From: Pholiota molesta
Lineage: Eukaryota > Basidiomycota > Agaricomycetes > Agaricales > Strophariaceae
NCBI GenBank assembly: GCA_014925825.1
Contig: JACGCK010000001.1
Location: 1,426,001-1,490,000 of the forward strand
Length of the DNA: 64,000 bases
Reading direction: 5' to 3'
The position numbers and the translations under genes were made by a program. Shown here one piece after another: positions 1 through 64,000 of this stretch (the first letter of the stretch is position 1; each line of letters begins with the position of its first letter). Under the pieces are notes generated by a model. That model made no database searches, was not told the DNA's origin, and saw nothing but the letters and a program-made list of their open reading frames with translations.

Positions 1-2085
1 AATTACGCCGAGAAGACCTCGCGCCGCTACGACGGCTAGCCGTGTACATATCCATTGTACTTCAAATATAAGATCTCCCAACTTTTTTAATCCGATAGAA
101 GACATATCCACAACAGGTCCAGCAACGGAGCTCGCCACACCCTCCCTGTCTCCTGCAAGATATGCGAGTCATGCATATCCACGGGCGGGTCAAACGATGA
201 CCATTGAAGGCTTGCAAACAGAACTCAGGATGGCATCTCAAGGAGAACCAGGTTTGATTGAAAACTCCATAAACTCACATACAGATGGTGGGGACGATGC
301 AGATGCAGACCATCACCACGACGATGTGGTGGACCATCTGGATGTCATAGGTACGCTATTGATTTTGCCCTTCAAATTCAATTTATGAAGGTCGTGAAGA
401 CTCGCAAATAGGTGCTTTCTCCAACCTTACCAACGCAGCCAACTCTATTGTCATGTGCGTTGAGACATTCTAATTCTTTATATTGGAATAAACCAGTTCT
501 TTAGCCCGCCTTCTTCGTGGTATTCACGTAAACCAGTCGCTGTGCTTCCTTCCTTGCCTCGGAAAACGGATGACAGTGAAAATTCCGAAGAGTTCGACGA
601 CATTTTAGATCGCCATGTCGACGACGTCCTCAAGCGTCCGTCAAAAATTCGGCGTACACTCATGGGAGTCTGGTCTTTCCTCAAAACTCGTAAGTTGTTG
701 TGTTGTTATTTGATAGTATCCGACTGATGGTGAAGATAGCAATGGGTGTATGTGCCCTTTTTTTTTTTTTGTGTGTGTGTGTTGTTGTTGCTGAAATGCT
801 GAATATTCCTAGATCATCGTTGGCATATATGGCTTCTTGGTTGGTATGCAGCATAGTCCTATCAATTGCCTAAACCAACGTAGCTCATATTTGTTAGTCT
901 TTTGGGGAGCTGCGATTGTCATTTTTCTTGCCAAAATCATTAATTTCCACAACGCGAATACGCAAGGCTTCTGGATAGAAGTTTCGTCCCAAGTCGAAAC
1001 CGGTATATTTCATGCCACGTATTTTCAGAGATCGTGCCTCATTGTATATTGAAAGGCTTGTTCACCCTCACCAGCATTGGTTTGATACCTTCGCGTGCCT
1101 TGGATACGTACAGTCAGTCAGCATCAGTATTCCCTCTCAATCTCAAAATCTCAATTATGGCCAGGAATATATAAGATCTGGACGTATAAACGGAGAACAA
1201 CAAAGCTCAGAAAGAAAGCCGGTCTACCTGAATTATTCGACGTGGACGATCTCCCTGACCCTGTATACGACCCGAACTATGTTCATGTTTTGACAGAGGA
1301 AGAGCAAGCCGATTTACACAGACGTAAGAACCCATGCTATATCTTCTACATATACTTACGCCCAAGTTTATCAGAGCAAAGGAAACTTCAGTATTCCCAA
1401 ACTTGGTACAGGGCTCATGGGACAGAGACTCATCGGGTAAAGAATCATTCTCCCACTTGCAGTTGTTGACGCTGACGTCCGCATTAATCAGGCATTTCCC
1501 ATAAAGTAGGCTTCTTGGATGATTCAAGCGGAGTATGCGCCTCAGCTGGTTAATTTCATAGCATGGCACTCCTGATTTGCTTTTTGAACGATGGAAATTC
1601 GTTCTTCCAGGCATGTCCTCACACATTCAATCGTAGTAGCTGCTTTGATGTCAATTGTAATGTTGCAGATCTTTCTTTGTGGCACTATGTGGGGCCTAAA
1701 TCGGTAAATCTGAAAAATTCTTACCATTCTGATACTCATCATAGTCCACAGCTTTGAACGACCTCCTTGGACTACTGGATTACTTATTCCCGCGAGTTTT
1801 ATATGTGGAATTGCCGCAGCTGTCGTTATTTGGAAAGGCGGGGAAAGAACAAAACGAGTAGACGAAGTCAAGGACAGATTACGAGCAGCCCTTGCGAATA
1901 AGCCACCGCCGGAAGATGATCAATTGCCACAGAGTCTGTCTCGAAACCCAAGGCCGGGAACAAATTCGACGTCAGCAATGCTGGTTGATGAGTCTCGCGA
2001 AAAGGATAGAGATCATGCCTCGGCTTCATCGATTATAGAAGAAAGCATGACCGTCCCTCGTGCTAGCAAGTTTGACGAACTGTGA
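1..2085 (+). CDS. DUF3112-like fungal membrane protein (5' end not determined)
   Basis: Multi-exon gene whose reading frame is already open near the left edge, so the start is outside the window or unplaced; the stop is TGA at 2083-2085. The frame before the first internal ATG (197) is open and protein-like (ends in SPARYASHAYPRAGQ), so 197 is probably not the start. A disordered N-terminus is followed by an acidic stretch (EEFDDILDRHVDDVLKRPSK) and a conserved core: a helix around VFWGAAIVIFLAKIINF, then NTQGFWIEVSSQ, a basic stretch (RRTTKLRKKAGLPELFD), DPVYDPNYVHVLTEEEQADL, SQTWYRAHGTETH, and two further hydrophobic segments before a polar tail. This order fits the fungal DUF3112 family of unknown function, named here from memory of its conserved core. 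An 8-nt exon (740-747) is needed to join KT to MGI. No function is assigned. Confidence 0.7.
758..790. repeat. compound microsatellite in an intron
   Basis: A run of 13 T is followed directly by about six GT units and then GTT units. It lies in the intron just after the 8-nt exon of the DUF3112-like gene, where it probably also serves as an extended polypyrimidine stretch. Confidence 0.85.
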
Positions 2086-2177
2086 TTTTACCAGTTATAC
2101 ACGACATATGGAGCACTAGGGTTTTATTTGGGTTTGGATTGTTTCTAATGTACTCTCTGCATGGGTATTATATATAT

Positions 2178-3128
2178 TTAAGCTATGCGTTCCAGATATG
2201 CTGTCCAGCCCTCTGCCATATATCGTTCAGCCTTCGTCCCGATGGTGTCCACAGCCTTTGGGTCTGTTCCGTAAATCCCTCTTCCGACTATGATGATATC
2301 GCAACCTGACTCAAGAATAGCCTCTCGCGGAGTTCTATATTGTTGACCCATCGCATCGCCTTTGGATTCAAGGCCAATTCCGGGAGTCAGAATTAGGAAG
2401 TCTTCCTTGGTAAAATCCTCCTCCGGGGAGGCTCCTACCCCTTCCATCCGCCTCTGAGCAATGAAACCGACAACAAAATCTTTGTGCTGCCGAGCCATTT
2501 GGACAGCTGCTTCAGTGTATTCGCCAACTGCCAGTGATCCCTTCGTGCTCATTTCTGCAAGAAGTAGAAGCCCGCGACCCAGAGGAAGGCCTACTGATGA
2601 AAGGCCTCTAATAATTGATGGCCCAGGGACAGGATGGGCGTTTGTTAGGTGAGACCAGCTTGCGATTTTATGTACACCGCTGGAGTATTGTAATGCGACC
2701 GTATTTCCTGTATTATTTTTCTTCAGGACCTTTTTGTTTATTTATCTGAGTAGAACCAACCAATATCGGCGAACTTCCTGTCTTCAAAGTACAGAAAATC
2801 GTGCTTCTGGCTCAGGCATTGTAATTGTTCAATTAACGAAAGGTCAAAGTCTTCAATGATATCAACGTGTGTCTGCAAAAACAAAACAAAACAAAAGATG
2901 AGAATATGTAAGCTTCCATGTTGTGAATGGATAATTTACCTTGATCATACAAACGTATGGACCAACAGCGTTGATAATTACCAGGAGATCTTCCGCCTTT
3001 GTCACATCAACGCTAACGGCAAGATTTGACTTTTTGCGCTCAATAGTTTCGAGAATTGCTTTAGCAGTGGGATTGCTAAAGTTGTGAGCCCTCGATCCAT
3101 ACGTTTGTTTGTGAGGATGTGAGTGCAT
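2178..3128 (-). CDS. URA3: orotidine 5'-phosphate decarboxylase
   Basis: Catalyses the last step of UMP synthesis, OMP to UMP plus CO2, in the cytosol. Three exons: 2940-3128, 2761-2872 and 2178-2707, with GT...AG introns at 2873-2939 and 2708-2760. The start is the ATG at 3126-3128 ([17 protein letters not shown]), the usual N-terminus of basidiomycete URA3. The catalytic lysine/aspartate signature [10 protein letters not shown] spans the second intron. Other conserved segments are [64 protein letters not shown] and [11 protein letters not shown]. The protein is about 277 residues, a normal full length. It is transcribed away from PUS7 with 158 bp between the two start codons. No frame defect was seen. 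Confidence 0.97.
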
Positions 3129-3286
3129 TGCGGAGTGGTGGATGTAGAGGACAACTTTCTTTCAAGTTTCCTGTGCCAATCAGAAGATTGAGATTTCTTA
3201 TCTACCCGCAGATAAGATAACATTGACGATCATCAAAATTAGTTCCGGGTCAAAATCCGCTTCAACTAGTTCTGCTAAGCACTTTC
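3129..3286. promoter_or_regulatory. shared URA3/PUS7 upstream region
   Basis: The 158 bp between the divergent start codons of URA3 (-) and PUS7 (+) must hold both promoters and 5' leaders. I see no confident TATA box. Confidence 0.55.
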
Positions 3287-6248
3287 ATGGCGTCCCTCGT
3301 AATCCATGAACGCGAGCAAGATGATGCTGACATTGAAAGATATTCGAAACGTGCTAAACTAGATGATGAAGCAGCCCGTGAAGAATCACCAGCAAATTCT
3401 GTGGAACATGTCCTCCCACCCAGCCATGCATTGTTGGGGATACCGCTGCCCATAGCTAAAGAAGGCCAGCCTCTGAATTTCCTTGAGGCAGATGTCGGAA
3501 TATCAGAATATGTTGGACGTGGAGAGGCGAAGGTAGAAGGAATTATCAAACAAAGGTCAGTTTGTCATTACGAACACTTCATAAAATTTATGCTAAAAAA
3601 CATTCTAGATTCACCGACTTTTTAGTCTTCGAAGTTGATCAGGATAGTAGAGTTATCCACCTTAAATCTTTAGGAAAACCGGAAACACCCAAGAAAGAAA
3701 AAGAGGAAGATATTCCTGCTCCCACAACACCGATTGCAGTGGAGAACGTTGCAAAATCGGTTGAAGGAGAGACTGAGGAGGCCGCGACTCCGAACATGAA
3801 TGAGGTAGCCGCTGAAGAGACAAACTCGCCCAAAATCCAGGATGTAACTCCCGCAATTCCCGGACTGAAGGTTTCAACCAAGGAAGAACCTTGGCCTGAG
3901 CACTTCGATGCTACATTATTGGCTTTCTTGGACCAGGACAAAGTATCTGAACTCAAGAAAATATTCCTGGAAGGCCCCGAGCCACCCAGGGTAAGCGACT
4001 CTGGATGGGGCGGTCGTGTTCCATCTACAAGCACAGCTGAAGAGCTCACAGCTGTAGAGGAACTCGACATAACAGAGAAACAAGAAGACAAGCTCAAAAG
4101 AGACAATGCGCGTGGCCGTGGCGGCAAACGAGGAGGAAGAGGAGGCCGTGGAGGGGGGCGTGGAGGGGGAAGAGAAGACACTAGAAAAGTTGTATCAGAA
4201 GTAAGTTTCTTCCATTGACACTATACAATATCGTGTTTGTTGACGGGACGAGTCCAGCCCATCACATCCAAAGATACTAGGACTGCATTCCACAAAGCCG
4301 TTCGAGAATTATTCGGAGGAAAGCTTGATACAGAAACAGACGCATCTGGTCCTCCTGAAGAAGGTTCACGCATCCTTATCAAATGGGCCAAACGAGGTGG
4401 TGGTCGGGGCGGTGGTCGAGGTGGCAGGGGAGACGGCTCAGGTGAAAATCAATATAACAACTGATTCTTGATGTTGACTCACTCATACTAATCACAGGAA
4501 CTTCGACCCGTCCTGCTCGTGGCACATATCCGCCTTATATACATTTTACTCTTCAAAAGACGAATCGCGATACCCAAGATGCACTCGGCCATCTATCTCG
4601 CAACCTTCACGTTAACATCAAAGACCTATCGGTCGCAGGGACAAAGGACAAGCGCGGTGTAACCGTGCAACGAGTCTCGTTGAACCGACACAACAAACCG
4701 TTGAAGAAGTATGGAAGCTTGCAAATGGTTTAGGACCCAGGAGAACGCTTGAGGATGTTATGACACAACGAGGCGAGCGAGGGATCCGCATTTCTGATCT
4801 CCAATATCGCAAAGCTGGATTGGAGTTGGGTATGTTGAAAGGGAATGCCTTTGTGATAACATTGAGGTAGATGATATTGCAACCTTTTGCTCGTGAAGTT
4901 TTCTAACAACTCAATTTGATGAAGAAATGTCAAAGTTGCATCAATGGAAATCCTCGATGAAGCAATGAATACCATAAAGTACAAAGGATTTATAAACTAC
5001 TACGGCAAGTTTACTGCTCTGTATGTTTGATTTCTCTCAACTAATTCTATTTGCTTAGGCATGCAACGTTTTGGAACAGCTTCTATCCCAACACATTCGA
5101 TTGGGCTCGCTCTTCTAAAATCAGAATGGCAAAAAGCTGCAGATATGATCCTTTCAAAAAGGCACGGCGAACATCCCGATGTGGAAGCCGCCCGCGATGC
5201 TTGGTTGATAGAACATAATCTCGAAAAAGCCTTGAGTTTGTTCCCAAGGCGTGTTGTTGCGGAGCGTTGTATTCTGGAAAGTTTCAAGAAACAAAAAGGT
5301 GATACACGAAATGTGATGGGGGCACTTTCTACAGTAAGTGCATCCAGAACCCTTGACAAAGCCCTAGCTAATGAACTCTTCTCTCCTTCGTAGATTCCTC
5401 GCAACCTTCGTCTGATGTATATACATGCATACCAGTCATATGTTTGGAATGCTATCGTATCTGAACGCATTCGTACCTATGGAAGTGATCGGCCTGTAGT
5501 TGGAGATCTTGTCTTTGAAACATCTAAAGACAAGGAAGCGATGGATGTAGACGACGAAGAAACACCTGTCCTCGAAAACGATGCGGACGATTCGAGTAAG
5601 TTCATCCTTATTCTCTCATCTCTACATGTACCAAATTGTATGCAGCGCCCTCGAAAAGAAACCGCAAACCATATCAACCACTTCGGACCCGTACTTTGAC
5701 AGAAGAAGACTTGGACAAATACACCATCTTTGATGTTATTATGCCACTGCCAGGTACAGATGTAGCTTACCCTGGTGGAGAGCTCGGAGAACGTTATAAA
5801 CAATTCTTGCGGATGGACGGCTTAGATCCTGACAACTTTCAAAGGAAACAAAAGTGAGAATGGTCGGTCGATGACATGCCTTTCCCGATGTCTGACATAT
5901 TACAACAGAGATTATACTCTTAATGGGTCGTATCGCAAAATTCTTCACCTCCCAAAAGAGATGTCATGGTCTGTATTGCGATACACAGATCCAGACGTCT
6001 CACTGGCTCAATCCGACGAAGACAAACTGCTCGACTTCGACCCCCCTGCGGTAGTCGAGGATGGCAAATTCATGGCTCTCCAAATCAATCTGATCTTGGG
6101 AACGGCGGCGTATGCAACAATGGCATTGCGAGAAATTACGAAGACGGATACCAGTTCTCATTTCCAAACGAGCCTCACAGCGGCAGCGGAAGACCAAAAA
6201 TACAGAGGAGCGGCTACAGCAGACCGGCTGGGCTTCATACTGCTGTGA
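3287..6248 (+). CDS. PUS7: tRNA/mRNA pseudouridine synthase Pus7 (TruD family), one apparent missing base
   Basis: Isomerises uridine to pseudouridine in tRNA, U2 snRNA and other RNAs. The start ATG is at 3287 ([20 protein letters not shown]) and the stop at 6246-6248. The TruD signature with the catalytic aspartate is [14 protein letters not shown] near 4625. Other family segments are [92 protein letters not shown] and [11 protein letters not shown]. Two Arg/Gly-rich boxes are inserted, about 4110-4176 and 4393-4440. Several short introns interrupt it (first about 3555-3609). After RVSLNRHN the frame must move by one base at the AAA of 4695-4697 to continue as [20 protein letters not shown]; as written, translation stops near 4731. 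Read as one Pus7 gene with one base missing in the assembly. Confidence 0.93.
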
Positions 6249-6891
6249 CAGAGGACCAGGCCGAAGTGGACGCTACTGTCGACCCGACACTTTGATGCTG
6301 TGGTGGATTTTTATCATACATACTACTACGAATAGGACTACCGGAGATTTTTTTACCACCACCACGACAGGTGGATAACCATTGGGTTGGGTCTATTTTT
6401 GCGGCCGAAGGGTCAAGGAAGGCGCATGCGGGTACAAGTAGATTTTGATAACGTGGAACCCATGCGAATTTGGTCGAGCCCATGAGAAATCTGTCGAAGT
6501 ACGAGTAAGCTTAAATGTTGTGGGAGCATCAATGGATTGGCATGCTGGGTGGTCCGGTAGTAAAGGTTACCGCAAGGGATGGTACATAGCAAGTACATAG
6601 CTTCATTTTCCAAGGTAGCTTTCCATGAGAATAGATTCAAGCCCGCAATATATTGAAAGACTCGACCTTTCCTAAAAGCTGGTTATGGCGTCGGTGAAAC
6701 CAGGAAAGCCGCGGGGAAGGAGAAACGAATTGGTGCCGGTTCCGGTTCCCAAGAGTGAAGTGTATTCCGCAGCCCGAGCACACAGCCGACGCGAATGGGC
6801 TAACGTGTCCAGGCGTCAAATATAACGGCCATGATCTATAACAGTTTCTAACACAGCGCAAACCTAACGCTCCTTGATCCCTTTCCCTTCA
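6249..6891. other. intergenic region upstream of the MFSD10-like gene
   Basis: Both neighbouring genes are on the + strand. The region holds the 3' end of PUS7 transcription and the promoter of the transporter. Small open frames on both strands show no protein-like composition. A GGTTCC direct doublet lies near 6735-6750. I see no further gene. Confidence 0.5.
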
Positions 6892-8636
6892 ATGGCCAAA
6901 GTCGAAACAATCGTCTTTCTGTCCCTCGTCCTCGACCTTTTTGCATTCACTATCCCTCTTCCTCTGTTTCCTCGCCTCATAGAGTGGTACACACTAGTAA
7001 GTTGCTTCGGACGCGGTACACACTTGTCTATTACTGATTTCGTCCGTAGAGAGAAAGCTCAGATCCTAATGGCTTCTTGTCGCGCACTCTACAATTCGTA
7101 ACGTCGATCAGAACACTGCTCTATAAGCCAGGAGTTCAGTCTCAACGCTGGGATGTCGTATTACTAGGAGGTCTTATGGGCTCGGTCTTCTCGTGAGTAT
7201 CCAAGGAATCATTTGCATCCAAACCCTTGCTCATGTTTCAATAGTACACTGCAGTTTTTTGTCTCGCCCAGAATTGGATCGCTGTCCGACAAGTATGGGC
7301 GTAAACGCATTCTTCTTATTACTATGATTGGGAACATTCTCTCTGCCCTAATGTAAAGCTATCTCATTTGCGCTGGCTGCCTTATTGAATAAAGTTCTTT
7401 GTAGCTGGATACAATCGACCTCTTTTGCGTCTTACATGCTTTCTAGAGTCGTCGGAGGACTTAGTGAAGGGAATGTCCAATTAGCGATGTCAGTATTTCA
7501 ACGCTTGCTTCTGACATGCTATTAATATCTTCAAATGCTTTAGTGCCATCCTTTCCGACGTGACATCGCCAGCCACTCGCTCGAGAGCACTGGCTCATGT
7601 CGGAATTGCCTTCGCGATCTGCTTTTGCATCGGCCCACCCATCGGTGCCTACTTTGCTTCGCGCCCACTACCCAAATCACTAAGTGGCTGGGGCCCGGGA
7701 CTCAACGTTTATGCTGCCCCCGCCATTCTGACTCTAATCCTTCTGGTAGCTGAGACCATCTTCCTCGCGGTGGCCCTTCCAGAAACTAGAGGGAAAGGAG
7801 CTCGCCCAGCGGAAGAGAAACAGAAGGCTGCTCCTCATATGAATGGTAACGGCAAGCACACTGAAGGACCCCCCAAACCAAAGCGCACCATTGAGAGGCG
7901 GCTCACCGTACTCAAGGCTCTTCGAAAATTACATTTCTTCTTCCTGGCCCTCTTTTCGGGTGTTGAATTCACGCTCACTTTCCTCACATTTGACTGTAAG
8001 TTCCATTATCACTACTGCGGACCTACATATATTGATGTGTAATTTCTAGTGCTGGACTGGTCAAACACACAAAATGGAAAATTGATAGGATCCATCGGGA
8101 TTGTAAGTGCCCTCTCCAAGGCGGCTATGTTCGCCGTTCCATGTCCAAAGTTGGAGAGGGCAACATGGCACGAAGGGGTGTGTCAAGTTGCGCAGTTGCA
8201 CTCGTCCTTCTCGCCCTACTCCCGAAGTATGTCCAGACACAGCCCTCGTTTGCAATGAAACTCCTACAGGCCGCTGCGGTCTGCATGGCGTTTACAAGTG
8301 CGACAGTCGTCAACTCTCTGACCGCCTTTGCCTCGTTGCAATGTGATGATGGCCATATCGACGAGGCGACTGGTAAAGTTGTTCAAGAGCATCCCGAACT
8401 CGCAAAAGGAAAAGCGCTTGGAGAGTTCAGATCATCTGGACAATTGGGCCGCGCACTTGGGCCCTTACTAGGTGAGTTGGTTTGGTCCAACTGAATTTGT
8501 GCGCTTGTGCTGATGCGTATCAGCTTGTGCGTCCTACTGGACCTTCGGGCCATCAATTACCTATGGTGTCTCCGCCGTTGCAATGATAGCTTTGTCTAGC
8601 AGCATGAAATCAATAGCTAAAACAGCATCCACTTAA
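6892..8636 (+). CDS. major facilitator superfamily transporter, MFSD10/TetA-like, one apparent missing base
   Basis: Twelve-helix transporter of the MFS. The start ATG is at 6892 (MAKVETIVFLSLVLDLFAFT) and the stop TAA at 8634-8636; at least seven exons. The loop 2-3 signature of the family reads SPRIGSLSDKYGRKRILLIT, followed by SRVVGGLSEGNVQLAIAILS and VGIAFAICFCIGPPIGAYF. These and the later LQGGYVRR segment match the animal MFSD10/TETRAN group better than drug or sugar transporters. A polar cytosolic loop (about 7795-7900) separates the two halves. The last exons end in SYWTFGPSITYGVSAVAM. Between GSIGIVSAL and QGGYVRRSMSK the frame jumps by one base at 8111-8117, so the conserved second half is read only if one base is supplied. 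The substrate is unknown. Confidence 0.88.
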
Positions 8637-8953
8637 TCATGTATCCATTAATCACAATTTATTTATTTAGTATTGACCACTTGGATGTAGTCCATACTGA
8701 TCCGAAAAGAAAACTGGCTTTTTGGTCTTGTATCAACAAAATAGTAAAGTAAGATTGCACTGTCTAGGGCGGGGTAGATTATGGTATCAAATGGGTGTAA
8801 TCACCAAACCCTATGTATCATCCTCTTCACGAATAATAAGTGTTCGATGCTTGAAAGCACCCTAAACCTAAGGGGTACTTGTACTGCTTCGGCCTGCAAG
8901 AAAGAAACAGAACAATGCCAAAGGGGACGTATCTTCCAATAATATGAGGATAC
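8637..8953. other. convergent intergenic region
   Basis: Lies between the 3' end of the + strand transporter and the 3' end of the - strand glycosyltransferase, so it should contain both polyadenylation regions. AT-rich stretches such as AATTTATTTATTTAG (about 8656-8670) fit this. No gene seen. Confidence 0.5.
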
Positions 8954-10583
8954 CTAGCTTCGGGATGATGAGCGTGTTCGTGAGGGTGATTCGTTCAGGT
9001 CGATGAGAGGGGTAAGTGGGGTATATTCGTCGTCATCTAGGAGATGCCGGCTGGTAGAGCCCACATCGCGTGCATTTTCGATGTCCTCCCGGAAGTGTTG
9101 TTGTTTTTCATGGGTGTATAACGTCGCTCTATCACTATGCAAAGGAAGCGTTGGATGTGAGAGTGGCCGGGAAGCATTACGAGGTGGGGGCGCAGGTTGG
9201 AGTTCTATATCTGGCGTTTGGGTAAATATAGCAGGCAAAAAGAACATAACGCCTCTGGTATAACGTCGGCGACCTGTCCTGATGGGAGTTTCAGGAGGTT
9301 CCTGATAGGCAACAGCCATAGAGCTGACCCGGTTCCTAACTCTTCGGAAGGCCTCCACCAAAGGACTCTGGGTACGACCTGCGTAAGGGTCCGAATCTGA
9401 ATAGCCAAGCTCATCGTGCGGAGGGGATGGCGAGCGTGAATCAAAGGGTAGGTGAAGTATGGGCAGATCTCCTTCAATGGGCGAAGTGGATTCACTGCTT
9501 GAAAGTGAAGGTAATTGACTTGTGGTGCCCATTCCTGAGAGTGACGAATGGAAGTGCCAACGTCCTGAGCGTGAGAGTCTGGGGAAAACGATATCATATC
9601 CCCTGCTGAATCGTCTACCTGGTTTCGACGGTATCCTTAGGAGCCCAATGATGAGAATGATAAGGCCAATCCACATAAGACCCTTCCCCCATGTTCCCAA
9701 AAAGCCAATGAAGGCCGCATCATCAGCATGCCAGCTGCTCCCATAAAAGTGAGAGAAGAAGGAATGTGGCGCCTCGTCTTCCTTGGCGTTCTTCCCATAT
9801 AATGACTTTGGTAAAATACGAACATCTCGAAGAGCGGTATTGGGATGAGATGCAGTGAAAAGGCCATATTGTGCGGATAGGAACATGGGTCCGGTAGAGA
9901 ACATGACAGTGGGGTAATTAAGAATCCACGAGTGGTCGAATTTAATAAGGCTGTGGATAGTTTGTTCTAAGATAGGATGGCGTGGCTCGGAGAACATGAG
10001 ATCGTTCGACACCCCAACAGGGATTGTCTTTGGGAATATGACGGGGTAAACGAGCAGTGGGTCGAGGGGTTTCAAGCACCCGATGTCCAGATCAATATAG
10101 ACACCGCCGTAGTGATAGAGAATGAAGTAGCGGATAGCATCGGCGCGTTGGATGGGGTATACGTAGTTGTCGAAGGTATCAAGGAACCACGAGTAGTGCT
10201 CTGCAATAAACTCACGGGAACCTGCGTCTGTCCAAAGTTTATATTCACTGGACAATTTTTCAGAAAAGGAGGGATCGAAGGACAGACGATACGCACTAGT
10301 CCGGCATCATGTCGCGACAGGCTTGGGATATGCTGCGCCATCTGAGCGGGAGGGTCTCCGACTTCCATGTCTGGTGAATTATACGGGGTATGCGCTCGAC
10401 CTGGCCGTGCTGTGCGGGATTCCAACGGGTGGTGTTGTCAAGGATAGGGACCTCGAGGTCGGAGAGGTATGCGGCGGGGTCGATGGCGAGATAGTAGGTG
10501 ACGGAGGAGAGGACGAGGACGGTGCCGAGGAGGACGAGGGCGAGGACGGAGAGAAAGGCGTAGAGCGAGCGCCGTCTGTTCAT
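8954..10583 (-). CDS. inositol phosphoceramide mannosyltransferase-like protein (GT32, SUR1/CSH1 type)
   Basis: Probably transfers mannose from GDP-mannose to inositol phosphoceramide in the Golgi. Two exons, 10297-10583 and 8954-10247, joined by a 49-nt intron. The start is MNRRRSLYAFL at 10583; a signal anchor follows directly (LSVLALVLLGTVLVLSSVTY). The catalytic domain shows PRIIHQTWKSETLP, then RADAIRYFILYHYGGVYIDL with the DLD metal-binding motif of GT32, and FYGSSWHADDAAF. A second hydrophobic segment (GLMWIGLIILIIGLL) is followed by a cytosolic tail of about 200 residues rich in Ser, Pro and Arg. The family assignment is firm. The exact acceptor is inferred from similarity to yeast Sur1/Csh1. 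Confidence 0.9.
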
Positions 10584-10677
10584 GGCGGAGTGGAGGCAAA
10601 CCCGAAAATCGCACCAATCCATATACTAATTCTACCCGGCTCGGCTTCAGCCGAGCCGCTACATTACGTTACACAGC

Positions 10678-12317
10678 TCACGTCCCCCGCAGTGAGAACA
10701 CATACTCGATGTGCGGCTGCAGCGTCCGCAGCGACTCCCGGATCGACACATCATTCCATGCTCGGCTGATTTCCTCCAGATTCTCCATCGCCACCTCCCA
10801 GTCCTTTCGACTCCATTCCCGTCCCGTCCGTGACCCTGCTACACCTTTCGTGTATGCTTTCAGCAGAAATACCTCTGGTCGAGGATTGCGAATCGTCACA
10901 GGCACTGGTGCTCGATCAGCCAGGAAAGCTACGCATTCCGCAGTGCTCCATTCCGTGTAAGGGCGTCGCCGGGGTGCATAGCGTGACATGTTCGCCTCTT
11001 CTTCAGGCGTACTCCGTTGGCGAACTTCATCGCCCCCGACTTTTCCAACCAGCTCCATGAGCAGTCGAGAGAAGTGGTCAATAATGGCTTCGTGAAGCAT
11101 ACTGATCGGGTGCTGGGGTGGAGTTCTTGAATTTAATGGACCTTCGTCATCACAGCCATGCTATCATCATCATCCACCAAATGCAACACATCGCTGCGCG
11201 TGTTTTTGTAGCTTTCTTTATAGCTTTTAAAGTGTTCCAAATCCACATTGTTGCCGTATATGTTGCGGGCAATGTCCCGGCTGCTCCCATATCGTGATGG
11301 TGTTATTGTTAGAATTTCTGTGAATGAATAGATACTCAGAGGACTTGCTCATTCCAATGCGCATTCATGACACTTACTCTGGGTCTGACATGCTATGCAA
11401 AGGTTGTTATCTGCGCTGAACAGCACCGTTGGTCGTTGCCGATTGAAATATAGGCAACAATCAAGAATGAGATTATCATTGAACATCCCCGAACTTGATA
11501 TCTGTTCTTCTTTCGTCAGATATGATCGTGGATTGCAGCCTAGGAGGTTGACTACTCACTTCCTTGGGTTCTTTGATTTTCCAATTTCGCGTTGATTTGC
11601 AGGTCTCCTCTTGGGCCTGACCTTTGACAGATCTTCTCTCCTTTATCTTCGTGAGTAGCCAAGCGGTGGCTCTACGGGCAAACCACGCCAAGCCGTCCCG
11701 ATTCTTCTGTCTAATGGACTTGCGATAAATTCAAAAGGCAAAAAGTACAGAAACAATCACATTGGACGCACCCATCAAGTTCGTAAATCACTGCGCCCGG
11801 AACTACAACAATGACAGGTAAGGACTGTTTCTCAACATCGTCGACAAATTGTGCGAGCACCTCGAAATGGTGCAGAAGTATGTTGGTGTCTAAAACAAGA
11901 AAAATGGCGAGTTCAGAAAGAGGCGCCTATAACCAAGGGTTGAGTTAGAAACTGATGCATACATGATATCGAAAATTTGGAGTACGCACCTTCATTTCCA
12001 CATCTTCATTAGCAAGATGGTCGAATTGTTCTAGTGCTTGATGAAGGTATATGTCTCCGGGATCGCGTCCTTTGCAACTGTAAGAACGAGGACATACTGT
12101 GGTCGGTTTGCGGCATCTGTCTCAAGACTCACCAACTGGAAACGCCGCCATTGCGCGATATGCGTTGGGAAGAAAGATCTAAGAGGATTGGGGTATCACA
12201 AGCGTCAGAGCAGAAGAAAGAATTGAGCGAAGTTAGATTGTTATAGTCCAGAACAAAAGGTTTATTATTGATTTCCTTTTTTGAGAATAACATGAGCGAA
12301 GACGTCACACAAAGCAC
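10678..12317 (-). CDS. SWT1: SWT1-like PIN-domain endoribonuclease (5' end uncertain)
   Basis: Swt1 is a nuclear endonuclease in mRNA quality control. The PIN core reads LAIFLVLDTNILLHHFEVL with the first catalytic aspartate in LDTN, then VIVVVPGAVIYELDG (intron) QKNRDGLAWFARRATAWLL and RSVKGQAQEETC. A later exon (about 11370-11495) has NLILDCCLYFNRQRPTVLFS and ADNNLCIAC, typical of the PIN C-terminal half. The last exon (stop TGA at 10678) carries EWSTAECVAFLADR and EAIIDHFSRLLMELVGKV, which I join to the PIN exons through a short intron near 11101-11166 of uncertain donor. The start is unsure: 12317 is the outermost ATG in one spliced frame. An equally protein-like frame (QLVSLETDAANRPQYVLVL, about 12080-12140) would join only if one base were missing near 12070. 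Confidence 0.72.
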
Positions 12318-12503
12318 ATCACTTTTATTTCACGACGAATAGAAAAAAAGATGTAATGGTTAATGTTAATTTATTGCGTCTACGATGTATAGAATGACGT
12401 GCAGTAAATACAGATGCGCTGGAAAGTGATAAGCAATGAGTGAGAGTCTGAAAATGCCTGATATCCAAAATGCGTCGAAGAGATAGTAAATAGTAAGTAT
12501 GTA

Positions 12504-14991
12504 TCAACTAGATGGTGCAGCCAACGCCATCTTTTTTAGGGGGGGTGTGCCGTTGGGCGCTTCAGGTACGTTGGAATCACCGTGCTCAACCTTACGCTTA
12601 GTTCCAATAACCTTAGACTCCTGTGTAGGAGATAGCGACGGCGATCTTGATTTGGAAACCCTCATGTGCGCCGGCGGCGATGGTGTCGCCCGGATGGTCA
12701 AAGGTACATTTGATACTGGATGAATTTCAGGGGTGGCTGATCGACTGCCATGGGTCTTTTCACTCCGTAATCTTGCCGCAAGAGTACTCGTGGAAGTTAT
12801 GGCCTCCGCGAAACACGTAGCGTGATAGATCTAATCAGAAGTATGAGAAATGAGCCAAACAACTAGAAATAACAACATACCTTATCGTCCTTCTTAGTTG
12901 CGTTTTTCCATACCCACTCTTCGTCGTCTTCTAGGAATTCTGACTTGAGAATCTCTTTACAAATGGGGCACGATACAAGCTGAGCCTCATCGCCAGGAGG
13001 AACAATAACGTATTGTGCTCGCAATGTGGCTTCCCGTTTAGCAGTCTCAGCAACCACATCAGCTTTTGTAGTCCTAGAGTTGGGACCATCCGTAGGCACA
13101 TGGCCCTTGCTGTCGCTCGAAATTTCTTGAATCCAATCCTATCAAACACGTCAAAATTTTACTTCGATTCTGAGGAAAGATGCACGCACGTCAAGTCCAA
13201 CGAACCAGCTACGATTGTGACCCCTGTCGATGTTTTCATTGGCTTTACGATTTTGTCTAAAATGCATATCGAGGTGATCATCCTGGTTTTTCTTCCCAAG
13301 CGGCGTGTCAGCGAAACGAACACCACATTGTTTACATTGCAAGCCCTGGCGGTCATAAAGAAGTTCTACGATACGGGACGATCTGTCGAAGAAAATCATT
13401 AGCAAAAGTAGATGAAACGAGTTAATGTATCGATAAGTACCGAATTGAATCGAGAGAATTTAAGTTGATACTCTCCGATAAAATAGTGTTTCTATACTCT
13501 CGGATAATTGCTTCAGCTGGATCGACTTCTTTCGGAACATCTACGATTGTTGCTTTTTCATCCGCCGTAGCACCTGCACCGGTGGGGGTCGCACTCGCCG
13601 AAACAACGCCAGCTTTTAGAAGAGTTGAAAGAAGATTGGCAATGTTGTCGGGTGGAACAGTGTAGGTTCCACTGCTACAGGCTTTACGTTAGCGCCGACT
13701 GAATTGAAGGTGAATCTTCGAGTTTGACGGCAGAAGGGGGTCGCTGATAGGGCATCTGAGGGGGAAAGGGGGTTGAGGATGCCAGGTAGGTGCGGGTATT
13801 GGAGGTTGGGGTATAGGCGGTGGTATCGTACTCTTAGCCATATTCCGCAACTGTGACAAGATTTGCTGAAGCTCTTCTTGGGATACTCCTGCTTCTACGT
13901 GCAACCGAAGCTATTAAATCCAATGAATACCAAGTTAAAGAGACATGAGCTTGAATTCGCTGACCTGATGTAGAATAGCTATATGGGTTTGTGATGTTGA
14001 GTCGTAGGGGTTAGCTTGAAGGGCGCGTTCTTTCTGACCAAGAGTGAATTGCAGTTCACTTAGAACCTGGGATTTTGTGATCACACCAGAACCGGAGTAG
14101 AAATTTGTACTCGACTGTAAATGAAGTTTGAGATAGAATATTCAGAAGCTAAAATAAAAAAGAACATACCGATCCCGTCGCACCTCCACCCCATACTCCT
14201 CTCTCGATACTTATCTGTTGTGATACCCCAAATAGCTCTTTACCTGTAGGCGACCCCGTCCTCCAAGTCAAAAGCATTTCTTCCATTTTCCCTCTTGTAT
14301 TGTCATCGACGACAGGATAAGTCTCAAGAAACAGAGAGACAACAAAGGAAGAGAACTGGCGTGCATAGGGGTCATAAACATTCTTCGAGATGGCGTCGAG
14401 AAGATAAAAGGCGGGAGCTTCATCCACGGAGGAACCTATGTACATGACCAAAAATAGAAAATGATGAGTCAGCAATCCGCGGGATGTGTGGGAACATAAT
14501 ACGAAAGAGAATTTGTGAGGCAAAACGACAGAGATTTTTTAGAGGCGACGGGCCATCCTCTCAGGCGTCTGTTTCTCAAATGGGTACTGGTACACTAAAT
14601 ACATAGTAACAAAACCGCCACGTAGAGATTCAACTAAATCGTAGCCGCGTACTCCTTGTCTTCACAGAATGATATCAGGGGATGCATTAAGAACATGACT
14701 CACCCTACGGATATGGGCTTCAAGGCATTGCGCCACAATACCTGCGTAACGCGCACCATCTTGAGCCATCATCGACAGTTGTTGAATTGCGGGCCTTGAA
14801 TTGAATGTGAGTTCAGAGAGGCGAGTACTGAAGTCCCTGCGAAAGCTATCGGCGTCAACTTGGTAAGTGGGTGGGGCTGCGGGCTGCGGAATGGGTTGCG
14901 AGTAATAGTGGTATCCACTTGTTGGTGGGGAAGAATAGCTGGCACCACCGTACGATGGTTGACCGTACAAATGATTAGTGTATAGAGACAT
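12504..14991 (-). CDS. PCF11: Pcf11-like mRNA 3'-end cleavage factor with CID and zinc fingers, one apparent missing base
   Basis: Subunit of cleavage factor IA; links the RNA polymerase II C-terminal domain to cleavage and termination. The start is ATG 14991 (MSLYTNHLYGQPSYGG) and the stop TGA at 12504-12506. The N-terminal CTD-interacting domain reads FRRDFSTRLSELTFNSRPAI, then KNVYDPYARQFSSFVVSLFL. A central Gln/Pro-rich part follows, then a Cys2 finger (LQCKQCGVRF, HLDMHFRQNRK), NRSWFVGLDDW, and a second finger (VSCPICKEI ... YHATCF). The tail is Ser/Pro-rich with RKVEHG and LKKMALA. Inside the CID the exon reads VPPWMKLP and then AFYLLDAISKN only after a one-base shift at the GGG of 14413-14415 (+ strand). 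It diverges from RPL9. Confidence 0.88.
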
Positions 14992-15748
14992 AGTTGTTTA
15001 CTTCGCCTTTGGAAGTCGGAACGCTGACGGTTCGGTCACAGTCTTACCCAACAAAACGTCAGGAGTGAAATGGCAGTCACTGTTACGGCGTAAAAGCGTA
15101 AGACGAAGAACGAAGCGTGTTGGCGATGTTGGATACTCTTTCAAACGTCTCACTCAACGTGTTGCAGAAAACGAAGATGAAAGAAAGCACTCGACTGTGG
15201 TGGTTGAAGGAAAGAGCAAGGTCAACGTAGCACCAAACACATGAATCGAATTCCAACTCCGCCCATTGTCGATGACAAAAATAGTTTGAAAGCTACTCCG
15301 GACCGTGCATCTGTGGCCTCTGCAGCACTCCCTTCGAGTCCCGGCGCAGATGCAATATGCATAAATTTCGATATATGTATCTTGCTCTTGTCTTTAGATA
15401 CAAATAACTCGAAAGGATCTACGAGACCGTAGCGATGGGAAGCTTGACCCAAATATTCTTAAGTAGCAGGCGGGATCTTGATCGGGAATCCTAATCAGGT
15501 TCAATCATTAGATTATGTCAGCGGAAGACTGCAACCCCCTCAACCCATCCACCGGCCACCAACCCACCGTCAAAACATTCGCCCAAGGTGTGTAGCCCTT
15601 ATTATGGTCTCGATATCGCTTCAAATCGCTTCGCACCAACATAAAGGACGGGATACGCCAATTTGGGTGGAGTTGGGAACGTTGGAACCGATGGATGCGA
15701 GACACTGCTTACGGATGGCGTTCTGATGACTTTGCACTTTTCCTCTAG
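14992..15748. other. divergent intergenic region between PCF11 and RPL9, with a 5'-UTR intron
   Basis: Promoters of PCF11 (-) and RPL9 (+). A splice acceptor (TTTTCCTCTAG) sits directly before the RPL9 ATG, and a donor (AAG/GTGTGT, about 15588) lies upstream. This implies an intron of about 160 nt in the RPL9 5' leader, common in ribosomal protein genes. Open frames of 60-90 codons at 15000-15450 on both strands lack conserved composition or a plausible start, so I do not call them. Confidence 0.55.
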
Positions 15749-16488
15749 ATGCGGGACGTCCTCAAAACCGAAGAACTCGAAATCCCTGCCGGCGTTGAGA
15801 TAAGCGTGAAGTCGCGTGTCATCGCCGTTACTGGACCCCGCGGCACTTTGACCAAGAATGTCCGACATGTCGATATGGATATCCGGGTGGTGAAGGGAAA
15901 GACCACTGTGGTCACTCTGGCTGTGTGGCAAGGAGGCAGGAAACATGTTGCTTGCCTGCGCACTATCCGCAGTTTGATTAACAACATGGTTACTGGAGTC
16001 ACCAAGGTAAGTATTAGATCCCTTTTTTATTTGACGAATTAACACTTTGGCAGGGATTCCGTTACAAAATGCGTACCGTGTACGCCCATTTCCCCATCAA
16101 CTGCATCATCCAGGAAAACGGCACCGCAGTTGAGATTCGCAACTTCTTGGGTGAGAAGGTTCGTCAAGCAACTTGTCCTCCCTTGCCTTCATAATTACAA
16201 CGACCTTATTTTCGATAGACCGTGCGACATGTCAACATGTTGTCTGGTGTGGAGGTGTCGGAGTCGAAGGCGCAGAAGGACGAGCTCATTCTGGAGGGCA
16301 ACGATATCGACATGGTTTCTCAATCAGGTATGTGGTCCGAACCTCTATCATAGTGTTGATGGTACTGATACCCATCCCTAGCTGCATCAATCCAGGGTAT
16401 CTGCCGTGTTCGCAACAAGGATATCCGGAAGTTCTTGGATGGTATCTACGTATCAGACAAGGGTACCATCGTCACAGACGATGCTTAA
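15749..16488 (+). CDS. RPL9: 60S ribosomal protein L9 (uL6)
   Basis: Large-subunit ribosomal protein near the sarcin-ricin loop. Exons 15749-16006, 16054-16158, 16219-16327 and 16382-16488 join cleanly in frame. The start [13 protein letters not shown] follows directly after a splice acceptor, so the first exon is untranslated. Family landmarks are [58 protein letters not shown] and [20 protein letters not shown]. The length is normal for the family and no defects are seen. Confidence 0.97.
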
Positions 16489-16662
16489 ATACTCTGATTG
16501 TCCTACTACTACAACGTTCAGACGATTTTTGCACGCTTTCTTTTCATCATATTCCTGCTGGATCTGTGCCAGCCCTGTTATTCACGATCCAACTGTATGA
16601 GCACATGAATATGCATATGCATTATATATCTATGCAAAGCCTACATTGGCATAAGATGGCTG

Positions 16663-17693
16663 ATCAAGGAACGAAAGGAATTTTTGTTCCAACGCGACGT
16701 CGATATGTTCTATATTCATCGCCAAAAAATTTGATCAAAGCATTTTCTTCCGCTGCAGGGGACATGATGTCAATTTAGATGGTTATAGAATGAGCATTAA
16801 AGACATACCTCGAGTTCGATAATAAAAAAATCGCCAGAGTAATATTGAAAACAATATAAATGTTAATGGATTTTGCAGGACCAACTGCGTTCCAAGTGCC
16901 CAGTAATAGAATCCAGCATACGATGGATGCCGAAACCACCTAAATAATTGATTAGCTATTGTTCAGAATGATATTCTGAACTAACTTACCCATAGACACC
17001 ATCAGTTACTAGACGATGAGTGTCTTGTTTGTGAAAAGCGACAGTATGAGAAAAATTAGTTGACGCATGAATCATTGCCGTCGAACGCAACCATTGCCCG
17101 AGAATGACCAAGACAATTCCTATTGCTAGTAAGTATTGCGCTGAAATAGAACCGTGCTATATCATACATACCCAATTGCGAAATATATGGCCATGATTTG
17201 CTTGAAGGTATAAAGTAACGGGTTATAAGGTATTCCGCGAGTGCAGTGCCGTTAGCTATGTGGTACATGGAACCATTATCAAGGAGATAGGCTGTTTATG
17301 AAACGCGGTCTATTGAGCTTGCGATGTAGGCAAAAAGAAAAAGCACACACAGTCAACGCTACACTTCTCGAAGTTCCAGCCTGCCGTTACAGCGAATTCG
17401 GCCCAATGGAAAAAGGCCCATGCAGCAATAAAGAAACCCAGTTGATAGGTTAGAAGCCAAGCAGTTGCAGAAATGTCGTTTATAGCGGTGTATAATCCTA
17501 ACACAAATACACCACCTAGCAAGAATGCGATGGTCGATGAAGCGAGGGGCGTGTTGGGTATATTGCCATGTGGCACGTTTATTGCAGGATTGGTTTCAAG
17601 AGGGTTCGGCGAGATATTGACGCGCTGCCTTATTTTCTGCTCGAAGTCATGGGCGTCGATGGAGGTGCAGTCATGGTGAGGGTATAGAGACAT
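16663..17693 (-). CDS. STE14: protein-S-isoprenylcysteine O-methyltransferase
   Basis: ER membrane enzyme that methylates the C-terminal prenyl-cysteine of CaaX proteins such as Ras and a-factor-type pheromones. The start is ATG 17693 (MSLYPHHDCTSIDAHDF) and the stop TGA at 16663-16665; five exons joined in frame. Hydrophobic helices include TIAFLLGGVFVLGLY and YQLGFFIAAWAFFHWAEFAV. The conserved ICMT end reads GIVLVILGQWLRSTAMIHAS, FSHTVAFHKQDTHRLVTDGV, then WFRHPSYAGFYYWALGTQ with the RHPSY methyl-donor motif, and the tail FFGDEYRTYRRRVGTKIPF. Its start codon is only 97 bp from that of MEF2. In mushrooms this enzyme is needed for maturing lipopeptide mating pheromones (known for the family; not shown here). 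Confidence 0.93.
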
Positions 17694-17790
17694 GTATGTA
17701 TCGCAGACAATAGAGGATGCCAGCTTATGTCACCAGACGCGTCGACCAGGAAATGATCGGAAATCCCAAAACGGCTCCCACTTCCAACTT
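17694..17790. promoter_or_regulatory. compact bidirectional promoter STE14/MEF2
   Basis: Only 97 bp separate the divergent start codons of STE14 (-) and MEF2 (+), assuming MEF2 starts at 17791. An in-frame ATG at 17692 would make the genes overlap, but its extra residues lack presequence character. Confidence 0.55.
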
Positions 17791-20321
17791 ATGTTCTGGT
17801 CAAAATGCCGGTTCAGAGCCATTCACATACCATCTCTCCTTCGTCTATATGCGACGCAGGCCGCCCATGATCCTTCGAAAATACGGAATATGGCTCTCGT
17901 AGCTCATATCGGTACGCCCAAATGACCATCTTGCTAAATCCTTTTTCTGAACTCTCATTAGATTCCGGCAAAACGACTTTGACCGAATCAATCCTCCTAA
18001 AGTCTTCTTATATTTCAGCCTCTGGCACCGTTGACACTGGCAGCACTACCACGGACTTTCTCCCTGTAGAACGCGAGCGTGGTATAACAGTACAATCAGC
18101 AAGCATTCCTGTGCAATGGAAAGACTGGGTCTTCAATCTTGTCGATACCCCAGGACACGCCGACTTCGGAATGGAGGTCGAAAGTGCTAGTCGTGTCGTT
18201 GATGGTGCCGTTGTTCTTATTGACTCCGTCGAAGGAGTAGAATCTCAGACAAAAGGTGTATGGAGGCAACTGGATAGGTGCGTGAAATAGGTGAGATAAT
18301 TGAGGCAAATTCAGACCATATCTAAAATTCTTTATAGATATGGGGTTGGCAGCCGAATTGTATTCCTCAATAAACTGGACAGACCTGGCGCATCCTTCAA
18401 GTCAGCGTTACAATCTTTGCTCAAACACCGTCTACACCCCAATCCTATGCCTTTGACACTTCCCATTGCTTCTTTCAATCCAAAGCACTATGCTGAAGGT
18501 GAACCTGGAATACACGGGTTGGTTGACCTGGTCAGATGGAATGTATGGAAATGGGATGAAGAAGGCAAGGCTTCGTATTTTCCTTTGCCCCGCGATATCG
18601 AAGAGCTTGAGATGACGGACGTTCTGCCAACCTCACATCCGCTTTTGCGCCATCTGTTACCTGCGCGCACCCAACTTCTCGAAAATCTTTCTATGGTCTC
18701 AGAGGAATTCATGGAATCATTGCTAAGCATGCCCACTGATCCATCGGCATATTTGAAGATCGACAGTGCAATTATCCTGCGACACCTTCGACAAGCCTCT
18801 TTGCAAAACCAAGTGCTGCCAGTTTTATGCGGGGCGGCAATGAAGCATGTTGGGACTGACATAGTCATGGACTATGTCGGGGAACTTCTCCCAAGTCCAC
18901 TAGACGTCGTACATGATGTGCAACGAAATAATACACCTGTTCGGCTTCTGGCTTGGAAGGTGAACTGGGACGATAGGAGGGGTTGGATGACTTTGTTCGG
19001 GTCTATTCTGGTAAAGTTGCATTATATCCCTGCAATAACCAATCGACTAATATTTGAATATTTTTCAGGGAAACTAACTCGCCAAAGCGCATTATTGAAC
19101 ACGAATCGCAACCAGAAGGAGAAAGTAGCCAAATTGCTTCTCTTATACGCCTCTGAGGCGAAAGAGGTTGACGAACTTCCTTTCGGATCTATTGGCGTTA
19201 TCCTGGGCCTCAAATATACGCGCACAGGAGATACCCTTGTCCAGGCAGGTGTATCGGAATCCTTCCAATCGGTCATGCGCGACATTACCCCCCCACCAGC
19301 CGTAATATCAGCATCTGTCATTCCCCAGTCACACAGTGATCTGCAGCCTGTCCAAGATGCATTGGAGTCTTTATCCCGTACAGATCCTTCCCTTAGAACA
19401 GACATACAGGAGGGACAGATCTTGGTGCATGGTCTGGGCGCTTTGCATCTTGAAATTGTGGAAGGTCGGTTGCGAGACGAGTGGAAAGTCAACTTCGAGC
19501 TTGGTCGAAGATACGTCAGCTATCGGGAAGCCTTAGGACCTATGGAACCATCTGAGGGATGGAATGTCTGGGAGACGGAAGTCGGAGGGAAATTTATCCA
19601 GCTTAAGATGCCCATCCAGATTCGTCCGCTTGGGTCAGAGGAGAAAGGCGACCCAGTCTGGGATGGCAATTTAGTCCTTGACGATAAAGGCAGGCCTGTA
19701 GGCTCTCCGGAATCGATGCCGGGTTCTCTGGTCGGATATGCTGCTGAAGGTGTCCTCAACGCGCTTTCCAACTCTCCGCATTCATCTCTTCCGATGACTA
19801 ACGTGCATATTACAATCGGGAACATGAAGGAGGTCGGCATCAAAACTCCTACACTTATAACAAGAGCTGCAGCTGCCACAGTTCGAACCCGAATACGACA
19901 AGCTGGAATAGGTGCTATTCTCGAACCATTCGTCTTCCTCAAGATCTCAGTCACCGAGAGCAGTCTGGGTAGAATCGTCAAAGACCTGACGGAACATGGC
20001 GGCGAAGTTCTTGAACTCGGAGACGGCTCAAGTGGGATAGAAGGCAGTGATGACTTATTAGGATATCCGGATGATGGTATATATTCTCCTCCAGAGTGGT
20101 TGTCTCCTTCTGGATCTCCGGATTCCCTCTCCCGCTTTTCTAATTCTCATGTCAAGCGCTCTGTGCAAGGCGTTGCTCCCTTGAGTCAATTTTTGGACTA
20201 TTCCACTAGAATACGCTCTCTATCCGAAGGACATGGTCTTTTTGAGCTTTCAGGTGCAGGTTTTAGAGAGGTATCTGAAGAGCGCAAACTGGAAATTCTG
20301 CGGGAGATTGGTAGAGCTTGA
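17791..20321 (+). CDS. MEF2: mitochondrial ribosome-recycling GTPase EF-G2/Mef2, one apparent missing base
   Basis: Mitochondrial translation GTPase that splits ribosomes after termination. The chosen start, ATG 17791, gives a typical presequence (MFWSKCRFRAIHIPSLLRLY). The G motifs are ALVAHIDSGKTTLTESIL (first intron falls inside HI/D), RERGITVQSASIP, LVDTPGHADFGMEVE and VFLNKLDRPGASFK. EF-G domains III-V follow (IQEGQILVHGLGALHLEIVE, KTPTLITRAAAATVRTRI, PFVFLKISVTE). In domain II the conserved FVRVYSG lies in a different frame from WDDRRGWMT just before it; one base is missing at TTT 18992-18994. A 58-nt intron (19011-19068) follows. Because of the missing base, the genomic frame runs open through this intron, so automated models may keep about 19 intron-coded residues. 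Confidence 0.93.
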
Positions 20322-20467
20322 TTGCATTGTCAGCAGGAATGTACATAGATCATTATTATTCTAATATCTCTTGTCTGACTAGCGGGTTTCATTCCCATAG
20401 ATATGACTTCCTGTCTGATTATATACTATATTCACTGAACATAGACATGTCTGCTATCCAGTATCAT

Positions 20468-21900
20468 TCACAACTCTTTGAACTCATCGGCGTCGCCAAA
20501 AAATACAGACCCATCCATGTCATCATCATCATTTATTGCCCCAGCACGAGAATCACCGATATTGTGCAAAACCTGACTGAATTCCATCATGCCACCCATG
20601 TTGTCTTCATCGTCCGATACTTCAATCGTGTTCAGCACTTTATCAAGGTAAGCTCGATCGACACGGGAACGAGCTTCAACAATCTCGACCTCATCCGGCT
20701 CTTCGGGAAGAAAAAGAGGTGTGTTATGTGCTTTAGCATGGGTAGACACTTGCGTTTCCAAGGTCATTTGGCTGGCCAACCTGGGAGATCCAAGCGAAAG
20801 TGGGAACGGCATGGCCCGGGCTGCGGGCCAAGGTTCGACCACAATGCATAGACATTGACCATAGATGTTGAAACCTTGATACGTGAGGCCGAGGTTTGGT
20901 TTTGGCTTTTCTTCCTCTTCCACAATTTCAAGTTCCAAACTTTCCTCAGGTTCTTCAGTGCGGTTTGCGTCTTCAGTAGCTGGAAGGTATTCTTCATCGC
21001 TCTCGTCCAGATCTTCGTCTCTATTGGTCATTTCGACCTCATCGTCGCTCAGATTATCCGGCACCGTTTGCCGGGCAATTCTTCTCTTCTTGCTTCTGGT
21101 ATCCGTGCTTGACCTATCTTGCGAGGTTTCTTTTCTCTTTCTCCGTTTTCCCTTGGACGTTGTTTGTTTTGGATGAATCGTGGAACTCTTAGGTCGCGAT
21201 GGTGCAAGAGTAAAGTTTCGGGCCTGGCGAACATTTAGAGACCGTATGCAATTGCCATATCAGAGAGCAGAGCAGGGTATGTTGATCATTACCTTTATGA
21301 GAACAGAATGAGGTTCTGTTTTTCGAATAAAGTAACAGAATTGATAGGTATCTGCCACGTTGCTTGAGAACAAAGACAAAAATTCGGGGCAAAGAAATCA
21401 TGACTGACCTCCTCTATGCGTATCCACTGTGGCTTTCTTCTGCGTAGACGACGAGCTACCCGCGATGTCTGCTTCCGCTTTCAATTTGGGCAATATGCTA
21501 GAGAAGTGACCGGTCAATTTGGAGAAATGGAGCAGCTAAAATGCTGACTTCGGACGCAGGTCAGAAAGTACATGTTGTAGAGTCTTGTCCGTCATCCAAT
21601 TGACATGTCGGTCGTCCAAATAAAGCTGATGATAGGCAAAGACGCTGTGTTAAATAATAGCTGGCCCTGAAATTGGTGTATGGACCCACATATATCGGAA
21701 GAACAGTATTTTTGGATATTCGAAGGTAGAATGAATTTCGGGTGGAGTATATCATATTCCAGATAATGTGTAGGTGGTGGGAGTAATGATAGCAGTAAAG
21801 TCTGAGAACTGAGGCCTGAGGTCTGTAGCCTGGACTCGTACAAGATGATGTGATTTCGGAAAGTAGCTTTTAAGTTCGTGGCAGCAAGTCCTGTTAACAC
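20468..21900 (-). CDS. unrecognised acidic, probably nuclear protein (5' end uncertain)
   Basis: I do not recognise the family. Working back from the stop at 20468, four exons join in frame: a helical part (LYLDDRHVNWMTDKTLQHVL, then ILPKLKAEADIAGSSSS), DTYQFCYFIRKTEPHSVLIK, a strongly basic segment (KGKRRKRKETSQDR, RSKKRRIARQ: likely nuclear localisation signals), and a long acidic tail (DEDLDESDEEYLPATED, ESLELEIVEEEE, EVSDDEDNMGG). The alternation of basic and acidic tracts suggests a chromatin or nuclear function, which is inference only. The start was not found: further protein-like frames continue to about 22180 (PIYVGPYTNF, SLSDLNDILNSLSQSSGY) but I could not join them reliably. It converges with MEF2. 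Confidence 0.6.
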
Positions 21901-22281
21901 ACCTATAGCGATTTTTGGAAAGATATGGTTGATAGCCCGAAGACTGAGATAAAGAATTCAGAATGTCATTTAGGTCGCTGAGGCTGATTCTGACCCAATG
22001 GAGTCTGAGTCTCTGACTGTAGTAATTTCCTTAAATGGTTGACGGTGGCATTTGAATTTTGAACAATACTCAGCATCACGTTGGGCTGGTAAAAATGAAT
22101 CGATATTCTGTCAATGAAATGAACGGTTGTATCTATGTCAATAGCATGATAATAAGTGAAGGAATGGTGGTAGTGCATATTAAATATAAGACTGCACAGA
22201 ATCTGTAGCTGTAATAATTTAATTATGGACCGAAGTTATGGCCGATATAGACTGTTGTGAGCTTATGTTCGGGCATCCAAT
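21901..22281. other. region between the unrecognised nuclear gene and EFR3
   Basis: Holds the end of EFR3 transcription and either the promoter or unplaced 5' exons of the downstream gene. Short open frames on the - strand (about 21950-22180) are protein-like in places, but no start or splice pattern could be fixed. Confidence 0.35.
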
Positions 22282-25200
22282 TCAGCTTTTCTGTCGCACA
22301 GGAAATGTTGCCTTTAAAAGGTTGCCATTTTGTTTGCTGATGCCCAACCGTGTCAGCACATCTCGGACTTCACCTGCGCCACTTGGTTTCGGACGCATCT
22401 TTGTCCTCGACCGTGACCGAGTCTGAGTTAAGCCGAGGTTGTGGAATTCCCCGCCTGTGAGCGAGGATGCATGATCGAGGGTAGACACTGAAGGAGGACG
22501 GGCTAAGGCCGGATTCGACATCCCGCTGCGGCCTTCCAGCGCTTCCCGAAGATCAGTGACACCGAGACCACGAGTAGATCGCGCCAAACTTTGCATAGAA
22601 ATATTCTCGATGTGCATCAAGGCTGGAGAAATCTTGAGCAGTGGTGATATGCCGTCTCCACGAAGAGTATTATCATAACCCGAAGATCGTTCGACTGAAG
22701 GTATGATTATTTATTCAAAAAGTGTACTGGTTGAGTATGTTAAGTGACGACTCACAATCTTTTAAAGCTAGCTCCGGAGTCCATTTCATCGTTAGTCGTC
22801 GAAGAAGACTTTCTCGATCAAGGGTAAAATAGTCTTGAACAATTCGAGAAGATATAACGAGAGTCAACGCAGCATTGTCATCTATTCCAAGCTCTCTAGA
22901 ACTCGAGGGGAGGTCTTCACTTGGCAAGGCAGACAACATGCCAATTGCCTGGGATGAAAAAAAAAATTGAGTAGTGTTATGGATTCTTCCCCAAACCCAA
23001 GGGGACACACCTGTTCAGCAAGAAGTGCTAGTTCTGAGATCTTCCAAACTTGGCCAATGGCGAGCCATACGTGCGCGATCACAGTTTTAATTGTGACTAC
23101 TCGCTGCAACAAGTGCGAATCGACTTGGCTGATATCCGAGACATTGTTTAGTGCTAGAAGCATAGGAATACCAGTGAGCAACCCATGCAATGGTAGGTGC
23201 GTATGAACAGTGCTAAGTATCTTCAGAATATTGACATAATCTTCTTCTGAAGCCTTCGCAGATATAGTATATTGTGTGGATGTTTTTTCCAGTAGTCGAA
23301 GAACTAACGATTCTTTTCGAGCCCTTGGACCATGTTGAGAAGCGAATGACCTTCGATTATTGCCCTGATGTGGCGCCAAGTTCTCGCTACTGTCTGCTAG
23401 GTTATAGTGTGCTTCACAATCCGGGGGGCTAACCACAGTTGTAGAAACAGATGGACCTGGCTCCGGAAGTGAAGATTTCACAGAAGGTCTGGACAAGGTA
23501 GGAGATGTTGCTAGGATATATATGTACGCATGTACAGCATGGAGGAATTTGCTTCCTGCGTCGCCTGCATGTGGAAATGAGCTTTGAACATGCCGGAAAG
23601 ACGTTTCTGCAACTCTGCGCAAATGCTTGGAGCCTTCACCATCATTGATTTCGCCATGCTTGGGCATTTCCTGAGTGATGTAGTATATCAAAGCCGCCAC
23701 ACATTCTCTCCGTATGAGGATATCTTCGTCACAGAGCAAGCTCAAGGTGTCTTGCCAGATATCAGGATGTACTCTGGTCCGACGGGAGGGTCGCTCATCT
23801 GGAGGTCTTTCTATGGAGGACCTGCGTTTCCTTGTGGGTTGTACACCATTTGAGCTTTTATCGTCCTCGATGGATTCGTTGGCGTTAGCTGCCCTGATAA
23901 GCCCTAACAAACTTTCCAGCAGGTATCGAATAGCCGCGGATCTTGTGGGCAGGAAGGAAGAGGACTGTTTATCTTGAGCCAAGACCCCTTGTACTTCAAT
24001 GAGCACGAGACGGTTGATTAATTCTCCCTAATGATGATATGTGAGATAATGTTGGGAGATCACGAGAGAGAACTCACCGCAAGATCTTGTATTTGGTCAG
24101 AGTAATAAACATGACAACCAAGAGATGAAATGGATTCGACCAAGGTAGATAGGGTTGAATCTTCGTGATTGGTTGAGATTCTTCGCAGAAGAAGGGTCAG
24201 AAGGTTCGACATGAGATCAGAGGAAGAGAGATTGATAAAGGGAGTGGAAGAACTAAAGACGGATGTGATCATCGCTGTCAGCGTCTTTTGTACAGGTATA
24301 TCTTGTGCAGCATCTGGGTGGGCTAGAAGTCGTTCCACTAGCCATGTAGGAACAACGTAGCGATATTGGTATTGTGCCCACTCTGCCGTCTTTTCTGCAT
24401 ACCAGCAGCAATGCTCTAGTCTTGACCACCCTTGTAGTACATCCAGGTTGTCCAACGTTGATTGCATGATGTACCCAAGCTGTGCCCCATTTGCATGGCT
24501 GAGTAGACAAAATAGAGCGTGGAGCGATGCATCGGAAACATCATTTCCTGAAGGACCTTTGTCGCCGTCGATATGAGCGTGGATGGAAACTGCTCGACGC
24601 TCTATAGCTGGACGCGTCCTAAATTCGGCTAAATACGGCGACGAGGGCGCATCTTTGACAACAGATGCCCTATGACGTTCGTTTAGCAATCGGCTCTCTC
24701 CGTGCAAGATACTGCTTACTGATCGTCCAAGAGAGATATTGAAGTTTCGAACAAAATCACCATGATTGGTCGCAAAATGATAGACACTTGAGAACCAAAA
24801 TGACCTATGTCATTATAAAGTGCTTCTGAATTCAGAGCTGCTGTTAGAGCAGCCAGTCCTATTAACCGCGTCCTATAAAAACTTTTAAGCATAAGCAATA
24901 CTACAGGAATAGATATGATATACCTGTTCTGAGTCTCCTGGTCCTCGGACATGAAAGAACTCAAGGACGCGAATCGGGAAAGTATGGACAAATATTGTGT
25001 TGTCATAGAACTGTCAGCGCCAATTAAGTGACCGTTGGTGTAAGTCGTCCACGCTGTAAACTGAGGATAAGTGAGCAGTGTAGTTGAACATAATATATGT
25101 AAACATACGACACTGGCACCTCTAGCCACCACTTCGAGGTCGGTAGGAACAGAAGTGAGCGTACACTCGACAGATGAAATGAGAGCGGGTGAAATAAGTG

Positions 25201-25600
25201 CGATATCCCTTCGGCATTCTGTTGCAAGGGACCGAAGGATGGATAATGAAATGAGAAGGGAACTATATACACATTGAATAAGTAAATAATCCGTGAATAA
25301 GTTGGACCACTTACGCTCGCGAACGAATATTACCCGACTTCGCTTTGCGACATTCTCCCTTCAAACGCTTGTCTAATTCGCTCCCAATTTTTGCCATTTT
25401 TCAGGATGATTCGAACTAGACAAAGACAGAGTAAATAAGTCAAGGTTGGAGCAGGGAAGGTCTCGGCCATACGCATAGTATGTCAGCCGACTTAGTTCAT
25501 GAGAATTGGGAGAATAGTCAGGACCAGCGGTGAGCAAAGCAGATGTGGGTGGATAGCACGAGTTGAGGAGTTTCACGTGATTTGGAGTGAACAACTGCAT
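22282..25600 (-). CDS. EFR3: EFR3-like plasma membrane scaffold for PI4-kinase, one apparent missing base
   Basis: Efr3 anchors the Stt4/PI4KIIIalpha complex at the plasma membrane. The start is ATG 25600 (MQLFTPNHVKLLNSCYPPTS) and the stop TGA at 22282-22284. The N-terminal exon continues NSHELSRLTYYA; after an intron comes SNHPEK and then MAKIGSELDK, matching the P-E-K-x-x-x-I-G-S block of the family. PEK and MAKIGS are in different frames: one base is missing in the T run 25397-25401 or the one at 25388-25392. Helical-repeat exons follow (FTAWTTYTNGHLIGADSSMT, RTRLIGLAALTAALNSEALY, LRPIMVILFETSISLLDDQ), then a Ser/Arg-rich middle (SIERPPDERPSRRTRVH) and the C-terminus GEVRDVLTRLGISKQNGNLL. 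Seven or more exons. Confidence 0.87.
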
Positions 25601-25823
25601 TGCATGGCCCGAGAGAGGAGAATGGTATATGAATTAGTTAAGTATGGCGTGAATATACAGTGGTTAACGATTGGGAGGGTGCAGCTGGTTGGCGACCTCA
25701 TACTTGCTACCCCATACCATCACGTCACTCCGTGCGAACATGTGACACCACTCACCATTTATAACACGTGCGAACAAAAACTTTCGTTGTCCTCCTTCCT
25801 CCCGACCACCTCTATCAGTAAAC

Positions 25824-25985
25824 ATGGTGAGTAAACGGTCTTCATTTGCTTTCAAGATGAAATTACGCTGTGCACCAGGCCAAGGGCTCGCTGCTCTTTG
25901 ACGATAACTTACCCTGGTGCCCTATATACGCTTGGGCGCCCTGATCCTTTTCTCCTCTTTCTATTGGCACTTAATCAGTCGCTGA
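25824..25985 (+). CDS. possible small single-helix membrane protein (needs one base)
   Basis: ATG at 25824-25826 is followed directly by a good donor (GTGAGT) and a 52-nt intron to an acceptor at 25878, the ATG/intron layout common in fungal housekeeping genes. The second exon reads AKGSLLFDDN in frame. One base later it gives TLVPYIRLGALILFSSFYWH and a stop at 25983-25985, a plausible membrane helix. As written, the first frame stops after about 22 residues. The direction of the shift is the same as in the other defective genes of the window. I do not recognise the protein. It could instead be non-coding. Confidence 0.35.
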
Positions 25986-26184
25986 CACACTTCTTTTCAT
26001 AGGTTCTCTGAAGCCTGATGTCGTCTTATATCTCCTACTTATTTCCTCTGCACCATATATCTCCTTTGCATATGATATGTACATTTAATTCAAATCTTGT
26101 TCACCCTTCCTATGCTACCATGCAATCAGGCCGGAGATCAAGTTCAGGTGCAGGAAAAACACTACTATCCAAGACCAACAGGAC

Positions 26185-27866
26185 CTATATAGTGGAGAAC
26201 ACATAAGAAGCTTCCCAATTATACGGCCTGCCTGGACCGTATATCTGATCTACACCGAATTCTGGGTTGTTGATCGCGTCAATGACGCTTTCTGCTTCGA
26301 TGACAACACAAGAATGGTTGGTATACACATTTCCTGGTCCTCCTTGTGTAATTTTGCGAGGAATAGGTAGATCCTCATTGAATATACCATTGCACGTGTA
26401 AACCTACATCAAGGAAGATTAGCAAACTGGGCATGGGTTGGAACCTGTGTGTCTATCATGATCACCTGAAGAGCTGGCTGGTTCGTAGAGATATCGAGCC
26501 TAAAAGCAAAATCAGCTTCAATGAATGTGAAAAAGAACGAAGCTTGTTTACGAACTTTATTCCAGAGTTAACGCTCCAGAGAGAAAATGCTGCCTTCTTG
26601 TCGTCAACACTATCGAAAAGCCAGCAATTATCAAATCCTACGCAACCTATATAAAAATATAATTCGTAAGCTGCAACTAGCTGCGTTTGAATAGACCAAA
26701 TTCACCAGTTCCACAAAATTGCTCTGCGGCGGTGGCTGGGATGCTTGAACCAATTGATTTTGATTTACGGAAATCCAATGGAGTATTCTGGACATCACGC
26801 AGCTGGCCGGTGGGTATCAAATGTCCGTCTGTTGCAACAAATTTCGACGATTGGAATTGAGCATGATGACCGACGAGATCTTGCGATTCCTGATAGGCTT
26901 CAAGATTCCAATAATGATGCCCACTCAGCATGATGGGCGTTTTTTCAGTAGCGACAGCATTCATACTAATTTCCAGATGGCCTTAGGTGCCAGTGTGTAG
27001 GTGACCTAGAGATACAGCACTGAATGTTGATATATTCATGTTTTAATCAATGAAAAAAAATTACCGTAGTGATAACTGTTCCAGGAAATCCCTCCATGCC
27101 ATTTAGATCTAGGAGAGTGAAAGTCACGGAATCTGAAGAAACCTTTGTTGTCTGCCAGACACGTTGATCAAACCCTACAGTGCCACCATGTAATGAATCA
27201 AAGTCGTCTATACAGCAATAAATTAGAAGATTTCCTTTTAATAGAACAGAATATAGTACGTACTCTCATTTCGTGGAACGAAGAATTTGTTTGGACCAGA
27301 AGCATCCTTGCTGATCGGTATAGTGAAAGTCCCATTTCGGATTCTGTTGGCATATCTTCACACAATGTCAATGCAAACAATCCTTGTTATTACTTTTTAT
27401 GCACGAAGGGCTTTACCTCCCAACAACTGGACCGAAATATGGGTGACCGTCCGCTTGGCTTTGATATAGCGTCTTGTAGTTTGTCATTGGGAGGGTACCT
27501 CGTCAGTAAGTCGAATGGGATGGCTTACATGGTTATCGAATCCTAAGATTATGTCGCGAAATACACCTTTCTATAACAAAATTGTTACCGACACATGTGT
27601 CATTAAACGAGTGAACGAACCTTGTCCTTGACCCAGAAATTGGTGAGGGTGGCACCGAACGGCATGAAGGACGCGCGAACAGAAGCGTCTGGCGCTACAA
27701 GGTTGATAGCCTTGAACGCCTATCATATCATTGATCTTTAATTCCCAGCTCGAATAATCGAAATTGATTTACTTACATTTGCATCTTGAATTAATGTTCC
27801 GTTGGAATGAAAGAAAAAAGATACCACAGTCAAACTCAGCAAGAAGGTGAATCGGAAGAAAGCCAT
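26185..27866 (-). CDS. secreted aldose 1-epimerase (galactose mutarotase family)
   Basis: Interconverts alpha and beta anomers of aldoses. The start is ATG 27866 with a clear signal peptide (MAFFRFTFLLSLTVVSFFFH) and the stop TAG at 26185-26187, so the enzyme is probably secreted, unlike cytosolic GAL10-type mutarotases. Seven or so exons join in frame. Motifs are SFMPFGATLTNFWVKDK, GHPYFGPVVGRYANRI, DFDSLHGGTVGFDQRVW with the active-site histidine region, IMLSGHHYWNL with the catalytic histidine, GFDNCWLFD and SCVVIEAESV with the expected catalytic glutamate. The length of about 380 residues is normal. No frame defect seen. Confidence 0.9.
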
Positions 27867-28194
27867 TCTGCTGGAGCGGGTATTACTGGAAGGCTTCCGA
27901 CATTTATACACATATCCATCCTCTCTGACTATACCACATGATAGAAGTCGTACAGGAGCCGTATGCCATCACTGGCAGACGATTCTTTTTTGTGGAAGAA
28001 AATGACAATATGACAATGAGTTGTTTCGCGAGCTCCATTGCGATGTTTACGCGCCAAAGAAAGTATCATGAGCTCGGGAAAAGCATCCTGAAAACAGTTG
28101 CACTTAGCCACGTGAGAGTTCAAATAGAAATGTTGGAAATGTCCTCCATTTGCGCATGTATAAATATATCGAATAATGAGTTACTGACGATAAG
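27867..28194. other. upstream region of the aldose 1-epimerase gene
   Basis: Both flanking genes are on the - strand. This 328-bp stretch should hold the epimerase promoter and the 3' end of the BRCT gene. No further gene seen. Confidence 0.45.
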
Positions 28195-29214
28195 TCACCT
28201 GCAAGCTTCGAGAAAGCCTTCCAACGTGTTTGCCCGTTTGACGATGGCGTAGGACCGCTCGGGCCGCTTCTTCCCTACGGCAATACTGTCAAGTACCCAT
28301 TCCGGCCTCACGACGTGAACATTCGTTCGGGTCTTCCTGGTCAGAATTTTGTGCGTCTTCGAGGCACTTAAGCCCCGCGATGTCAATATATGGGTACAGT
28401 GCGGAGCAGAGCGGCTAAGAGATAGATGTAATTAGCTCTTAAAATTCCATAGATGGAAGATGTGGCAAAGACATACACAATCTCCCCACCTGCCTCAAGA
28501 ATGAGCCTCTTCATTTCTATATCGGTAGTGTTTTCCAGAAACCCGTCGATATATATCCGCGTTCCATTTAGTGTTTCGCTATTAGATGTTGCGGCGTGTG
28601 ATTTGATATTTTCTTCCTGTGCCTTCAGTTTAGCGCCTCGATTCTGCGCGTCTGCGTGTTTTACATCACGGTGGCGACCGTTCGAGATTTGATGTCCCGT
28701 TGAAAATGATACAATATGGTCTTCAGTGTGTTAGCGTGAGTGGCATGCATTGTGCAATAGAGTACGGTTCACACCTGTCCGTTCATAGATATCGGAATGT
28801 GTGATCGGATTAGAGGTATCAGAAAGCGTGTTCAGCAAGCCTTTGGTTATGGCTGATGATGAGAATTCCTGTTGGATTCCGCTGAACAAGCATCAGTCGT
28901 GATGGATTGGAATAGAGAATGGGAAAGCAACGTCGACGTACGTACTATGCGAGACCACTCTATCCTCTGACCGCAATTGAGAATATGGATATTTTCCCTT
29001 TGAAGCATGTTTTGCGACGACAGGAAGTAGGACTCTAGAGTTCCCATAAGTGGTGGGATTGGATGGCAGACACTGTTGTACAGGTGAGGATCTGAACGAC
29101 CGGTTGATAGAAACGAGGCGGATAAAAGTACAAAGAATAGGATTAGGGATACATGCAGAGTGAGACTCGGAGTCGCGTCGCGTGGTGGCAGCGATGATCG
29201 ACAGTTGTGATCGC
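28195..29214 (-). CDS. REV1-type BRCT-domain protein without polymerase domain (5' end uncertain)
   Basis: The C-terminal half is one BRCT domain most like the N-terminal BRCT of REV1: NGTRIYIDGFLENTTDIEMK, RLILEAGGEIV, then after an intron APHCTHILTSRGLSASKTHK, TNVHVVRPEWVLDSIAVGKK and RPERSYAIVK. The stop TGA (28195-28197) comes directly after the domain, so no DNA polymerase or C-terminal REV1 domain follows. Upstream exons encode a polar linker (GIQQEFSSSAITKGLLNTL, HADAQNRGAKLKAQEENIKS) joined in frame. The first exon (about 28900-29214) is open in two frames. The frame that splices correctly (ending SQLRSEDRVVSHS) has no ATG, so the start is unresolved. Likely role: protein-protein contact in DNA damage tolerance (inference). 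Confidence 0.72.
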
Positions 29215-29265
29215 GTGCCAAATCACATTTTTCTCACTAATGCTGTTTGTCATTGACGATCAGAA

Positions 29266-31305
29266 ATGCGATGGAAGCTCTTCGTATCAATCCAGCCTCT
29301 GCTTTCCAGACAGAGGCTCCCATATTTGGCCAATCCCACTAGATCCATGTCTACGAGAACTTACCAAGATGCTGTCGAGAATTTGAACTCTCTGCAGTCG
29401 AATGCCGCAACGCTTGAAATAGTGCGTGCTTCAGGGGGCCGATCCAGCGCGTTCGCCATCCCGGAAATGTTAGAATATCTCGAGATCATTGGGTATAAGG
29501 TGCTTTTGATATCGTTGCGGATTGTGGATAAATAATTAATAGCATCCAGCCTGAAGACCTCAATGCTCTCAATGTCATACACATTACCGGAACGAAGGGC
29601 AAAGGTTCCACCAGCGCCTTCACAGAATCTATTATACGACAAGCTATGCCTGGCTGGAAAATTGGTTACTCGAGCTTCATTCCTTATTTACGACGTCGCT
29701 GAGGTATTTTCATAGGTCTATACACCTCTCCACATCTTGTCGCCGTCCGCGAAAGGATAAGAATCAACGGTGCTCCAATAACTGAGAGTGAATTTGCTAA
29801 ATATTTCTTCGAGGTTTGGGACAAGTTGGCGGCAAATAAAACAGTGAGTTGTACATTCATCAGTCATATTGCAAAGGAAAACTGAGGTGTAAGGCTCGTC
29901 TAGAAGAAAGCACCAACCACACCGGATATGCCTGGATACTTCAGATTCATAACACTTATGGCTTATCATGTCTTTCTCCAATCCAAAGTCGACGCTACCG
30001 TCTTAGAAGTTGGTGTAGGAGGCACATATGATAGCACCAATATTGTTCCCAAACCAATCGTTACTGGCATAACGGCCTTGGGCATCGACCATGTTAATGT
30101 CTTAGGAAGGACTATAGAAGAAATCGCCTGGCAAAAGGGTGGAATATTCAAGGTACTACCTGTATTCCCAATACTGTAAATACTGTTAACGTGAAATTTC
30201 AGAACGATGTGCCAGCTTTCACGGTCGAACAGCCAGCGGAAGGCATGCAAGTTCTGCAGTCGCGAGCAGTAGAACTCAAGGTAATCCTACATTCCTTCAT
30301 TTTTTTAAAATCTACTCTGATTGCTGTGTAACGTCAGACATCGAGCCTAGATATTGTACCTTTCAACCCAGAAATTGCGGAGTTAGAAGCTAAAGGATTG
30401 AAATTGGGTTTGTCTATATTTCTGATCATCGTTGGAAATTTCTTATTTTTTGTGCTATTCACAGGACTTGCTGGTGTACATCAGAAACAAAATGCTAGCT
30501 TGGCCATCGCATTGGCGAAATCTTTTCTGCGGACAAGGCTTGGAACTTTCGCAGAAGGAAATCGGTTACCCGAATCCTTTAAACTCGGATTGATCGCGAC
30601 CAAGTGGCCTGGTCGCTGCCAAACTGTCGCTGACCCCAACCGTCCCTGTTTTACTTGGTATCTTGACGGTGCGCACACTCTGGAGAGTTTAGAATGTTGC
30701 GTCCAGTGGTTCGTCAGCCCTGGAGTTGGCCTTTCCGTTTGTCCTGACACAGCTACCACCAAGTAAGTCAAATGTTATTCATAGCAGAGCTGTGTTAAAG
30801 TCATATAGACCCTTCGCAAGATATCTTGTATTCAATTGCACAAGTGGGCGCTCAGGAGAGTCATTCCTCAGAAAAGTGAAAGACACGATTCGCCACCAGC
30901 TATGGGTGCATAATAGGGATGCTGAGGATGGTCCATTCTTCGATCGTGTCATATTCTGCACCAATGTCACCTACGCCGATGGCCATTTCAAAGGAGGTAA
31001 GTGATAGCATGCGTTTCAAGTCATCAATTAACATCGCTGTCGCAGATCTTACAACCAGAGCACTTTCTGATTCGGAATTGACTGAATTGAAGGTCCAGCA
31101 TGCACTGGCGTCAGCTTGGACTTTCCTTTTCCCTTCCTTCCCTCGCGAAAACATTCATGTTTTACCCTCAATCGAACACGCGATTCAGATTGCAGAGAAG
31201 ACACAGTCTGAATCTGGCATTCCTGCACAGGTCCTAGTTACAGGAAGCCTGCATCTCGTTGGCGGAGTTGTCGAAGTTGCTGGATTATCTGAAGTTGCTT
31301 TATAA
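29266..31305 (+). CDS. MET7: folylpolyglutamate synthase
   Basis: Adds glutamates to folates, retaining them for one-carbon metabolism in cytosol and mitochondria. The start ATG is at 29266 and the stop TAA at 31303-31305. The first residues (MRWKLFVSIQPLLSRQRLPY) look like a mitochondrial presequence. A second in-frame ATG (MSTRTYQDAVENLNSLQSN, 29347) would give the cytosolic form, as known for FPGS. The ATP-binding loop is HITGTKGKGSTSAF, followed by LYTSPHLVAVRERIRING, PDMPGYFRFITLMAYHVFL, EVGVGGTYDSTNIV, ALGIDHVNVLGRTIEEIAWQ and YLDGAHTLESLECC. About nine exons splice in frame and the length is normal. It converges with the SLX4-like gene, with stops only about 54 bp apart. Confidence 0.95.
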
Positions 31306-31358
31306 TTATTCATAACTATCTGAATCTAAACATGTAGGTGCCTAGTTTATACTTTTTT

Positions 31359-33614
31359 TTACACTCCTTTAGATAGGCAGATAGATGGAGAATTAGATGA
31401 TATCTTGGATGGATTAGGCAAACTCGTGGGTCGGGTAACTCGGGTTCGCGATGCTTCATAAAAGTGTATAGCCTATACATAGCAGAAAATTAATAAGATC
31501 ACAATAAGGCAAAAGCAATAACTTGACCTTTCTATCTAAATATGCTCGAAGGTGAAGCTTCAATTTGGGGGTGAGCGGGGCATAGCCTTGCGCTATCTCC
31601 AAAAAGACGTTGAAATCAATTGGCTATGAAATCGTCAGATTCAACGATTCCCTGCGAAGTGGAAAGATATACCTCATAACGAAGCATACGCAAGTACAGC
31701 TTTGTGTCTTTTAGAATGTGCTCCATCATATGTGATTCCCATTTGTCGTCGAAGGAGTAGACAACTTTCGCCTTCTTCAGCGGCGCTTTTCCTTTTCTTG
31801 TTCTGGAGCGTTTGGTCGGAGTACGGCTTTCCTCTTCTATACCTGCATTATCGATGGAGAGAATTGATGGAACGAGAGTTGTAGCTTTTGACTTCTTGAT
31901 TGACATTGACTTCTTAGGAGGGGTCGAGGATACAGCGGTCGGGATGGGAATTGTTACTCGGGAGTCCTGCGGAGCAAAAAGTCAGTAACTGAAAGGTAAT
32001 TTATACACACACGTACATTGTTCTTGACGCTGTCTTCGTTAAGTGGCACAAATAAATGATGAGTCGGGAGAGAATCAGAAATTCGAGTATCTCGGAATCT
32101 AATATATATATTTAATACATTGGAATATAGATTAGCAAATATATGAAATATGATGGCTAGGTAGTGTCATTGAACGTACCCTCCTCCAGCACTCTGAATC
32201 GAATCGCGTCGATGATCTGTTCTTGACACAGCTCGAGGTAAGATATCAGGGGCACGAGGGGACATGTGGTCTGGTGATAAATGTGGCAAAGATGTATCGC
32301 TAGACATATCTATCGTTCGTGGGGTCGGAGAGGAGTACGTAGCCGAGAAGAGGGTTTTTGAGGTTACACCCTGCTTCTGTGCTAAGGCACTTTGTCCAAA
32401 AGTTTGTGTGGAAAGTAGGATATCTTCGTCTTGGATTCCGGAGCATGTTGAGGGATGTTTTGGGGTGGACAATGTGGCGAAATTGACGTCATGGGCACTT
32501 GACGTAGCAAGAATCGTTTGTGCACGCTCTAGGATACTGCCACGGGTCGTCGAAACACTGCTGAGCACAGTTTGGGCTTGCTGGGGCTTGCCTTTCTTGC
32601 GAGGTGCAGCACCAACAAGGATATCGTCCATGTAGGTATTTTTTGCAAGCGATTCTTGGGAGACTGAATCTTTCACTTTCGCTTTACTTTGCTTCACAAT
32701 GGGAACGTAATTTGCAACTTCTTTTCGAACGAGGCGTTGGATAGTCTCATCGGTAAAATTATTTTTCTTTGCACAGCTCTTGATGTGCGCCATCTTCTGG
32801 ACGGGGGTCTTTCGCGCCGTCCATGAGAGATCACAGCTTATGCATCGAGAAATTTTGGCAAGGTCCGATGCAGGTATATCCAGGATTTTGGACGTCTTAC
32901 GTCCTAACTCTGTATTTGAGGATGGTAATGTGGCTGTGGCAATGCCACGCGCTGGGCCGGCCAATTTCCTGCGAATAGGAGGGTTTGTAAAGGCAAACTG
33001 GGTAAGGTTGAGTATCTTGGGAACAACAGTCGCGGAGGTAACGGGCAAAGGAGAGAATTGTAATTTGGACGTCGATGCTTCCGCATTTGCTACAGGTACA
33101 TGGGTCAAATTATTCATACATTTGTGTGTCTCTGAAGTGACGAACGAACCTGGGCGCTGGCGGACTAGACACGGTGGAATGTCAGTTTTTGCAGCGAGGC
33201 ACTCCAGTGTTAATGGAACTGATGGGGTGATCATTTCTGTATCTGAATCTTTGATTGCTTCGGTGAGAACAGGGCGTGTCAGAACAGAGCAAATGCCACC
33301 AAACCAGATATGTCAATAACACCCCTATTGCGAGGAATGTGTGTCTTAAGATTCGTAGACGCAACTGAAAGTATCTCTACTTCGCTATCCACGTTGGTGG
33401 AACAGACCTTCAGTGATCCGGCTTGTCTTCCTTTCTTGCGAATCTCGGCTCTCTCGGGTTCGGAATCGTCCACAATTTCATCACTGGCGAAGTTGTAGAT
33501 CGGAGGATGGGCAAGAGTGGCTGGCATAACAAAAGACAAAGAAGAGCTATGAAATTGAGCGAGCGCAGGTAATGGGGATGGAATCTTCCTCAGTGGAAGG
33601 GAGCGAAATAACAT
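31359..33614 (-). CDS. SLX4: SLX4-like structure-specific endonuclease scaffold
   Basis: SLX4 binds and activates the SLX1 nuclease on branched DNA. The identification rests on two parts. A zinc-finger-like segment, RCISCDLSWTARKTPVQKMA then HIKSCAKKNNFTDETIQRLV, has C-x2-C ... H-x3-C spacing. The last exons give DTKLYLRMLRYE, an intron, PIDFNVFLEIAQGYAPLTP, KLKLHLRAYLDRK, an intron, and AIHFYEAS, which matches the conserved SLX1-binding domain. Between them lie long Ser/Thr/Pro-rich regions and basic tracts (KRSRTRKGKAPLKKAK). The start may be 33614, or 33527 (MPATLAHPPIYNFASDEIVD), which fits the family better. The stop is placed at 31359-31361 from the inferred last intron; an unspliced reading would end near 31616 and lose the domain. 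Confidence 0.75.
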
Positions 33615-33891
33615 AAAAGGTGGTTGAAATTAGCCATTGTCACATTTGTAACGCGACGCGTTGTTTGGGCATATTTATCACGGAAAGCTTGCCTTCCAGA
33701 CAACTTTTAGCGCCGCCAATCTCTCCTTCTCTACCAGTGTTCACGTCAGATCGAGGAACGTTATACAGCCTTTCCGATCTCCTGAATATACATCTACCGT
33801 CTCCCCTGTCCGATCCTAGCAAATCACCAAATCCGAAAAGACCTTTTGCCTCGTCTTCCACGGGAAATATCAAAGTTCACCCTAGGACTCA

Positions 33892-36800
33892 ATGGATTCC
33901 AGTGGCAGCAGCAGGCCGCTCGCAATGGGAGTCCAAGTCCAGACTGTATCACCTGCAGAACTTTATGAAGCCATTGTTGGCGCCTCTTCACAAAATATTG
34001 CCCAGGTTCAAGCATCAAGCCAGCGGCTCAAACAAATGCTTGATATGTTTGGTTCCTATGATGCCTTGCAAGAGATCGCGTCTCGGACAGATGTCCCATT
34101 ACCCATCCGTCAACAGGCCATTATTCAATTTAAGAATGTCGTTGTTCATCACTGGCGGTCAAGAAAGTACGCAATGGTCGATTACTCGAATTTCTGACGT
34201 ATCATGATTTATGTATTTTCAGATTACTGTCCGATGAACATCGATCACGTATTCGTCAAAGGTGCCTTGTTTTTGTAGATGAGGTCGATGACACTGTAAG
34301 TCCCATGCCATTATCATGTTTGTTCTTTTCACAATTGCCATCCTGATTAGATTGCAGAATGCAATGACATTGTAGTCGCAAAGCTAGCCCGTTCTGATTA
34401 TCCAAACTCATGGTATGATGTTTTCTTATGTTCATGATTCCTAAATAACGTCTCCCGAATCATGTCAAGGCCCACTCTTATCAGTGATCTCGTCAAATTG
34501 ATTGACGCCGATCTTCAGAAGCGATACATACAAAATATCGAAGATCCAAGAAACATACTGAGGCTACGTCGAAGTCTCAAACTTCTGAACGGAATACTGA
34601 AAGAATTTGCTAGCATTAAGCTACCAAATGGGGTGAAAGCAATGGCTCAGGTACAGCAGAACTTACTTACTCTTATTGTACCTTTTGCATTGACGCATCT
34701 TTCAGATTGTAGATCAATTAAAGTCTCTGCTCCAAGGCTACTACTCTACGATGGCCGTCACATTTTCCGCCAATAATATGTCACCCGAGAATCTTGCCTC
34801 GCGGACTGTGCAAGATAATATTCTACTCTCGCACCTGGTGTATAAATGCCTCATCAAGATGGCCGTTTGGCTTTGGAACAAAATGGGTCGACTATCGCCA
34901 GAAGAACACCAACAGAATCAAACATGGGTACGTAATTTCTGTAGACATGTGCTTAGGATGGTTATAACCCATATATATAGGTCGAAGAAATCTTTCAAAA
35001 CTCAATGGCTCAAGTCAAGGCACTAGCAGAATTACGAAAAAATATCGTTCTCTCAGTCATACAAAATGATCAGATGAAGAATGATGAGATTCGCCGAATG
35101 GTCACTATCTTAACGAAGCACTTGCGCACATTTGGCAAATTTTTCCGGCGCTTACAACAACTATCACCCGAGCGCTTTGTTTCATTACCTCTGTGCGGAG
35201 ATTTAATCATGTCGTATTGGTCTCAAATAGTTGACTCTATAGCCTATCCTCAAAATCTAATCACCGGTACACGCATCTTCATTCGCACATTAACAATTAC
35301 TCACAAATTTCGCGTTTTATCGTAGACTCTGATGAAGCTCTGTATCCTGTAAGATTCCTGGTGCAAGGCATGGTCTTGTTCAAAGAAAGTCTTTCTCAAT
35401 TCACTCCGGTGAAAAGAAGCGGAATCTCAAATAAGAATAGTGAGTAATATTTTAATGTAAACATAGCCACGATTTAGCCTTTTCGTTAGCTCTTTCCCAA
35501 GAATTTGTCGAGAATGCTGTTCGTATACTGGTCACCCGTTTTATGCCCCTAAACGCGTCAGACCTGGAAAGTTGGATGGCTGACCCAGAGGAATGGGTTA
35601 ATCTAGAAGACAAAGAAAATGACCAGTGGGAATATGAAATTAGAGTGCGTCATTTATTTCATGACTAATGGCCAAGTTTTCATAATCCCACAAAACACAA
35701 GGCTTGTTCGGAAAGAGTTCTTATGCAACTGTGCAATCAATTCCCAGATTTTGTCGTTCCTCTGCTGGTCTCCACCTTCGAACAAGTTGCTCGTAAGAAG
35801 AACGAAAAATGGTTCATATATCAGAGCGCTGACATACTTCATACGCTTAGCTCGACCTTCCTTAGATCTTGATTCTGTGGTTCAGAAAGAAGCGTTATAC
35901 TGTGCTATCGGTCGATGTGCCATTCGTCTCAAGAATGTCCTGCAATTTGACGTCTGGTTACAAAACACCTTCTTCCAAGAGGCACATGATACTAATCCAA
36001 TGTCAGTCTTTCACCAAACCTCCCCGCTGTCCATGTAATCTCATAAAAGCCCGAAAATATTAGCTATCCGATCATCAAAAGAAGAATTGCATGGCTAATC
36101 GGGAAATGGGTGTCCGATGAATGTACATCGCCAAATAACCCCAACATGTGGGAGATCCTCGTTCATCTTCTCCAAGATCATGGTGCAGGAAGCGATGCTG
36201 TTGTCAGACTTACTGCTGCCTCTTCTCTAAGAGAATGTGTAGATGTATGTTCAAATTCTGTGCATCTCATAGACCTTCGATGCCGATGATATACGACTTT
36301 AGGCCCTAGGTTTTGATCCCCATACTTTTGCTCCATTCTTGGCGACAAGTGTCCCTCAACTCATCCAGATCATGGCTGAAGCAGATACACTGGAAAGTAA
36401 GCGAAAAGTCGATCAAAGCTTGAACACTATCATAGAACAGTCGGGCACATTGGTACGTTCATTTGTGCAATAACATCATCAATGCGTTTTCATATGTTCG
36501 TTACGACCTAGATATTGCCCTTCATTGTGACCATAACTGAGCCCATTCCACAGCTTTGTACGTTAGTTCTTCTAGCTTACCAGACACACACTTAAAACAG
36601 ACCAGGGCGTACTGCCGATAACGACTTCTTATTCAAGGCTTCCTTGTTGGTCACGGTAACGAAGTTGGTGGAGGTAATACTTCGTATCGACTCAGTGCAT
36701 ACAATGTTAATCAGTATACTATTTACAGGCTGTGAAAGAACATTCTAGCCCACTAGGAGGCCTTGTAGTGCCTTTAATTCGCGAAAGTCTTTCTCCATCG

Positions 36801-38127
36801 GTAAGTCCATATCATCTCGTCATCGAGCAACTGACTTATCAGTACGTAGCTCATTGTTCAATTGGACGCAGACGGATTGAACCTTTGGCTCAGCGCTTTG
36901 CGGAACACTGTCACTGTCGCAAGCTCCAATGGTAGTCCCTGCCTACGTGACATCTTCCCCGATGCCATGGCTTTATTAGGAACAAATCTGGATCTTCTAG
37001 GAAGTATCATAAGCATCATTGAATCCTATTTCTTACTTGATGCGGAATATATTATGAAGGTCGGTCAGTTTGAGGTACCCTGCGGCATTCCTCGCTAATC
37101 ACAATCTAGACCTATGCAATTGACATCTTCCGCGCCTTCCTCACGGCTCTGTCGAGTAAGATCGTTGAGGCTAATTCCAAAGAACTACTCCAAGCCCTGA
37201 ATCTGTTGGTTCAATTAACCCCATCTGAGCTCTGGGGTGAAGCTTTGCACACGTCTGGCCTATTCTCCCATTTGTTAAAAACATTAATTGCTGGCGAGGT
37301 ACGTAATGATAAATTTGACCAAAGCTATCTATTGATATTGAACACGTCTAGAGCGACACGATTCTACTTACGGAACACATTTACCTTTTCTCTCGGATAA
37401 CGATGAATGACCGTCGCATGTTCCTTCAGCTTATGTCGGCTAGTTCTCCTGTTTTGAGTCAACCAGAAAGTGTATTGTATGACACTCTGTTGGACCAGTG
37501 GTGGGGAAAGGCATGTTTGCACTTTATTGTTCTCCTGCTGTCTTCTCATGGTTAATTAGTTTGATAACATGAGCGAACCTCGTCATCGAAAACTCACGGC
37601 CATGGGCGTCGCATCTCTAGTATCTACTGGTCGACCCGAAGTCCTACAAAGACTACCCGGAGAGATATTCAATATATGGTTGGACGTCTTTGGAGAATTA
37701 AAAGAAGCTGAGGAGCAAGCCGCAGCACGTCAACGCGAGCTTGAGTAAGCCATAACAAAACCTAAAAACAAAAAAGTACTCATTGCTAACAAAACCTTAG
37801 TTCTGTACCCCCATCTCCCACTAATCTAGTCCGGTACTGGGACTTAGACACTCCACCTGCTTCGTATTTCCGCGAAACCGAAGGTACTCCGGAGTACATT
37901 CGCCGAAAAGAGGTAAATCCGTGTCTTTATCAACAAAATTTTACATTAAGCTGTCTTTAAAGGTGTATGAACGTGATCCTGTCTGTGCAACGCCTCTTGT
38001 TGGCTACATTGGGGCACAGGTTCGAGAAGCAGAGTCCATATGTGGTTCTGCGACCCTTCAGAATTATTTGAGTACCACAGATCCTACAGTCCTCAAGCAG
38101 GTCCAGGATGTGATCAATCGAGGCTAA
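33892..38127 (+). CDS. KAP120: importin-beta family nuclear transport receptor (Kap120/importin-11)
   Basis: Karyopherin that carries cargo, including pre-60S components in yeast, through the nuclear pore. The start ATG is at 33892 (MDSSGSSRPLAMGVQVQTVS) and the stop TAA before 38127. About 20 short introns. The N-terminal RanGTP-binding repeat reads DVPLPIRQQAIIQFKNVVVH HW. Later segments are FLVQGMVLFKESLSQF, SWMADPEEWVNLEDKENDQW (characteristic of this subfamily), KEALYCAIGRCAIRLKN, ESLSPSLIVQLDADGLNLWL, RPEVLQRLPGEIFNIWLDVF and the end LVGYIGAQVREAESICG. I followed the main exon joins and found them in frame. The length of about 1000 residues is normal. It diverges from the SLX4-like gene. 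Confidence 0.93.
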
Positions 38128-38220
38128 CATACATATCTTCATTTCATCGATATCATTACTTTTTTTAACCATTCACTGGATCTGACAGGGCACACACATT
38201 CCTAGAAAAAAACATCATCT

Positions 38221-39731
38221 TCATTCAGAAAACCCGGATTCGCTGTAGCTTCCCATGGAACCCGACAAATCTGTACGCATGTCTAAATCACTACTGAATT
38301 CATAATCGCTTTCACTTCGCTCGCTTTCGATAATTTCGATGATATATCTATGTGCCTCCTTCACCTGTTCTCCGCACCTCAAGCACTCCCAACCTGAATC
38401 GTCATCAGCTTCATCGACTGTACGCATCACGCGTTCGGCTATGCAGTGATAACAGTATATGTGTCCGCAAGAGGTTTGGTATGGATTATGAAATGGATGT
38501 GCTGGAGGTTCCATTTCGGTATGCCCTGACGTATCAATTGATGAGCTCGCTGCCAACGAAGTGAAGAGGTTGGTAGGTTCGGATATATTGAGATTGAATT
38601 GCGCATTTTCAGCACATATGGCGCATTGATCTTCTGAGAGTGACCAAAATTTGCCTCGTTTTTGCGAAGGGCTAAACACTCTTTTGACATCGAGGCTGAG
38701 TCCCAGAAGTCTGCGGAAATGTAACAATGTATATGCAGATATTGGTGACAGCAAGCTAGTAAAGCGGTAGAATTTGCGACGGATTGTTCGAGCACTGACG
38801 AGAGGGAGCAAGAAAAGGAGGAATTCCTATTTACCGAAAGTTGGCATGAGGAACAAGAAAATGCAGGGAAGGAAAACAAACGGACCGTAAAAGCATGCCA
38901 CACCATTTGTCGATTCATGAATTCGTAGCTGACGTCGCGTTTGGTTAGTCTTCGTGATGGTACCAGGCTCATCCTAAGAAGTCTGTCAGCTAATGTCCTA
39001 TATCTAAAAAACATTGAGCATTGAAACTGTAATCCTGTCTGAAAATAATCAAGTACCTTCCATTCCAAAGGAAGGCGATGAAATTTAGGAGGCCTAATAG
39101 AGCATGAATTGATTCAATAGAGCTAAGTGCGTCCCAAATCTTGCGGCGATAGTCTGAAGATGGGACATCCGGCCAAGCATGCGACAATGCGTGTGAGCGA
39201 AATCGGTTATGTAGGTATGGAAAAGCCAGTGTTAATGACCCATGGAGGAGAAGTCTATAGCGAGGTAATCCGGAAGCTGTATAAACAGTTCGTTAGGTTA
39301 ACATTAAGAAGGGACAGGGAATACGCACGAGTTAGACGTGATGAGGAGTTATTTGGTACGATATAACGAAGATCTTGAAGCTTTGCGCCATATGTGGCTC
39401 CGGTATTCCATACCGACAGCCTATACAACGTCAATTGAATCAACAAACTCAACTCGGGTTCGAAGCGGGCCCTAAATGATGCCTAATGTGGGCGTGAATA
39501 AATGCACGGGTGCGTGGTTGGGAAACACACGTTTATCAAGGATAACGCTTTGGTTATGGGTTCTTGAATCAACTGCGCGAGCTCTTGATCCAATAGTTCG
39601 GCATCCAATTGACCAACGCGTATGATACGTGGGCGAACTGCACGCCTCGTGCCTAATTCCGCTCTGGCTTGAGTAAGTTGGGACTGGGCCGAGCGCCAGG
39701 CATCCTCAAGAACAGGAGGTAGTGCAGACAT
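38221..39731 (-). CDS. PEX2: peroxisome assembly RING protein Pex2
   Basis: Peroxisomal membrane ubiquitin ligase subunit that recycles the PTS1 receptor together with Pex10 and Pex12. The start is ATG 39731 (MSALPPVLEDAWRSAQSQLT) and the stop at 38221-38223; about five exons. The N-terminal domain has LDAELLDQELAQLIQEPITK, FEPELSLLIQLTLYRLSVW and TYGAKLQDLRY. Membrane segments include ALLGLLNFIAFLWNG and EFLLFLLPLV. The C-terminal RING starts DQCAICAEN and continues NPYQTSCGHIYCYHCIAERV and WECLRCGEQV; a Ser/Asp-rich tail follows. Its start codon is 113 bp from that of FRS2. Confidence 0.92.
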
Positions 39732-39844
39732 TGGGATATAGCTTGTGGCACGCTGGCACCAACTTGGCAAGATTAGATCGACAACACGTGAGCAATAACC
39801 GTTGAGTCAAGATCATCGATACCCAACTTTCTTCCACTTCAGCA
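39732..39844. promoter_or_regulatory. compact bidirectional promoter PEX2/FRS2
   Basis: 113 bp separate the divergent start codons of PEX2 (-) and FRS2 (+). A CACGTG-type palindrome core (ACACGTGAG) lies about 39784-39792 and could be an E-box, but this is a weak, short match. Confidence 0.45.
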
Positions 39845-41928
39845 ATGTCGGAAGCCTTGCAGAAACTCATTCTAAACACTCTGGACGCTCAATCTTCCAT
39901 AAATGACACGAGGGAGCTCGTTCTTCCTGGTCAAACTCGTCCTGCGTCGTCCAATGAAGACCAAATTAATATCCTAGGAGCGCTTAACTCCTTGTTAAGT
40001 CGTGAAGTTCGCAATTCTTGTTCAACTTTTGTGGCTCCGCACTCAAAAATTTACCCAGATGATCCAATATGAAACCCACGAGGTCCTCTCACATGTCCCA
40101 ACAACTGAAGGAAATCTCGTGTTAAAAGATGGGTCTCATGAAGCTCGAGTATGGTCTGTCCTACCGATCAAAGGTCAAGGAACACCTATAACTCCAATAG
40201 AACTCAAGAAAGCTATTGGAGACGAAACAGCCAAGGTTGGACAAGGCAGGGCCTTTAAAAATGGCTGGATCGCTAAAGAAGGAGATGGCCTTGTAAAAGC
40301 TGTTCGTGCATGATTTATACTTTTCCCATCTGTCTGTCTGACAAACTTCCCTTGGAAGGTATCAGAAATCCAAGACGTAACGCAAGTTGACCTGAACGAG
40401 ATTGCTGCCACCGGAACATTGAAAGCTGGAGAAAAGACACTTGCAGATTTGCGAAAACGCAAGCTTATCTCTCAGAAGTGTGTCCCTGCAACAATCATGA
40501 TATACTCATCACTTATCAAACCCTATACAGAAAAGGTCAATGGTTCACAGTGCATAAGGGGTCGCAGTTCAGCACATCTACTGCGAAACCAGAAACAGAT
40601 TTAACTGTCGATATGCTTACTTCGTGCGTAGCTTACTTGCAAATGTTTTGCCGATTTTTATCGTGCTTTTTCAGTGGTTCCTGGAACACATCCACGTATA
40701 AGAAATACAATTTTGAGGCCGAAGGTGTCCCCACTTCGGGAGGAGCCCTGCATCCTCTTCTGAAAGTTCGGGAGGAGATCCGAAATATCTTCTTGGAGAT
40801 GGGGTAAGCCTTTATCTTCTTTTTTCCAATTGAGTCCGAAGTCCTTGGCTGATATGCCTAGTTTTGCGGAGATGCCAACGTCTTCCTTCGTAGAGTCTGG
40901 ATTCTGGTGCTTCGATGCGCTTTTCGTGCCCCAGCAGCATCCAGCAAGAGATCTGCAGGATACCTTCTACATTTCAGGTAAATGTGCACCTTTTTCTTTA
41001 TTACTTCACTGTTTTAATCAAGTCCGCCGACTACTAGATCCCCTGAAATCATTGCCCCCAAATGCCGAATATTATAAACGCGTTTCAACCATTCACGAGC
41101 AGGGAGGTTACGGGTCAATGGGATATAGGGCTCCATGGTCTCACGAGGAATCAAGCAAACTTCTTCTCCGCACGCATACGACCGCGTCATCAGCACACAT
41201 GCTGTACAAGCTCGCTGCTAAGTGCAGAGGCGAGAAGGCTGAAGAAGACACTAAGGAATTCGCCCACGGCGTGAGCGCAGCATCCACCGCAGAAGAGGGT
41301 ACAGACGATGGCTTCCGACCAGCCAAATTGTTCAGCATAGACCGAGTCTTCAGAAATGAGTCAATGGATGCGACACATCTAGCGGAATTCCATCAAGTTG
41401 AAGGCGTTGTTGCCGATCGTAATTTGACTCTGGCTGATCTTATTGGTCAGTCGCTTAACATTTGAACATTCCACTCAAATTCAATCTTCTCTTATCTTCA
41501 GGGTTTATGCGCGTTTTCTTCCGCAAGATGGGCATCGAAAAGGTACGCTTCAAACCTGCGTACAACCCTTACACGGAAGTAAGTTGTTTTGCTAGTTATT
41601 GCAATCTAGTATGCTGATACCAGACCTTTAGCCTTCACTTGAAATCTTCGCTTTCCATCCAATGCTAGATCGTTGGGTTGAGGTGGGAAACAGTGGAATG
41701 TTCCGACCTGAGATGCTGGAGCCAATGGGATTCCCCAAAGACGTGCGTGTACATGGTTGGGGCCTGAGCCTTGAACGGCCTACTATGATTCGGTAAGTTT
41801 GAAAGAAACATCCAAACCTGCTATTTTCTTACATGGTTTGAAGATATGGTATTAACAACATCCGAACTCTTGTTGGACACAAGGTTTCAATAGAGGGCAT
41901 CGAAAATTCTCCCGCTGTCATGTTCTAA
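39845..41928 (+). CDS. FRS2: cytosolic phenylalanyl-tRNA synthetase alpha subunit
   Basis: Catalytic subunit of the alpha2beta2 PheRS that charges tRNA-Phe. The start ATG is at 39845 ([20 protein letters not shown]) and the stop TAA at 41926-41928; about nine exons, all joined in frame. The N-terminal winged-helix part includes [20 protein letters not shown] and [13 protein letters not shown]. The class II core shows [55 protein letters not shown], motif 2 ([20 protein letters not shown]), [20 protein letters not shown] and motif 3 ([20 protein letters not shown]). The partner subunit FRS1 lies about 10 kb to the right on the other strand. It converges with the ThrE-like gene, 58 bp between stops. 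Confidence 0.96.
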
Positions 41929-41986
41929 TATTTGAAAACAAAGGATAGATATTACTCAAATTGTAAAATTTTATACACCATCTGTT

Positions 41987-44430
41987 TCAGAAAGAAAACA
42001 CTGCAGCGTTCTTCCTTGACCCGAAGGTATACACTAGTGCTTGGCTCATGAACAACCCAACAGTGATTCCTATCGTCACAGCGATCATCGCGCCTCCGAT
42101 ATCGATTCCACTGCCATTTGCGGTGATCCCGCCTGCCTGTGAAAGACCCGACTAGAGGACAATGCTTTCAAATTAAATTCCATTCCAAAGGCAACGGAGA
42201 GCAACTTACAGGAACCAAAAACAAGACGCCTGTCACCATGGATGTGAAGGCTGTTCCTCCCATCTTCCGAGAATAGGCATTTCCTAAAAGTCCAACAGTA
42301 AAGGCACCAATCGCAGATACAACGTCCGACCTGTTGAAGATATAGTGATTTGCGATCTTATTCGAAGCATATGAACAACAAGATATGACGACCATAACTA
42401 TGAGCTGTTTGCTTCTCAGAGGCTGCAAATTGGCCAATGAGGACAGAGTAGAAAACAGTGGCACAATGATAAAGGATGACCAGAGTGGAAAGGGTTGCAA
42501 GTACCATGGAAATCTGCTTGGACGATAGCATGCACTGATGATGTCCTGTTCTTTAGGCAAGATAGTATGAGTGAAGGTCCACGTCCCATTCAAAGGGACT
42601 CCTGTGTCGTTCGTAGTCCCATTGTCGGCGAGCCAGACACCAGTCAATGAAACAGTGCTGCTAAGTTTTGCCGCCAACTCATCTAGGTGCCGACGAGTAG
42701 TAGGGTCGAAAAGTAGATAGAAGTCATTCCCAATCTGTAATCCAAATCCCTGTATGATGATTGTGATTCTGATCAGCCAGCCATTCCACATTCAGAGATT
42801 TGTTGGAACGTACCAAAAACAACGTGTATATCAAAGCGTAGACCATTTTTACGCTTCCACACACAATGTTTTTTGATGCGAGTTCCAATGAACTGCTGAC
42901 TGAGGAACAACGTTGTTGAATGTCTTTATTGGAAAATAACGAAGAACGTACGAATAAGGTACCCAGGAAGGATCCCAATAATGCCAGCAGAGGAAATAGC
43001 AGTATAACAGAATATTTGGGTGCGAATACTGCTTAGACCTCTTGCCGTAAATGATACAAGGATCGATATTGTGATTCTGTTCGATGTGGGTCATTTTTTG
43101 AACACATGCAGACATCACCGGAATAGATGTTGGGGACTCACTCAAATACGTTCGCATACAGTGCGCTCTTCTTGGCAACCGAAAGCTGAAGATAAGCCAA
43201 GACAAAGGCAGCGATACCAGCGATCCACATATCCACAAAGGATCCGCCAAAGGCCAGTGGACATATCAGAGCAGAAAGGCAAAATGCCAAGAAGCAACGG
43301 AACAAGACAGAATAGGGAGGCGGAGCGTTCAGAAGAGTTTCTAGTTGTTCGGTGGCCTTCTTCGCGCTTACTTCATCGTGTACCACAGAGCGATAGATTA
43401 GATGAACTTTATGAAGAGCTCCCAGGGACAGGCGTCCGCCACATTTGACAAAATGAGTTTCGGAGCAGCCAAGGTCTTGATCGCCATAGGAACAGATTAT
43501 GACTCCAGGCAGATGGATAAACTCAGCTTGGACATCAAGAATACGTGCAGCAGCTACTAGCTGAGATTCTATACGATGAGAAGGTGCCCCGAAGGACATC
43601 AATGCTCGTGCTAGTTTAAGCAAGAATTCTTGTCGATGCTTCATTGCTGAAAGGGTATTTTGAACGTTCCAACATTATAATATCTTATATATTTAAAACT
43701 CACAGGAAATATTGAATTCAATCCTGATGCGTTGAATATGTTTGCGGCGCGTGCGATAGTCCATCTGGCGCAGTACATTCTTTTCAAGGTCTTCCTGATC
43801 GTCGACTTGACCAGCCTCTTTACCAGTCACTCTAGGATCGTCGGGATCCAAAAATTCCGAATCTAAAGTAGAAGTCTGAGAAAAAGTTGAATCATCTTTG
43901 CGCATATCCATGCCGCTGCTAAGCCCATAAATATCGTTCGCTGTCGGAGAGTCATGTCCCCATGTGTTTTGATGTTGGTCAGGGAGTTCGTGTGTGCCAG
44001 ATCTTGTCATCGAGTACCAGTCCATCATGTTGGCGAGGAGACCTTGTCGTTTCCGTGATTGTGTGGTGTGCGATGATTCAGCTTGTGTCCCATTACCGCC
44101 CATTTTTATGCTATCTTGAGCTGCAGCGGAATTGTTCAAATATCCACGAGCTTCAGTATAAGCGGGAGTTGGCGACGATATGTCGTATGGATGTTCATAA
44201 GACGATAGACTGTACTTATTGAATAGATTATCGTCGTTCGTCGATCGCCTTCCATCGTTGGCTTTGTTGAGCCTGGGCGAGTTCATGAGATCGGCGGGAC
44301 CGACTTCGCGGCCAAGCGAAACCCAGCTAGCTCTCTTCGACTCACTGGGACGTGTTTGGTCCCCATGAGAGTCCCGTTCTTGTTCGTTCTGATCCTGCGA
44401 GCGCGAGGGATATCGGAAGGCTCCAGACAT
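41987..44430 (-). CDS. ThrE/DUF1212-type membrane transporter (Prm10-like)
   Basis: Integral membrane protein of the threonine/serine exporter-like family found in fungi (yeast relative Prm10/YJL108C). The start is ATG 44430 (MSGAFRYPSRSQDQNEQERD) and the stop TGA at 41987-41989. The first 230 residues are disordered, rich in Ser, Asp and Asn, ending in basic RTRRKHIQRIRIEF. The ThrE domain begins RQEFLLKLARALMSFGAPSH and RIESQLVAAARILDVQAEFI. It is followed by alternating hydrophobic helices (FRCFLAFCLSALICPLAFGG, DMWIAGIAAFVLAYLQLS) and, after KMVYALIYTLFLGFGL, a second half with FIIVPLFSTLSSLANLQPL, SDVVSAIGAFTVGLLGNAYS and GAMIAVTIGITVGLFMSQ. The substrate is unknown for the fungal group. 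Confidence 0.86.
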
Positions 44431-44610
44431 GATAGATATGAGTGCCCAGATCGCAAAAGGTACTGTTGGACAAGTATGTTGAGAAAGGCAAAGGTGGAAG
44501 TAGGCTTGTCATGCACTGAACTGGTCGGTCAGCTACCGTGTGAACATCAAATTGCTATATATGGTACGTCTATTGCCTGTTTAATTATTGCACCAGCTTT
44601 TGAACCAAAT

Positions 44611-46223
44611 TTATACATCGCCCCTGTACTTCGAATCGATACTGGTGGTTCCATCCGCCAGGTCAGTCACTACGTCCTTTTGAACATGGATTGAGTGAGC
44701 TGTTGCCGCCGCAATTGTATGGGTCTGATGCTGCATTCTGAAGCTCTAAAATAGATATGAATTAAACATTATCGAAACCTGCAAATTAGAATACGTACAG
44801 AAACCTCGAGTTCTTCTGAGGCCATAGTTTTGAGAGCTGTCCTAGCATTAAGTGTATCCAACAGTGTCTAGAAACGCGTTAGAACAATCCGCACATTCAA
44901 TTTGATGCCACGCTTACGTTGGTGTAGATGCGGCCAATTGGGTACGCGAACATCGCATACAAATTTGTGTTGCGATGGAACATGAAGCTGAAGAGATCCG
45001 CAAGAGCAAAAATAGACGCGAAGAGGCCAGTTTGAATGGCACCACGAATAATACGATTAATGATCGTGTCGGTTCTCCGGAAGCCAGTGCGCGCTCTGGT
45101 CAGCGAGATCGTTAAACTAGCTATTTGCCTACTATAAGCCGTGGTGAACATCATGAACAATACAGAAACTCGAACCAGTAATCATGATATCGGCACTTGT
45201 TTGGAAAGTAAGCCAGCAGATAACAAATGGGCCCACAGCACCAAATTTGGCGATTCTGAAGAGAAAGATGCTTAGCATTACGAAGGTTTTATTTCAACAC
45301 GGAACGTACTCATGCAAGATTCCACAGTATATCCCAGCGTATATTCCGAAGAAAAGTCCCAGAACGCTTAGAGTCCCAATAAATGCCACAAGCGGAATGC
45401 TCTTGGTGAGGGCGAGGACACTGTATGTATATCTTCAGCCCAATTACAGACTTGAAAATTATTCAGAAACAAGCTCACCGATGGCTTAAAAAAATTTGAG
45501 TCACAAATGCCGCCACGGAAGTGGCACAGGCAGTAAAAGGGATCGTCCAGGTAACAACTATGTAAGAACCATATCCCAATCAGTAATCATTTCAAACACC
45601 GGATTTTTTTTAAACTTACACGCAAGGCTTGACGGGTTCATGTAGTTGGTAACGCTGATAAGCATATTCAATAAGAATGCGTCAACAGATGATACGAGCC
45701 ATGATTAGCCATACCACATATCCCAGCCAGCGTATACCGCACTACATGTTGCAATCTTGGTAAGCGGTGATAATACCAACTTCGCGAAATGTACTCACAC
45801 CACACTATGCACTGTGTCGAGGAAGAACAGAATGACGACAACCGATCTATGAAAAACGGAAAAGTCAGTCCAAGAAGGTTGCATAAGTAGGCCGAAATCG
45901 AGTGCCACGTACTTGATCCAAAGTCTATCATTGAATTCTAGAGATGAAAATGCATGAATAAGCACGAAATAGCTTGTCAAAAGTAAGAAAAGAGAAACGA
46001 ACTCGTGTTGAAGTAGACGATGAATTGGTATGTAACAAGACCGTATAGATAGGTGTTGACTGTTATGGGAAATTATTATCAGCCAGTTTCCATGGATTAT
46101 GCTTCGCTTATTGTTACTCACAGAAGAGCCCGATAAGGACGACACCTAGTCAAGGATAAGTAAACGTAACGTAGGACAGTGGATAAGAATCCCAGTACCT
46201 ATGACCAAATCGAATTCACCCAT
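44611..46223 (-). CDS. DUF6534-type seven-helix membrane protein
   Basis: Belongs to the large basidiomycete family of receptor-like proteins with a conserved C-terminal DUF6534 domain; function unknown. The start is ATG 46223 (MGEFDLVIGVVLIGLF) and the stop TAA at 44611-44613, with seven or more short exons. The landmarks are VNTYLYGLVTYQFIVYFNT, SVVVILFFLDTVHSVV, FTACATSVAAFVTQIFLSHR, LVAFIGTLSVLGFFFGIYAG, FVICWLTFQTSADIMI and the DUF6534 end FRRTDTIINRIIRGAIQTGL, FSFMFHRNTNLYAMFAYPIG and LDTLNAR. Order and spacing are as usual for the family; the tail is polar. No frame defect seen. Confidence 0.87.
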
Positions 46224-46402
46224 CTTGCGAGTTGAGCAACGTCTTGCGCAGGTCAATAACTTAGTAGTGAAGGAAAGGAAGGATGGATCACAAATGGAGC
46301 GATTTCTGTAGCATTGTAACCGCTTCAGCCTTTAACTGCTTTTACGTTGAAGGGCCGCTGCGTCGTGACAAGCGGCAAACCCAAACAAGCCCTGAGTGCC
46401 GA

Positions 46403-46850
46403 TCAGAGGACTTTCAAAGAAGCAGGGTTGAATGGATATTCTTTCACCCTTTCTTCCATCATATCGTCAAGACATGCCTGCCAGCAAGGAATGTATCTTT
46501 CAGAGTCCCAAATCCTTTGGAAGAGCGTAGTATCGGCATTGATTCCCACCTCAGATGGAAGCCTCGGTGTAACAATTTCGGGGGCTGTGGGCGCTTATTG
46601 ATGCGGCTGAACCATGTCCTCAACTCTCCTCTCAGTTGTAAGTGTTCTTGCCTCTCAAGCCCACATTCAAAATCCTTATCTAACGTTCTGCGTTTACTTG
46701 CTCAGTGCCAACTCAGTGCTGAACCAGAATACATTAACGGACATCACCAAAAAGGTTAGAGCCGGCGCTGCCAGCCACAACAACTGTAACCAACACCACA
46801 CTGTTTCAAACGAGTCGAGACCTTTGGAGACTTCTTAGAGTTATTCTGTC
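46403..46850 (-). CDS. small uncalled protein gene, start unplaced, one apparent missing base
   Basis: The - strand encodes a coherent protein that open-frame prediction misses. Working from the stop TGA at 46403-46405 upwards: DSERYIPCWQACLDDMMEER then VKEYPFNPASLKVL at the end, preceded by APTAPEIVTPRLPSEVGINA. One base earlier in frame is GELRTWFSRINK, then a short intron (GTAAAC...ACTGAG) and a hydrophobic exon (VWCWLQLLWLAAPALTFLVM, SVNVFWFSTELALSK). Joining INK to APTAPE needs one extra base near 46592-46599, the same direction as the other shifts. The first exon and start were not found; MSVNVFWF at 46744 is a possible internal start. I do not recognise the family. One membrane helix plus a soluble C-terminus is the visible layout. 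Confidence 0.55.
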
Positions 46851-47224
46851 GCGACGCATCAGAGTGCTAATAATTCTTATGTACATAATTCTAATTTCTC
46901 TATGGCAGCCAATTTGAAGTAATTTGAAGTTTGAACGTTGCATATATTAGCATATGTTCCTAGGTCTCTTTCAATAAGTTTCAAAAGTACTTCTGGGGGA
47001 CATGAGGTATCATAACGTTATCATGTCCCTGTCGACTTATCCATGTACAACACAACCCTACCACTCCACGCAGCAATTCAATGTCAGCTGCTACTACCTA
47101 TTTGTACCTTTTGAATCAATTCTGAATCTGAGTTTATGATAACGTATAAGCTACACAACACAGGCGACTGAAAGGCGACTGCACTTTGAATTGCAAACAT
47201 GAAAGATATGCATCATGTATTGAC
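46851..47224. other. AT-rich intergenic region
   Basis: Between two - strand genes. It contains a near-tandem AATTTGAAGT doublet (about 46911-46930) and several short AT-rich stretches. It may hide the unplaced first exon of the small gene to its left. No other gene seen. Confidence 0.4.
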
Positions 47225-47869
47225 TTATTGCGCATGAACCGCTGCAGGCCCATACCTCCTTTCGAATTCACCGAACCTGAGACCCAATTGATTTTCGTCT
47301 GCCCCAGCAATCTGTCCAAACCCAAGACGCCTATAGAAAATTTTTGCGTTCTCGTTCCGTGGGTCCACGCCTAACCACACTCCTTGGAGCCCCTCGCCAA
47401 TCAGAAATCCCACCGCCGTTGCAATCATCTTCTTCCCCCACCCTTGTTTCTGGTGCGTCTCCAGAATGTTTATATGCATATGTGCAGGCGAAAACACGAT
47501 ATTTGCATCGGGTGCGGTGTGCATGTTTCGTAATAGTTCCGCATACTGTATGTCCCCAGATTTGACCGCGTGTTCGCGTGGGTACTTGTCGGCAAGGGGC
47601 GGCCACCAGTGCTCAGCGGCATAGCGCTCATACGCCCGGGTATCGGTCGAGCCGACGACATACCCGACGATCTCTTTGGATGTCTCATCCTCCAACACAA
47701 ATGCCCAAGTGGTTGGAAGTTTGAGGTAGGGTACCGCATAGACTAGTCCTGGCAACTCGACGAAATCGTGAAGAGCTTCAGAAGACGTGCCGGCATTCGC
47801 TGTGAGCAAACAGATTCGGGAAACAGACTGTTCATCGTCCGGAGTGGCTTTACGGATTTTGAGGAACAT
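47225..47869 (-). CDS. GNAT-family N-acetyltransferase (OGA acetyltransferase-like)
   Basis: Single-exon gene of 214 codons, start ATG 47869 (MFLKIRKATPDDEQSVSRIC). GNAT fold landmarks are the N-terminal RKATPDDEQSV strand-helix, WAFVLEDETSKEIVGYVVGS (beta 3-4), and the acetyl-CoA loop THQKQGWGKKMIATAVGFLI. The end reads GVWLGVDPRNENAKIFYRRL and GFGQIAGADENQLGLRFGEF. The segments GLVYAVPYLKLP, TRAYERYAAEHWWPPLADKY and HMHINILETHQ resemble the acetyltransferase-like domain at the C-terminus of O-GlcNAcase and its stand-alone microbial relatives. It is the only complete intronless gene found in the window. The substrate is unknown. Confidence 0.88.
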   Translation of the reverse strand: MFLKIRKATPDDEQSVSRICLLTANAGTSSEALHDFVELPGLVYAVPYLKLPTTWAFVLEDETSKEIVGYVVGSTDTRAYERYAAEHWWPPLADKYPREHAVKSGDIQYAELLRNMHTAPDANIVFSPAHMHINILETHQKQGWGKKMIATAVGFLIGEGLQGVWLGVDPRNENAKIFYRRLGFGQIAGADENQLGLRFGEFERRYGPAAVHAQ

Positions 47870-48203
47870 AATGAGAGTGGGACCTCTGGGTGGATTAAAG
47901 AGACCTAGTGGATGCTGTGTGAAGTCAAATACCAGGTTTTTGTAGGATCCTTATACTGATAAGGCTGGCCAATGTCCAGCCACGGATTCAAGGATTGATG
48001 ATTTGATATTCATCAACTGAGCTGGCATAGGCGGGCATTCGTCGGAGAATATCATCAATGCGGAAGTCCCATGATGGCTTGTGGATCACCCTATCTTGAT
48101 AAAACATGGCCAAAACATGTGGTATATGCAGCTACTATAATGATACAACCTGAGATAGACTTCAAATATGATTCTGTAAGATGCAAATAGTCCGATGGGG
48201 TTT
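47870..48203. other. intergenic region upstream of the GNAT gene
   Basis: Both neighbours are on the - strand; the stretch should hold the GNAT promoter and the BSD2-like 3' region. No gene seen. Confidence 0.45.
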
Positions 48204-49750
48204 TCACAGCAAACCGGCTTCTTGAAGATCGCGCTGTAATCGTCGCTCATTCGCAAATGCTCTAACAATTGCTCGATTCCGTTGAGGATCGCCATTTGGG
48301 TCCAGCGGAATCATTGGTTGGGTCTCTTCGGAATGAGAACCTGCATCTCCTTCTTCAGCACGAGAGACTGCCCTGGTGCTTGGATCATCGGCGCGACGTC
48401 TCCCACCGAATCCAAATCCTTGATATAAATCCGCGCGTGAAAGGCCGCGAAGTCCAAAAGAGTTTCCGAGAATACCAGGATTGGTCTGAGGCGCAGACGC
48501 AGCGGCCGTTTCTCTCGAAGCGATGATACCGCGTTCCCATCGTTTTACACGCCAGAATCCGAGTAGCGAGGTCAGTAAAACAAACCATCCTTTGGTTGGT
48601 TAGATATATACATTGGGAAATTTGATTATAGAAGGCTTACCGACTGTCATTAAAAAGAAAGACAACCACTCCGTTGTAGCAGCCGAAACCATGATGGTGG
48701 CTTGACCCTCCGTCACATTATTGCTCGCAGAAGTGTTCCATGATATATTTCCAATATGATGATGCGTGTTATGGCCTTCGTTCTCAGAACTGGGATCTGA
48801 ATTCCAATCACTCCATTCCTGAGTTCCATCACTGGAATCAGTGGAATCAAGGCGACTACGCAATGCAAATCCATATTGGATGAGTGTGACACCGAGACCA
48901 GCTCTTGAGCCAAGACGAGCGGCGTGACTTGTGTGTAAAAGATACGTCAGAAGGAAACCAATGAACTGGAAAGAAACGGAGACGAGGAGATTCCAGCAGA
49001 AAGAGAAGAGGGAGCCTGTTGGCAGAGAGTCGATAACCATTTCCCCTATCGAATCCGGAGAAAAGGGGGCGTGCACTGTTGTTTCCCAGTAAGGAGGAAC
49101 TGCATCTGCTTGGGCAGAAGCATATGAAGGTGGGGCTTCTTGCCTTGCATCTTCAGGAACAAGGTATGAATCGTCGTCTTATAGATACGGTGGGCTTAAG
49201 TAGTGACATCATCACAGAAGATATACAAAGCACATACCATTAAGCACTCTAACAGGCGCAGTAGGCTTTGCAGTTACATTAGCAAAAACTCCGTCATTAT
49301 TTGTGCCGCCACCTATAGGACCTGTTGGTCGTTGCGGGGCCAGACCAATCTTGCTCCAGAAACTTGATGGCAACACTGCTGAAGCTGCGCGTTGAAACCA
49401 CATGCGTTGGGGGCCGCGATTCTCCAGCGGCCTGAAGACAGGAATTTGACCATTGGTATTTCCGTGTTCGTTTGGAAGAGCAGTAGCCGAGGGGGCTGGC
49501 GGAGAGCCAGGGGGTGGATAGTCGTAATCGACGGCTTCGAAATTATAGCTTCCGAGAACATGGGCAGGTGGGTGTTGTGCCAAACTAGGAGAGGTCTGTG
49601 TAGGATTCAGAGGATGAGATTCCGTTGCATTATGCTCCTCGTCCTCATCGTCTGAATAATCGAATGCAGCCTGCATTTCGACCTCCCTATCATGCTGTGT
49701 CGCCTGATGTTCTGGACTGGATTTGGGAGAGGCGCATAACGATGAGCCAT
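48204..49750 (-). CDS. BSD2: BSD2/NDFIP-like adaptor of Rsp5/Nedd4 ubiquitin ligase, apparent missing base near the start
   Basis: Golgi/endosome membrane adaptor that recruits Rsp5 to sort metal transporters and other cargo. The stop TGA is at 48204-48206. A PPxY-type motif (EAPPSYASAQ) precedes three helices: LFSFCWNLLVSVSFQFIGFL, ARLGSRAGLGVTLIQYGFAL and TEWLSFFLMTVG/GWFVLLT (split by an intron), the DUF2370 arrangement. The tail has GLRGLSRADLYQGFGFGGRR and RNRAIVRAFANERRL. At the N-terminus ATG 49750 gives MAHRYAPLPN, a start usual for the family, but the following acidic segment (EMQAAFDYSDDEDEE) is in the next frame. One base seems missing at the AAA/CCC runs near 49722-49727 (TTTGGG on the + strand). 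Without it, initiation would have to be at 49676. A splice acceptor upstream suggests an intron in the 5' leader. Confidence 0.82.
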
Positions 49751-50409
49751 TACCAATGGCAGGCAATTGAAGGACTGAAAATAAGATAATTAAAGAGTGA
49801 AACAAAGCTAGTAGCAGGAAGATAAAAGAAGTGGTTATGTCAGCTTTGGGAGAGAGTCTGATTCAGGCAGCGCAGGACTGTTTGACTTGGTTTGGCAGTG
49901 GCTGTCACCTGTTGATCTCCAACGTCCACCTCCAGTCCACCTCCTCCATTCCATGTCATTATCTGGACGATCTGCAGCTGGCTGGCGCTTCCATTTGTCA
50001 TGTCTTGATTCTTGGGTTTGGTTTCATCAAATAGGCTGTACAGCTGGGTTACCTATCTATAGTCGCACGGCCTAAGTCACCCTGGTTGTCGCATTGCGCA
50101 CATGGCATGAGAGATGCCCGCCATTCTCAGGAGAGAAAAGCAAGTCTGTTTCGCGCTACGACTTCATGGTAAGTATAAGCATATAAACTTATAGGTTATT
50201 TCGCAATTGCGCACTTTTCTTCAGACACATGAACAAAGTATTTATACAATTACAGGCCCAACCTTGCACCAACTGATCTATCAGCGCTTCCCGACAATTG
50301 ATGCCTCCATCAACCAAAAAGATCGAACTTGATTCAATACCTAGAAGTTATCATAATTATTAACTCCTGTCATGAATAGCAATAATCATGTGCACCTCTT
50401 GTGAACATG
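49751..50409. other. intergenic region upstream of the BSD2-like gene
   Basis: Contains the BSD2-like promoter, a probable 5'-leader intron (acceptor TTATTTTCAG on the - strand near 49780) and the 3' end of the next - strand gene. Open frames of about 60 codons on the + strand (49831-50075) are not protein-like. No gene called. Confidence 0.45.
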
Positions 50410-50963
50410 TTATTGATGATGAAGAGTCGCCCGATTAGCTTCTCTAATCAGCTTGTTGATTCTTTGGCAGCTCTCCAATCTGGTTTCCATCATCTTGTCA
50501 AACATCTCCAGAATTTGTTTCCTTGGACGAAGCTCGTCGCAGTGCTGTATTTCGCCTATTGGCTGAGCATCAACCACGCGCTTGGCTCGAATGTCATCGA
50601 TTCTCAACTTGAATCCCTTTTTGCGTCGCGCCCAACGGCTAGCTAGGGGATCCTGGGGATTGCCTCCGGGATCATTGCACCTGTCGTATGATAGACCGTT
50701 CTTTGCTTTAGAACTCGGAGATGACAAATGATGGTCGGAGTACACAATATTGGGGATTCCATGGTCGAAGGAGTGGAAAAAGCATCATTGAGAACTGCCT
50801 GTGTACGATATACCCACATCCGTTCCTGCTGATAAAACGCCACGAGGCTGTCTAGAAGATTTATCGTGGAATTCAATGGGTTTTCGATATTTCCATCCGG
50901 CATTTTATAGTTTTGTGGGGAGAACGGCGGGGTGGGCATGGAATGAGCAAATGTTGTGGCCAT
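50410..50963 (-). CDS. small conserved-looking protein of unknown function, one apparent missing base
   Basis: Two overlapping - strand frames make one sensible protein. The first (from MATTFAHSMPTPPFSPQNYK at 50963) reads NPLNSTINLLDSLVAFYQQE, RMWVYRTQAVLNDAFSTPST and MESP. The second continues NIVYSDHHLSSPSSKAKNG, SRWARRKKGFKLRIDDI and LEMFDKMMETRLESCQRINK to the stop at 50410. The switch lies at the GGGG run 50752-50755 (+ strand) and needs one added base. The basic KGFKLRIDD and helical MMETRLESCQRINKL segments suggest a small regulatory or structural protein; the family is not recognised. It diverges from EMC10 with about 110 bp between the starts. Confidence 0.6.
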
Positions 50964-51073
50964 TGGTCGAAGCAAAGAAGTGTAACAGCGTCCAATCAGA
51001 GACGGATCCAAGTCCGTGTGAGCCGCAGGAGCCAATCACTGTTGTCGCTAATTACAAGTCACAGCGAACCGTC

Positions 51074-51932
51074 ATGAAAGTCCTCCTCGTCGCCGCCGCC
51101 TTTTTCTCAACAGCTCTAGCTAGCAACTATGTCGTTCACCATCGCTTATTCCATCCATCTCTACCTACTCAACCCTATCTGGAACGTGGTTCGATATTGA
51201 TAGACACACCGACGCCAATGTTCGTGCCGGCAGCCGACCTGGCGGAGGACCTCGGTTCCTTCGCGGAAGTGTTAGAGTCTCTGGAGACCCCCTTCGACGC
51301 TCTATATCAGGTGGCATTGCAACAACCTGACGATAAATCTGAAGTAGTATGGGATTTCTCCTCTGTGAAAGCGGTAGGCGTGTTCTCACTTATTTCTAAT
51401 CCGCCACACGCTCATTAACTCTGTTCATTTGCAGTGTTACTTGAACAAAGTCATAGCGGATACAATATTACTCCATGTTAATGGCGATCAAGACCCGAAA
51501 CCTTTTGCATTGGACTATTTCGTTTCACCAATAGCTCATGATGGCTCTTGTCCGCTGTCCAAATCCAACAAACGTATATCACCTGCCTCTGCCATGAGAG
51601 CCTTCGCCAAAAACATTCAAAGCATGAACACGACTATCATTCTAAGAGCAACGGAGACACCACCGCTGTTTGTTTCATCTCATCGTATCGTATCGCCATG
51701 TTCTAACCCGCGCTATGCAGGCCTGAACTCAAAGCACCTCCACCTCTTACACCGAAGGTGAGATTGTGAAGCCAATCCCAGAAAAGAATTTTCTGCAGAA
51801 GTATTGGATGTATATCGGTGCTGTGCTCCTCGTCGTTTGTAAGTGTTTGCGAATTAGATATGAATCGCATAGGCTAATCGTTTCATAGTGGTATCCGGTG
51901 GTGCAGAAGAGGAAGCTCCAAGAAGAAAATAA
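51074..51932 (+). CDS. EMC10: ER membrane protein complex subunit 10-like
   Basis: EMC10 is the lumenal/membrane subunit of the ER membrane complex that inserts tail-anchored and multi-pass proteins. The start ATG is at 51074 with a signal peptide (MKVLLVAAAFFSTALASNYV) and the stop TAA at 51930-51932; four exons. A lumenal beta-rich part includes VVWDFSSVKACYLNKVIADT and PFALDYFVSPIAHDGSCP. It is followed by the family signature PPLTPEGEIVKPIPEKNFLQ, KYWMYIGAVLLVVLVSGGAE, a single C-terminal helix with a short basic end. Exon joins are in frame. Confidence 0.86.
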
Positions 51933-52023
51933 GACTAGGAACTGTTTCATCCAGGATCGAGATGTAAATTTACTGAGATGACCTCTAGCACTTGAGTGTA
52001 TCAATGCATAATAAATATGCAAC

Positions 52024-52058
52024 ATGACTTCTCAATGTATTCGTACATCTAATATATA
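52024..52058 (+). repeat. direct repeat, copy 1
   Basis: A 35-bp segment beginning ATGACTTCTCAATGTATTCG and ending in CATCTAATATATA. It recurs about 205 bp to the right in an expanded form. Confidence 0.7.
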
Positions 52059-52228
52059 GTTCTGTGATCCTCTCTCGTACAGCAGTACAGTGTGCATGTA
52101 ATGTTTGCAAGAGAAGAGTACTTCGTCTGGTCAATGCGTATGCGTAAAGCTGTGTTGCAGACGCAATGATCGAGATATCCAGATGCAAAGCCCGAGTCTG
52201 GGGTGCATCGGTGTATATTTGCACAGAT

Positions 52229-52280
52229 ATGACTTGTCAATGTATTCGTGTATTCGTACATTTGATACATCTAATATATA
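52229..52280 (+). repeat. direct repeat, copy 2 (expanded)
   Basis: Same start (ATGACTTGTCAATGTATTCG) and end (CATCTAATATATA) as copy 1. Internal duplications of TGTATTCG and of the TACAT motif make it 17 bp longer. Confidence 0.7.
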
Positions 52281-52297
52281 CTTCGCTACTTTGTAAT

Positions 52298-54614
52298 TTA
52301 ATCATCGTTAGTCCACACCTTCTGCATCTGTTTCTTGAAGGGTTCCAGCGTGAATTCAAGGGCAGAACAAGGGAATCCTATTTCGAATTTCTCCAAGACA
52401 CTTGGGTGGAGAATTCCCAATGATCCAATGCCAGATCACTTGCCCCGATGGGCGAGGTTTGTCCTTTTGAGGGCGCTACTCGGTAGAAGATCGTGGCCGC
52501 ACGTCCGGGAAAATACATAGCGTCTAAGATATGGTTACAAATTAGAGAAACAGGTGTGGTGTAGAAGCTCGCGAACTTACCTTGGGTTTCTCTAATATAA
52601 TAACCCGTCAGCGCTTTCGAAGCAGCACTTCCGATTGGAGGTACCTCCAACATCTTCATGGCACGATCCAGCATACCATGAACAATCTCGAAGCCAGCAG
52701 TCTTGTTACACCATACTGCCGCAGCATGCCTCTCGTTGCGCGCCTGACGTTCTCGTGAGACATCCTTGAAAACAACTTCGGATGTCTCGAAAATCTTGAT
52801 GGGTAGGGCATGCGATCGATTTTCGCGGATAGTCTTGAGGAGACCTGGAATAAGAGTGGTCCGGACCACTTGGAACTCGAGTGTTTTGGGATTTGCGATC
52901 TTGACGACCGTGTTTCCATCGTCAATGTGGTTTAGCCATTCAAAATTCTCTTCGTGCGAACACTAATGTGGAGGATGTCAGTAATTAATACGAATATAGT
53001 CGTATTGACTTACAAGGATGAGAGAGAGAACCTCAACCCAGCCAGCATATGCCCATTCACGGCGAATTACGTCGCTTAGCTTGCTGATAGCTAGCGGTTG
53101 CGCGACAGTGCTCGTGGTTGGGAATTTATCAGGAAGATTATTGAATCCATATGCAATAGCAGCATCCTCCATGATATCGCACTCGTGGAAGATATCCGGC
53201 CTAGTTGCTGGGACATGGACCAAAATCTCGTCTGAGTTGGATGCAGAAACAGAAGCAGACAAAGCCATGCGAGTCAGAAGAGTAGACACCTCTTGCGAGG
53301 TGAGTCCAAGGCCCGTGCACGAATTGATATACGAAGTGTGGGCTGTCATTTGAAAGCCTGAAAGATCTGGTGTAATGCGTGTTTGACCATTGGGTAATAT
53401 AACTTTAACAGGCTCGATTCTAAAATAAAGATCAGTAAGCAGAGTTTAAATAACATTCCATTGCGACCTACGTGAACGGTTCTGCGCAATATTCAGAGAA
53501 CATGGTAGCTACCATGTTCACGACAATGTCAAGCTTTGTCTGATCTGTAGCTGTAACATCGATGAAAACATTGCGAGTGTTCAAGGTAATCTTGCTGTGA
53601 TTCGAATTGATGATAGGAGGCATTGAAAGAACCTGATCGTTTGAGTCGTAGATGATAGGGTAAACCGGAGAGTCGCGGATGATATGTAAGTACTTTGCCA
53701 GATGTTTTTCGGACTGGTAGGGGGTTAGAGGTGAAAATTGAACATATCAATAAACATACCTCATAAAGGGCCATGAGTTCCTCTGCAGTGTATGATGTAT
53801 CTTTGCCCAAAGGCGCAAACTTGATGTCCTTGGGAGGCCTTGCTTCGTAACGGAAAGGAGGCTTCAAGGTATCTAAATCGTGGGTTCCAATAGCAACAAG
53901 TTGTCGGCGTCTGCAAATATTTTGATGCAGCTTATCTTGCAAGTCAATGAAAGATGCATAAGAGCTGGGAGTGAAGGTTATGTTGCGCAAGATAGCGCAT
54001 GCAAAGAGAGGCCTGATTCTTGACGTCTTATATAACCTTGAGAGAAGTATCAAAGAAGACCGTCAAGGAACGTACCTCTGGATCGATTTTGACGGTAAGT
54101 AGATCTGCTTCTCCGCCTGGAGGATAGACGGTTTTATATTCTGGCGCTGGTGATAGTTGGAGGAAGGTGCGAAGTGCACGAGCGATGCCTTCGATGCACA
54201 GCAAATCGTATCTAACACAATCTAGTCAGCGCATAAATAGTCTCTGGTTAGGAAGGAAGCGCGCCTATTGGCAGGGATCTCTATTTTCAATTGCTGTCGG
54301 AAGATGAGCCCCAGGAACAGACATGTAGGTGGTAAATATTACTCACTGGACGTTCCGCCGGCAAGCCTTTCTTTATGGCCTCCTCTACTTCTGCAGTTGT
54401 CTGCAATAAATTTAGCCAAATCATCGTATTAATCGTAAGCCTACTTACATCTTCGTCCAATTCCAGTCCATAGTCGAAGCACAGTTTATCGAATTCCTCC
54501 GTGGCTGCCGAGAAGTTGAGACGATAATCAACATAAAATAGAGGTACTTGACCTACTATACTCTTTCCCGAGGCGCTCCCAGAGATCAGCCTTATCTACT
54601 GCAACAGTCGGCAT
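52298..54614 (-). CDS. FRS1: cytosolic phenylalanyl-tRNA synthetase beta subunit, one apparent missing base
   Basis: Non-catalytic, editing subunit of PheRS. The start is ATG 54614 ([20 protein letters not shown]) and the stop TAA at 52298-52300. The B1/B5 parts include [80 protein letters not shown] and FNNLP. The B6/B7 class II-like core has [40 protein letters not shown] and [13 protein letters not shown], then [16 protein letters not shown]. Just after [13 protein letters not shown] the conserved ending [34 protein letters not shown] is in the next frame; one base is missing near 52431-52432. As written the frame ends early, around 52378, with an unrelated tail. PheRS is essential, so a real break is unlikely. 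Confidence 0.93.
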
Positions 54615-54783
54615 CGTGGAATCGGAAAACGAGCGTGGATGATGTGCAGGTAGAATTGTAGATCAAAGGGAAATCGAGTCAAATCTAAGTCAAATCTGCA
54701 AAAGGCTCGTGACTAGATCATTAGATTCATTACCCAATCGGCCCGGGAGTAGGCCCTGTTAGTTTTCTCCTCAGCCGACCACA
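54615..54783. promoter_or_regulatory. bidirectional promoter FRS1/DPH6
   Basis: 169 bp separate the divergent start codons of two genes acting in translation (FRS1 on -, DPH6 on +). No confident core element seen. Confidence 0.5.
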
Positions 54784-57463
54784 ATGCAGTATCTCGCCCT
54801 TCTTAGTGGCGGAAAAGACAGTTGCTACAATCTTGTACATTGTGAACAAAACGGTCATGAGCTTGTTGCCGCAGCATCTTTAGGACCAGAGCCTGGCAAA
54901 GGTCCGGAAGAAAACCATCCACGCTACTTTACCTTCTCATCCTTTCATAGAGGAACTTGATTCGTATCTCTACCAGACTGTTGGGCAAGATGCAATTGAA
55001 CTTGTTGCACAGGCACTAGATGTTCCTCTATATCGTCGAGTCATTACCGGAAATGCTGTGGAACAAGGAACTGAATATGGTGGAAGAAATCCGTCATCTT
55101 CTGGCGGTGTTCTGGGCGACGAAACGGAAGACTTGTATGAATTGCTCGCCACAGTGAAGGTGATTTTATGCGCGTCTTCTGAAGAAATCTCACTGAAACC
55201 GAAGCAGGCGCATCATCCAAACGTTAAAGGCGTATCAGTTGGCGCAATCCTTTCCAATTATCAGCGAGTGAGGGTAGAGCATGTGTAAGCAAAACTTGGG
55301 GTCGTAAGACCAGTGGACTCAAATGACATGTCAAACAGGTGTCGCCGATTAAATCTGACCCCACTATGCTTTCTCTGGCAAAGAGACCAAGCAGAACTAC
55401 TTTCTGAGATGATCGACTCGGGAATGGACGCTATTTTGATCAAGGTTGCAGGCATCGGTCTAACGACATCCCATCTCGGAAAAGGTCTTTCTCAAATGAA
55501 ACAAACGTTATTTAAACTAGTGAGTCGTAATTAGGATAGGATGAAAGAAAGAAATTGAGTGTTTACTCTTTAGAATACTCTTTATGGCTCTCACATATGT
55601 GGCGAAGGTGGTGAATATGAAACGTTAACGTTGGATTGCCCGCTTTTCAAACGCCGAATCGTCATGTATGAAGACCCATGTTCATTAAACTTATTTAGCA
55701 ATGGCTAACAATCCTTCATCAGCACAGAAACAGAGACAGTTATCCATTCGGATAATGACTTTGCAACAGTTGCTTTTCTTCGTATCAAGAGCGCAGAACT
55801 CGAAATAAAGTCCACGACAGCAGGGTCCGCTGCTACTCCACCTCTACTAGACGAAGAGCATGAAACGATTCGGAATTCCATTTCAACCTTGGAAAAAAAC
55901 TCCGAGAGAGGTTCAAGAATAGTGTCTTTGAGCGCTTTGGATTTCCATTGGCCCAATATGAAGTTATCGAGTAGCCGGCGAAAGGGCCCATGGGTTGCTA
56001 TATCTAACATACAAATAACTACCCCTGAAACTCCAATCACGATCGAGGAAGAGGTTTCTCAGTGCTTCCATATCCTGACGGGTGAGCAACTATTTTGGCC
56101 TCTCGAAGTTCCTTTCATTTCGCTAATACGGCCCCGCAAAGAATGTCTCGTCGAACACAGTCTGCAACTTACTCAAATCGCCATCATCAATATATTTATC
56201 TCGTCTATGGATCTATTCTTGCGTATAAACGCCGTCTATGCGAAATTCTTTGGGGTCAGTCCGCCTGCCCGTGCTTGCGTTGGTATTGATCTTCCCGATG
56301 GGATACGCGTGAGGCTTGAATGTATCGCTTTCGCTGAAAGGACATCCTTCGATCGACAATCGCTTCATGTGCAAGGTTTGAGCTATTGGGCGCCAGCTAA
56401 CATTGGGCCGTATTCTCAAGCTATCACGGTCTGTCAGGATTCTCAAAAATTGTTTACTTTCAAAGTCTCAACAATCATATAGGTCGGCGAACGTGTCTTC
56501 ATATCCGGCCAAATAGGATTGATACCCAGTCGATTGTCCCTTCCTTCACCTCGATCATTGGCGACAGAAATGGCTCTAGCGTCTCAGCATGTAGCTCGTG
56601 TCGTCAGTGCCATTAAAGAGAACTCAGGAGGAGGATGGGATGGCTATACGCAGTTGTCCATTTATTGGCTAAGCCATCTGGATCATCTGGATCATGTGAA
56701 GAAAGGACATTTTTCTGTGCAGGTCAGTGTCTCTATTCTCTACTTGGCGCCTCCTCGAGTTCAAATTTTGTCCGGATTGTAGACCATCTCTCGTTCCCCT
56801 ACGCTGTTTCTGGTTGTCAAGGAACTTCCGAAAGATGCTCTCGTCGAAAAGCAGGTCATTGTTCATACAGGCAGGTGCCGAGTTATCGATGAATACGACG
56901 GTGAGGAAACAATTGAAAAAAGGAGCCCGACATACGAAGAAGGTCAGTGATGCATAAGGTGATGACCACAAGAATATGTTCTAACAAGTTAGCATAGGTG
57001 ATGACGTTTTCAGTAGCGATCGTGCGTTGCATTGGGAAGTATCGCGATTTATAGAAGACGGTGCAGCGAGTGCAATACTATTCGTTAAAGGAGGTGAGTT
57101 TAAGGAACAGATTTATGCCATGGAAAGGTCTCGTTGAAGGCTTTCTGTTAGACTTTGTAGGTTCCATCTCAGAGTTTACACATGCCATTTCGGGCCTTTC
57201 ATCTGTTTTGGAATCAACACTCTCTATGAGGTTCTTTTACACTCCTACTTACGCAAGTGTCACTTTCAGTAAGTCTGCAATCACCCAAGATTTGAGATCA
57301 ACACTGATGCGATTGTGCAGTTGATGAGCTAGGCAGTTCTCTCTTCGCAGATCAGGGCATTCCCCCAGTTACTCCTATACCATGTAAAATAATCTCCAGT
57401 ACTTCCCGAGATGACTGGGATCTGGCGCTCTGTCTCGTCGCTTCATCAACTATTCCACCATAG
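54784..57463 (+). CDS. DPH6: diphthine-ammonia ligase Dph6 with RidA-like C-terminal domains
   Basis: Performs the last, ATP-dependent amidation of diphthamide on elongation factor 2. The start ATG is at 54784: MQYLALLSGGKDSCYNLVHC with the PP-loop SGGKDS at residues 8-13. Next come GHELVAAASLGPE, DAIELVAQALDVPLYRRVI, NVKGVSVGAILSNYQRVRVE, LCFLWQRDQAELLSEMI, VAGIGLTTSHLGK and the family motif GSHICGEGGEYETLTLDCP. Two RidA/YjgF-like domains follow: IINIFISSMDLFLRINAVYA with PARACVGIDLPDGIRVRLEC, and WAPANIGPYSQAI, VGERVFISGQIGLIPS. The last exons end IPP, stop TAG at 57461-57463. The multidomain layout is as in yeast Dph6. Exon joins were in frame where I followed them. Confidence 0.92.
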
Positions 57464-57700
57464 CAAAAACATAAATCGATTTTATATTCCTATAGATGAT
57501 GATCACTTGAAATGTACCCAACAGAAAGAAAAAGAATACAACGTCCTCGGAAGTTAGATAACCATTAAATGAGAATGTGAGGTATGATACATCACGAACA
57601 AGTCATGAATGAAAAGCGGGGTCAGCGAAAGCACAATGATGAGGGTCTGATAGAGGATTCTAAAGACGATGTAGCATGGATGGTCATATATAATGAGATA

Positions 57701-60228
57701 TCACGGGTTAGTTTCTTCTCCAAGAAGCTTCATTTCACCGAGCCTTCGTCGCATGGCCTTCTCTGTTGGAGTGGGTGGTACCATACGGGCAAAGACAGCA
57801 CCAAAGAGAGTACAAAGGCCGCCGAAGCGTAGAACCCATGCAACACCGTTCTTACCGAAATATGTATTGGGTATCTCAGCTAGAAGTTGTAGAGTGGATG
57901 GTTGATCGCCATCGACGATTCGGAAGATTGCACTTGAAGCCAGAGCCACCTGGAACAAACATAAGATTTCACAAAAAAGGGAAGAAACGAACATACAATA
58001 AATTGGGGTATCACAATGGAAAGGTTGTGAATACCGAGGATAGTTCCACCTGGAAGTGGGGTGAAGGGCATCTCTTCCTCATGCTGGTTCTCATGATCGT
58101 CAAAGGACCGACGGCGAATGAGAGGTCGCCTTTCGCCCTCAGAAAAAGAAGGTCGACCATGACTTGGTGTTGAGATATTACGATTGTGAAAAGGCCGGCG
58201 AGTATCCTGAATAACCTGAGTGGGTGGAGGAGGTTCCTTCAAGAGCTAACATACCACTTTGAGGGGCGAGTAGGCATTAGAGAAATTACCGAAGTCTCAC
58301 CTCCATGATAATCGCAAATGGCACCCACATAGCTACAGCCCAACATATGCCCACCAAGCTGATAAATATTGTCGCCTAAGCAGTCTGTGAGACAGGTTTC
58401 TTTTTCCACTAATAAAGTAGAACTCACTTGGAATACTGTGGATATGAAGAAGGTCGAAAATGTGAGGAGACTGAACAAGATAAGTGCTCCAGTCCAAATA
58501 TTCCGCAGAAGGAATGGCATCACTGGTAAATGGAGAGCTTTTCCTTGACGTGCTGCATCCACTTTCCATTGGCGTACTGTTGCTCGGAGTCGTGAAATTT
58601 CTGCGTTTTCATCAACGTCGGTTTTATGCGTCATTAGACGATGATCTCGACTTGCGAGATGAGGAAGAATTGTTCCAGCGACAACACCAACTAAACGATG
58701 AAATTAGATATTGACCGACCCAACTTTCAGACTGGTCACTAACCGATACTATAAAGTAACATAGCGAATTCTCCCGTCCTGGTTGCGAGCTCAGCATCTG
58801 GCTCTTTTCCCTCTTCGTACGCCATAACTTGTCCCATATATGTCGTGCTTATAATCGAATTGAGTTCAAATTACAGAGAGAAGAGGCAAACAACGTACGA
58901 GTAGAACAAAAAAGGGAACCTATCATGCAGATGTAAACGATCAATGAATGGTGAAATCACTGACAAAAACTTACCATCCCATAAAAGCAAATAATTGGAC
59001 ATAACAGACACGTCTGATTGGTTTTGGGAGGTTGGTTATAGCCTTCACAATGTTGTCGAGTGCATCTCGCATTTTCCCACTGTTCATTGGATGAGTTAAA
59101 AATTATAACGAGTTGGCATGCACGTACCCTTCTCTCCTCTGCACACGAGGCCGCTCTTCTTCCTGATGGTTAGCGCAGGTAATCCAAACAGTAGTTACGA
59201 GGATAACAATGCAGATAATGCAGAATTTTCGGAATTGGTCGCCTCCTATAAGCCTTATAATGGGCAAATCCCCCAGAGGTAAGAAACCTAGCGTCGAAAT
59301 GTGATTAGTTATGGAAATATAATGAACAAAGACATTCATACCAAAGCCAAAACCTACGATGTTTCCCGCATTGGTCATGCGACCGTGCCAAGCATTTCCG
59401 GCGCTCAGTTGTCCAGGAGGAGCGACATCCAGTAATAGATTGCGAAGAGATGCTTGCAAGCCGTTCAATGCGAAGTCTAAAATATAGAATGATACAATGG
59501 CGAATCCTATAGCTGCCCAGGCGACCTAGTGCCCGGCATTCATGAGATCAGAGAAAATAACCCGGGAATGCTGGTAGGCTGTACATACGAGTTTGTTTCG
59601 TCGTTCTGTCCAATCTCCGTCTCCTATACCGACCAGATCGACGCAGAAAGCTGCTATTTCTCGGCAATAGGCAAGCGTGAGGGTTGATAGGACGAGTGCT
59701 ATCGTTGACAGAAAAATCCAGAAACGCCGGCGATACTTGGATGAAGAAGCATCCGATAAGGCACCTGAGATAGCGGCGTAAATCACTCATATTCCTCAAG
59801 ATATATAAGAAGGTCAACCTATGACTGGTTGTGCAACCAACCCACTGATAGGACCGGCCAGCCACACCAATGACGTTAGATGCTCAGTCAGACCTAGACT
59901 GAGGAGAAATGGGGTGCCATATCTATCGCGATGACCAACATATGTCAGAACCCAGCCGAGCAAGGACGAACCATGACGGGAGGACTGCTCACCCTAATTC
60001 GACTGTCCATGCGATTTGTGCTCCAGCCATGGATATGCTAAGGGTAATGAGATCCCAGGTAGACAGTCTGCGTCTCCCTGGTGGTGAGCTCGGTCTGCCA
60101 TTGTTGCCATTCTGGTCATTGGGTGCGGTAGGTGTAGGCTCGACTTGTTCTGTTTGCCGGGCTCGAGCAGCAGGCCAAGGTATCTGGCTAGTAGGGTCAT
60201 CACTAGTGTCGCCGACGGCGGTTATCAT
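57701..60228 (-). CDS. sucrose/alpha-glucoside-type proton symporter (SUT/GPH-like MFS)
   Basis: Twelve-helix sugar symporter related to S. pombe Sut1 and plant SUTs. The start is ATG 60228 (MITAVGDTSDDPTSQIPWPA) and the stop TGA at 57701-57703; about nine exons. The N-terminus is polar; helix 1 reads LITLSISMAGAQIAWTVELG. Next comes YGTPFLLSLGLTEHLTSLVW, LAGPISGLVAQPVIGALSD with a basic SSKYRRRFW loop, FALNGLQASLRNLLLDVAPP, GQLSAGNAWHGRMTNAGNIV and RRVCYVQLFAFMGWFPFLFY, all SUT landmarks. A large cytosolic loop (about 58060-58210; RRPLIRRRSFDDHENQHEEE) precedes the last helices. No frame defect seen. Plant-derived sucrose or maltose uptake is a plausible role; the substrate is inferred from the family. 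Confidence 0.9.
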
Positions 60229-60663
60229 GGTACTTCAGAAAGAGGAGACGTGGTCCTCTGCTGGATGGTCGAAGGCAGTCGACATGCGGTTTGTTGGCTC
60301 GCCACTTATGTATAGCTTGCCCGATCCAGTATTACTTCACCACATTAATATGACGACGGCACTTCCCGGCTCTTACTGCACACATAGAAATCTCAAGTAG
60401 AAATTGGGTCCGTCGTCTAATGAACAACTGTGTAGTACAAGTCATCCCTATAGAACTCGATTCAAACACTACATTCAACAAGACCACAAGAAATCTAGAA
60501 ATACAAGGATAAATATATGGCGGACCAGGGCGTAGAGCGCCCCAGCGCAAGCAGGCAATTGTACACAAAGAGAACAAGATTGCACAGAAATGGTAAACAT
60601 ACAGTGAACTGGTGGTACAGGTCAAGTGCACAATCAACAATTGGAGGATGCAAACTCCAAGCA
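60229..60663. other. intergenic region between transporter and ankyrin genes
   Basis: Both neighbours are on the - strand. The region should hold the transporter promoter and the 3' end of the ankyrin gene. Small open frames on both strands show no conserved character. Confidence 0.45.
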
Positions 60664-62580
60664 TCACGAACCCCTAGCGGAAGTCGCAGACATCCCTCGC
60701 CGATGACTTGATGATGCCGATGCCTCAAATGTTTGTAGAGGCTTTGAAAGTATATGAAATGCTTTCCGACGTCCATTAGTTGGAGTAGTGTTGACGCTGT
60801 CTGCGTTAGCCCCGTTTACTGGTGGTGGCTCGGGAAACTGAGCATATTGGCTAGGTGGTCCCACATAAGATTCGGTTGAATCGTCAAATGACATTCTATC
60901 CACACTTGCTATTGATCGCAATGATTTTGAGGTAGACGATGACCTTGTGAGCAATGGAGAAGGTACTCCGCGTACGTTGCTTGGACTGGTCCCTGATCGC
61001 AATCGCGTTTCTGGTTGGGGAATTACGCTTCCCGTAGTGGAAGAATTCGATATTTGTGTTCTGAGCTGTGCAGCTGATACGGAAGGACGAAGCCGTCGCG
61101 GTGTTATCGTCCCACTCATCAGTGCTGTGATGTCATCGCCATTGGATGAGGGTCCAGCTGATGCAAAGTGAGAGCCATTTATTGACTTGGTGTCCGTTGA
61201 AGCAGTGCCCTGACTACCACTTCTATTTCGGTTCATGTATTTCTCCATAGCGTCGGCATCCCGTTCTCGCATGCGATTTGCTATTGGAGAGAGGGCGGAG
61301 GCAGGATTGGAAGGGGCTGCCAAAGATGAACCTTTCGAAGGTCCGGTAGGAGGAGCAAGGGTTGAGCCATGATGGGAGGAAGGAGGTTGGAAGAAGCCAG
61401 AACTTGAGCCAGTGGACGGCTGAGAGGGAGACGAGGATAACTGCCCTGTAATCAAATGGTCTGGATCACCACTGTCGGACGTTGCTGTCGTACGACTTGT
61501 GCCAGATCCACTCCTTAGCCTAGAAGAATTGCTGCGATCCTTGGCCGGAACTGGGAGGGCATTGGGTATATGAATGGGTCCACCCCATTCACTTCCCCTA
61601 GAAGCTGCTTGAGCTGCTTGAGCAAAAATATTACGTCGCTGCTTCTTGTTGTTTTCAAATTGTGTCCTAGCTGTCTCTTGGAGGGTCTCTCGGGTGCTGA
61701 ACGAGTACGCATAATCCGATGCAGTGAAGCCTTCGTTGTTTCTGGCAGAATATTGGCATCCCCTCTCTATTAGCAATTGGACGGTCTATGTAGAATTTTA
61801 TTAGATAAACAAAACAATAGATTTTATGTGACAAACTAACCGGTATGTGGCCCCAGGAACTTGCACTATTAACTATGAGCATGACGTAGAAACACATTTC
61901 TATAAAAAGTCGACTCACTAATGAAGAGGTGTGTTTCCCTTGTTGTCCGATAAATCGAAGTCTGCACCGAGGTCACACAGCATCTAAGTTAAAATTATCA
62001 GCACTGCCCAGGATCATATACGCTGTTGAGGACATACTCGGACTAATTCCTCATTCCCTTTAAGGGCAGCAATATGAAGAGCTGTCTTCCCATGCATATT
62101 GGACCAATCCAGAACCCAGGAATAACGTTCATAGTATAACCGCGCCATACGAAGGTAAGCGCCAGAGTTATCTTCTGTTTCCGCCGATATATACGAGGTA
62201 GATGAAACAGGTTTTTGATCCGCAAGTAGCATGAGGATCGTGTTGTTTTCGGAATCCTGCGGAAACTCATTAGCAAGATGTACGCCGGGTTAGTGTAATG
62301 GACATACCTTGCTCAATTCCTCATCATCGTGGCCAGCGGCCAGGAGAAATTCAAATGTTTCCTCGTGGCCAAGCACAGCCGCCCATGCTAGAGAAGTGTA
62401 GCGCTTGGGGGACGTGTCAGGATTGCGCATATCCGTTCGCTGGATTAGGCGTTTGACGAGGAAAAGGTTATTTTCTGCAATTGTTATATCGTCAAAGCAC
62501 TGGTTACTGGGCATAAGCGCAAGTAGGAATATACCTTTAACGGCTCTTCGCAGTCGGGCGGTGGCATCTTTCTCGGCCAT
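60664..62580 (-). CDS. ankyrin-repeat protein, AVO2-like (TORC2-associated type)
   Basis: The start ATG 62580 (MAEKDATARLRRAVKENNLF, with an intron inside) gives the classic opening of fungal Avo2-type proteins; the stop is TGA 60664-60666. Ankyrin repeats are LFLVKRLIQRTDMRNPD, YTSLAWAAVLGHEETFEFLL, GKTALHIAALKGNEELVRML and LSDNKGNTPLHYASSWGHIP with TVQLLIERG. A short coiled region (QETARTQFENNKKQRRNIFA) follows, then about 330 residues of Ser/Pro/Thr-rich disorder with many SP and RS sites (likely phosphorylated). Yeast Avo2 is a non-essential TORC2 subunit; the assignment is by repeat sequence and layout, and a general ankyrin adaptor is the alternative. The ATG at 62724 in the same frame adds a Cys/His/Ser-rich leader and is less likely. 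Confidence 0.82.
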
Positions 62581-63001
62581 GGAGGCAGAGATTTGGCAGA
62601 GAGAACAGTGGGAATGGAGGACAAAGAGCGATGAGCATGTACAGCTTTCACAACTGCCCAAGTGGCCAGAATGACGAGAGAGGCAAGTCCGGGCACGTGA
62701 CTGAGAACACCGCTTTCGGTGCACGATAATGTAATTAAATTTAAATTTAATATTACTTCAAAAGGCTTACTGCAAGTTTATTTACTGGATTCTACGCACA
62801 AATAATTAGCACGCTTAGGGGGTAATATCTCTGAGTTATAGGGAATTATACTAGGCTTCACATTTTCAGTCTTTTCAGAGCCACTACCAGAAGGCATCGC
62901 CACGAGATGAGGCGGCGCGGAATACAGATCAAGGCACCCACGGCTACCGCCAGCCCTTGCGCACTGCCACATTTGGCTCTCACTGATTCACATATCCTTG
63001 A
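62581..63001. promoter_or_regulatory. divergent promoter region of the AVO2-like and STEEP1-like genes
   Basis: 421 bp between the divergent starts. It contains an AT-rich palindrome-like tract (about 62728-62752, TTAAATTTAAATTTAA). No gene supported; the ATG at 62907 opens a frame that is not the conserved one. Confidence 0.45.
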
Positions 63002-63669
63002 ATGCCTAAAGTCGTTTCCAGATCAGCCGTCTCGTCGTCAACAGACGGTAGGTATATTCTCTTCATCAAGGGCAATAAATATTAACGCGTCTTCAACTTG
63101 TAGCGCAGCCCACTGCCAGCTCTGCGGCAGCGTTACGCGTTTACTGTGGGTGTCAAGGCATTTTCATTCTACATTGCGCCCGTTCTGACAATAGCTGATA
63201 TATAGACTGCATATGTGGCGAGTTCATCGTGAGTATGCCTTTTAGCAGATATCAGCATAGGTCTGACTATCTCTTAAACAGCTTGTTATTGATAAAAGCC
63301 TGGCTACTTTGCCACGTCGTAAGACAGACAACGCCATTATCGTTCGTTCAAAAGAGAGTGCTGCGGGAAAGCCGAGAGTTTTCAAGTTGAACGCTGTGGC
63401 GGAGGAACCGATCCTGTTGGAAAGGTACGCACTGAACCCCCAATGGGTATTGCCCATTGCATAGGAACTTACACCTATCAAACAATCAGACTGGGCGGGC
63501 ATGAAAAACAATATCGATATCATTGCCCTAGATGTTTACTAAAGATTGGATATCAGACATCACCACCCCCGTTAAATCCGCGCCTTTCCTTTACATTTTC
63601 TCAGGTGCTCTGACCCAAATGCAAGGACAAGTTCCACAAGACGCTTTCGATGGAGAGAACGACTTGTAA
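63002..63669 (+). CDS. STEEP1/UPF0428 family protein, one apparent missing base
   Basis: Homologue of the animal STING ER-exit protein, a small zinc-binding protein conserved beyond animals. Exons 63002-63047, 63104-63145, 63206-63228, 63282-63424 and 63490-63669 join to MPKVVSRSAVSSSTD, LRVYYCICGEFILVIDKSLA, TLPRRKTDNAIIV, KPRVFKLNAVAEEPILLERL and GGHEKQYRYHCPRCLLKIGY. The pairs CICGE and CPRC are the expected metal ligands. After YQTSPPP the frame shifts at the CCCCC run 63566-63570. Only with one more base does it continue VKSAPFLYIFSGALTQMQGQ to the stop at 63667-63669. The start MPKVVSRS equals the family N-terminus. Its role in fungi is unknown; animal STEEP1 acts in ER-to-Golgi traffic of STING. 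Confidence 0.88.
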
Positions 63670-64000
63670 GAGCAGCCTACGCCACAAAACATTTGTACGC
63701 GGTAATCGTTTTATCCATGTACAAGTAAACCTCTGTAGATTGTTGTCCCTGCTCAGACGTTGTGGCCATTTCTTCTGGTAATAAATCGCCCGATATCTTG
63801 AGGAGTTACATTGAAGACTGCAGATAATTCATACCGTTCAAAATGCAAGGCAAGTAGCGCAGCGGCCCCCTTGTACTACATGTATGTGTGTAATAGTACA
63901 TTTCTGCTTGACTATGGATAGGGATATAAGGTCGAAAACCCGAGTTTCGAGAACGCCGCAGTGGCAGTGATGGATTGATGATGACATGGGACGGAAGCAA
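63670..64000. other. right edge of the window, no supported gene
   Basis: The 3' region of the STEEP1-like gene. An open - strand frame reaches the window edge (63806-64000) but has no conserved features, so whether a gene begins or ends here cannot be decided. Confidence 0.35.

What the first reader, a model, noticed from the sequence alone, without database searches (positions are those of the whole stretch)
4600..63600. Recurrent one-direction reading-frame breaks in conserved genes
In PUS7, the MFSD10-like gene, PCF11, MEF2, EFR3, BSD2, FRS1 and STEEP1 (plus three small unidentified genes) the conserved protein continues in a neighbouring frame inside an exon. In every case the ribosome would have to re-read one base, i.e. 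one base is missing, mostly at or beside a run of 2-5 identical bases. Genes with no break (URA3, RPL9, STE14, FPGS, KAP120, FRS2, DPH6) show that the frame assignments are not random. The simplest cause is under-called homopolymers in the assembly. Programmed -1 frameshifting across many unrelated essential genes would be unprecedented, and most sites do not look like X-XXY-YYZ slippery heptamers.
Basis: partly seen in the sequence, partly recalled or inferred. Interest (0 to 1): 0.8.

Follow-up and report, generated by a model that had tools for sequence, protein, structure and literature searches.

The report
Dropped bases in a mushroom assembly
Several ordinary genes in this mushroom genome look broken because the published assembly has lost single DNA bases here and there, not because the fungus reads its genes in an unusual way.

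Summary
The breaks are in the printed sequence but are best explained as assembly errors. The window is contig C1 of a 65.6 Mb Pholiota molesta assembly: a public gene model of that species sits on a contig of exactly C1's length. Six of ten listed breaks have homolog, domain or second-copy support (PUS7, PCF11, MEF2, the 50752 gene, FRS1, STEEP1); three (MFSD10, EFR3, BSD2) rest partly on my reading; one (46595) found no homolog. All nine step the frame by -1.

Contig C462 is a second copy of window 53795-64000 and beyond. Elsewhere, the two copies of a valyl-tRNA-synthetase-like gene (C489, C625) are each one base short at a different homopolymer, each intact where the other is broken. LYS2 on C594 has two in-exon breaks. 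Programmed frameshifting does not fit: one of nine sites has an in-frame slippery heptamer, and breaks are not shared between copies. No reads were available.

The parts
4690..4705 (+). PUS7 (TruD family): one base short in an exon
   Evidence: TruD profile 41-97 and 107-136 in two frames, second weak; frame step -1; PDB match for the upstream frame, nothing relevant for the downstream frame
8105..8120 (+). MFSD10-like MFS gene: one base short
   Evidence: MFS_1 matches upstream ORF 7515-8039 and, below cut-off, the downstream frame 8036-8491; the short piece between gave no match; frame step -1
14405..14420 (-). PCF11 CID: one base short
   Evidence: yeast PCF11 aligns from the frame change onward; CID match below cut-off; frame step -1
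18988..18996 (+). MEF2 / mitochondrial EF-G2: one base short a few codons before an intron
   Evidence: alignment with intact relatives; frame step -1; no second copy found
25394..25404 (-). EFR3: one base short at a run of five A
   Evidence: direct reading plus a weak upstream EFR3 profile match, E=0.057; downstream piece found nothing; coordinates
46590..46600 (+). putative small gene, break not confirmed
   Evidence: no homolog found
49718..49730 (-). BSD2/NDFIP-like gene: one base short near the start codon
   Evidence: NEDD4_Bsd2 domain found in another ORF, 48603-49178; the two pieces at the break found nothing; frame step -1
50748..50756 (-). small conserved gene: one base short at a run of four C
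   Evidence: P0121 is continuous; public P. molesta model P0127 (BJ912DRAFT_940239) leaves the stretch at the break out
52425..52436 (-). FRS1 (PheRS beta): one base short near the C terminus
63566..63570 (+). STEEP1: one base short in a C run relative to second copy C462
53795..64000 (+). stretch that also exists as contig C462 (99.3% and 99.6% identical blocks), with its own single-base losses
55709..57460 (+). DPH6 exons (my reading), intact here; C462 lacks six single bases in them
   Evidence: Ribonuc_L-PSP match; Diphthami_syn_2 in 54884-55285 below cut-off

Best explanation
The frame breaks are residual single-base deletion errors in an assembly of Pholiota molesta that holds two copies (haplotypes) of part of the genome. 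They favour homopolymer runs and hit coding and non-coding sequence alike. Shown: a second contig has one more base than C1 at the STEEP1 break and misses other bases that C1 has; two copies of a synthetase gene are each one base short at different places. Inferred: the same cause at the other eight sites, and that an uncorrected long-read consensus produced them. No record seen here names the sequencing platform.
For: C1 versus C462: 24 indels in the 16.2 kb block, 18 single-base; C462 lacks 15, C1 lacks 3. In the first 11.9 kb, 15 of 16 indels are single-base. In nine other haplotype pairs (ten blocks, 24,652 columns) 41 of 105 indels are single-base, with 655 substitutions; at that ratio 51 substitutions predict 3.2 and 15 were seen, p = 1.4e-6. 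8 of 15 lie in runs of four or more, which hold 4.5% of bases, p = 8e-8 (7 of 15 under the alignment). C1 lacking 3 in about 17 kb scales to about 11 per 64 kb, near the 9-10 listed. C462 has six losses in exons assigned to DPH6. A valyl-tRNA-synthetase-like gene: C489 is broken in HLTG-EMPF where C625 is intact, and C625 is broken in PSPP-NVTGSLHIGHAL where C489 is intact. LYS2 on C594 has two in-exon breaks. Intact relatives exist for MEF2 and the 50752 gene.
Against: No raw reads or RNA were available. C1 and C462 look like different haplotypes (C462 carries an extra insertion), so some single-base differences may be real polymorphism; one of the 15 (67862) sits in a patch with several longer indels. 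Only one of the ten listed sites lies in the duplicated stretch. 4 or 5 of 15 losses are not in homopolymers. The ACC central domain on C333 showed no in-exon break, so the rate varies or the sample is small.
Confidence: 0.98

Rival explanations
1. Real heterozygous frameshift alleles: the two nuclei of the dikaryon carry different broken genes and complement one another.
For: The assembly holds two copies of many loci; C1 and C462 differ by substitutions, 37 transitions to 18 transversions, and by a 1,134-base insertion, so they are distinct copies.
Against: Both copies of a valyl-tRNA-synthetase-like gene are broken, each elsewhere, so neither nucleus would have a working one unless a further copy exists. 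Six single-base losses in one DPH6 copy, the homopolymer bias and the excess of length-1 indels fit errors.
Confidence: 0.007
2. Programmed -1 ribosomal frameshifting across many genes.
For: All nine steps are -1 (EFR3 by hand from it); BSD2 has an in-frame CCCAAAT.
Against: Eight of nine sites lack an in-frame slippery heptamer; STEEP1 needs no shift on C462, and DPH6 would need six shifts on C462 but none on C1; relatives are intact at the two sites compared in full; losses also lie outside readable exons.
Confidence: 0.003
3. Mis-read introns: alternative splicing restores the frame at each site.
For: The public model P0127 leaves out the stretch at the 50752 break, which implies a predicted intron there.
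Against: P0121, the closest relative, keeps the residues that this model drops (more distant relatives vary there); at STEEP1 the second copy shows that a base is missing.
Confidence: 0.007

Closest known systems
Residual indel errors of long-read assemblies (fungal example: Drechmeria coniospora nanopore-only assemblies, PMC7500977, passages read)
   Same: Homopolymer length errors alter reading frames of conserved genes; some errors are present in one genome only; similarity-based completeness scores overlook them.
   Different: There polishing introduced more insertions than deletions; here the differences are mostly losses. Here the evidence is a second copy in the same assembly, not short-read polishing.
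Programmed -1 ribosomal frameshifting (recalled)
   Same: The downstream frame is -1.
   Different: No shared slippery signal, and not shared between two copies of the same genes.

Membership tests
Assembly single-base deletion errors | the missing base is present in another copy of the locus | tested here: met
   STEEP1 in C462; synthetase copies C489 and C625, reciprocally. For other listed sites no second copy was found among the scored candidates (in 18 and 19 one candidate was not scored) and 20001-40000 was not scored at all
Assembly single-base deletion errors | affects coding and non-coding sequence alike | tested here: met
   differences at 57533, 57642 and 62818 lie outside exons by my reading of the ORFs
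Assembly single-base deletion errors | homopolymer enrichment | tested here: met
   8 of 15 in runs of four or more against 4.5% of bases; 7 of 15 under the alternative alignment
Assembly single-base deletion errors | accurate reads carry the base | not testable with these tools
   no reads held
Programmed -1 frameshifting | in-frame slippery heptamer X XXY YYZ | tested here: not met
   1 of 9 sites, searched from -18 to +12 around the listed position
Programmed -1 frameshifting | site conserved in relatives and in other copies | tested here: not met
   intact relatives at MEF2 and 50752; STEEP1 not broken there in C462
Programmed -1 frameshifting | stimulatory RNA structure downstream | not tested
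   not pursued after the copy comparison

The most novel reading that the evidence does not exclude
The two nuclei of the dikaryon carry reciprocal, genuinely frame-broken alleles of many housekeeping genes and survive by complementation.
Probability: 0.005. Interest if true: 0.8.

Novelty: not a real feature. Interest (0 to 1): 0.08.

Why it matters
It has no biological novelty, but it is a caution for users of the public P. molesta proteome: a gene model built on this assembly drops a stretch at the break, as at 50752. LYS2 is broken in this assembly, and a paper (PMC8779187, passages) found the P. molesta enzyme's tree position chaotic and hypothesised horizontal transfer; a damaged gene model is a simpler possibility that I did not test.

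Tried and rejected
A search for a second copy of the MEF2 region found only itself. Window 1-20000 matched elsewhere only at 10728-11711 and near 9128-9167 among the 2 of 3 candidates scored. The search with 20001-40000 was not scored and not repeated, so a second copy of EFR3 is neither shown nor excluded. Rfam found nothing in the window and ARAGORN no tRNA, so RNA genes in the window could not serve as a control. Homologs for 46595: none. PDB searches for the PUS7 and EFR3 downstream pieces found nothing relevant. The genome paper I recalled is not held; of the five papers naming P. molesta (listing) I read passages of two, and found no platform. ACC_central on C333 gave three pieces with gaps that look like introns and no in-exon break, a result against a uniform rate. 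In the haplotype control ten pairs were given; blocks under 400 columns or 92% identity were dropped, which removed pair L027/L032 whole. Locus L061 coordinates printed are wrong (strand not handled) and were not used; one search replaces them.

Full report
What the window is. It is G000:C1:1426001-1490000 of an assembly of 65,580,286 bases in 625 contigs. C1 is 1,610,084 bases long. The public protein BJ912DRAFT_940239 of Pholiota molesta (P0127) lies on a contig of exactly that length. A paper gives accession GCA_014925825.1 and, in a garbled sentence, 66 Mb for P. molesta (PMC11856836, passages). The organism is therefore very probably Pholiota molesta, an agaric of the Strophariaceae. The assembly seems to hold two haplotypes at many tRNA loci.

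The observation. The protein continues in the -1 frame at nine of the ten listed positions (eight; EFR3 by hand from coordinates there). Support is strong for MEF2, the 50752 gene, FRS1 and STEEP1, good for PCF11 and moderate for PUS7. For MFSD10, EFR3 and BSD2 at least one side of the break has no database match. MFSD10 is helped by an MFS_1 match in the preceding ORF, whose frame carries over an ordinary intron by my reading. Site 46595 found no homolog.

The decisive comparison. Contig C462 (18,273 bases) is a second copy of window 53795-64000 and about 7 kb beyond. It is a distinct copy: it carries a 1,134-base insertion with inverted ends (TGGGCCCC[A/G]GCAAC) and a short flanking duplication. 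At the flagged STEEP1 site C462 has one more base than C1. Conversely C462 lacks 15 single bases that C1 has, against 3 lacking in C1. A recoding signal should not be needed six times in one copy and never in the other.

Statistics. In the first 11.9 kb, 15 of 16 indels are one base long. Nine other haplotype pairs give 41 of 105, with 655 substitutions in 24,652 aligned columns (shorter or less similar blocks dropped). Scaled to 51 substitutions that predicts 3.2 single-base indels, p = 1.4e-6. 8 of 15 lie in runs of at least four, which make up 4.5% of bases, or 7 of 15 under the longer alignment. C1's own rate, 3 in about 17 kb, scales to about 11 per 64 kb; with three events the uncertainty is wide.

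Beyond the window. A tRNA-synt_1 gene, valyl-tRNA-synthetase-like by its NVTGSLHIGHAL motif (name recalled), lies on C489 and C625. C489 is one base short of a run of five and changes frame inside HLTG-EMPF, where C625 reads on; C625 is one base short of a run of six and changes frame inside PSPP-NVTGSLHIGHAL, where C489 reads on. Neither printed copy is whole, which also speaks against real complementing alleles. LYS2 on C594 shows two in-exon frame changes, one inside the ADDQVKIRGFRIELGEID stretch. ACC_central on C333 showed none. A metagenome protein identical to MEF2 after the intron (P0016) starts with residues that imply one more T in the intron than the window has; that is inferred from protein letters only.

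Consequence for annotation. The public model P0127 keeps the upstream frame of the 50752 gene, drops a stretch at the break that the closest relative P0121 keeps, rejoins, and diverges again later. A paper on fungal nanopore-only assemblies describes homopolymer errors altering frames, and completeness scores that overlook them and do not exclude improbably short introns (PMC7500977, passages). PMC12007338 (passages) states that long-read errors are predominantly homopolymer-associated indels.

Verdict. These are assembly errors. Programmed frameshifting fails on slippery sites (1 of 9) and on sharing between copies. Real complementary alleles remain formally open because no reads were available. 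I lowered that rival from 2% to under 1% after and raised the main explanation from 0.97 to 0.98.

Noticed in passing
C462 (L047) 942-2075, absent from C1 near window 54735: A 1,134-base insertion with similar inverted ends (TGGGCCCC[A/G]GCAAC), a short flanking duplication and no reading frame above 77 aa: looks like a non-autonomous DNA transposon present in one copy only.
   Followed up: partly
G000:C594:86574-90828 (L052): LYS2 has at least two in-exon one-base breaks; a published tree oddity for P. molesta alpha-aminoadipate reductase (PMC8779187, passages) may stem from this.
   Followed up: partly
L060 (C489) and L061 (C625): Two copies of a valyl-tRNA-synthetase-like gene, each one base short at a different homopolymer.
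   Followed up: yes
window 10728-11711: Gene or repeat with further copies at about 92-96% identity on C85 and C322; no Pfam match for ORF 10681-11160.
   Followed up: no
window 19040-19070: MEF2 intron poly-T run appears one T shorter than implied by metagenome protein P0016; inferred from protein letters only.
   Followed up: partly
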